Shown here: piece by piece, positions 1 through 34,174 of the stretch
How positions within the stretch are numbered: position 1 is the stretch's first letter
Layout: the number at the start of each line of letters is the position of its first letter
Assembly (NCBI GenBank): GCA_009788065.1
Contig: WQSF01000013.1
Location: 9,920 to 44,093 of the forward strand
Origin: Treponema sp.
GTDB lineage: Bacteria; Spirochaetota; Spirochaetia; Treponematales; Breznakiellaceae
DNA: 34,174 nt
Direction of reading: 5' to 3'
Translations under genes and position numbers: made by a program
The notes under the pieces: generated by a model
The model's input: only the letters and a program-made list of their open reading frames with translations
Database searches by the model: none
What the model was told of the DNA's origin: nothing

Positions 1-31
1 GCAATAATTGTATATATAAAAAATATAAAAG

Positions 32-42
32 GCGGAGTCCGC
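32..42 (-). terminator. Weak possible terminator
   Basis: On the minus strand a short stem (GCGG, loop ACT, CCGC) is followed by a T-rich tract, just downstream of the membrane-protein gene that ends at 55. The stem is only four base pairs, so this is weak evidence. Confidence 0.3.
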
Positions 43-54
43 ATCTTTTCTAAA

Positions 55-969
55 TTAAACGTCATCGTCAACCCGCCTTTTTGCGGCATGAACCAACAAT
101 GAATAAAGATTTATTAATAAGCCAAAACCAAGATAAACAACAGGAAGCGCGATATCCGCCGGAAATTTTCCGTTCAAAAAAGAAGAAATAATTTCCTGCA
201 TTTCGGCAGTATTAATAAATGTATTAAGCGCGAGAATGCCTCTAAAAACAAGAACGGTAATAAAAAGATTTGCAAGCGGCCATACGCTGAATTTAAGAAG
301 AAAACCCAGCGAGCATAGCATGAAAATAAGAGCGCCTGCATAAAAAAGATAGGAGAAAAACCCCTGCGAGAATTTTTTTTGAAACATTTCAGCATTTAAT
401 CTTATATCTATCGTAAGGCTGTTTAAAAACCACGGCGTTTCATTTCCAAACGGAACCTGAGGAAGCGCAAAATCCGCAGCCGCAGATCGCTGATAGCTCA
501 ACGGCTGTCCCGGTATCGCGATGACACGAGGACCAAGAGGTTCGTCTGTACCGTTAAGCAAAATTACGGATGTTTCACTGCTGTTAATCGCGTTGGAAAG
601 AATCAAACCTTTCCCGCCCATTGTTATACCAGCGCTTTGCGCGGGCGGAACCAGCTTCCATTGTTTAAGAACTGTCGAAATACCGAATGAAAATAAAAAC
701 GAAAGTGTTATCGAACAAATAAGAGCCATTAACGCGGGACAGTTTCTTCTTACAGCGTAATTAAGCGCTATGGCGATTGTGGAAAAAAGAGTTAAAGATA
801 ACGCCCAATGCCCCGCCGCAATAAGCAATGAAAGAGAGGTTTCCGGTTTAGACGGTAAAATTTTAGCCCAATCTACACGCAACGACACAAATTTTATACC
901 AGTCACAGCCGCAAAAATTATTATGAAAGTTAAACTGAAAAAAATGGTTAATTTGGCTAATTTCCTCAC
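55..969 (-). CDS. Multi-pass membrane protein of unknown function
   Basis: I do not recognise this 304-aa protein. It has an N-terminal hydrophobic segment (about residues 7-28), two more around 48-100, a roughly 100-residue polar stretch (about 105-205) that probably faces the periplasm, then three hydrophobic segments (about 205-230, 232-252, 272-295) and a basic/acidic tail (KRRVDDDV). The start is GTG. No Shine-Dalgarno sequence precedes it; a weak extended -10 (TGTTAATCT) lies just upstream, so it may be leaderless like several other genes here. It is divergent from gpsA. The even hydrophobic pattern supports a real gene, but no catalytic motif is visible and no function can be given. 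Confidence 0.75.
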   Translation of the reverse strand: MRKLAKLTIFFSLTFIIIFAAVTGIKFVSLRVDWAKILPSKPETSLSLLIAAGHWALSLTLFSTIAIALNYAVRRNCPALMALICSITLSFLFSFGISTVLKQWKLVPPAQSAGITMGGKGLILSNAINSSETSVILLNGTDEPLGPRVIAIPGQPLSYQRSAAADFALPQVPFGNETPWFLNSLTIDIRLNAEMFQKKFSQGFFSYLFYAGALIFMLCSLGFLLKFSVWPLANLFITVLVFRGILALNTFINTAEMQEIISSFLNGKFPADIALPVVYLGFGLLINLYSLLVHAAKRRVDDDV

Positions 970-1051
970 ATTATTAGATTAACATGGCAGGAACACACAT
1001 GCAAGAGCAATTATCATTTATTACAACGTTTTGTCGGCGGAGAATAACATA

Positions 1052-1080
1052 TTGAGAAAAATCATAAAACAAGTCATAAT
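1052..1080 (+). promoter_or_regulatory. gpsA promoter, leaderless geometry
   Basis: The -35 box TTGAGA (1052-1057), a 17-nt spacer and the -10 box CATAAT (1075-1080) form a near-consensus sigma-70 promoter. The -10 ends only 5 nt before the ATG of gpsA at 1086, so initiation would fall on or next to the start codon. No Shine-Dalgarno sequence is present. Confidence 0.65.
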
Positions 1081-1085
1081 AAAGC

Positions 1086-2150
1086 ATGAGTGCGAAAATC
1101 GGGGTTTTGGGAGCCGGCGCCTGGGGAACGGCAATAGCGAAAGTAATCGCGGAAAAAGAAAACGACGTACTCGTCTGGAGTTATGAAACTGATGTCAGAG
1201 ATGACATAAACAATAAAAGATTAAATTCAAGATATTTACCCGATGTAGAACTGCCTAATACATTAAGAGCGACCTCTGACATTGAAGAAGCCGCCGAAGG
1301 AAAACAATTCCTAATATACGCAGCTCCTTCGTTATTTTTGCTGGATACCCTTAAAAAAAGCCTTACTGTAAATTCGATTAGAGAAGGAAAAACCATCATC
1401 GCGGTAATAACAAAAGGTTTTATACCTACTGAGAACGGACCGCGCTTAATCATAGAAACGATGGAAGATTATCTTCCCGGTTTTTTCCGCCAATCGCTTG
1501 TTTATATTTCAGGTCCGAGCCACGCTGAAGAAGTATCCAGAGGAAAATTGACAGGATTAATCGCGGCAAGCGAGAACCCGAAAAATTCTATACGCTTTAG
1601 AGACCTTTTAAAAAATCCGCGTTTACTAGTTTATTCATCGCTTGATGTCCGCGGAGTACAAGCGGCGGCAGCGACAAAGAACGTAATAGCCATCGCGTTT
1701 GGCATACTTGACGCAATGAAAACAATCGGGAAAATTGATATGCTCGGGGACGGAACAGAATCCTTATTACTTGCCGCGGGACTTAACGAAATACAACAGC
1801 TCGGAACCGCTTTAGGCGCGACGCATCCTGAAACATTTACATCAATTTCAGGAATCGGCGATTTGGATGTTACATGCCGTTCAATCTACGGAAGAAACAG
1901 ACGTTTTGGCAGAGAAATAATAGAAAAAAATATTTTAGCTCCATATAAAAATATTGACGATCTTCTTTCACGTATCGGAGAAATAGGTTATCTGCCGGAA
2001 GGAATAGCCGCGGCAAAATATATCCAGATACTTGCCGAAAAGTACAAGTTAAAAATACCGGTTTGTGTGGCAATATGTAAACTCTTAAACAAGGAATTGA
2101 ACCCTCATGGATTTTGTAAAAATTTATTAGCCGGATGGGATAATACATGA
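1086..2150 (+). CDS. gpsA: NAD(P)+-dependent glycerol-3-phosphate dehydrogenase GpsA
   Basis: GpsA reduces dihydroxyacetone phosphate to sn-glycerol-3-phosphate, the backbone precursor of phospholipids, in the cytoplasm. The Rossmann nucleotide-binding motif GAGAWGTA is at residues 9-16. ITKGF (about 108-112) and SGPSHAEEV (about 142-150) match family blocks, Lys198 in ATKNVIAIA fits the conserved catalytic lysine, and GIGDLDVTC plus GRNRRFG are the C-terminal signature. At 354 aa it is slightly longer than usual (about 330-340). It is the first gene of an operon: its TGA overlaps the ATG of the next gene (ATGA, 2147-2150). No ribosome binding site precedes it, consistent with a leaderless mRNA from the promoter at 1052-1080. 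Confidence 0.96.
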   Translation: MSAKIGVLGAGAWGTAIAKVIAEKENDVLVWSYETDVRDDINNKRLNSRYLPDVELPNTLRATSDIEEAAEGKQFLIYAAPSLFLLDTLKKSLTVNSIREGKTIIAVITKGFIPTENGPRLIIETMEDYLPGFFRQSLVYISGPSHAEEVSRGKLTGLIAASENPKNSIRFRDLLKNPRLLVYSSLDVRGVQAAAATKNVIAIAFGILDAMKTIGKIDMLGDGTESLLLAAGLNEIQQLGTALGATHPETFTSISGIGDLDVTCRSIYGRNRRFGREIIEKNILAPYKNIDDLLSRIGEIGYLPEGIAAAKYIQILAEKYKLKIPVCVAICKLLNKELNPHGFCKNLLAGWDNT

Positions 2151-2899
2151 TACATTCCAATGCCTTAAATTTGTTTTTTGGTTCAGCATTAATAATTATT
2201 TTGATTCTTGCTGAATGTTTAATAAAATATAAAAACGATAAAAAAATAAAAAAAATCTTTTGTATTGTACTGATTACCGTTCTGCTTGCCTTAACCGCAG
2301 ATTTTCTTACAAGTTTTTATTTTACAGATATTTTTAATACACCGATACACGCAAAATTAATTTGGCCTTTTATATCCGCTCTGCTTCTTTTTATTTATTT
2401 ATTCCTGATAATAAAAGAAAATAAAATTGACAGCCTGACGGGTCTGGACAACAGATACAGTTTTTTTGAGTTAACAGGTAGGATCTCCCGAAGCAGATCG
2501 GGTGAATCATGGATATTCGCAATGGTCGATATTAACAATTTCAGATCGATTAATGAGATTTACGGCAATCTGGAAGGAGATACCGCTCTTCGCAGTTTTG
2601 CGCAGATAGTCAAAAAGTGCAGCAGAAAAACAGATTTTGCCGCGCGCTACGGCGGAGATGAATTTGTACTTGTAAATAAAACTGAAAACGGTCTTGTTGA
2701 ATTAATAGAAAAAGTAACTCAAGAATTAAATAACTACAATGATAATAACAACAAATCATACAACATAGAAATCAGTTACGGAATTGACACATATGTCTCG
2801 GACGGCAGTAAATCTATCGATGACTTTTTAAACCATATCGACAAATTTATGCATAAACACTCCGATGCCTCCCGCCGTGCAGGAGATTTTAAAGCATGA
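2147..2899 (+). CDS. Membrane diguanylate cyclase (GGDEF), short sensor
   Basis: Predicted to make cyclic di-GMP from two GTP at the inner membrane. About 90 N-terminal residues form three hydrophobic segments, followed directly by a GGDEF domain: DSLTGLDNR, the Mg-binding region DINNFRSIN, GNLEGD, and an intact RYGGDEF near residue 170. An RxxD (RKTD) sits five residues before GGDEF, the position of the product-inhibition I-site. The usual His of GHxxGD is Asn here. It overlaps gpsA and the following GGDEF gene by ATGA, so translation is coupled. Its membrane part resembles the first two and last segments of the next protein with the middle missing. Activity is inferred from motifs. Confidence 0.9.
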   Translation: MIHSNALNLFFGSALIIILILAECLIKYKNDKKIKKIFCIVLITVLLALTADFLTSFYFTDIFNTPIHAKLIWPFISALLLFIYLFLIIKENKIDSLTGLDNRYSFFELTGRISRSRSGESWIFAMVDINNFRSINEIYGNLEGDTALRSFAQIVKKCSRKTDFAARYGGDEFVLVNKTENGLVELIEKVTQELNNYNDNNNKSYNIEISYGIDTYVSDGSKSIDDFLNHIDKFMHKHSDASRRAGDFKA

Positions 2900-4002
2900 A
2901 TATAATAGAATATTTTAACACTTCTATAGGTTCATGTTTAATAGTCATCCTGATAGCGGTTGATTATTTACGAAGATATAATACTGACAATTTTCAACAG
3001 AAACTTTTAATTGTTGCGCTGGCTGCGATTTTTACATCCGCGATATTTGATTTTACCGGATTTGCTCTGGAACGAATTCCGGGAGAACGCGTAAATACAA
3101 CGTTATATTATATCTGGTCAATATATCTTATCGCGCGAAACTGCTGTTATTATTTCGGATTAATTTTTATTGATTATTTCGCGCATGGAAACACAGCAAG
3201 ATCAAAAAGATTTATAAAAATAGTTGTAGTTCTAATGATACTGTATACTATCACTATTTTATTAAATTTAAAGTATGGTTTTTATTTCTACGTATCAAGA
3301 GACAATATGTATATGGGCGGAAATCTTTACATTCTTCAGATATTCTTCAGTTACTTGCCGATATTGCTGGCGTTAATCGATATAACTTTAGCTCCTAAGC
3401 ATATAAAACGAACTCAAATTTTATTAATAATATTCTTCATTATCCTTACCGCTTTGGGAGCGGCGCTGGATATTATTTTAAGATCAACAAATCTTATATG
3501 GCCGTGTATTACGGGAGCGGTTCTTTATATATATTTCTTTATAATCCGGTCAGCTTCAAAAATTGACAGCCTTACTGGAATAGGAAACCGTAATTATTTT
3601 TACGATTATATAAACACACTTTCCAATCAATCAACAAAGCAAGATTATGCTTTTATTAAAATTGATCTTAAAAGATTAGGAGAAATTAACAGCATTTTCG
3701 GTCATCTTGTAGGAGACAAAGCGTTACGCGATATAACCGCAATAATAAAAGGCTGTATCAGATATACTGATATTGCCGTTCGTTACGGCGGAGATGAATT
3801 TATAATTATAACTACCGCAGAAAACGATATTAAACGCATAATTGACAGAATTAATAATTCTATAGCGGATCAAAACAAAAATAATATTCGCCCCTATAAA
3901 TTAACAATAAATTACAGTTATAATATATATATAACTAATTCAGGATGGGAAATTCAGGATTTCCTCACGCAATTAAACAGTAAAATGATAAAAAGAAAAT
4001 AA
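2896..4002 (+). CDS. Seven-TM diguanylate cyclase (GGDEF)
   Basis: A 368-aa protein with about seven N-terminal transmembrane segments (residues about 5-220) acting as a membrane sensor, then a GGDEF domain: DSLTGIGNR, IDLKRLGEIN, GHLVGD, and RYGGDEF near residue 300. RYTD lies at the I-site position, so product feedback is possible. The first metal-ligand block (IDLKRL) departs from the usual DxDxFK, but the GGDEF loop is intact. It overlaps the preceding GGDEF gene by ATGA and is followed 15 nt later by ffh. The signal sensed cannot be told from sequence. It is the probable parental form of the shorter upstream paralogue. Confidence 0.9.
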   Translation: MNIIEYFNTSIGSCLIVILIAVDYLRRYNTDNFQQKLLIVALAAIFTSAIFDFTGFALERIPGERVNTTLYYIWSIYLIARNCCYYFGLIFIDYFAHGNTARSKRFIKIVVVLMILYTITILLNLKYGFYFYVSRDNMYMGGNLYILQIFFSYLPILLALIDITLAPKHIKRTQILLIIFFIILTALGAALDIILRSTNLIWPCITGAVLYIYFFIIRSASKIDSLTGIGNRNYFYDYINTLSNQSTKQDYAFIKIDLKRLGEINSIFGHLVGDKALRDITAIIKGCIRYTDIAVRYGGDEFIIITTAENDIKRIIDRINNSIADQNKNNIRPYKLTINYSYNIYITNSGWEIQDFLTQLNSKMIKRK

Positions 4003-4017
4003 AAGACGGAGACAGTA

Positions 4018-5373
4018 ATGCTAGAGAAACTTACAGGAAAAATATCTGATGCGCTGCGTTTTGTGACAGGCAAATCCTCAATCAGCGAAAAAAATATAGA
4101 AGAAGCGGTAGAAGCGATAAAAATGGCGTTATTAGACGCGGATGTAAATCTGCGTGTCGTACGCCGCTTTGTCAATTCAACAATTGATGAAGCGAAAGGC
4201 GAAAAAGTTCTGCGATCTGTAGATCCGGGACAGCAATTTATAAAAATTGTACACGACAAGCTCGTTTCATTTCTTGGAGACGAAAACCCGGAAAGCCGCG
4301 CTTTAAAACTAAAAGGTCCCGATGTAATCTCAACAATTTTAATGCTTGGTTTGCAAGGTTCAGGTAAAACAACAAGCGCGGCGAAACTGGCTCTTCGCCT
4401 TAAAAAAGAAAATAGAAAACCTATGCTTGTAGCCTGCGATTTAATCCGTCCCGCCGCCATGGAACAGCTTGCCGTTCTTGGCGATCAAATTGGAATTCTT
4501 GTTCACAAGGAAGACGGCGCGAAAGACAGCATAAAAGTTTATCAGAACGCTCTTTCATGGGCGAAGAAAAATATGATCGACACTGTGATCATCGATACAA
4601 CAGGCCGACTGCAGATTGACGAAGAGATGATGAACGAACTCTCCCGCTTAAAAAACGCCTCCAACCCCGATGAAATGCTCCTTGTCGCCGATTCAATGAC
4701 AGGCCAAGCCGCCGCGGACATCGCAAAAACATTTGATGAAAAAATAGGGCTTACAGGAGTTATTTTAAGCAAGTTCGATTCTGACACCCGCGGCGGCGCG
4801 GCACTCTCGCTTAAAACGGTAACAGGAAAGCCGTTAAAGTTTACAGGCACAGGTGAAAAACCCGAAGACTTTGAACCGTTTCATCCTGAGAGGATCGCAG
4901 GCCGCATACTTGGAATGGGCGATGTTGTCAGCCTTGTAGAAAAAGCGCAGGAAGTAATCGATCAAAATGAAGCATTAGAACTCCAGAAAAAAATGGAGAA
5001 AGAAAACTTTACCCTTGATGACTGGTTAAACCAAATACGTTCAATTAAAAAAATGGGCAGCCTGCAAAAAATGCTGGAAATGATTCCCGGAATGGCAGGA
5101 CAAATTAATGAAGAAGATATTGACAGAGCGGAATTAAAAAGCCAAGAGGCGATATTGAGTTCAATGACAATTAAAGAGCGTAACAATCATTTAATCATCG
5201 GGCCGCCGCGCAGAAGCAGAATCGCACGAGGTTCAGGCACATCAGTCGCGGAAGTCGCCCGTCTTTTAAAAAAGTTTGAAAAAATGCGCGGCATGATGAA
5301 AAAGATGGCGAAGGGTGCAAGAGGCGGTCAAATGCCGAACATGGGCGGAATGCAAATGCCTCCGGGGTTTTAA
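4018..5373 (+). CDS. ffh: Signal recognition particle protein Ffh (SRP54)
   Basis: Ffh is the GTPase that binds 4.5S RNA and hydrophobic nascent signal sequences and hands ribosomes to FtsY. The N domain covers residues 1 to about 95. The G domain follows with P-loop GLQGSGKTTSAAKLA (near 107), DLIRPAAMEQL, DTTGRL and SKFDSDTRGGAA (a variant of the common TKLDGDARGG). The Met-rich M domain includes KMLEMIPGM, the RNA-binding RSRIARGSGTSVAEV, and a Met/Gly tail. Length (451 aa) is typical. GGAG stands 7 nt before the ATG. It is last in the gpsA-GGDEF-GGDEF-ffh operon; rpsP/rimM, frequent neighbours of ffh elsewhere, do not follow. Confidence 0.97.
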   Translation: MLEKLTGKISDALRFVTGKSSISEKNIEEAVEAIKMALLDADVNLRVVRRFVNSTIDEAKGEKVLRSVDPGQQFIKIVHDKLVSFLGDENPESRALKLKGPDVISTILMLGLQGSGKTTSAAKLALRLKKENRKPMLVACDLIRPAAMEQLAVLGDQIGILVHKEDGAKDSIKVYQNALSWAKKNMIDTVIIDTTGRLQIDEEMMNELSRLKNASNPDEMLLVADSMTGQAAADIAKTFDEKIGLTGVILSKFDSDTRGGAALSLKTVTGKPLKFTGTGEKPEDFEPFHPERIAGRILGMGDVVSLVEKAQEVIDQNEALELQKKMEKENFTLDDWLNQIRSIKKMGSLQKMLEMIPGMAGQINEEDIDRAELKSQEAILSSMTIKERNNHLIIGPPRRSRIARGSGTSVAEVARLLKKFEKMRGMMKKMAKGARGGQMPNMGGMQMPPGF

Positions 5374-5391
5374 TATTTCCTGATTAAAATC

Positions 5392-5408
5392 AACGTTTCA
5401 TTCACGTT
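5392..5408. terminator. Weak hairpin between convergent genes
   Basis: An inverted repeat AACGT-N7-ACGTT lies in the 43-bp gap between the convergent ends of ffh and the solute-binding gene. Short A/T tracts flank it, but the stem is only five pairs. It may end transcription from either side. Confidence 0.3.
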
Positions 5409-5416
5409 AAAAATTC

Positions 5417-6781
5417 TTAAAGACCATTAGCGTCGGCGATCAATGCATTCCAATTGTTGGAAACAGCTTCGACCAGTTGCGCCGGTTCGCCGTCGTGATG
5501 CCAGATTTCCCAGGCAATACCTCCGCGATTAAGTCCCGGAACATGCAGATGATATTTCCATTGCCATAATTTCTGATCGCGGATTAAAACCATGGTTTCA
5601 TCCACAGCTCTTCTATCCCTGAAATTCGGATACATACCTGATCGCCAGTCAGAATCAGCGGGCGTTACCCAAGACTGAACTGCCCATAAAATCGCGTCAA
5701 CCTGAGCGTCAGTATATCCGCGTGCGGGAATAACCATAACATTTTCTGAATTAAATATTACATAATTTTTTGATCTGGGGCCTTTTGGCGGAACTACCAT
5801 ACCCCAATCATCTCTCATTACACGCATATCGCCGGTTATGTATTGTTGATCTATGCGCATTGCTACTTTTGAATCTTGAAATTCGGGAATGTGCCAGTTC
5901 CATGCCACTCCTTCAGGTTTCGGTTTCATTACGCCTTCATCTCTTAATCTCATATAAAAACGAACCGCTTCTAAAAATTCAGGAGTGTTTGAAGAATTAT
6001 AAAGCATGCCGTTTTTATCTCTCATAACATAATTCGCTCCGTTACTTGAAATCAGAGCGTCAAGAATTTCTGTGGAAAGATCTGAAGGCATTGCGTATGT
6101 ATCCATTATACCGTCATTATTAATATCTCTCGTAAGTTTTTTCGCAATCTCAAGAAATTTATCCCATGTCCATGTGCCGGCTTTTTGAAGATCATAAGGT
6201 AAATCAGGATTCAACCCCGCTTCCCTGAACAATCTTTTGTTCCAGACCACAACAGCAGCTTGCGAACTTCCGCCGTATCCGTCAGTAAAAGCATAAGTTT
6301 TGCCGCTAAAAGTAAATGCTGTTGTAACATGCCTGTTCCATTCAACAGGGGTTGTAGAACTCCAGTTAATTACCTTTCGCGTACCCACAGGATACAAAAG
6401 ATTTTGGCGGTAAAGAGCCAATGCCCAATCTGCCTGCAAGCGGAAAACATTCGCAGCAGGTCTTCCTGCCATTATTGATGTAGAAGCAACCTGCGCCATT
6501 TCACCCCAACTGCCGACATTCTTATCCTGCATTTTAAAATTATATTCTTGCAAAAGCCTTTTGCGGTAATCAAGCGTTCTCTCTTCGGAATCAGTTCTTG
6601 CCTGAAAAACAGCAGGATCATAATTTGACCACCAGTTTCCAATGACAATATTCATTCCTCTGAGCGTATTTCTAACTGCGTTCGGCGCTTTGGGAACAAC
6701 TTGCTGCGCAAACACAGGCATTATATTCATTAGTAATAAGATAATTACAATATAAGAAATAATTGTTTTATTTTTTATCAT
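5417..6781 (-). CDS. Extracellular sugar-binding protein (ABC, CUT1 type), paralogue 2
   Basis: A 454-aa periplasmic solute-binding protein (SBP_bac_1-like family) that would deliver an oligosaccharide to a CUT1 permease pair. I chose the ATG at 6781: it starts a standard signal peptide (MIKNKT..., ending PVFAQ) and follows AAGGAT; the longer frame to 6880 would lie inside the GH130 gene. There is no lipobox cysteine. Recognisable blocks are DGYGGSSQAAVVVWNKRLF, AGTWTWDKFLEIAKKLT, NNDGIMDTYAMP (acidic, possibly Ca-binding) and the aromatic-rich C-terminal WQWKYHLHVPGLNRGG. It is very similar over its whole length to the protein at 7806-9200. It is the last gene of the operon, starting 1 bp after the GH130 stop. 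Confidence 0.92.
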   Translation of the reverse strand: MIKNKTIISYIVIILLLMNIMPVFAQQVVPKAPNAVRNTLRGMNIVIGNWWSNYDPAVFQARTDSEERTLDYRKRLLQEYNFKMQDKNVGSWGEMAQVASTSIMAGRPAANVFRLQADWALALYRQNLLYPVGTRKVINWSSTTPVEWNRHVTTAFTFSGKTYAFTDGYGGSSQAAVVVWNKRLFREAGLNPDLPYDLQKAGTWTWDKFLEIAKKLTRDINNDGIMDTYAMPSDLSTEILDALISSNGANYVMRDKNGMLYNSSNTPEFLEAVRFYMRLRDEGVMKPKPEGVAWNWHIPEFQDSKVAMRIDQQYITGDMRVMRDDWGMVVPPKGPRSKNYVIFNSENVMVIPARGYTDAQVDAILWAVQSWVTPADSDWRSGMYPNFRDRRAVDETMVLIRDQKLWQWKYHLHVPGLNRGGIAWEIWHHDGEPAQLVEAVSNNWNALIADANGL

Positions 6782-6782
6782 T

Positions 6783-7796
6783 TTATTTATCCTTATTTTT
6801 CTTAACCCAATTAACAATCTCGTCAACTTTTCCGAACACAAGACCTGTAACAGTATCCGCGCAGCCATAATAAATCGCAATTCTGTTTGTATCTTTATCT
6901 ACAAGCGCTGCGACAGGGAAAGTGACATTGGGAACATCACCTGCAAGTTCATACATTTCGCGCGGGTTAATGATATAGGGTTTTGGACGTGCGATAACTT
7001 TCCAGGGTTTATCAATGTCCATTAAAGCCGCGCTGAATGAATAAACAAAGCCGTTACAGCTAGTCAGCACTCCGTGGTAAAAAACAAGCCAGCCTTCGGT
7101 TGTTTCGATGGGACAGGGACCCGCGCCAATTTTCGTACTCTGCCAGCCGCCTGAAGGTGATATAACATGACGATGTTTTCCCCAATAAAGTAAATCCGGA
7201 CTTTCAGAGTAAACAATATCGCCGAAAGGCGTGTGTCCCGAATCGCTGGGACGGCTGTACATTGCATAGTTGTTTCCGATTTTTCGGGGGAAAAGCGCAC
7301 CGTTGCGGTTAAACGGCATTACAACATTTTCTAATTGATAAAATTTTTTAAAATCAAAGGTGTAGCCCAAGCCGAGGCACGGGCCGTGATAACCGTTACA
7401 CCACATTATATAATAACGGTCTTCTATAAAAATTACGCGGGGATCGTATTTATACTCGGAATCCGGCAAGTCAGGATCAGTTTTAATAAACTCAATCGGC
7501 TCATCCTCAATTACCCAGTTGATTCCGTCTTTACTGTGTCCCGCGTTAATATCCATGTGACGCGCAGTATCATCGCAGCGAAAAACGCCTGCAAAGCCGT
7601 CTTTAAACGGAACAACAGCGCTGTTAAAAATGCTGTTGCTCCGCAAAGTTAAATCCCTCGGGATTATCGGGTTTTTCGAAAACCGCCACATCGGCGTTTC
7701 CAAAGAAACGCGCTCCTTCTCAGGATTACTGTGTGACGGTCTGTCTTCCCATGGGATATTCGGCAGACTATATCCGTTAACAATGATACCGCTCAT
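6783..7796 (-). CDS. GH130 family glycoside phosphorylase (beta-mannoside type)
   Basis: GH130 enzymes cleave beta-linked mannosides with phosphate, releasing mannose 1-phosphate. No signal peptide is present, so it acts in the cytoplasm on imported sugar. Family blocks: NPIIPRD (about 43-49), [27 protein letters not shown] with a candidate general-acid Asp, [30 protein letters not shown], the phosphate-site-like [19 protein letters not shown], and [10 protein letters not shown] near the end. Length (337 aa) is normal. The ATG at 7796 is used; a TTG codon directly before it is not needed. It lies between two near-duplicate solute-binding genes, which suggests they bring in its substrate. Exact substrate (mannobiose, mannosylglucose or longer mannooligosaccharide) cannot be decided. 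Confidence 0.88.
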
Positions 7797-7805
7797 CAAA
7801 TTATT

Positions 7806-9200
7806 CTACAGTCCGTTAGCGTCGGCAATTAAAGCGTTCCAGTTATTGGAAACAGCTTCAATCAACTGTGCCGGCTCACCGTCATGGAACCAGATTTCCC
7901 AGGCGATACCGCCGCGGTTAAGTCCCGGAACATGAAGGTGATATTTCCATTGCCATAATTTCTGATCGCGAATTAGCGCTAATGTTTCGTCTACAGCTCT
8001 TCTGTCTCTGTAGTCGGGATATGCCGCAAGTCTCCAGTTGCTGTCAACAGGAGTTACCCATGTCTGGTATGCCCAAACAATAGCGTCAACCTGCGCGTCT
8101 GTGAATCCGCGGGCAGGAATTACTCTTACGTTTTCGTCGTTAAATACTACATAGTTCTTTGATCTTGGTCCCTTCGGAGGAAGAACCATTCCCCATTCGT
8201 CTCTCATGTTCCTAAGATCGTTTGTAGCAAGGTACTGCTGATCAATGCGCATAGCGACTTTACCGTCGTTGAATTCGGGGATGTGCCAGTTCCATGGAGT
8301 GGAATTGGTTGTACCGTCGTTGCCTACCGGTTTCGGTTTCATAACGCCTTCGTCTCTCAGTCTCATGTAGAACTGAACAGCTTCAATAAACGCAGGGGTG
8401 TTTGAAGCGTTTTCAAGCAAACCTGTTTTATCATTTTTTATAACATATGTCGCGCCGTTACCCGAAACGAGAGCGTCCAGAATTTCTGTTGAAAGGTCGG
8501 CGGGCATTGCATATGTATCCATTATACCGTCGTTGTTAATATCTCTTGTAAGTTTCTTGCAGATGTCAAGGAATGTATTCCATGTCCATGTTCCTGCTTT
8601 CTGAAGATCGTAAGGAAGGTTTGGATCAAGTCCGGCTTCTCTAAAGAGCCTCTTGTTAAAGAACACGCACGCGGCGTGGTTACTTCCGCCGTATCCTTCA
8701 GCAAATGCATAAGCCGCATCGCGTTCGCGCCCGGACTTTAATGTAAAGGCGGAACGTACAGATTGATTCCACTCAACAGGAGTCGGTGATGTCCAGTTTA
8801 CAGCTTTGCTTCTGCCTACAGGATACAGAAGGTTTTGGCGGAACAACGCAAGCGCCCAGTCCGGCTGTAATACGAAAATTGTCGCAGCGGGTCTTCCCGA
8901 CATAATTGAAGTAGCCGCGATTTGCGCCATTTCATTCCAGCTTGCAATATTCTTTTCCTGCATTTTGAAATTATACTGCGCTAAGAATCTTTTACGATAA
9001 TCCAACTGTCTTTCTTCATAATCGTTTCTTGGCTTGTGAGTAGCAGGATCGTAACTGCTCCACCAGTTACCGATAACAATGTCCATCCCTCTCAGTGTGT
9101 TCGAAATCGCACCCGATGCTTTGGGAACCGGTTGAGCGAACACAGAAACAACCATTGCCAGCATAAGAATACAAGCAATTAAAATCGTTTTCTTTGTCAT
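7806..9200 (-). CDS. Extracellular sugar-binding protein (ABC, CUT1 type), paralogue 1
   Basis: A 464-aa periplasmic solute-binding protein with a clear signal peptide (MTKKTILIACIL... ending VFAQP) and a strong GGAGG ribosome binding site. It shares nearly every block with the protein at 5417-6781: GMDIVIGNWWSSYDPA, AGTWTWNTFLDICKKLT, NNDGIMDTYAMPADLSTEI, and a near-identical C-terminal third. It differs by small insertions (SGRERDAA and GNDGTTNST). It follows the second permease pair after 97 nt containing a hairpin, and precedes GH130 by 9 nt. It is the likely main binding protein of the permeases at 9298-11233. Substrate is inferred to be a mannose-containing oligosaccharide. Confidence 0.93.
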   Translation of the reverse strand: MTKKTILIACILMLAMVVSVFAQPVPKASGAISNTLRGMDIVIGNWWSSYDPATHKPRNDYEERQLDYRKRFLAQYNFKMQEKNIASWNEMAQIAATSIMSGRPAATIFVLQPDWALALFRQNLLYPVGRSKAVNWTSPTPVEWNQSVRSAFTLKSGRERDAAYAFAEGYGGSNHAACVFFNKRLFREAGLDPNLPYDLQKAGTWTWNTFLDICKKLTRDINNDGIMDTYAMPADLSTEILDALVSGNGATYVIKNDKTGLLENASNTPAFIEAVQFYMRLRDEGVMKPKPVGNDGTTNSTPWNWHIPEFNDGKVAMRIDQQYLATNDLRNMRDEWGMVLPPKGPRSKNYVVFNDENVRVIPARGFTDAQVDAIVWAYQTWVTPVDSNWRLAAYPDYRDRRAVDETLALIRDQKLWQWKYHLHVPGLNRGGIAWEIWFHDGEPAQLIEAVSNNWNALIADANGL

Positions 9201-9275
9201 AGTTTCCTCCGAAATAAATTATTATCTCAAGCGTTACGCCGCTATACGGCATACGCATTGAAACCCCAGCAATAA

Positions 9276-9299
9276 AACCTGAATATTACCTTTCAGGTT
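9276..9299 (-). terminator. Intercistronic hairpin, possible attenuator
   Basis: On the minus strand AACCTGAA-N8-TTCAGGTT forms a perfect 8-bp stem followed by TTATT. It starts at the stop codon of the permease gene and lies upstream of the solute-binding gene. Such elements often protect mRNA ends or partly terminate, setting different levels for the binding protein and the permeases. The T tract is short. Confidence 0.45.
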
Positions 9300-10314
9300 A
9301 CATTTTAATACCAGTCTGACTGAGCGACTCAACAAACGCTTTTTGAGCGATTAAATACAGAATTATTAACGGCGCAAGACACATAAGCATACCTGTCGCG
9401 ATCATCGCCTGAACATAGCCGACAGGCGCAGTCGAAGCTACAGCCGCTCCTGTTATTGAGTTTGTCGCAGCCCACCACTGGCTGACTCTTTCCGCAATCG
9501 CGCCAAGACCCGTGGAAAGCATTCTGTAGTTGTTAAGGAATAATGAAGAGAAAAACGAATCTGTCCACTGCCATACAAAGGAAAATAGGAAACACGATGT
9601 AAGCATCGGGGTCGCGTCGGGAAGCATAATCCTGATAAATGTTTTAAATTTTCCGCATCCATCTACCCATGCAGCTTCTTCAAGCTCTTTCGGCATTCCT
9701 CTGAAATACTGCCTTAACATAAAAATATATAAACCGCTCTTGAGCCCCATGCCCGTAGCAGACAGCAGCCAGAAGCCAAAAACGCTGTTTAGCAGATTTA
9801 CAGGCTCTCCTGTTATCAAGCGGAATATGCCGAATATATCGAAGAAGTGGAAATTTAAATAAAGCGAAGCCATGATCGTCTGCGGCGGAACAACAATTAT
9901 AAGCATAACGCAGAAAAACCAAAAACCTTTTAACGGAAATTTATAACGCGCGAAACCATACGCCGCAAGGGTACAAGCGGCAATCTGCAGAACAGAACTC
10001 ATGGTTATAATAAAAAATGTTTCAAAAAGAGCAGGCCAATAATTTATCAACTGAGCGGCGATTCTGTAATTGCCGGTAGTAAAATTGCGCGGGATACTGA
10101 TAACAGTGCTGTCATATAAATCCTGTTCCGCCATAAAACTTACGCTTAATTTATCCAAAAGCGGCTGGATGATCAGAAAGCACATTCCAAAAAGAAGGAT
10201 CGTGCGGCAGACTTTAAACGTAATATCCATCGCCTTTTTTTTCTGGTGATAATTTCTGGAAATATTACCCCAATTCGCAGTTCGATCTTTGTCGGTATAA
10301 ATATCATCACTCAT
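9298..10314 (-). CDS. Carbohydrate ABC transporter permease, MalG type (pair B)
   Basis: An inner-membrane permease subunit of the CUT1 family, 338 aa with about six transmembrane segments. The cytoplasmic EAA loop that docks the ATPase is visible as EEAAWVDGCGKFKTFIRIMLP (about residues 217-237). The C terminus (LSQTGIKM) is typical of MalG-like subunits. Its start overlaps the end of the upstream permease by 8 nt (ATGAGTGA). Together with that gene it forms pair B, probably served by the solute-binding proteins downstream. Insertions in the periplasmic parts (for example ITGEPVNLLNSVFGFW) make it longer than typical MalG (about 280-300 aa). Confidence 0.93.
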   Translation of the reverse strand: MSDDIYTDKDRTANWGNISRNYHQKKKAMDITFKVCRTILLFGMCFLIIQPLLDKLSVSFMAEQDLYDSTVISIPRNFTTGNYRIAAQLINYWPALFETFFIITMSSVLQIAACTLAAYGFARYKFPLKGFWFFCVMLIIVVPPQTIMASLYLNFHFFDIFGIFRLITGEPVNLLNSVFGFWLLSATGMGLKSGLYIFMLRQYFRGMPKELEEAAWVDGCGKFKTFIRIMLPDATPMLTSCFLFSFVWQWTDSFFSSLFLNNYRMLSTGLGAIAERVSQWWAATNSITGAAVASTAPVGYVQAMIATGMLMCLAPLIILYLIAQKAFVESLSQTGIKM

Positions 10315-11233
10315 AGTAGTATACCCTCTTGGAAATTATTGCCATTGCAATTCCGATAATCGAAATTACAGCCAGAAAGTAAACCCATGCCATAGCGGTT
10401 CCAAAACTGAAATTTAACATCCTTAGCGTAGTTAAATTAATTTTAGCCATAACGCGGTTATCTGTTCTTATAAAGTAATCAACAACACTGTAAACAATGT
10501 TAACAAGGATTAAAGAGCTTACCATCGGGAAAGTTATTTTCCAGAAACATTCCCAAGCAGTCGCGCCTTCAATTTTTGCCGCTTCGAACATGCTTGGCGG
10601 AATTGTCTGAAGGGCGGAAAGGAAGATAATTATCTGGATACCGGATGCCATCGCTATATCATATATCTGATTGATGATACGGAAGATATAACCCATAAAA
10701 TCGCTTGCGGCGCCTTCCGCGACAAGAATATCTTCCAGCACCTTGGTAACAGAAGATTTCATTAAGTTACCTTCTTTGATAATGTCCGCCATACTGTTTA
10801 AAAGCGAATTATTAGTTTCAAGCCCGATCATTACGCCGGAAGAAAGAATAACAGGCAGAAAGAAAATCGCGCGCACAAAACCTCTTGCCTTAAATTCCTG
10901 ATTCAAAATAAGCGCGACAAACAAACTGAAAATAATAATCGCGGGAACTATTAATAACATTCTTCCGATTTCTTCAACAAGGAATCTATTAAATTCCGGG
11001 TCTACTCCGACAACACGGATTATATTTGCAAGACCGACGTAAGTCATGGAGAAACCCTGTTTCTCGGTGTCGATTCTTACATCACTAAATACCATTCTAA
11101 GAGATTCCGCGATGGGAAATAACATAAAAGCGATAAATCCGATAATGAATGGGAGCAGGAACAGATAACCTGTTATCGCATTCTTTCCTTCGAGCGTCAA
11201 TGATAATTTATTATCTTTTTTAATAAAATACAT
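10307..11233 (-). CDS. Carbohydrate ABC transporter permease, MalF type (pair B)
   Basis: A 308-aa CUT1 permease with about six transmembrane segments; the first is at residues 22-44. The EAA loop reads MFEAAKIEGATAWECFWKITFP (about residues 214-235). A GGGGGG ribosome binding site overlaps the end of the DUF5696 gene, and its ATG shares one base with that gene's TAA. A loop of about 70 residues between the middle segments (around the VLEDILVAEGA stretch) is longer than usual for the family. It pairs with the MalG-type subunit that overlaps its 3' end. No ATPase gene is nearby. Confidence 0.93.
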   Translation of the reverse strand: MYFIKKDNKLSLTLEGKNAITGYLFLLPFIIGFIAFMLFPIAESLRMVFSDVRIDTEKQGFSMTYVGLANIIRVVGVDPEFNRFLVEEIGRMLLIVPAIIIFSLFVALILNQEFKARGFVRAIFFLPVILSSGVMIGLETNNSLLNSMADIIKEGNLMKSSVTKVLEDILVAEGAASDFMGYIFRIINQIYDIAMASGIQIIIFLSALQTIPPSMFEAAKIEGATAWECFWKITFPMVSSLILVNIVYSVVDYFIRTDNRVMAKINLTTLRMLNFSFGTAMAWVYFLAVISIIGIAMAIISKRVYYYE

Positions 11234-13767
11234 TATTCCCCCCGCCTAACAATATAACTGTCTGCATTTATTATAATTCCGTTGTAGTTCCAGTCACCGT
11301 CACTCGCGTTTACAATAACTCTTGTTCCATCTTCATATACTGTAACTGTTACACCGTGCGACAATATCTGGTGATTAACAATATGCTGATTATAAAGATG
11401 CCCGAAATCTGCGTTGAATTTTCTGTACAGCATGTCGGCGTCTTCAACCCATTTACCGTATTCGTTGGCGTAGAACTGTCTGAATTTTGTTTCCTGCAAT
11501 TCGGCTGTTTCTTCCATCATAAAACTAAAATACAATCCGGCGCCGCTTTCAATCGTCTTTAGAAGATTCTTTGTGTAATCTTCGGCAAGATTGATGGCTC
11601 TTCCCGTAAACGGCACATAACCATGTAAAACAATCGGAAGGAATGGAACAGAATAATCCGTTATGCCGAAACTTTGATCGTCAATAATCATATCTGTAAT
11701 AATGGAAGCCCATGGTACAGAATAAACATAACCGGTATGAATAAGAATTCCGTTTCCGTTCTGCCTCATTTTTTCATACTGCTGCTGGCGAAGCTTCATA
11801 CTTTCTTCACGGCTTATGTGGCGTTTTTCGTGATAATCCCCTGAAAGTCTTGTTCCCATATTTCTAAACGCGATATTTTTCATTCCCAACTTTTCCGCTT
11901 TTGGAATAAAATCATTAATCATTTTAATCGTTGCGCCGGGACGCGCAAGGTAATTTAACTTACCCCATTGTGTGCGTTCTCCGAACCAGATAAAACTGTA
12001 TGGATAACGCTGAACACGTTCGCGGTTCACATAACGCGCGGCATCGCTGTAAATATTAAAGCCGCTGAACATTCCAACATCCCTCATGAAAATAAAATCG
12101 ACTTCGGGATAAATTTCAAAATTATTCTTTTTAGCGGCATCAATAATGTGGGTAAAATTTCTGCGGCTGCCGAGTTCTTTGATCAATTTTACTTTTGTAG
12201 GTACGGTATGATCGACACTGCGGTTAAACCAGCCGTTTAATTTAACATGAACATTCTTCCATCCAAAACCCGCAAAATTATTAATCATCTCTTCGGTTTC
12301 TTTGTAGGAAGTAAGTTTTAGCGGCAGATCGAAAGGGAGTCCCATACGGTGCTGTGTTTTATTAACAGCGCCGATAACTTCCACCGCTACAGGAGCGCCG
12401 GTTTGCGCGCGTCTGTCTTTAAGGACAGGATAATTTTTAAAAAGCCATGAACGATACTCATTCGCCATTCCCATGTATCCGGGTTCGGCGCACGGCGTAT
12501 AACGTACAGTTATACTTTCACCAGCGGGAAGAGTCTGCTCGTAAAGGAAAACCGCGCGCTGGTTGCGTTCGGCAATATCCATTAACGCGCCGTGAACCAT
12601 GGAAAAGATCGGGTATACCCTGTTCCATGAATTGTTTCTGCCCGATACATCAGCACGTACGCTTGCATATGCGGAACCTTCTTCTATTATGCATAACAAA
12701 GCTGAGTTGTTCTTTTGAATTCCAAATGCGGGAAACAGCGCCTTATTATCGCTGATTACTGCGTCACGGCGAATCGCTTCATCCCAGCCGTACATATTAA
12801 TACTGTAAGAAAGCTGGTTTTGTTTTCCATTATTAAAATTAATTATAGCTCCGCTTCCATCCGGCACAAGCATGTATCCAGAATCATTCATGTTGCCGGA
12901 ACCCATGAACGGCAGCAGAGCCAACTGCGTAATCGGGTAAGCGGGGCGGTATCCGATTTTATCAAACGGAACATTTACTACAAGAGATTTACCGTCAAGA
13001 ATATAACGAATAGTTACGCTGAACGCGGGTCTTACAGATTCGCCGGTTAGCTCGTAACGCATGGAATCTTCGACATAATCTTCCATGGTGTAGCCGGCAA
13101 GTTTAAAACTTTCCTCCGCGATTTCCTTCATGTAATCGGGAGAGCCTGTGCGTAAAACCCACAATTTAATTTCTCTGAGTTCAGGAAAATCGTTTAAAAG
13201 CTGAGTTCTGTCGTCGTTCATACGCAGATTGTTTATATCGTAAAGACGGTAAGTAGACTCAACAATTCCGCGTTCTTCGTATTCCATTTGATCCAGATAG
13301 ATATTCATTCGATCTTCCGACATCGCGGGAGGAATACGGAAAGCGCGCGCAAGATCGCCGACTGTGTAACGCACTTCAAGAGCACCGTCCACAACTTCGT
13401 AAGTATAAGCGCCGCGCTGCACGCTGTAAGCTCCAGACTGAAGCGTCATTCCGATGCCCGCTGTATCGGCGTAATCTACCGAGAACTGCGATTCCATTAA
13501 CTGCCTTGTAACAACATCCGCCAATCTGTCGCTTTCAGGATTAGGAGGATTTGAACGCCACTGTATGCCTGTCGCTTTTTCTGTAAGAATAATTTCCGCG
13601 GTAGTGCATAAAAAATTTAAACGCAGATATTCATTTTCCAAAACAACATCATTACCTTCGATAAATTCATATATCATTACCGGTCTTGGCCTTGCAGTTC
13701 TTGTATTACAGGAAACGACCAGGAAAATTGTAACGAACAATAATAGTATAAAAGCGGATTTTTTCAC
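11233..13767 (-). CDS. DUF5696-family lipoprotein, possible glycoside-active enzyme
   Basis: An 844-aa envelope lipoprotein: hydrophobic leader then lipobox LVVSC with lipidation Cys20. It matches what I know of DUF5696 proteins, which occur beside sugar ABC transporters in Firmicutes and have no proven function. The N-terminal half (about 35-420) looks like a beta-rich supersandwich (YLRLNF, TGIQWRSN, FDKIGYRPAYPIT, LVPDGSG). The second half (about 450-760) has the alternating pattern of a TIM barrel, including VHVKLNGWF, FEIYPEVDFIFMRDVGMF and GILIHTGYVYS, with several acidic candidates. A hydrolase role is inference from that layout. Start is GTG, preceded by GGGGGTCAG. It sits between the YIP1 gene and permease pair B. 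Confidence 0.82.
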   Translation of the reverse strand: MKKSAFILLLFVTIFLVVSCNTRTARPRPVMIYEFIEGNDVVLENEYLRLNFLCTTAEIILTEKATGIQWRSNPPNPESDRLADVVTRQLMESQFSVDYADTAGIGMTLQSGAYSVQRGAYTYEVVDGALEVRYTVGDLARAFRIPPAMSEDRMNIYLDQMEYEERGIVESTYRLYDINNLRMNDDRTQLLNDFPELREIKLWVLRTGSPDYMKEIAEESFKLAGYTMEDYVEDSMRYELTGESVRPAFSVTIRYILDGKSLVVNVPFDKIGYRPAYPITQLALLPFMGSGNMNDSGYMLVPDGSGAIINFNNGKQNQLSYSINMYGWDEAIRRDAVISDNKALFPAFGIQKNNSALLCIIEEGSAYASVRADVSGRNNSWNRVYPIFSMVHGALMDIAERNQRAVFLYEQTLPAGESITVRYTPCAEPGYMGMANEYRSWLFKNYPVLKDRRAQTGAPVAVEVIGAVNKTQHRMGLPFDLPLKLTSYKETEEMINNFAGFGWKNVHVKLNGWFNRSVDHTVPTKVKLIKELGSRRNFTHIIDAAKKNNFEIYPEVDFIFMRDVGMFSGFNIYSDAARYVNRERVQRYPYSFIWFGERTQWGKLNYLARPGATIKMINDFIPKAEKLGMKNIAFRNMGTRLSGDYHEKRHISREESMKLRQQQYEKMRQNGNGILIHTGYVYSVPWASIITDMIIDDQSFGITDYSVPFLPIVLHGYVPFTGRAINLAEDYTKNLLKTIESGAGLYFSFMMEETAELQETKFRQFYANEYGKWVEDADMLYRKFNADFGHLYNQHIVNHQILSHGVTVTVYEDGTRVIVNASDGDWNYNGIIINADSYIVRRGE

Positions 13768-13775
13768 CTGACCCC

Positions 13776-14432
13776 CTAAATAAACCGGAATAATATTTCT
13801 TTATAAAGCGACACAAAGTACGAAACAGCGTCGCTTATAAGACTGAAAAATATAACGAAGATAAATACCATTACCCCCATCCCGACAATCGTTAATAAAC
13901 TGGAAAATATTGTTTTAAGAAGGCTGTAATCATGAACCATCATCATTGCGGCGAGTATCAATATACCTGTCCAGATAGCGGCAAACCCTCCAAGTACCCA
14001 GTAAATCGCGCCTTCTTCAAACGTGATAAACTGGCTTAAAATGATCATTATCGCGTTAATAATAACAAACGGCGTGAGCGCATAACAGACGGACATATAA
14101 ATCTCAATCATTCTGCCTTTACCGTCCATCAACGTTGTAAGGCTCCAGTTTGCGACAGTCCACAGCCCAACCGGCAGTAAAATGCGCAGCGCTACAATAA
14201 TCGAGTTAAAATATTCCATGTTGATTGTAACAAACTGGAAACTGGTTAACGTTAAGCGCAACACCTCTACAATTACGGCAAAACCGATAATTACGTTTGC
14301 GGCTCCCACAGAACCGCGTTTTTCGCGGGTTAAATCCCAAAAACCGTCAAGCGGATGCGCAATGACATACAGCGAGTATTTTAAAGTCGTCCCAAGGTGC
14401 TGCCACCATGCTTTATTATTAAGGTATTTCAT
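13776..14432 (-). CDS. YIP1-family membrane protein
   Basis: A 218-aa protein with about five transmembrane segments (roughly 45-70, 80-100, 115-140, 145-168, 175-205). The N-terminal signature VIAHPLDGFWDLTREKRGS is typical of bacterial YIP1-domain proteins. Function in bacteria is not established; here it is wedged between the NHL protein (ATGA overlap at 14429-14432) and the DUF5696 lipoprotein (8-nt gap), so it likely forms a membrane scaffold with them. AAGGAG stands 11 nt before the ATG, inside the preceding gene. Confidence 0.82.
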   Translation of the reverse strand: MKYLNNKAWWQHLGTTLKYSLYVIAHPLDGFWDLTREKRGSVGAANVIIGFAVIVEVLRLTLTSFQFVTINMEYFNSIIVALRILLPVGLWTVANWSLTTLMDGKGRMIEIYMSVCYALTPFVIINAIMIILSQFITFEEGAIYWVLGGFAAIWTGILILAAMMMVHDYSLLKTIFSSLLTIVGMGVMVFIFVIFFSLISDAVSYFVSLYKEILFRFI

Positions 14433-15877
14433 GCTTCCAAAATCTCCTTGACAGTTTTAATGGAGAACCTGATTAAAATCGGAAGGAAAATGGCAAGCCC
14501 TATAATTAAAAGTATCCACCATAAATTTTCTTCCATCCACTGTTTACGGTACAACTGGAAAGCTTTCCCGTATCCCTCGCGGTAATGTTTTAATTTGTAG
14601 TATTTCATCGCTTTTTGAAACTCACTTTGCCGAAGCGCCGCGCGCCCGATGCCTATGTAAGCCAAATCGTAGTTTCCGTTCATTTTTAAAACTTCTTCCC
14701 AAACAAGCGCGGATGACTCATAACGCCCGGCTTTGTATTCGTCTAACGCTTCGTTAATCATGGCGCCATATCCAGTAAGATCAAAACGGGTTAGCGCTCC
14801 GGCTCTTGAATCAAGAGCGTAGAGAGACTCACCCATTCTGTCGAGCGCGACAGGCTGAAGGAAAGAACCCTCGCGGTTGCCGACTCCGCCGAACGCGTAT
14901 AAAAGATTCCCCTGGAAATCGTACATAAAAATGCGTCCGCGCGTTCTGTCGAAACATGCATAAGAGTCATTGTCAAAAGCAACCGCGTCGATAAAACGCG
15001 AACGGCCGGAAATTCCTCCGGCGTTGCCGACAACCAAATCGCCGACAGGATCTTCGTAACCGTTACGGATTAAAATGTCCTGCCCCATCGCGTTAAGCCT
15101 GCGAACGGGAGCGGTCTGACCCGATGAATTCGTAACATAAATAAATCCGTCTTTATCCATCGCGACATTGCTGTATTCAGTCGGAATAAAAAGATCCATT
15201 CGCTCTTTCTGCGCCTGCGTAGAAAGAAGCTTCCACACATAATCAATCGGATTAACATGAACTTTATTAGCGCCCATGTATCCTGAAAATTCCCACCGGT
15301 TATCAAATTCCATCAAACCCTTGTTAATATTACGAGCCTGAATAAACACGCGGTTCGCGAAATCAACAATTACTTTAACAGGTATAAATTCAGTTAAATC
15401 GCCAAGACTTTCATCTACAGGTTTTAAAATTTCGTGAATAAAGTTCCAGTTGTTGTCGAGTATCAACAAGCGCTGATTGTTGGTATCGGCAATATACAGA
15501 TTCCCGTCCCTGTTTTCAAAAATGTCCATAGGATAATTGAAAGCGGATGAAACTCCGTTAATCATTACAGAATTAACTATTCTGACTACGGAATGTTCAC
15601 CGTTTTTATTAACTTCAATTTTTATAATCCGGTTATTGCCGGAGTCGCAGACATATATACGATTATCACGGATATATAGTCCCTGAGGATCTCTGAAGTG
15701 ATCTATATCCAATGATGTTCCAAGAATATAAGCGCCAACCCTGTACGCGTCAGGAGACGCAACCTGTTCAAACCAGAAGTCGTAATTATATGTGTAATTT
15801 GTCGGCGAAGCGAAAACGGGAGCCAATGCAAACGAGCATACGATTAATAAAAACACAATACGAAAAATATTTCTCAT
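14429..15877 (-). CDS. Secreted NHL-repeat/TPR protein with C-terminal membrane anchor
   Basis: A 482-aa protein with a cleavable signal peptide (ending APVFAS) and NHL-type beta-propeller blades: FRDPQGLYIRDNRIYVCDSG, FNYPMDIFENRDGNLYIADT, YSNVAMDKDGFIYVTNSSG, FIDAVAFDNDSYACFDRTRG and FLQPVALDRMGESLYALDSR. Two TPR-like helix pairs follow (about 370-440: EALDEYKAGRYESSALVWEE, AYIGIGRAALRQSEFQKAMK). A transmembrane helix near residues 451-472 (WWILLIIGLAIFLPILI) anchors it with a short basic cytoplasmic tail. The propeller therefore faces the periplasm. It overlaps the upstream permease and the downstream YIP1 gene by ATGA, indicating a coupled unit. Whether it binds sugar or protein is unknown. 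Confidence 0.88.
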   Translation of the reverse strand: MRNIFRIVFLLIVCSFALAPVFASPTNYTYNYDFWFEQVASPDAYRVGAYILGTSLDIDHFRDPQGLYIRDNRIYVCDSGNNRIIKIEVNKNGEHSVVRIVNSVMINGVSSAFNYPMDIFENRDGNLYIADTNNQRLLILDNNWNFIHEILKPVDESLGDLTEFIPVKVIVDFANRVFIQARNINKGLMEFDNRWEFSGYMGANKVHVNPIDYVWKLLSTQAQKERMDLFIPTEYSNVAMDKDGFIYVTNSSGQTAPVRRLNAMGQDILIRNGYEDPVGDLVVGNAGGISGRSRFIDAVAFDNDSYACFDRTRGRIFMYDFQGNLLYAFGGVGNREGSFLQPVALDRMGESLYALDSRAGALTRFDLTGYGAMINEALDEYKAGRYESSALVWEEVLKMNGNYDLAYIGIGRAALRQSEFQKAMKYYKLKHYREGYGKAFQLYRKQWMEENLWWILLIIGLAIFLPILIRFSIKTVKEILEA

Positions 15878-16746
15878 TCTTTTATCCCAGAACTTGCCAT
15901 CGTCTGCAGAACATTGCTCTGCGCGAAAATAAACATTACAAGCGGAACGATCATTACAAAGAGCGTTACCGCAGCCGCGACGCCTGTACGCGCAATACCT
16001 GCCGCGGCAATTTGACCAAGCGCGTAAGGCAGCGTTTTTAACTGTTCAGAATAAATGAAAACCGAGGCTCTCGCGTTCCACAGGTTTTGTACAGAGAAGA
16101 TCATAACGGTAAGCCACGCCGGTTTAATCATCGGCAGAATTATATATATGAAGATTCTGAATTCTTTAGCGCCGTCAACCTTTGCGGCTTCCAGCAGAGT
16201 ATCCGGTATCGTGTCTATAAACTGCCTTAGCAGAAAGAATCCCATAGGCATCGCAAAAGCCGGAATAATTACAGACAAGTAAGTATCAACCCAGCCAAGC
16301 CCCGCCATTACAAGGTAGTTGGGAATCGCGGTTACATAAGTCGAGAACATAAGAGTGATAATTACGCCCTGAAAGAAAATCTTTGAACCGGGGAATCTGT
16401 ATTTGGAAACAACAAACGCGCCCATCGAAGCTACGATGATAAGACCGGCGGTTCCGATAACAGTAATAAACACTGTATTAAAAATGTAACGCGAAAACGT
16501 AACCCACGATTTGCTCATAAGGATAAATAAATCCTGAAAATTATTTAATGTGGGACGCTGAACAAAAAGTTTCGGCGGAAACAGAAAGATTTCGTTTAAA
16601 GGTTTGAATGCGTTATTGATCGCGAAAACAAGCGGATAGACAAAGAACAACCCGAATATGGTAAGAATTACAACTATAAACGCGTCGCCGCCGTAAGAAC
16701 GGTTAAGTCTTTTTCCGCCGACTAATTTCTTTATTTTCTTGCTCAT
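15874..16746 (-). CDS. Carbohydrate ABC transporter permease, MalG type (pair A)
   Basis: A 290-aa CUT1 permease with six transmembrane segments and EAA loop LLEAAKVDGAKEFRIFIYIILP (about residues 183-204). It has the C-terminal ASSGIKE typical of MalG-like subunits. An AGAGGT ribosome binding site precedes the ATG. It follows its MalF-type partner by 9 nt and overlaps the NHL gene by 4 nt. It is distinct in sequence from the MalG-type subunit at 9298-10314, so the operon holds two separate permease pairs. Confidence 0.94.
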   Translation of the reverse strand: MSKKIKKLVGGKRLNRSYGGDAFIVVILTIFGLFFVYPLVFAINNAFKPLNEIFLFPPKLFVQRPTLNNFQDLFILMSKSWVTFSRYIFNTVFITVIGTAGLIIVASMGAFVVSKYRFPGSKIFFQGVIITLMFSTYVTAIPNYLVMAGLGWVDTYLSVIIPAFAMPMGFFLLRQFIDTIPDTLLEAAKVDGAKEFRIFIYIILPMIKPAWLTVMIFSVQNLWNARASVFIYSEQLKTLPYALGQIAAAGIARTGVAAAVTLFVMIVPLVMFIFAQSNVLQTMASSGIKE

Positions 16747-16755
16747 ATCTACCTC

Positions 16756-17688
16756 TTATGTTCCTACTCGGCTTAACAATTTCTGAATAACTGCGTTAAG
16801 CACAATCATTGTAAAGAACAATATTGTAGCTATCGCGGAAGCATAACCCATTTCAAAGCGCGTAGAACCGTAATCGACAAGATGGTTTACAACCGTATGA
16901 ACCGCGTAATCCGTACTTGGAAAACCGGCAAGTTGTACTGTAACATCGGCGACCCCAAACGCCTGAGTAATTGCCATAACAGCGCCGAACATTAACATCC
17001 CCTTCATGTTAGGTAATGTGATGTACCAAAGTTCCTGCCAGCGGTTAGAAATACCGTCCACAAGTCCTGCTTCGTAAAGCGACGGATCTATCGTAGAAAG
17101 ACCGGCGAGGAAGGCGAGGAAGCCCGCGCCTAAACTCATCCACAAAATGACTATAAGAATTACAGGCATCATGTACTTTGGATCTGTAAGCCACAGAACA
17201 GGCGAATCGAGAATGCCAAGGTTCATTAAAATCGCGTTTACATAACCGTAAGCGTCGCCTGAAAAAATCAACAGCCAGATAAGGAAGACAGAACCGGAAA
17301 TCGACGGTGCGTAGAAAACCAATGTAACAAAGGCGCGAATGTAGCGCGGCAGCTCATTAATAAACCACGCAAATAAAAACGCCATTACATAGCCAATCGG
17401 ACCTGTAATCGCCGCCATAATAAATGTGTTTTTCATTGATATTAGAAAAACATCGTCGGCTAACAGAAGGTTGATATAATTGCGAAGTCCGATAAATCTT
17501 GGCGGTTCAAGAACATTGAAATATGTAAAACTTAAAAAAAGCGATATGATAACAGGAGCGACGTAGAAAAGAAGAAAGACAATCGCGTAAGGCGCGAGAA
17601 AAAGATAACAGACCCTGTTCCTGTAAATATCTTTCGCTCTGTATTCGTCCTTCTCCTTTATTTTTTCAAAGTACCGTTTAAGACTCAT
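16756..17688 (-). CDS. Carbohydrate ABC transporter permease, MalF type (pair A)
   Basis: A 310-aa CUT1 permease; six transmembrane segments begin at about residue 28 after a charged cytoplasmic N terminus. The EAA loop reads LYEAGLVDGISNRWQELWYI (about residues 204-223), with the second Ala replaced by Gly. A GGGGGAAAG ribosome binding site precedes the ATG. It starts 8 nt after the large solute-binding protein, which is its probable partner. Confidence 0.94.
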   Translation of the reverse strand: MSLKRYFEKIKEKDEYRAKDIYRNRVCYLFLAPYAIVFLLFYVAPVIISLFLSFTYFNVLEPPRFIGLRNYINLLLADDVFLISMKNTFIMAAITGPIGYVMAFLFAWFINELPRYIRAFVTLVFYAPSISGSVFLIWLLIFSGDAYGYVNAILMNLGILDSPVLWLTDPKYMMPVILIVILWMSLGAGFLAFLAGLSTIDPSLYEAGLVDGISNRWQELWYITLPNMKGMLMFGAVMAITQAFGVADVTVQLAGFPSTDYAVHTVVNHLVDYGSTRFEMGYASAIATILFFTMIVLNAVIQKLLSRVGT

Positions 17689-17696
17689 CTTTCCCC

Positions 17697-20636
17697 CTAT
17701 TCCAGACCAAATTCTTTGCGCTTTTTAATCAACTCATCGTTAATTGTAAGAGTATAATCCAACAAGGTTTCCCGTGTATCCTGACCTTCGTTTAAAATAC
17801 GGCGCGCCGCGTTTGTAATATGACGGCTGACAAAGTAACCGCCCGGTACTTCCGGTATGCCGACTGTCCACTGGCGCTGTTCGTCAAGAACCGACATTTG
17901 CTCTGAACCCCACGAAAGCCGTTTAAACGCGGCGTAATTCGCTGTCGGGTAACGCGCGGCGGCTCCCATGATACTTTCAAGTTCGCGGCCGAATCTGAGC
18001 TGAGTATCCGCGCTGATCCACCACTTCAAAAATTCCCATGCCAAATCCGGGCGTTCCGCATCAGAGAAAATCATCGAAGCCAGCGTACCGACAGAAACGG
18101 AGCGGTTTATACTGCCGTCCTCTCTGGGCAAGCCCGGCATTCTAGCAAAGCCCCAGAGGCCGCGAAGTTCCGGCGCAAAGACTTCAAGCGTATTAAAGTT
18201 TGAATAATCGGCAAACGCAAGCGGCATTTCTCCGGTACGGAAGCGGTTAACAAAATCGTAAACAACAGGTGTTTTGTAATGCGTAAAGAATTTTGTGTAA
18301 ACATCAAAAGCCTCGATTGCGATCTCGCTGTCCAGAAGGGTGCGGGAGCCGTTTTCGTTGTACATTCGCCCGTCGCGCTGGAATAAATGCGCAAGGAAGT
18401 TAGAGAAGTCGATAGCGGTTTGTACGTTAGTTGCAACAGAAGGAATACCTACGTTCATGTTGTTTTTTTGAATGACGGGAAGAATATTAATAAGATCATC
18501 CCATGTGTCAGGAATGTTAATGTTCAATTCATGGAAAATATCTTTTCTGTAGAACATGACATGAAAGTATTGTGTTTCAGGCAGTCCGTAAACGCCGCCT
18601 TCAAAAGTAAACGGAGTAATAACGCTGTGGTGAAGATCCTTCGCCGCTTCTTTAAAATCCGGGAACTGAGAAAGATCAACGACCGCTTTTCTAATGGCGT
18701 AGTTAACCGGATCTCCCTGCGGCAGAGTAAGCGCCATATCAGGTCCCGTACCGGCGACAACCGCAGGCATAACCGCGTCAGCGGCGACAAGCTTAACGTT
18801 TACCCTGATTCCTGTCAGCGGAGTAAAGGTATCGTCTATCATCGCTTTTAATATTGTACTTTGATCGCGTCCCGCAAGAATCCATACATTAATTACATTT
18901 ACGCCTTTGGCGTGAAAGTCGCCGAGATTGTTGTAATCGACAAAGAACGAAGCAAAGAACGAACGAATCTCATGCGAAGCGGACACTAAAAAGTTTTCTC
19001 TTAACTGGGGAAGTCTTGCGTCCGCGGCGCTGACAATAACAAAGTCAACATCGAGCTGAGACTGCGAAAGAGCTAATAAGCTATCACCTAACGAAGAAAT
19101 ATTCTGTTTAAAGTTGACTAACATTCTTGGAATTTTATCCGGGCGTCTTACAAAAAGTTCAAGCTGGCGCGCAAGTGTTAAAGTCGCCGCGGCCTGCGCG
19201 CTGCGTTCGCCCGAATAGCGCGTTAGATCATCAACAAGTTTATAAAGGATTTTACTCTCTAAAGCCATAGCTTCGATAACTTCAGGATAAATATAATCAA
19301 CGCGGTAATCGCGGTAAATATCAGGTTCGGGACCTGTTAAAACAAGTATCTTACGGTAAATCGTGTTCAAGCGGAAAACACTTTCTTCCATGACGTTTAA
19401 CATTTCACCCATGCCGCCGAGTGTCGCCTGAACACGCAGAGTGTGGGAACCGGCTTCCAGCGGGAAAAAGTAATCGCCGTTTTTACCGCCGAGAGTGCTT
19501 AAAACCCATTTGTTATTGTAAATAAAAGGTACGGACGCAAGCTCCTGAACAGGAATTTCTCCGTTAATCATAAAAGTGCGGTTTGAAACAAAACCGCGGT
19601 TGTAATTTTGCCTGCTTTTTACAGAAAAACGGTACATACCGTTTTCCGGTACATCGAATTCCCATTCGATCCACTGTCCGGCAACGCGCCAGCTCTGACC
19701 GCCGATCATGTTAAGCCTGATTCTAGCGACGCTCGGAGGCTCGGTCGCCCCGGAAGAACGATCATAAATCGGATACAATGAAGGATCGGATCTGCGAACA
19801 GCTCTTTCACCTTGTATTTTTAATAAATAATTGTTACGCGCATTTTGAAACTGGCTCAAATCTGTTTTGGCAATATATTCGCTGTAACTCGGAGTTTCTG
19901 ACGGAGCCCTCAGTACGATGGAGCGGATCGCGACAGGTTCATTCACGCCTGTAAGTCTGATGGTATTCGCGCCCTGCCTGAAATAAAAAGCATACGGGTC
20001 TGTGATATAACCAAGCGCGTCTCTGAACCACGCGCTTTCCCATCGCGGTTTTTCAACCTGCGACGGACGTATCTCGTTTCCCTGATTATCGAAGCGGCTG
20101 CTTCCGCCGTCGCTCCAAACACGCTGAAATGAAATCCTGTCGGCGCCAAGGAACGGAATCTCGCCGTTAATCGAAAGCTCGCGTTCTATGGCGATACCTC
20201 TCGATGAAAGAGGAAAATAATCCATTTTTATAAAGTAAAGCCCCGCACGGTCGACATTAACGGTATATTCGACGTAACTGCGTTCTTCGGTTCGTAAAAC
20301 ATTAATATTTTCTAAAAAGCTTTCAACAGAAACACCTACGGACGCCCACTCAGACATAATATTTTGAACGTTATCGATGGAAACACCCTGAGCGGAAGTC
20401 CACGAAAAAAGGTTGATTGAAATGTCCCTCTGTCCTGCCGGCGCGTCCGCATGGCGTTCCATGTAGCGGGAATATGTATTCGTTCTCCCGGTGCTTGCGC
20501 CGCTGAGATCGAAACCGGCGTATTTTGTTGAAAAATCCGATTCTTGCCTGCCGGCGACAACGAAGATTAACACCACGGCAACAAAAATCACCGCAACAAT
20601 AATCAAAAACCTTAGTTTTGAAGTTCTTTCATCCAT
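17697..20636 (-). CDS. Large membrane-anchored solute-binding protein with two beta-sandwich regions
   Basis: A 979-aa protein, more than twice the size of ordinary sugar-binding proteins. Residues 9-28 are a hydrophobic uncleaved-looking anchor. Regions at about 120-245 and 315-430 look like carbohydrate-binding beta-sandwiches and share the phrase INGEIPF/INGEIPV followed by a Trp-containing strand, suggesting internal duplication. A helical segment (about 440-570) leads to a C-terminal SBP domain (about 578-979) with GPDMALTLPQGDPVNYAI, GGVYGLPETQYFHVMFYRKD and a late aromatic WEFLKWWIS. It precedes permease pair A by 8 nt. Similar long proteins are known beside DUF5696/YIP1 genes in Firmicutes; ligand unknown. 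Confidence 0.9.
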   Translation of the reverse strand: MDERTSKLRFLIIVAVIFVAVVLIFVVAGRQESDFSTKYAGFDLSGASTGRTNTYSRYMERHADAPAGQRDISINLFSWTSAQGVSIDNVQNIMSEWASVGVSVESFLENINVLRTEERSYVEYTVNVDRAGLYFIKMDYFPLSSRGIAIERELSINGEIPFLGADRISFQRVWSDGGSSRFDNQGNEIRPSQVEKPRWESAWFRDALGYITDPYAFYFRQGANTIRLTGVNEPVAIRSIVLRAPSETPSYSEYIAKTDLSQFQNARNNYLLKIQGERAVRRSDPSLYPIYDRSSGATEPPSVARIRLNMIGGQSWRVAGQWIEWEFDVPENGMYRFSVKSRQNYNRGFVSNRTFMINGEIPVQELASVPFIYNNKWVLSTLGGKNGDYFFPLEAGSHTLRVQATLGGMGEMLNVMEESVFRLNTIYRKILVLTGPEPDIYRDYRVDYIYPEVIEAMALESKILYKLVDDLTRYSGERSAQAAATLTLARQLELFVRRPDKIPRMLVNFKQNISSLGDSLLALSQSQLDVDFVIVSAADARLPQLRENFLVSASHEIRSFFASFFVDYNNLGDFHAKGVNVINVWILAGRDQSTILKAMIDDTFTPLTGIRVNVKLVAADAVMPAVVAGTGPDMALTLPQGDPVNYAIRKAVVDLSQFPDFKEAAKDLHHSVITPFTFEGGVYGLPETQYFHVMFYRKDIFHELNINIPDTWDDLINILPVIQKNNMNVGIPSVATNVQTAIDFSNFLAHLFQRDGRMYNENGSRTLLDSEIAIEAFDVYTKFFTHYKTPVVYDFVNRFRTGEMPLAFADYSNFNTLEVFAPELRGLWGFARMPGLPREDGSINRSVSVGTLASMIFSDAERPDLAWEFLKWWISADTQLRFGRELESIMGAAARYPTANYAAFKRLSWGSEQMSVLDEQRQWTVGIPEVPGGYFVSRHITNAARRILNEGQDTRETLLDYTLTINDELIKKRKEFGLE

Positions 20637-20654
20637 ATTCCTGACAGCCTTTCT

Positions 20655-20834
20655 TTAAATTTGGTCTATTTTTACAGCATTTATCATCATTCTGATAAGA
20701 GCTTCATTGTCCTGTGAATTTGGCTTGCTTGCACTGCGATCGAACAGACAGTTAGAAGGAGAATCGCAAACGAGATAAAAATAATTCTCAGCCTTCACTT
20801 TTATCTCCTTGCTAACTGCGTCTGCGAGCGTTTT
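20655..20834 (-). pseudogene. In-frame open stretch after the CIA30-like stop; small ORF or cut-off tail
   Basis: The 59 codons directly after the TAA of the upstream CIA30-like gene stay open in the same frame (reading KTLADAVSKEIKVKAENYFY and on), ending in TAA at 20655. Two readings fit. It could be a C-terminal extension cut off by the TAA. Or it could be a separate 47-aa protein starting at GTG 20798, because AAGGAG stands 6 nt before that codon. It contains two Cys (VCDSPSNC) and no signal peptide or TM segment. An open stretch of this length has a few percent probability by chance. I do not recognise a family. Confidence 0.4.
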
Positions 20835-21440
20835 TTAATTATGTACTTTAAAATTCCAGAATTTAATTTCGAAGGGATTCACATCGCCGGCTTTTCTCCA
20901 GCTTTCGTGAGTCTGCCATTCAATACCGGTTACAAGTTCAGGACTCTTTTTTACGGGTTGCGCCCAGCTAGGCTGCATAAAATAGGCAATGGGAACTTCT
21001 ATAAAGACCGGTTCTCCCGGTTCAGTACTAAAACGATATTCCAAATAGCCGAAATCTTTAACATTACTTGTTTTAAATTTAACAGAGTACGCTTTTCCAT
21101 CGCCAAGAACCCAGAATGAAATAGCTTTTGCGGATTTATAAAGAGCCAGGGTCGCTTCGTCCGGATCGAGGGTCCAACCCGCAAAGCCGTACTGGAATTT
21201 AGTAGTAACATTTCCTGAAATATAATAAACGGTTACATTTTCGCCGTTAATCGTTTCTTCGGCTTTTCTGATCGTAGCGGTAGATGTTCCATTATCGGAT
21301 GTATCGTTATATGCTGACCATTCACCTGTCGCAAGAACAGGAACCGGCACAGCGACGGCTGCTGCTCTCTTTCTCGGCGCAGCATAAACTGTCATCGAAA
21401 TCATTAAAGCGACAGCCATAAATAATAAAATCTTTTTCAT
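20835..21440 (-). CDS. Secreted CIA30/CBM-like protein
   Basis: A 201-aa periplasmic or secreted protein. The signal peptide (MKKILLFMAVALMISMTVYA) is followed by a short Ala/Val/Pro linker, then one beta-sandwich domain resembling the CIA30/CBM11 galactose-binding fold: WSAYNDTSDNGTSTATI, YGFAGWTLDP, ISFWVLGDGKAYSVKFKT, a Pro-rich FMQPSWAQP and a closing INPFEI-like strand (NPFEIKFWNFKV). It has no catalytic motif, so carbohydrate binding is the likely role (inference). GGGGGA precedes the ATG. It is the first gene after the operon promoter, placing a small binding protein at the head of the transport operon. Confidence 0.8.
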   Translation of the reverse strand: MKKILLFMAVALMISMTVYAAPRKRAAAVAVPVPVLATGEWSAYNDTSDNGTSTATIRKAEETINGENVTVYYISGNVTTKFQYGFAGWTLDPDEATLALYKSAKAISFWVLGDGKAYSVKFKTSNVKDFGYLEYRFSTEPGEPVFIEVPIAYFMQPSWAQPVKKSPELVTGIEWQTHESWRKAGDVNPFEIKFWNFKVHN

Positions 21441-21472
21441 AACAATCCCCCATCAGTAATAAGATAATTTTA

Positions 21473-21512
21473 CCGGAATTATATAGAAATTCATGCAAAT
21501 TCCTAATTCCGG
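21473..21512 (-). promoter_or_regulatory. 40-bp palindrome in the operon leader
   Basis: Perfect 9-bp arms CCGGAATTA (21473-21481) and TAATTCCGG (21504-21512) with a 22-nt centre lie just downstream of the -10 box at 21522-21527. It spans the predicted transcription start and early leader, so it could be a repressor operator or an RNA stem. No LacI-type regulator is encoded in the window. Confidence 0.55.
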
Positions 21513-21521
21513 CACTGTAGT

Positions 21522-21550
21522 ATAATACCCTTATTATTTATTACAGTCAA
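21522..21550 (-). promoter_or_regulatory. Promoter of the carbohydrate operon
   Basis: On the minus strand TTGACT (21550-21545), a 17-nt spacer and TATTAT (21527-21522) give a near-consensus promoter. The -35 overlaps the aroA stop codon. Predicted start is about 21515, leaving a leader of roughly 75 nt before the CIA30-like gene. Confidence 0.65.
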
Positions 21551-22932
21551 TATTTTTTTTCAATTAACTCAAGAAAACCCGGATATGTGACGGCGGCGCA
21601 CTCGGCGGTAGTTATTTCAACAGGAACAGGGCTGCCTAACGCAGAAACAGCGAAAGCCATGACGATCCGGTGGTCATTATGGCCGTCAATAACAGGATTT
21701 TCATGCGGAAAGAGCTTTCCTTTGCCGTGAATTATAATTCCATCGGGCAATTCTGTACAGGAAACACCTAATTTGGCAAGTTCTTGCGTTAAAACCGCTA
21801 TCCGATCGGTTTCTTTTATGCGCGCGTGGGCGACATTGCTAAGAATTGTATCTCCGTTTGCATATGCGGCAACAACTGCAGCCGCTGGAAGCAAATCCGG
21901 CGTTTCATTTAAGTCAAAAGAGCCTCCGCAAAGAGGTTTATTACGCGAAATTGTGACAGAAGGATTGTTTTTATCGATATTTTCGTCCCAATGAACCTCA
22001 CAACCCATCAATTTAAGCATATCAAGGAAATATTTGTCCCCCTGAGTATCGTGAAAATCAAGACCAAGCAGAGTAACCGGCCCTCCGGTTATCGCGGCGG
22101 CGGCGGCAGGGAAAGCGGCGGACGAAAAATCGCCTGGTACATCAGAAGAAAACGATTTCCACTCCGAGCCGCCGGGTATTTCAAAGCGGTTCTCACCATT
22201 TTGTGTTTTTATAATATTTTTATAATTTTCTTTATGGGTGACTGACACCATGTGTTTTTCTATGTAAGAAATAGTCATTTCTATGTAAGGTCTTTCATTA
22301 AGCAGAGGGACGTCGATTTCCGTAACAATACCGGCAGGAGCCAGCGGAGCGGCGATTAAAAGCGCCGACAGATACTGGCTTGTTGGACAGGGAAGGGTCA
22401 CCTTGCCGCCAGTGTATGGACCTTTTATCGTAATCGGCGTGCAGCCGTTGTTGCTCTTTACTTGAATACCAAGCCCTAACAATGCGTCAAGAAGAGGCGC
22501 CGCGCTGCGTTTTTGGATTGATTCATCTCCGGTAAACACGATCTCCTGCGATTGAAGCCCGGCGATCGCAAGCGCAAGGTAGAGAGTTGTGCCTGAATTG
22601 CCGACATCGATCAAAAGAGGTTCTCGCGGAGGCGCAGAGGTACATGGAGAACACGGAGGACACAGAGGACACGAAATTTTTTTAAAATTATTATTTCCAA
22701 TTATTTTAAGAGAGACAAGTTTTTTATCATCGTCATAGACTTCAGTTATTTGAGCGCCGAAAACTTTACAAGCTTCAATGCAGGAGCGGGTGTCCAGCGA
22801 ATCGAGAGGGTTTTTTATAATTGATTCACCATCCGCGAGAGAAGCGATCAAAAGCTGCCTGATGGTGTGCGACTTTGAAGCGGGGATTCTAACAGTACCG
22901 GTGAATTTGCGCGGGGTGATGGTTACGGTCAT
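21547..22932 (-). CDS. aroA: EPSP synthase AroA (3-phosphoshikimate 1-carboxyvinyltransferase)
   Basis: AroA joins PEP and shikimate 3-phosphate in aromatic amino acid synthesis, in the cytoplasm. Signatures: PASKSHTIRQLLIASLADG (18-36), DVGNSGTTLYL (109-119), PLLNERPYIEMT (209-220), DVPGDFSSAAFP (264-275), DLNETPDLLPA, the catalytic KETDR block and GHNDHRIVMAFA. At 461 aa it is longer than usual (about 425-440). The excess sits in two places: a Cys/Pro-rich stretch (about 86-104) made of a DNA repeat read in frame, and a loop near 228-248 that includes a GGTGACTGACACC element. Both lie outside the signature blocks, so the enzyme may remain active. No ribosome binding site; a TATAAT lies 8 nt before the ATG. 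Confidence 0.95.
   Translation of the reverse strand: MTVTITPRKFTGTVRIPASKSHTIRQLLIASLADGESIIKNPLDSLDTRSCIEACKVFGAQITEVYDDDKKLVSLKIIGNNNFKKISCPLCPPCSPCTSAPPREPLLIDVGNSGTTLYLALAIAGLQSQEIVFTGDESIQKRSAAPLLDALLGLGIQVKSNNGCTPITIKGPYTGGKVTLPCPTSQYLSALLIAAPLAPAGIVTEIDVPLLNERPYIEMTISYIEKHMVSVTHKENYKNIIKTQNGENRFEIPGGSEWKSFSSDVPGDFSSAAFPAAAAAITGGPVTLLGLDFHDTQGDKYFLDMLKLMGCEVHWDENIDKNNPSVTISRNKPLCGGSFDLNETPDLLPAAAVVAAYANGDTILSNVAHARIKETDRIAVLTQELAKLGVSCTELPDGIIIHGKGKLFPHENPVIDGHNDHRIVMAFAVSALGSPVPVEITTAECAAVTYPGFLELIEKKY
22237..22249 (-). repeat. GGTGTCAGTCACC element inside aroA
   Basis: Reads GGTGACTGACACC on the plus strand and is an exact 13-bp inverse copy of the element at 30530-30542. It encodes VSVT within an apparent loop insertion of AroA (about residues 228-248). 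A single 13-bp match can occur by chance in a window this size. Confidence 0.4.
22624..22672 (-). repeat. GGACACAGAGGACAC-type repeat inserted in frame in aroA
   Basis: On the plus strand this stretch reads as a degenerate 9-10 bp tandem (AGAACACGG, AGGACACAG, AGGACACGA). I recognise the wording as a dispersed intergenic repeat class seen in many bacterial genomes. Here it is translated without a frameshift into a Cys/Pro-rich segment with Cys at residues 88, 91, 94 and 97, immediately before the DVGNSGTT motif. Confidence 0.65.
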
Positions 22933-22940
22933 ATTTGCTA

Positions 22941-22946
22941 ATTATA
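22941..22946 (-). promoter_or_regulatory. aroA -10 box
   Basis: A perfect TATAAT on the minus strand ends 8 nt before the aroA ATG; a good -35 is not apparent. The implied leader is one or two nucleotides, and no Shine-Dalgarno sequence is present. Confidence 0.45.
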
Positions 22947-23002
22947 TGTGTTTTATTAAATAAAAGAAATAACCGCTGTTTCACACTCCGAATTGATCAA
23001 AA

Positions 23003-23404
23003 TCAATTTTTCCTTTTTCCCTCTCTATTTCCCTCTTTTTTCTCGTATTCAAGCAGTTTTTGCATCAGATCAATGATGAGATCCTGAAAAAACGGAGCTA
23101 ATTGTTTAAATATTTTAACGGTATCGGTAATTTTATAGTCCGGGGTGACATCTTTTTCAAACATTTCTCCTTCTCCGGTACGCAGCCATGATTCATTCAC
23201 CCCAAATGCGGTGACAATGAGCTTGATGTGCCGGTCAAGAACTCTTTTTTTACCGAGCTCTGTCAATGTCTGGAAAGAAGTTGAGACATATATCCTTTGC
23301 GCAAATTCTTTCTGAGTTAAATTTATACTTTTTCTGAGAATTCTTACCCGCTGGTTAATTGTAGTATTTTTTACAGAAGCAGATTTCTTCATTAATATAA
23401 GCAT
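23003..23404 (-). CDS. XRE-family helix-turn-helix regulator
   Basis: A 133-aa DNA-binding protein. The N-terminal Cro/CI-type HTH runs from about residue 15 to 75: INQRVRILRKSINLTQKEFAQRIYVS (Q in LTQKEFA is the usual helix-2 start), then HIKLIVTAFGVNESWLRTGEGEMF, a phrase common in phage-repressor-like regulators. A helical C-terminal tail (about 90-125) with a Lys/Glu-rich end could mediate dimerisation. Start may be Met1 or Met5 (23392); neither has a ribosome binding site. It is divergent from the lipoprotein at 23529, and an inverted repeat lies over that promoter, so it likely represses the lipoprotein and perhaps itself. Confidence 0.88.
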   Translation of the reverse strand: MLILMKKSASVKNTTINQRVRILRKSINLTQKEFAQRIYVSTSFQTLTELGKKRVLDRHIKLIVTAFGVNESWLRTGEGEMFEKDVTPDYKITDTVKIFKQLAPFFQDLIIDLMQKLLEYEKKEGNREGKRKN

Positions 23405-23455
23405 AATAGATTTTTTAGAAAATTTGTATAGAAATTAAAAGGCGGTTTTAATATA

Positions 23456-23490
23456 GTTACTATTGACAAATAATAATATTAAATAGTAAC
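23456..23490. promoter_or_regulatory. Inverted-repeat operator
   Basis: Perfect 9-bp arms GTTACTATT (23456-23464) and AATAGTAAC (23482-23490), 17 nt apart, overlap the -35 and -10 of the lipoprotein promoter and face the XRE gene. Placement and symmetry suit a dimeric HTH repressor. Confidence 0.6.
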
Positions 23491-23492
23491 AT
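23463..23492 (+). promoter_or_regulatory. Promoter of the small lipoprotein
   Basis: Consensus -35 TTGACA (23463-23468), 18-nt spacer and -10 TAACAT (23487-23492). Both boxes overlap arms of the inverted repeat. The predicted leader is about 30 nt and holds an AGGAGGG ribosome binding site. Confidence 0.55.
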
Positions 23493-23528
23493 TCAAATCT
23501 AGTATTTATTTACCATTAGGAGGGTAAA

Positions 23529-24128
23529 ATGAAAAAATCGTTTTTTACAGGAATGCTAATTGTAGCATTGGCGGCAGCCAGTTTCGGACTGGCAGGGTGT
23601 TTTTCTACACCTCCCGTACCAGCGGGCGAAGCAATCGACGCTTTAGGGGTATCTCAACTGAAAATGTTTCAGTATTACTCCGGAGCGACGTTTGAGCTTA
23701 TACTGATGCGGAGCAAAAATAATCAATCTGACGCTACAGCGGCAGTCAAGAACGGGGTGCCTAAATACACAAGAGAAAAAATTATAATTCCTTACGAAAC
23801 TCCTTGTGTTGTTGTAAAACAAGAAACATCAAATGACGGAAGAATCATCCTTACAGTAGCATTCGAAACTGATGAAAACCTGGTGTTATCGTTTATCCAA
23901 AGTTCAAATGAATTGGGATATTACACAACATTTGATTTGCTGTATGAAGGCGATTCCGATGTTCCGGTTGTACGATACGGTAATTTATTTTATACAGTAC
24001 GTTCTTACAATATTATCCGAGGAGCCTACGGCATTCCGGTTGGTCAGGCAAGCGCCCGTCCGTTCCTGGGTATAAAAGAAAATGTAAATGATAAAGTAAT
24101 CAGATCCGCAAAGGGAAGAAAAATATAA
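23529..24128 (+). CDS. Small lipoprotein of unknown function
   Basis: A 199-aa lipoprotein: MKKSFF start, hydrophobic stretch and lipobox GLAGC with Cys24, then FSTPPVPAGE. The mature part is predicted mostly beta (KIIIPYETPCVVVKQE, RIILTVAFE, FDLLYEGDSDVPVVRYGN). No enzyme motif is visible. AGGAGGG 5 nt before the ATG makes the start certain. It stands alone between the XRE regulator and the DUF4954 gene, and its promoter carries the inverted repeat, so it is probably switched by that regulator. I do not recognise a family. Confidence 0.85.
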   Translation: MKKSFFTGMLIVALAAASFGLAGCFSTPPVPAGEAIDALGVSQLKMFQYYSGATFELILMRSKNNQSDATAAVKNGVPKYTREKIIIPYETPCVVVKQETSNDGRIILTVAFETDENLVLSFIQSSNELGYYTTFDLLYEGDSDVPVVRYGNLFYTVRSYNIIRGAYGIPVGQASARPFLGIKENVNDKVIRSAKGRKI

Positions 24129-24138
24129 AAAAACAAAA

Positions 24139-24189
24139 GCTGTCCAGGAAGCGCGTCAACTTCGCTGGTGAAGTTTCTTCCTGAACAGC
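24139..24189. terminator. Long interrupted hairpin after the lipoprotein gene
   Basis: Arms GCTGTCCAGGAAG (24139-24151) and CTTCCTGAACAGC (24177-24189) pair with one mismatch, and an inner AACTTC/GAAGTT pair extends the stem. On the plus strand no T run follows, while the A-rich flank would give a T tail on the minus strand, where no gene ends. It may be a terminator, or a palindromic repeat. Confidence 0.5.
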
Positions 24190-24223
24190 GTCATTAATCG
24201 AACCAATCATAATAAGTTAATTG

Positions 24224-24252
24224 CGGACATTTCTTTCTTTCTACTGTATAAT
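24224..24252 (+). promoter_or_regulatory. Promoter of the DUF4954 gene, leaderless geometry
   Basis: -35 CGGACA (24224-24229), 17-nt spacer, perfect -10 TATAAT (24247-24252), then 6 nt to the ATG at 24259. No Shine-Dalgarno sequence. Confidence 0.6.
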
Positions 24253-24258
24253 ACCTCC

Positions 24259-26433
24259 ATGAAAACAAAGAACATTCTGCCGCTTGAACGACACGGTTAT
24301 GATTTTATACCTGCCGAGTACCTTCCGTCGGGAGCGGATGAATATTGGCTGCGCAATACTCAGCAGCAGGAAAAGTTCTATAAAAAATCCGGGGATTGGC
24401 GCAAGCTTAAGCCCGAAGAAATTAACATTTTAGAAAATAACAGAAATTACTGTTCAAATTGGGATAATTTTCTTGTAAGTGATCCGTTTGAACCGTCTTT
24501 AATCCGCGATTCCGGTTTTTACGGTTTTGTGCGAGTCGGTTCCTTGCAAAAAGTTTTACTGCGTCATAATGATTTTCACGTGCCTGCCGGTATTAGAAAC
24601 AGCATTATTATTTCCTGCGACATCGGCGATGACACGGCAATTCAAAATTGCGCGTACATTTCCCATTACATAATCGGCAATAACTGTATTCTTTCCGAAG
24701 TCAATGAATTGCAAACAACAAATCATGCGAAATTCGGCAACGGTGTAATCAAAGACGGCGAAGACGAAGCTGTCCGCGTCTGGATCGATGTACAGAACGA
24801 AGCTGGCGGACGTTCCATCCTGCCTTTTGAAAGCATGATTTCCGCTGATGCGTACTTGTGGGCAAATTACCGTGATGACACCGCGCTGATCGAAAAACTT
24901 ACCGAAATTACGCAAAGCCAATATGGCGGCGCGCGCGGCAGTTATGGAATTATCGGCAACGGAGCGGTTATTAAAAGCTGTTCTATTATTAAAGATACGA
25001 TGGTGGGAGAATGCGCCTACATTAAAGGCGCGAATAAACTTAAAAATATATCGATACTGTCTTCCGCCGAAGAGCCGACGCAGATAGGCGAGGGCGTTGA
25101 AATGGTGAACGGAATCGTAGGATACGCATGCAACGCTTTTTACGGCTGCAAGGCTGTGCGTTTTGTAATGGGAAGGAACAGCAATTTAAAGTACGGGGCG
25201 CGGCTGATTCATTCTGCGCTAGGTGATAATTCCACTGTGTCATGTTGTGAGATACTCAACAATTTAATTTTTCCTGTTCATGAACAACACCACAACAATT
25301 CATTTTTAATCGCGAGTCTGATTCAAGGGATGTCAAACATGGCGGCAGCGGCTACCATCGGCAGCAATCACAACAGCCGCGCGAATGACGGGGAGATCAG
25401 GGCAAAGCGCGGTTTTTGGCCCGGGCTGGCTGTAAGCCTTAAGCACTCAAGTATTTTCGCTTCGTTTGTAATCATTGCAAAAGGCGAATATCCTTCGGAG
25501 TTAAATATTCCGCTGCCGTTTTCGCTTGTAAACAACAATGTTCACAAAAACAGACTGGAAGTTATGCCCGCTTATTTCTGGATGCACAATCTTTACGCTC
25601 TTGAACGCAATTCATGGAAAACAAAAAACCGCGACAAAAGAAAAATAAAAATCCAGCGAATCGAATCGGACTATCTTGCGCCGGATACCGCTGAAGAAAT
25701 TATTTCCGCTTTAGATATTCTTGAGGGCTGGCTTTGCGAAGCCGGACTGTCTCCGGCGGATATTACAAACCCCGACAAAAACGTTATACGAAAAATAAAC
25801 TGCCGCCACTTTGAAAATTCAAAACGAGGACAGGTAATAATTAAGCCGTTCGAAGGTATTACAGCCTACAGACAAATGCTGCGATACTATGCCGTTAAAA
25901 CGGTAGCGTCTTTTTTTGATTCCCGCCCCGGACTTGATTACAGCGGTTTATGCGAACTGCTGGATGCGTCATCGCCGAAAGAACGTATTAAAGATTGGGT
26001 CAACGCGGGAGGACAGATTGTTCCGGCATTCCGCGTGGATGAACTTCGAAAAAATATCGGTGAAGGAAAATATAAAAACTGGGATGAAATCCACAGCGTA
26101 TACGATTCATGGGATGAAGCGTACACGCTTGATAAAACCTGTCATGCATGGGCTTCCTTCGCGTATATTTACGGAGCAAATAAATCACTTGATGCGGCTT
26201 CCTTTAAAAAAGAACTTGCCGCCGTAATTGAAATCCGCAGTTGGATAGAAAGTCAAATTTATGAAAGCAGAGCAAAGGATTACCACAACCAATATAAAAA
26301 AGCTACATTCAGAAACGACGCGGAAATGGAATTAGTGCTTGGAAAACCGGAAGAAAATTCATTTATTAAATTAGTGCAAAAAGAAAGCGTAAGTTTCAAG
26401 GAAATGATCGAAAGGGTGAGTCTGCGAACGTAA
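24259..26433 (+). CDS. DUF4954 family left-handed beta-helix protein
   Basis: A 724-aa protein matching the DUF4954 family. Residues about 90-330 show hexapeptide-like repeats of a left-handed beta-helix as in GlmU/LpxA acyltransferases and sugar nucleotidyltransferases (IRNSIIISCDIGDDTAIQNC, YIIGNNCILSEV, IKDTMVGECAYIKGANKL, IGEGVEMVNGIVGYA, NLKYGARLIHSALGDNSTVSC). A highly patterned block follows (PVHEQHHNNSFLIASLIQG, GSNHNSRANDGEIRAKRGFW) with His/Asn/Arg suited to a catalytic or ligand site. The C-terminal third is helical. No signal peptide; cytoplasmic. The reaction is not established; a sugar-nucleotide or acyl-transfer role is inference. It has its own leaderless-type promoter and is unlinked to its neighbours. 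Confidence 0.85.
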   Translation: MKTKNILPLERHGYDFIPAEYLPSGADEYWLRNTQQQEKFYKKSGDWRKLKPEEINILENNRNYCSNWDNFLVSDPFEPSLIRDSGFYGFVRVGSLQKVLLRHNDFHVPAGIRNSIIISCDIGDDTAIQNCAYISHYIIGNNCILSEVNELQTTNHAKFGNGVIKDGEDEAVRVWIDVQNEAGGRSILPFESMISADAYLWANYRDDTALIEKLTEITQSQYGGARGSYGIIGNGAVIKSCSIIKDTMVGECAYIKGANKLKNISILSSAEEPTQIGEGVEMVNGIVGYACNAFYGCKAVRFVMGRNSNLKYGARLIHSALGDNSTVSCCEILNNLIFPVHEQHHNNSFLIASLIQGMSNMAAAATIGSNHNSRANDGEIRAKRGFWPGLAVSLKHSSIFASFVIIAKGEYPSELNIPLPFSLVNNNVHKNRLEVMPAYFWMHNLYALERNSWKTKNRDKRKIKIQRIESDYLAPDTAEEIISALDILEGWLCEAGLSPADITNPDKNVIRKINCRHFENSKRGQVIIKPFEGITAYRQMLRYYAVKTVASFFDSRPGLDYSGLCELLDASSPKERIKDWVNAGGQIVPAFRVDELRKNIGEGKYKNWDEIHSVYDSWDEAYTLDKTCHAWASFAYIYGANKSLDAASFKKELAAVIEIRSWIESQIYESRAKDYHNQYKKATFRNDAEMELVLGKPEENSFIKLVQKESVSFKEMIERVSLRT

Positions 26434-26464
26434 ACAGCTTACAAATGCAGATTATTAAAAAAAA

Positions 26465-26482
26465 GGCAGTCCGAAGACTGCC
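26465..26482 (-). terminator. Rho-independent terminator of the chvE-gguA-gguB operon
   Basis: On the minus strand GGCAGTC, loop TTCG, GACTGCC, then eight T: a stable 7-bp stem closed by a UUCG-type tetraloop, 11 nt after the gguB stop. It may also slow plus-strand transcription leaving the DUF4954 gene. Confidence 0.85.
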
Positions 26483-26492
26483 CGTTTAAAGA

Positions 26493-27689
26493 TCAGCCTA
26501 ATCCGGCTTTCCGGCGTGTATACACATCATAGAATACAGCTAAAAGGAGAATCATCGCTTTAACAACATATTGATAATGTGTACCCAAGTTCATAAGCGA
26601 CATTCCGTTATTAATCGAACCCATAACAAGACCGCCGACAATTACGCCGACTACCGAACCGATGCCGCCGCCGGCGGAAACGCCGCCGATGTAACACGCG
26701 CCGATTGCGTCAAGTTCAAAAAGATTTCCGGCTTGCGGAAGGGCGCTGTTCATGTAACCTGTGGAGACAACAGCGGCAAGTCCTGTGAGCGTACCCATAA
26801 AACAAAAAACGATAAAAATTATTAATTCCGAATTAATACCTGAAAGTTTCGCGGAGCGCGGGTTTCCGCCGACCGCGTAAATATATCTGCCAAGAACGGT
26901 GTTGTTCATTATAAAGTGAAAAATAAAAACCGTTATGCCAAGAACCAGGGCGACAATCGGAAGACCGCGATAACGCGCGAAGCGATCCGCAAGTCCGAGA
27001 ATTAAAAGGCTTATTAAAACAAGTTTTGTAATAAACAAAACAAAAGGCGCTACTTCAAATTCATTGGCTATTTTTTTTCTTCGCGTAAACAATTCGGAAA
27101 AAATAAAAAGTAAAAGTAATAATATGGCAACTATAATCGCCGCGGGATAATAATGCCCGATCTTTTTTAGATTTAACACTTCATCCAGAGTTCCTGTGGC
27201 AAGAAGAGAATAACCTGTATCTTTTAAACTAACCGGATTTACTTTTGTTACGATGTATGTAAGACCTCGGAAAAGAAGCATTCCCGAAAGCGTAACGATA
27301 AACGACGGCATTTTCCCGTAAGCCACCCATGCACCCTGATACGCGCCGACAATGGCGCCCATTATCAACGCCGCTATCAATGTGGCGGTCATGCCGACAC
27401 CTGAATTGTAGACCATCGCAGAAAGCGCTCCGATAAAAGCGCAGACTGAACCGACAGAAAGATCGATGCCCTGCACAATGATAACCATTACCATGCCGAC
27501 AGCGAGTATTAAAACATAACTATATTGGAAAAAGATATTGGTAAAATTACGCGGGCTCCAGTTATTTCCGTTTGTCAGCGGAGCAAAGATGATCATGATC
27601 AATGCCAGCATGATAAACATGGAATAATTCCTGATATTGTTTTTTACAAGTGTTTTAAAATCAGAAGTATGAATTGTTTTTTTATCCAT
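26493..27689 (-). CDS. gguB: Monosaccharide ABC transporter permease (CUT2, GguB/MmsB type)
   Basis: A 398-aa inner-membrane permease of the CUT2 family with about ten hydrophobic segments; GIDLSVGSVCAFIGALSAM (about 80-100) and the late GGNPRSAKLSGIN and GGVSAGGGIGSVVG are family signatures. I used the ATG at 27689: AGGAG lies 6 nt upstream, whereas the in-frame TTG two codons earlier would abut it. It is longer than RbsC/MglC (about 320-340 aa), fitting the ChvE-linked GguB subgroup. It ends the operon and is followed by a strong terminator. Confidence 0.9.
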   Translation of the reverse strand: MDKKTIHTSDFKTLVKNNIRNYSMFIMLALIMIIFAPLTNGNNWSPRNFTNIFFQYSYVLILAVGMVMVIIVQGIDLSVGSVCAFIGALSAMVYNSGVGMTATLIAALIMGAIVGAYQGAWVAYGKMPSFIVTLSGMLLFRGLTYIVTKVNPVSLKDTGYSLLATGTLDEVLNLKKIGHYYPAAIIVAILLLLLFIFSELFTRRKKIANEFEVAPFVLFITKLVLISLLILGLADRFARYRGLPIVALVLGITVFIFHFIMNNTVLGRYIYAVGGNPRSAKLSGINSELIIFIVFCFMGTLTGLAAVVSTGYMNSALPQAGNLFELDAIGACYIGGVSAGGGIGSVVGVIVGGLVMGSINNGMSLMNLGTHYQYVVKAMILLLAVFYDVYTRRKAGLG

Positions 27690-27713
27690 GTCCAACTCCT
27701 AAATCTATTAAAA

Positions 27714-29237
27714 TTATCCTACCAATGCTAAATGCATTATTTTTTCCTGAGTCGCATCCTCTTTGGAAAGTTCGCCTTTAATTTTTCCTTCGTTCATTAC
27801 ATAAATTCTATCCGCCATACCGAGCGCTTCGGGAAGTTCCGAGCTGACCATAATAACGCTTTTCCCGGCGGCAATTATGTCGTTCATGATCCCGTAAATT
27901 TCCGTTTTGGCGCCGACATCAATACCCCGCGTCGGCTCGTCTACAATAAAAATATCAGGATCAGCCATCAATGTTTTACTGACAACAACTTTCTGCTGGT
28001 TGCCGCCTGAAAGGTTTCGCACATATTGATTAATCGAAGGAGTTCTTATATTAAGCTCTTTTCGGTATTGTTCAGCTTTTTTTATTTCACTCCGGCTGTT
28101 AATAATTCCAAACCGGGATATTTTATTTAAACTGGAATGGGTAATATTCGTTTTCACATCCTGAATAAGAACCAGTCCCAAACTTTTTCGATCTTCAGAA
28201 ATATAACCAAGCCCTGAATTTATCGCCGCTCTCGGGCTTTTTAACTTGCAATGTTTTCCGTTAATTTTTAATTCACCTTCGCTGCGGTAACCGTAGGAGC
28301 CGCCAAAGAGACTCATCATTAATTCAGTGCGCCCAGCGCCCATCGGACCGCAGAAAGCGAGTATTTCGCCTTTACGCAGTTTAAAAGAAACGTTATCAAC
28401 CACTTTGATTGTGTGGTAATCAGGATGATAGACAGTCCAGTTATTCACTTCCATTATCGTTTCACCGGGGGAAGATTTTCGCTCCGGGAAACGATGCGTT
28501 AAATCACGACCTACCATATCTTTGATGATCATTTCTTCTGTTAAATTGGCAGCTTTAACATCGTAAGCGCTGATGGATTTGCCGTCGCGCAGAATGGTAA
28601 CAGTATCCGCGACTTTTAAAACTTCATTTAATTTATGGGAGATTATCACCGAGGTAATACCCTGGCGTTTAAATTCTAAAATAAGATTGAGTAATTTTTC
28701 GCTTTCATCATCGTTTAATGACGAAGTCGGTTCATCAAGAATGAGCAGTTCTGTTTTTTTTGAAAGAGCGCGGGCGATTTCGACTAACTGCTGTTTTCCC
28801 ACGCCGAGTTTGCTTACGATTGTTTCGGGCGGTTCGTTAAGCCCAACCGTTTTTAAAAAATTTTTGGATTCTTTTATATACCTGTTCCAGTTGATAATAC
28901 CGAAATTGGTTTCCATATGACCCAAAAAAATATTTTCATAAATTGACAGGTACGGACTAAGCGCCAGTTCCTGATGAATGATCGCAAGCCCTTCGTTTTC
29001 GCTGTCTTTAACGCTGTTGTAATTTGTTTCGCGTCCTTTATAAAATACTTTTCCGTCGTAACTGTTTCTTGGATAAACGCCCGAAATACAGCTCATCAGC
29101 GTGGACTTGCCCGCGCCGTTTTCACCGCATAAAGAATGAATCTCGCCTTTTTTAACTTTTAAATTGACGTTTTCAAGCGCCCTGACTCCGGGGAATTCTT
29201 TTGTTAGATTTTCAATTTCAAGGATATATTCGCTCAT
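27714..29237 (-). CDS. gguA: Monosaccharide ABC transporter ATPase (CUT2, GguA/MmsA type)
   Basis: A 507-aa tandem ATPase that powers sugar uptake. First half: Walker A GENGAGKST (38-46), signature LGVGKQQLVEIARAL, Walker B LLILDEPTSSL. Second half: degenerate Walker A GPMGAGRTELM, signature LSGGNQQKVVVSKTL, Walker B IFIVDEPTRGIDVGAKTEI. The degenerate second P-loop and altered first signature are usual for CUT2. AGAGGGA lies 6 nt before the ATG. It starts 82 nt after chvE, behind an attenuator hairpin, and 24 nt before gguB. It is the only ABC ATPase in the window and its class does not serve CUT1 permeases. Confidence 0.95.
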   Translation of the reverse strand: MSEYILEIENLTKEFPGVRALENVNLKVKKGEIHSLCGENGAGKSTLMSCISGVYPRNSYDGKVFYKGRETNYNSVKDSENEGLAIIHQELALSPYLSIYENIFLGHMETNFGIINWNRYIKESKNFLKTVGLNEPPETIVSKLGVGKQQLVEIARALSKKTELLILDEPTSSLNDDESEKLLNLILEFKRQGITSVIISHKLNEVLKVADTVTILRDGKSISAYDVKAANLTEEMIIKDMVGRDLTHRFPERKSSPGETIMEVNNWTVYHPDYHTIKVVDNVSFKLRKGEILAFCGPMGAGRTELMMSLFGGSYGYRSEGELKINGKHCKLKSPRAAINSGLGYISEDRKSLGLVLIQDVKTNITHSSLNKISRFGIINSRSEIKKAEQYRKELNIRTPSINQYVRNLSGGNQQKVVVSKTLMADPDIFIVDEPTRGIDVGAKTEIYGIMNDIIAAGKSVIMVSSELPEALGMADRIYVMNEGKIKGELSKEDATQEKIMHLALVG

Positions 29238-29285
29238 GAAATCCCTCTGAGTAGAGTATCTTGAGTTTTAAGCAAAAAAAATACC

Positions 29286-29302
29286 CGGCTGCAAAGCAGC
29301 CG
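29286..29302 (-). terminator. Attenuator between chvE and gguA
   Basis: On the minus strand CGGCTGC, loop TTT, GCAGCCG, then GGTA and eight T, 17 nt after the chvE stop. A terminator here would let most transcripts end after the binding protein, giving it excess over ATPase and permease. Confidence 0.75.
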
Positions 29303-29319
29303 AGCATCTTTAACTTAAA

Positions 29320-30444
29320 CTAGTTAAGCAACAGGATTCCTCTGTCGAGCCTGTCGTCATAGAAGCCGGCGTCAACCATTACGTTGAGGTTGTCTTTTGT
29401 TACAAGAATAGGATCTAACAGATATGCTTTTACATACTTTTTGCCGGTGTTGCCGATTTCGGCGAGATCGCCTGTAGCAAGTTCCGCGCCGGGAATGCTG
29501 ATGGCTTGACCTTTGAGAACCTGATCAACAAGGATAACCGCAGCTTCAGCCAATTTGGCTGTGTCTTTAAATACGGTGCTGTACTGCTCGCCGTTTTTAA
29601 TTGACGCCGCTGAATCGTATTCCGCGTCCTGACCTGAAATTACAGGAAGCTTGCCGCGATATTTGGCATCGGCTTTACAGGCTTCGAGAATAGCGCGGGC
29701 AAGTGTGTCGTTCGGAGCTAAAATCGCGTCCAGTGTAACGCTGCGCGCGTCGTTGCTTAAGAGGTTTTCCATACGAGTCTTGGCGATAGGAGCCTGCCAG
29801 TTTTCGGTTGCAATCCTCTGGAAGTTATTTGTGTCGGCTGATGTTTCAGGATAGGGACCGATAACTCTAAGTACGCCGCTCTTAATGTAGGGATTGAGGA
29901 CGCTCATCGCGCCGTCAAAGAAGAAGAAAGCGTTTCCGTCTGTCGGGGAACCGGCAAACAGGGTGATGAGTTTCGGCGCACTGGCGCTTGCCGCGTCAAG
30001 GTTAAGACCTTTTACGATACTCTGCGCTTGAAGAACGCCGACTTTAAAGTTGTTGAATGTGATGTAGTAGTCATAATCAGCCGAATTGGGGATTATGCGG
30101 TCGTAAGCGACGACCACTACTTTGTCACGCGCGGCTTCGGCGATTACCGAAGAAACACCGTCATTGATACAACCGACGATAAGAGCTTTTGCTCCCTGTG
30201 TCAGGAAGCTTTGAATTTGCTGGTTCTGTGTGGGCTGGTTCGCGTCACCGTACTGAACTTCCGCGCGATATCCGCGATCTTCAGCTTCAGTTTGAAGCGC
30301 GAAGCCGTCTTTTACCCATCTCTGAACGTGGGTTTCCGGCATAGCGATACCGATTAATTGACCGCCTTTTGCTTTACAGCCGACCACCATCACCATTGAA
30401 GCAGCCAGAGCCATGACTAAGAGAACAGCTAGAATCTTTCTCAT
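29320..30444 (-). CDS. chvE: ChvE-like multiple-monosaccharide binding lipoprotein
   Basis: A 374-aa periplasmic binding protein, lipid-anchored: MRKILAVLL..., lipobox VVGC with Cys23. It follows the ChvE pattern closely: GIAMPETHVQRWVKDG, GDANQPTQNQQIQSFLTQG, VVAYDRIIPNS, TFNNFKVGVLQAQSI, ELFAGSP-like TLFAGSPTDGNAFFFFDGAM, VISGQDAEYDSAASIKNGEQ and STVFKDT. ChvE proteins bind aldoses such as galactose, glucose and arabinose; the exact sugar is not determinable. A strong AGGAGG ribosome binding site precedes the ATG. It is first in the operon; the hairpin behind it fits high expression. Confidence 0.93.
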   Translation of the reverse strand: MRKILAVLLVMALAASMVMVVGCKAKGGQLIGIAMPETHVQRWVKDGFALQTEAEDRGYRAEVQYGDANQPTQNQQIQSFLTQGAKALIVGCINDGVSSVIAEAARDKVVVVAYDRIIPNSADYDYYITFNNFKVGVLQAQSIVKGLNLDAASASAPKLITLFAGSPTDGNAFFFFDGAMSVLNPYIKSGVLRVIGPYPETSADTNNFQRIATENWQAPIAKTRMENLLSNDARSVTLDAILAPNDTLARAILEACKADAKYRGKLPVISGQDAEYDSAASIKNGEQYSTVFKDTAKLAEAAVILVDQVLKGQAISIPGAELATGDLAEIGNTGKKYVKAYLLDPILVTKDNLNVMVDAGFYDDRLDRGILLLN

Positions 30445-30489
30445 GATTTTTCCTCCTGTGGAAAAGAATAATAATTTATTTACTCTTCA

Positions 30490-30517
30490 TTATTACAACA
30501 GATCACTGTTTTGGCAA
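30490..30517 (-). promoter_or_regulatory. chvE promoter with operator-like palindrome
   Basis: On the minus strand -35 TTGCCA (30517-30512), 16-nt spacer, -10 TAATAA (30495-30490). The spacer holds the palindrome AACAG-ATCA-CTGTT (30497-30510), a likely regulator site. Confidence 0.5.
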
Positions 30518-30529
30518 GTCCCAATTTAC

Positions 30530-30599
30530 GGTGTCAGTCACCTCTTAAAAAATTCCAAAACATCAAAATTACAACGTAAAAGCTGTGATTAGTGACACC
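30530..30599. repeat. GGTGTCA...TGACACC inverted element
   Basis: GGTGTCAGTCACC (30530-30542) and GTGATTAGTGACACC (30585-30599) pair as 7 bp plus 4 bp across an A/T-rich loop of about 43 nt. The right arm supplies the -35 of pheT. The left arm matches an element in aroA. It resembles a REP-like or ITR-bounded miniature element (inference). Confidence 0.45.
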
Positions 30600-30620
30600 C
30601 TTTTGAAAAAATGCTAAACT
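30592..30620 (+). promoter_or_regulatory. pheT promoter, leaderless geometry
   Basis: -35 GTGACA (30592-30597), 17-nt spacer, extended -10 TGCTAAACT (TAAACT at 30615-30620), then 6 nt (AACTCC) to the ATG at 30627. The same CTCC-ATG junction is seen before the DUF4954 gene. No Shine-Dalgarno sequence. Confidence 0.6.
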
Positions 30621-30626
30621 AACTCC

Positions 30627-32405
30627 ATGCCGAAAATCGAAGTAAATGAACAAGTTTTTTACACTCTCGCTGGCTGTCCAAACGGGAAAAGCCGGTGGAA
30701 AACAAAAGATGAATTTGAGGAAGCTCTCGTCTGCGCAAAAGCTGAACTTGATGAAGACAGCGACAAGAATCTTCCAGAAACAGAAAGAACTCTTAAAATC
30801 GAGTTGAACGATACAAACCGCCCCGACCTTTGGGGGACTGCCGGCTGCGCCCGTCAATTAAAGATTTATAACGACAGCAAAAGACCCGAGTATCCGTTTT
30901 TTTCCAGGCCGGGTGATATAAAAAAAACTGAGCGCAAAGTTAAGGTTGAGTCAAGCGTAAAACAGGTAAGACCTTACCTTACAGGTTTTATCGCAACCGG
31001 CAAGAGCATAACAGATCCGATGCTGCGCGATATAATCCAAACTCAGGAAAAATTGGCGTGGAACTTTGGGCGTAAGCGGCGAAGCATGTCGATGGGCGTT
31101 TACCGTATTTTTGACAGCCAGAAAAAACCGCTGATTAAATGGCCGATTATCTATAAAGGCGCCGATCCGGACGCTGTTTCGTTTGTACCTCTCCAGTGGG
31201 AGGGAAAACTTACTCTGAGGGAAATTTTAAAACAACATCCCAAAGGCAAAGAATTTGCGTTCATTCAGGAACACGAAAAAATTCATCCGCTGTTGACGGA
31301 TTCAGAGGGGAATATTCTCTCATATCCGCCGATTATTAATTCAAACGATTTGGGCGCGGTGCAGGTCGGCGACAGCGAAGTTTTTATCGAGATTACCGGA
31401 ACCGATTTACCGTTAATCACTCTTGCCGCCTCGATAGTCGCCTGTGATCTTGCAGATAACGGCTTTAACATCGAGCCTGTAGAAATAGAATATGATTTTG
31501 ATACGCCTTTTGGGAGAAAAATTGTCACCCCTTATTATTTTCAAGAACCGGTTTTTTGTTCGCTTTCAAGAGTCGAAAAATTTTTAGGCGATAAGTTAAA
31601 TGCCGATGAATGTGTCGCCGCTCTCTCGCGCATGGGCGTTAAAGCCGAAAAAGTAAAAGCCGCCGAACGCGGACAGAAAGAAGAAACAGAAGGCGTGCGC
31701 GCGTATCCTCCCGAATACCGCAACGATTTTCTCCACGCCGCGGATGTCGCCGAAGATGTGATGATAGGCAGATCACTTGGATCGTTTAAACCTCTGCGGC
31801 CTGCGGATTCAACGGTTGGAAGGCTTCTGCCGATTACCCTTTTCAACAGGCAGGTTAAAGAACTTCTTGTCGGCATGGGTTATCAGGAGATGATTTACAA
31901 TTACCTGGGCTCGCGAAAAGACCTTGTCGAAAATATGAGAGGAGACGGAACAAAGATCATTCATATCTTTAATCCGATGACCGAGAATTATGAATATGTG
32001 CGCGACTCCATTCTGGCTTCGCTCATGGCAAGCGAATCAATCTCCGCAAGATCTGTCTATCCGCACAAAATTTTCGAAGTAGGAAAAATCGCGTGGCTGG
32101 ATGATTCAGAAAATTACCGCAGTAAGACACGTCAGTTCGCAGGTTTCCTTCATGCCGGAAACGACGCAAATTTCAACACTGCCGCCGCTGAACTGCAAAC
32201 GTTTTTTTACTACATTTCACGCGAGTACGATGTCGAAGAATCCTCTGATTCCAGATTCATTCCAGGACGCGCGGCGGCGATAATTTACAACGGAAAACAG
32301 ATCGGCGTTTTTGGCGAACTCCACCCGGAAGTAATGGAGAATTGGGGTATCACCGTTCCATGCACAGCCGGCGAGATTGACCTTGACTCATTAATAACCA
32401 TTTGA
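30627..32405 (+). CDS. pheT: Phenylalanyl-tRNA synthetase beta subunit, archaeal type
   Basis: PheT partners with PheS to charge tRNA-Phe. At 592 aa it is the short archaeal/eukaryal form; bacterial PheT is about 790-800 aa with an N-terminal EMAP-like domain and a C-terminal anticodon-binding domain, both absent here. Blocks: IELNDTNRPDLWGTAGCARQ (about 58-77), the B3/4 region (TGFIATGKSITDPMLRDIIQ, KLAWNFGRKRRSMSMGVY), DPDAVSFVPL, FEIDPVEIEYD-like NIEPVEIEYDF, PEYRNDFLHAADVAEDVMIG and GYQEMIYNYLGSRKDL, ending with FGELHPEVMENWGI. Spirochaetes are established to carry archaeal-type PheRS. pheS is not in the window. Its stop codon lies in the -35 of the next gene. Confidence 0.94.
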   Translation: MPKIEVNEQVFYTLAGCPNGKSRWKTKDEFEEALVCAKAELDEDSDKNLPETERTLKIELNDTNRPDLWGTAGCARQLKIYNDSKRPEYPFFSRPGDIKKTERKVKVESSVKQVRPYLTGFIATGKSITDPMLRDIIQTQEKLAWNFGRKRRSMSMGVYRIFDSQKKPLIKWPIIYKGADPDAVSFVPLQWEGKLTLREILKQHPKGKEFAFIQEHEKIHPLLTDSEGNILSYPPIINSNDLGAVQVGDSEVFIEITGTDLPLITLAASIVACDLADNGFNIEPVEIEYDFDTPFGRKIVTPYYFQEPVFCSLSRVEKFLGDKLNADECVAALSRMGVKAEKVKAAERGQKEETEGVRAYPPEYRNDFLHAADVAEDVMIGRSLGSFKPLRPADSTVGRLLPITLFNRQVKELLVGMGYQEMIYNYLGSRKDLVENMRGDGTKIIHIFNPMTENYEYVRDSILASLMASESISARSVYPHKIFEVGKIAWLDDSENYRSKTRQFAGFLHAGNDANFNTAAAELQTFFYYISREYDVEESSDSRFIPGRAAAIIYNGKQIGVFGELHPEVMENWGITVPCTAGEIDLDSLITI

Positions 32406-32430
32406 CAGCATGCGGTAAAAAGAATAATAT
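32402..32430 (+). promoter_or_regulatory. Consensus promoter overlapping the pheT stop
   Basis: -35 TTGACA (32402-32407, containing the pheT TGA), 17-nt spacer, -10 TAATAT (32425-32430), then 5 nt to the ATG at 32436. Near-perfect sigma-70 promoter with leaderless geometry; no Shine-Dalgarno sequence. Confidence 0.7.
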
Positions 32431-32435
32431 AAAAC

Positions 32436-34085
32436 ATGGCTGCAAATGCTTATAATGGGGACATGGACCCCGAACTTGCCGCGTTGCTGGGAACCGCAGG
32501 CTCTGACAACAGCCCGCTTCCCGATTTCAGCGATATTTTCGGTGAGAAAAATAAAGACGACTTTGCGGACATCTCAAGTTCTTCAGGCGGAGATGTTGAC
32601 ATGTCAGCATCCGAGTTCCCGCAGGTAACAAAACGTCTTGAAGATAAGGGACACGCTTTTTTTAACGATCCGAATTATTATAAATCCGCTCTTTCCAACG
32701 AAGGCGAAATCGCGCAAAGAGTTCATACAATTTTACAGAAATATTTAACATCGAAAGATCCAAAAGATCGAAGCGTATTCCGAATGCAGTTTATTTCTCC
32801 TTTTTGGGAATTTCTTTTTAGCATTGCGCGAAAAGCCACAGGAAGACTGCAGCCGTGTAAAAAATACCTTCTGCGTTTCGGGCTTTTGCATCCGAGTTTT
32901 CTTAATCCCGAAGTCAGAGAATTTTTTAGTAAAATAATAGACGATAACACGCTTGATCAGCCGATTTATTATCTTGACGAATGGCTCAACGGCATCGGTG
33001 TTAGTAAAATTCGCCCTTCCAGTACCGACGAAGTGCGGGTATCAAAAGGAAACGCCCAGACAAAAGTGCAGGCGCTGCTGGAAAAAGCGCAGGGTAAATT
33101 CGACGGTTCCAGAGTCTTGCTTAAAACAAGAGAAAAAGAACGTGAAGAAATCGAAAAAATATTACGTGACAGAATGTCGGCAGTTTTTGAACGGACTCCT
33201 TTAAATGAATATCCCGAAGTGAGCGATTGCTTGAACGAAGGGCAAAAAGCCTCGATATCGGAAATTCAAAATCTGTTTAAAATGATGATGAAAAACGATC
33301 ACGAACTAGAAATAAGCATAAGGGATTTTATTAACGCGCAAGCCGATGTCGAACATTTAAAAGATAAGCTCGAAGCCGAAGGCGGCGCCGTCGCTGTAGA
33401 CACGGGAGCGATCGATACAGAATGGGGAACTATCCGCCAGATGGCGAAAATGACTGTCGGACGGCAGGGAAATCACTTTCCCGTACTCACCTCCGAATAT
33501 TTTCACAGTGTTCCAAACGAAGTGGCTACCCGCGAAAATATCGTTACCATGCTTGCAAAAATCGAAAGTATCGACTCTGAAGCGTATTGCCGCATTTATA
33601 AAAACAGATTAAACCGCATTGTTCCATATGTTCTTTTAATTCCTACATACGGCGACATGGGTTTTTGCTGGGAGCCGTTTGATCGCTACAACCGCGCGAC
33701 AAGCCGCGGAAGAATTATAGTCCCGATGTATCCGAGAAATCTGTACCTTGCGGTTCTTACCGCCGTAGCGGATCTTCGCTGGCAGGTCGCAAAAGAAAAA
33801 GCTTCGTTTTACTGGATGGAAGAAGGATTAACAGGTCATTACTACCAGTGGTTCCAGTCCACAAGGCAAAAAGGCGATATTAAAGAATATTTTATCCGCG
33901 ATTATATTTTATGGATGACTAAAGAAGCCGAAGGCATCCAAAAACTAGACAAAGATGTCCGCGGCACTTTCTGGCGCCATATGCCGTTCACCAAAGCGGT
34001 AAAAGAAAAACTTAAAAACCGCAGTTTTGTTTATCAGGAACTCTATCAGCGCGATGTCAACCGCTCCATGTCAGATGGGTATTGA
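32436..34085 (+). CDS. Conserved-looking 549-aa protein of unknown function
   Basis: I do not recognise this protein. The first 65 residues are acidic and Ser/Gly-rich (low complexity, probably disordered). Next is a helical region (about 70-200), then a charged coiled-coil-like stretch (about 210-320: LLEKAQGKFDGSRVLLKTRE, EEIEKILRDRMSAVFE, DVEHLKDKLEAEGG). The C-terminal part (about 330-540) is Trp/Tyr-rich with VPYVLLIPTYGDMGFCWEPF, GRIIVPMYPRNLYLAVLTAV and ADLRWQVAKEKASFYWMEEG. No signal peptide or TM helix, so cytoplasmic. Possible alternative start Met10, but the consensus promoter sits correctly for the first ATG. Confidence 0.85.
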   Translation: MAANAYNGDMDPELAALLGTAGSDNSPLPDFSDIFGEKNKDDFADISSSSGGDVDMSASEFPQVTKRLEDKGHAFFNDPNYYKSALSNEGEIAQRVHTILQKYLTSKDPKDRSVFRMQFISPFWEFLFSIARKATGRLQPCKKYLLRFGLLHPSFLNPEVREFFSKIIDDNTLDQPIYYLDEWLNGIGVSKIRPSSTDEVRVSKGNAQTKVQALLEKAQGKFDGSRVLLKTREKEREEIEKILRDRMSAVFERTPLNEYPEVSDCLNEGQKASISEIQNLFKMMMKNDHELEISIRDFINAQADVEHLKDKLEAEGGAVAVDTGAIDTEWGTIRQMAKMTVGRQGNHFPVLTSEYFHSVPNEVATRENIVTMLAKIESIDSEAYCRIYKNRLNRIVPYVLLIPTYGDMGFCWEPFDRYNRATSRGRIIVPMYPRNLYLAVLTAVADLRWQVAKEKASFYWMEEGLTGHYYQWFQSTRQKGDIKEYFIRDYILWMTKEAEGIQKLDKDVRGTFWRHMPFTKAVKEKLKNRSFVYQELYQRDVNRSMSDGY

Positions 34086-34101
34086 TAACCGGCACACGAC
34101 A

Positions 34102-34173
34102 TTACGGTAATTTTTCGACGTTTACAGTAACACCTAATATACCATTAACCCAAACGGCTATACCATGATAACC
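34102..34173 (-). CDS. Possible 3' end of a gene running off the window
   Basis: On the minus strand one frame is open from the window edge for 23 codons (GYHGIAVWVNGILGVTVNVE and on) to TAA at 34104-34102. The residue pattern looks protein-like, and the other features nearby do not explain the stretch. It is too short to identify. Confidence 0.35.
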   Translation of the reverse strand, partial: GYHGIAVWVNGILGVTVNVEKLP

Positions 34174-34174
34174 A

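Follow-up and report, generated by a model that had tools for sequence, protein, structure and literature searches.

The window (the whole 34,174-nt stretch analysed here, from contig WQSF01000013.1 of the gut spirochaete Treponema sp.) holds a gene cluster at 5417–21440 that, on sequence comparison, is probably one co-inherited module for oligosaccharide import. Its core runs in the order giant solute-binding protein (gSBP)-MalF1-MalG1-NHL-YIP1-DUF5696-MalF2-MalG2, and this order is whole in 40 of 48 other loci, while the remaining 8 stop at a contig edge. The same block occurs in distantly related bacteria, where other enzymes accompany it, and it therefore looks like one standard uptake unit and not like two neighbouring transporters. 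The cluster is filled by twelve open reading frames, all on the minus strand in the ORF list of the window, and its features are the following.

20835..21440, minus strand: CIA30-family secreted protein (CIA30 E 1.2e-11; TM-like signal at residues 4-22)
20670..20747, minus strand: C-terminal remnant of a GH5 gene (26 aa, 61.5% identity to the GH5 of locus L023, tblastn E 4e-7)
17697..20636, minus strand: gSBP, giant membrane-anchored solute-binding protein of 979 aa (SBP_bac_1 E 3.8e-21 at 595-879)
16756..17688, minus strand: MalF1, permease of pair 1 (BPD_transp_1 E 1.6e-12)
15874..16746, minus strand: MalG1, permease of pair 1 (BPD_transp_1 E 5.1e-12)
14429..15877, minus strand: NHL beta-propeller protein (NHL E 1.6e-13)
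13776..14432, minus strand: Yip1-family membrane protein (Yip1 E 2.4e-9; five TM-like segments)
11233..13767, minus strand: DUF5696 lipoprotein (PF18952, 593 bits; lipobox VVSC20)
10307..11233, minus strand: MalF2, permease of pair 2 (BPD_transp_1 18.9 bits, cut-off 26.4)
9298..10314, minus strand: MalG2, permease of pair 2 (BPD_transp_1 E 1.6e-11)
9214..9274, minus strand: conserved RNA hairpin before SBP2 (18 of 22 MalG2-SBP2 junctions within the genus, counting that of the window)
7806..9200, minus strand: SBP2, soluble periplasmic binding protein (SBP_bac_1 E 2.9e-10)
6783..7799, minus strand: GH130 phosphorylase of the mannooligosaccharide-phosphorylase type (PF04041 E 5.3e-67)
5417..6781, minus strand: SBP3, tandem paralogue of SBP2 (SBP_bac_1 E 1.6e-11)

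The first-pass annotation had described twelve co-directional genes with two CUT1 permease pairs and a GH130 enzyme but no ATPase, and the reading frames, the EAA loops and a Pfam scan of the window bear this out. The families backed by Pfam in the cluster are SBP_bac_1/8 (three proteins), BPD_transp_1 (four), GH130, DUF5696, Yip1 and NHL. Several details required correction. The genes had been said to be joined by overlaps or short gaps, but the most likely start of the gene at 5417 is ATG 6781, so that it follows the GH130 gene (stop at 6783) without overlapping it. The protein first called CBM-like is better assigned to CIA30, its CBM_11 match being weak in Pfam. The CIA30 gene was rejected as a member of the conserved core, since only some loci of the same genus have an upstream match to it. 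Between it and the gSBP gene stands the GH5 remnant, and a GH5 gene is present in related loci.

The loci compared comprise all 46 DUF5696 genes reported above the cut-off in the Spirochaetota set (the window's own excluded) and two plasmid hits, from Butyrivibrio and Paenibacillus, which are the only Bacillota among them. These loci overlap in origin and cannot count as independent: a search weighted to the window's genus supplied 26 of them, L080 and L081 are near-identical, and L044 and L048 are halves from one genome. The gene order is retained even at 20-44% identity (L046, L047). DUF5696 itself is matched at E up to 1e-3 in 24 of 59 genomes, own included (22 above the cut-off), and in 21 of 392 genomes drawn from the phylum, and the idea of a one-species peculiarity was rejected on these counts. 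The N-terminal half of gSBP is near full-length in the same 21 genomes of the draw, own included, with partial weak matches in 3 others. Distances of the permeases, in a test with no misplaced row, are correlated within pairs at 0.943 and 0.977 (34 loci and the window) and between pairs at 0.910-0.965 over the same loci, values to which species history contributes and which stand without an unrelated-gene control. All eight genes agree on a single nearest neighbour for L095, and likewise for L030; they disagree on it for L034 and for L089. The kept order and the co-varying distances support the earlier proposal that the genes form a coherent uptake operon.

The same arrangement could arise from two ordinary, independent CUT1 importers for one polysaccharide, for example for its long and its short oligosaccharides, placed side by side for co-regulation and with the helpers serving one of them. 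We consider this unlikely, although each pair is flanked by its own kind of binding protein and SBP2 tracks the other genes more loosely (r 0.84-0.93), co-varying less with pair 1 (0.84-0.87) than with pair 2 (0.92-0.93). The xylan degradation locus (XDL) of Caldicellulosiruptor (Anaerocellum) bescii has also been described as a single regulated locus that contains two CUT1 transporters (PMC8579813). Co-regulation alone leaves unexplained why three non-transport genes lie between the pairs in all 40 complete loci and why the gene order outlasts divergence down to 20-44% identity; none of the 392 genomes has a near full-length gSBP N-terminal half without DUF5696.

For the permeases, the initial observation of EAA loops in all four is confirmed, and the loops, which couple a permease to its ATPase, are intact and conserved across the aligned loci. 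In MalF1 the E, A, D and G are each found in 44 of 44 rows and in MalG2 each in 47 of 47; MalG1 has E in 43, D in 45 and G in 45 of 45 rows. MalF2 falls below the Pfam cut-off, and by NCBIfam it is UgpA-like (E 5.1e-11), far under the cut-off of that model. Despite its low Pfam score its loop is kept, with E in 48, A in 45 and G in 46 of 48 rows. These counts exclude misplaced rows, that is, other permeases from loci cut by contig ends. Both pairs consist of two EAA-loop permeases, as a CUT1 transporter does. The divergence of MalF2 in Pfam terms might fit a pair that senses substrate status without transporting, but with EAA loops conserved in both pairs, and with no further constant neighbour gene among the identified flanking ORFs in the gene maps of the loci, such a role is very improbable.

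The operon itself encodes no MalK-type ATPase. In the window, ABC_tran matches only the two halves of a protein at 27714-29237, which adjoins a permease and a binding protein of the CUT2 type. As this CUT2-type protein is the sole ABC ATPase of the window, the idea that an ATPase dedicated to the operon is encoded close by was rejected. A MalK-like gene on contig C19 was also rejected as a partner, its neighbours being a PotD-like binding protein and permeases. The orphan MsmK-like ATPase that the first-pass annotation proposed to look for is present at G000:C51:11519-12667 of the own genome, without an adjoining permease; it has OB_MalK and TOBE_2 domains and scores 491 bits against a cut-off of 432. 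Of 34 genomes, among them the own one, 28 have exactly one UgpC gene above the cut-off (27 of the 33 others) and 6 have none; 42 candidates were scored per genome, and adjoining permeases were examined in the own genome. In Paenibacillus, a UgpC gene stands at the head of the cluster that contains both permease pairs. From its family, and because a 70%-complete assembly offers no other candidate, we infer that the UgpC/MsmX-type ATPase on C51 serves the cluster permeases, and thereby provides from outside the cluster the ATPase with OB/TOBE domains that belongs to CUT1 systems. The sharing of ATPases is well documented (PMC7658222; PMC8579813), and with the C51 gene in hand the missing ATPase is not the remarkable feature it was first taken for.

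Three family-1/8 binding proteins score above the Pfam cut-off, as expected of CUT1 transport, in agreement with the number first given. SBP2 and SBP3 are tandem paralogues with 73% identity across 467 columns, so that the binding proteins fall into two kinds and not three. At E up to 0.001 the only PDB relative of SBP2 is the arabino-oligosaccharide-binding protein 6rjy (E 1.4e-11). The description of gSBP as a giant binding protein is correct for its C-terminal part, to which Pfam confines the SBP domain (residues 595-879), but not for its N-terminal half. The latter begins with a TM anchor (TM-like segment 10-28) and matches the CITase chain 5x7g at 298-397 (E 2.1e-9), a stretch that presumably corresponds to the CBM35 region of CITase; the other profile match of gSBP is 5ysb (E 6.6e-27).

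Of the helpers, the NHL protein has a signal-like, TM-like segment at its N-terminus (4-22), a TM-like segment at its C-terminus (455-473) and a TPR-like stretch (TPR_16 E 4.2e-6, under its cut-off). The Yip1 protein reaches 37.7 bits, above the Pfam cut-off of 28.6, and the two are one fused protein in 7 of 48 loci.

The third helper, by profile comparison, is a remote relative of the GH129/DagB-type TIM barrels that lacks the GH129 catalytic pair. DUF5696 matches DagB (5opq, E 2.8e-11) in three collinear pieces, at the N-terminus, in the barrel and at the C-terminus of DagB, the third piece alone not being significant, and it matches the GH129 enzyme NagBb (5wzn) at E 5.7e-4. Against five GH129 sequences, hhalign gave 97.4% in local and 99.6% in global alignment at 17% identity. 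The window protein has N636 at the site of the catalytic Asp (Asp435 of NagBb) and H677 at that of the acid/base Glu, which we take to be Glu478 of NagBb. Across the loci, site 677 is Glu in 0 of 48 and site 636 is Asp in 14 of 48, while D644 (45/48) and D704 (43/48) are near-invariant. For 24 DUF5696 members, the Pfam families listed up to E 1 do not include GH129, and DUF5696 as a plain GH129 was rejected on that basis. It might instead represent a new GH129-like family with glycosidase activity, shortening oligosaccharides in the periplasm ahead of their import. Its profile relationship to the active DagB and NagBb would fit, D644 and D704 could serve as alternative catalytic acids, DagB itself is reported to be active although it retains a single residue of the NagBb catalytic pair (PMC5698469), and the gene at the corresponding place in C. 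bescii has been named GH129 (PMC8579813). Against these points, the lost acid/base Glu, the mostly replaced Asp and the missing GH129 model make such activity rather unlikely in our judgement. No paper on DUF5696 was found in the literature search.

In the proposed mechanism of the import module, the anchored gSBP would use its CBM-like half to capture oligosaccharides that are longer or branched and would deliver them to pair 1, the soluble SBP2 and SBP3 would feed pair 2, and one shared ATPase would power both pairs. Instead of performing a GH129-type cleavage, DUF5696 may bind or present the glycan, and NHL-Yip1 may hold the parts together, by analogy with the Yip1-family protein YknW, which modulates assembly of the ABC transporter YknXYZ in Bacillus (PMC4887032). 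In that system a Yip1 protein also partners an ABC transporter, although YknWXYZ is described as an efflux pump with a MacB-like permease and the window encodes an importer with CUT1 permeases. A bolder and rather doubtful extension from the sequences is that all eight products form one supercomplex, in which two CUT1 importers share an NHL-Yip1 scaffold, with gSBP and the catalytically altered GH129-like subunit on top.

The plug-in enzymes would determine the substrate. The nearest relatives of the GH130 protein are Uhgb_MP (4udg, E 1.1e-143) and a beta-1,4-mannooligosaccharide phosphorylase (5ayd, E 3.7e-133), so that its closest characterised relatives appear to be mannooligosaccharide phosphorylases; 4udg, 5ayd and 1vkd stand well ahead of the remaining GH130 chains, and the NCBIfam GH130 models match below cut-off only. 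GH130 was rejected as a core gene: of 48 loci, 19 have it, every one from the window's genus, and it is absent from L046 and L047, the divergent copies of that genus. In place of the secreted endo-mannanase expected in a beta-mannan locus, the window has only the GH5 remnant; the GH5 of the relative resembles endoglucanases and xyloglucanases, not a mannanase, and GH26 has no match in the 70%-complete own assembly. Related loci also carry an esterase-type gene (L025) or GH3 (L030, L038), and in other lineages GH43, GH38, GH3, PNGase F and alpha-galactosidase genes adjoin the core. Together, GH130 and the GH5 remnant suggest manno- or glucomanno-oligosaccharides as cargo, and in this species imported beta-1,4-linked forms of these would be phosphorolysed by GH130. 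The joint beta-mannoside pathway first proposed is plausible from the relatives of GH130, but with cargo enzymes that differ among lineages, and a lost GH5 unlike mannanases, it would hold at most for the version of this genus.

The hairpin before SBP2 has 97.0% of its cells paired, with 8 double-change cells. Its covariation score is 0.137 against 0.070 (sd 0.014) in shuffles, none of 500 reaching it, while its pair and type counts are equalled by 59 and 113 of 500; as the pattern used to choose the rows already prescribes the outer stem, the inner pairs alone are informative. Rfam gave no match to the hairpin. Promoter and terminator scans were only mildly above shuffles.

The closest published locus found is the C. 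bescii XDL (Athe_0174-0185), compared by gene names alone, in which xloEFG-X-GH129-axoFGE-xyn... is listed as one operon (PMC8579813; PMC12285236). The order SBP-F-G-X-GH129-F-G-SBP in Table 3 of PMC8579813 is, by these names, that of the window, and both have CUT1 transporters without a dedicated ATPase, the XDL being thought to use a shared MsmK. It differs in carrying xylan enzymes, not GH130 and GH5, and in belonging to a firmicute and not a spirochaete. The operon is reported to be induced by xylan, its proximal genes about 10-100-fold and its distal ones 4-9-fold, and its authors interpret it as two transporters (PMC8579813); a later paper assigns linear-xylan transport to XynUVW (PMC12285236). 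The first-pass label "uncharacterised" therefore needs qualifying, as a xylan-induced operon of the same order by name exists. Single-pair MsmX/MsmK importers are described with CUT1 permeases, a binding protein and a UgpC ATPase encoded elsewhere (PMC7658222; PMC8579813), as here, but the window adds a second pair and an anchored SBP of giant size, with NHL-Yip1 and the GH129-like protein fixed in between. The beta-mannan locus MULL of Roseburia intestinalis (RiMnBP/RiMPP1/RiMPP2) couples CUT1 oligosaccharide uptake to GH130 phosphorolysis, as proposed here, but is described with one permease pair and a surface GH26 mannanase (PMC6385246). Among the matches listed in the literature search (DUF5696, Yip1, NHL and GH130 contexts), no description of the eight-gene module was found.

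DUF5696 gains a probable fold family (GH129-like) and a genomic context, and the module links proteins of the Yip1 and NHL families with ABC import. Since the core stays constant while its enzymes are exchanged, the module can serve for finding glycan-uptake loci and predicting their substrates, and it should be testable in C. bescii, in which gene deletions are practised (PMC8579813; PMC12838199). The supercomplex, if true, would grip a glycan that is large or branched in two places and coordinate its import, a four-permease ABC-importer architecture for which the literature search found no description. Two CUT1 sets with the same three helpers suggest that, in some bacteria, the import of complex glycans goes beyond the textbook machine of a binding protein, two permeases and an ATPase.

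The window (G000:C13:9920-44093, in the organism's own genome) belongs to an assembly of 2.14 Mb in 98 contigs that is 70% complete. The nearest named records are WQSP01 and WQSW01 (Treponema sp. MAGs), which we take to be termite-gut genomes. Positions 5417-21440 are filled by twelve genes, all on the minus strand, and the gene families named in the first-pass annotation were borne out by family searches, with some corrections. Within and around this operon lie the following features:

2147-4002, plus strand: two adjoining GGDEF diguanylate cyclase genes
9214-9274, minus strand: hairpin GGTTTCAA...TTGAGATAA, about 24 bases ahead of the start of SBP2, a smaller binding protein
21547-22932, minus strand: aroA
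26493-30444, minus strand: CUT2-type sugar transporter near the operon (Peripla_BP_4 protein, two-domain ATPase, BPD_transp_2 permease)
30627-32405, plus strand: phenylalanyl-tRNA synthetase beta chain (archaeal-type NCBIfam model, 476.6 bits, cut-off 282.65)

For the synthetase chain at 30627-32405, the bacterial NCBIfam model stayed under its cut-off. Within aroA, a short in-frame Cys/Pro-rich stretch, PLCPPCSPCTSAPP (22600-22670, minus strand), resembles an inserted repeat by eye.

The core of the operon runs from a giant membrane-anchored solute-binding protein (gSBP) to the second permease pair. For comparison, all DUF5696 genes that were reported above the Pfam cut-off were collected from two sets, 59 genomes (the own genome and its close relatives) and 392 genomes of the phylum (own included). 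Besides the window this gave 48 loci, 46 from the genome searches and two from hits on plasmids of Butyrivibrio fibrisolvens and Paenibacillus cellulosilyticus. With profiles built from orthologues, the order gSBP-MalF1-MalG1-NHL-YIP1-DUF5696-MalF2-MalG2 was complete in 40 of the 48, which are not all independent (L080 and L081 are near-identical, and L044 and L048 are two halves from one genome). The eight incomplete loci (L028, L031, L041, L043, L044, L045, L048 and L087) are all interrupted by a contig end. Intergenic distances in the core are mainly below 20 bases, or the genes overlap. Both Bacillota keep the order, and so do L046 and L047, divergent copies that share 20-44% protein identity with the window; at L096 an ORF on the opposite strand separates NHL and YIP1. 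In the relative G030 (L037), MalG1 is broken into a 144-aa and a 210-aa ORF, through either a frameshift or an assembly error. An SBP2-class protein is present in 41/48 loci and GH130, a phosphorylase, in 19/48, every one of the window's genus.

The core genes also vary together. Across 34 loci and the window, with loci lacking some gene and the near-duplicate L081 left out, correlations of distances across the two pairs of permeases (MalF1-MalF2 0.965, MalF1-MalG2 0.946, MalG1-MalF2 0.924, MalG1-MalG2 0.910) were about as strong as those within pairs (0.943 and 0.977). For NHL and DUF5696 against the rest of the core the values were 0.92-0.98, and for SBP2 against the core genes 0.84-0.93. 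Shared species history contributes to these values, because they were computed without an unrelated control gene. This objection is partially answered by nearest neighbours, compared with L036 and L046 left out: L095, the second of two clusters in genome G360, is nearest to L097, from another family, in all eight genes, and L030 has L038 as its nearest neighbour in all eight. At L034 and L089 the neighbour changes from gene to gene, among close relatives. In the 392-genome draw, the N-terminal half of gSBP had near full-length matches in exactly the 21 genomes holding DUF5696; three further genomes gave only matches that were partial and weak (E 1e-11 to 7e-17).

Neither permease pair looks dead from its aligned residues. 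The first Glu of the EAA loop is kept in 44/44 (MalF1), 43/45 (MalG1), 48/48 (MalF2) and 47/47 (MalG2) aligned rows, and the Gly in 44/44, 45/45, 46/48 and 47/47, respectively. The stretch retrieved for each locus, some 5 to 20 kb, was searched for MalK-type ATPases with UgpC as the seed (E up to 1e-5). None turned up in the 46 Spirochaetota loci; in eight of these the search picked up shorter ATPases (250-266 aa) that lie outside the core, the one at L080 near an SBP_bac_3 protein. The Butyrivibrio stretch yielded no ATPase. In Paenibacillus a single UgpC gene lies immediately upstream of gSBP, so that one ATPase gene accompanies two permease pairs. A candidate for the orphan msmK-like ATPase proposed for a genome search was found in the organism's own genome:

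C51:11519-12667: UgpC-subfamily ATPase (491 bits, cut-off 432) with OB_MalK and TOBE_2

No permease was found adjoining it, and the sole BPD_transp_1 permease found on that contig adjoins a different ATPase. With 42 candidates scored per genome, and gene neighbours examined in the own genome only, exactly one UgpC gene lay above the cut-off in 28 of 34 genomes (own included); three of the remaining six had weaker matches only, and three had none at E up to 1e-100. MsmX/MsmK ATPases shared among transporters are established (PMC7658222, PMC8579813). The missing ATPase, noted earlier as a feature of the operon, is therefore ordinary, given such sharing and the UgpC gene elsewhere in the genome.

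NHL and YIP1 form a single protein in seven of the 48 loci (L046, L047, L079, L095, L097, L098 and L099). Pfam Yip1 is above its cut-off in six of these fusions and was not reported in L095 at E up to 0.001; a clean YIP1 profile matches the C-terminus of all seven, L095 included. Most likely, then, the NHL propeller and the membrane domain of Yip1 type function together as a unit. A Yip1 precedent is YknW, which modulates assembly of the YknXYZ ABC transporter (PMC4887032).

A 24-sequence DUF5696 profile matched DagB (5opq) at E 2.8e-11 and the GH129 enzyme NagBb (5wzn) at E 5.7e-4. The DagB match consists of three collinear segments (0.00044, 0.03 and 63, the third not significant alone). DagB is a 3,6-anhydro-D-galactosidase built of a beta-sandwich, a TIM barrel and an Ig-like domain at the C-terminus; the counterpart of its Asp486 in NagBb is Asp435 (PMC5698469). 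Aligned with a five-sequence GH129 profile (L102-L106) by hhalign, DUF5696 scored 97.4% over 309 columns locally and 99.6% over 593 columns globally, at 17% identity. Glu478 of NagBb is presumably the acid/base residue. N636 and H677 of the window protein align with the GH129 catalytic candidates, the GH129 motif holding two Asp of which the catalytic one is assumed. At position 636, 19 of the 48 DUF5696 sequences have N, 14 have D, 6 have S and 5 have T; at position 677, 27 have N, 6 have H and not one has E. These altered residues make a GH129 mechanism unlikely. Some other chemistry is possible, by analogy with DagB, which is active without the full NagBb pair. A lipobox-like motif occurs in 17/47 DUF5696 ORFs; in most others a TM-like stretch takes its place at the N-terminus.

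Upstream of gSBP, loci of the window's genus often carry a GH5 gene. It was Pfam-tested in L023 only, where the nearest structures are cellulases, endoglucanases and a xyloglucanase. Of 14 upstream ORFs inspected by eye (13 from the window's genus, one from another), 12 share its C-terminus. All that the window retains of it, at 20640-20800 (minus strand), is a C-terminal piece of 26 residues (61.5% identity, E 4e-7) and what looks by eye like a signal-peptide stretch; the gene, intact in related loci, has suffered an internal loss here. Elsewhere in the own genome, a 70%-complete assembly, there are four GH5 genes; neither a second GH130 nor a GH26 match was found. A survey of twenty flanking proteins of relatives included an acetylesterase-type gene downstream in L025, where it was tested (nearest structures, sialic-acid-type acetylesterases), and GH3 genes downstream in L030 and L038. 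Loci of other lineages carry GH38 (L047), GH43 (Butyrivibrio), GH3 (L098 and L099), alpha-galactosidase (L097), PNGase F (L096) and a GDSL protein (L095); some flanking genes have no link to glycans, among them those for argininosuccinate lyase (L080) and for a tRNA synthetase (L082). Two divergent copies adjoin a PNGase F-like gene (L096) and a GH38 alpha-mannosidase gene (L047), neighbours that hint at N-glycan uptake by the same module. The nearest relatives of the window's GH130 are Uhgb_MP, 5ayd and TM1225. Our best guess for the substrate in this species would be beta-1,4-manno- or glucomanno-oligosaccharides, other beta-glucans being possible.

The hairpin before SBP2 recurs at the same site in 18 of 22 same-genus junctions, in rows picked by pattern, L025, L028, L029 and L045 giving no pattern match. 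Its inner pairs show compensatory changes, and Rfam has no family for it; it is possibly a processing or stability element.

A literature search found no paper mentioning the name DUF5696, and no description of the module as a fixed unit across phyla, of the NHL-Yip1 fusion or of the altered GH129 site. An operon of Caldicellulosiruptor bescii is printed as xloEFG-X-GH129-axoFGE-xyn..., with two CUT1 transporters; it is upregulated on xylan and Avicel and has been assigned to the XynR/AraR regulons (PMC8579813). XynR binding tests included the operator of this xylan degradation locus (XDL), which is reported from 11 genomes (PMC12285236). Likened by gene names alone, its part order equals that of the window's module, and its GH129 label agrees with the DUF5696-GH129 profile result (PMC8579813); the module is therefore not unseen before. 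On the best reading, the operon is probably a single module for oligosaccharide import, inherited together and served by a shared ATPase.
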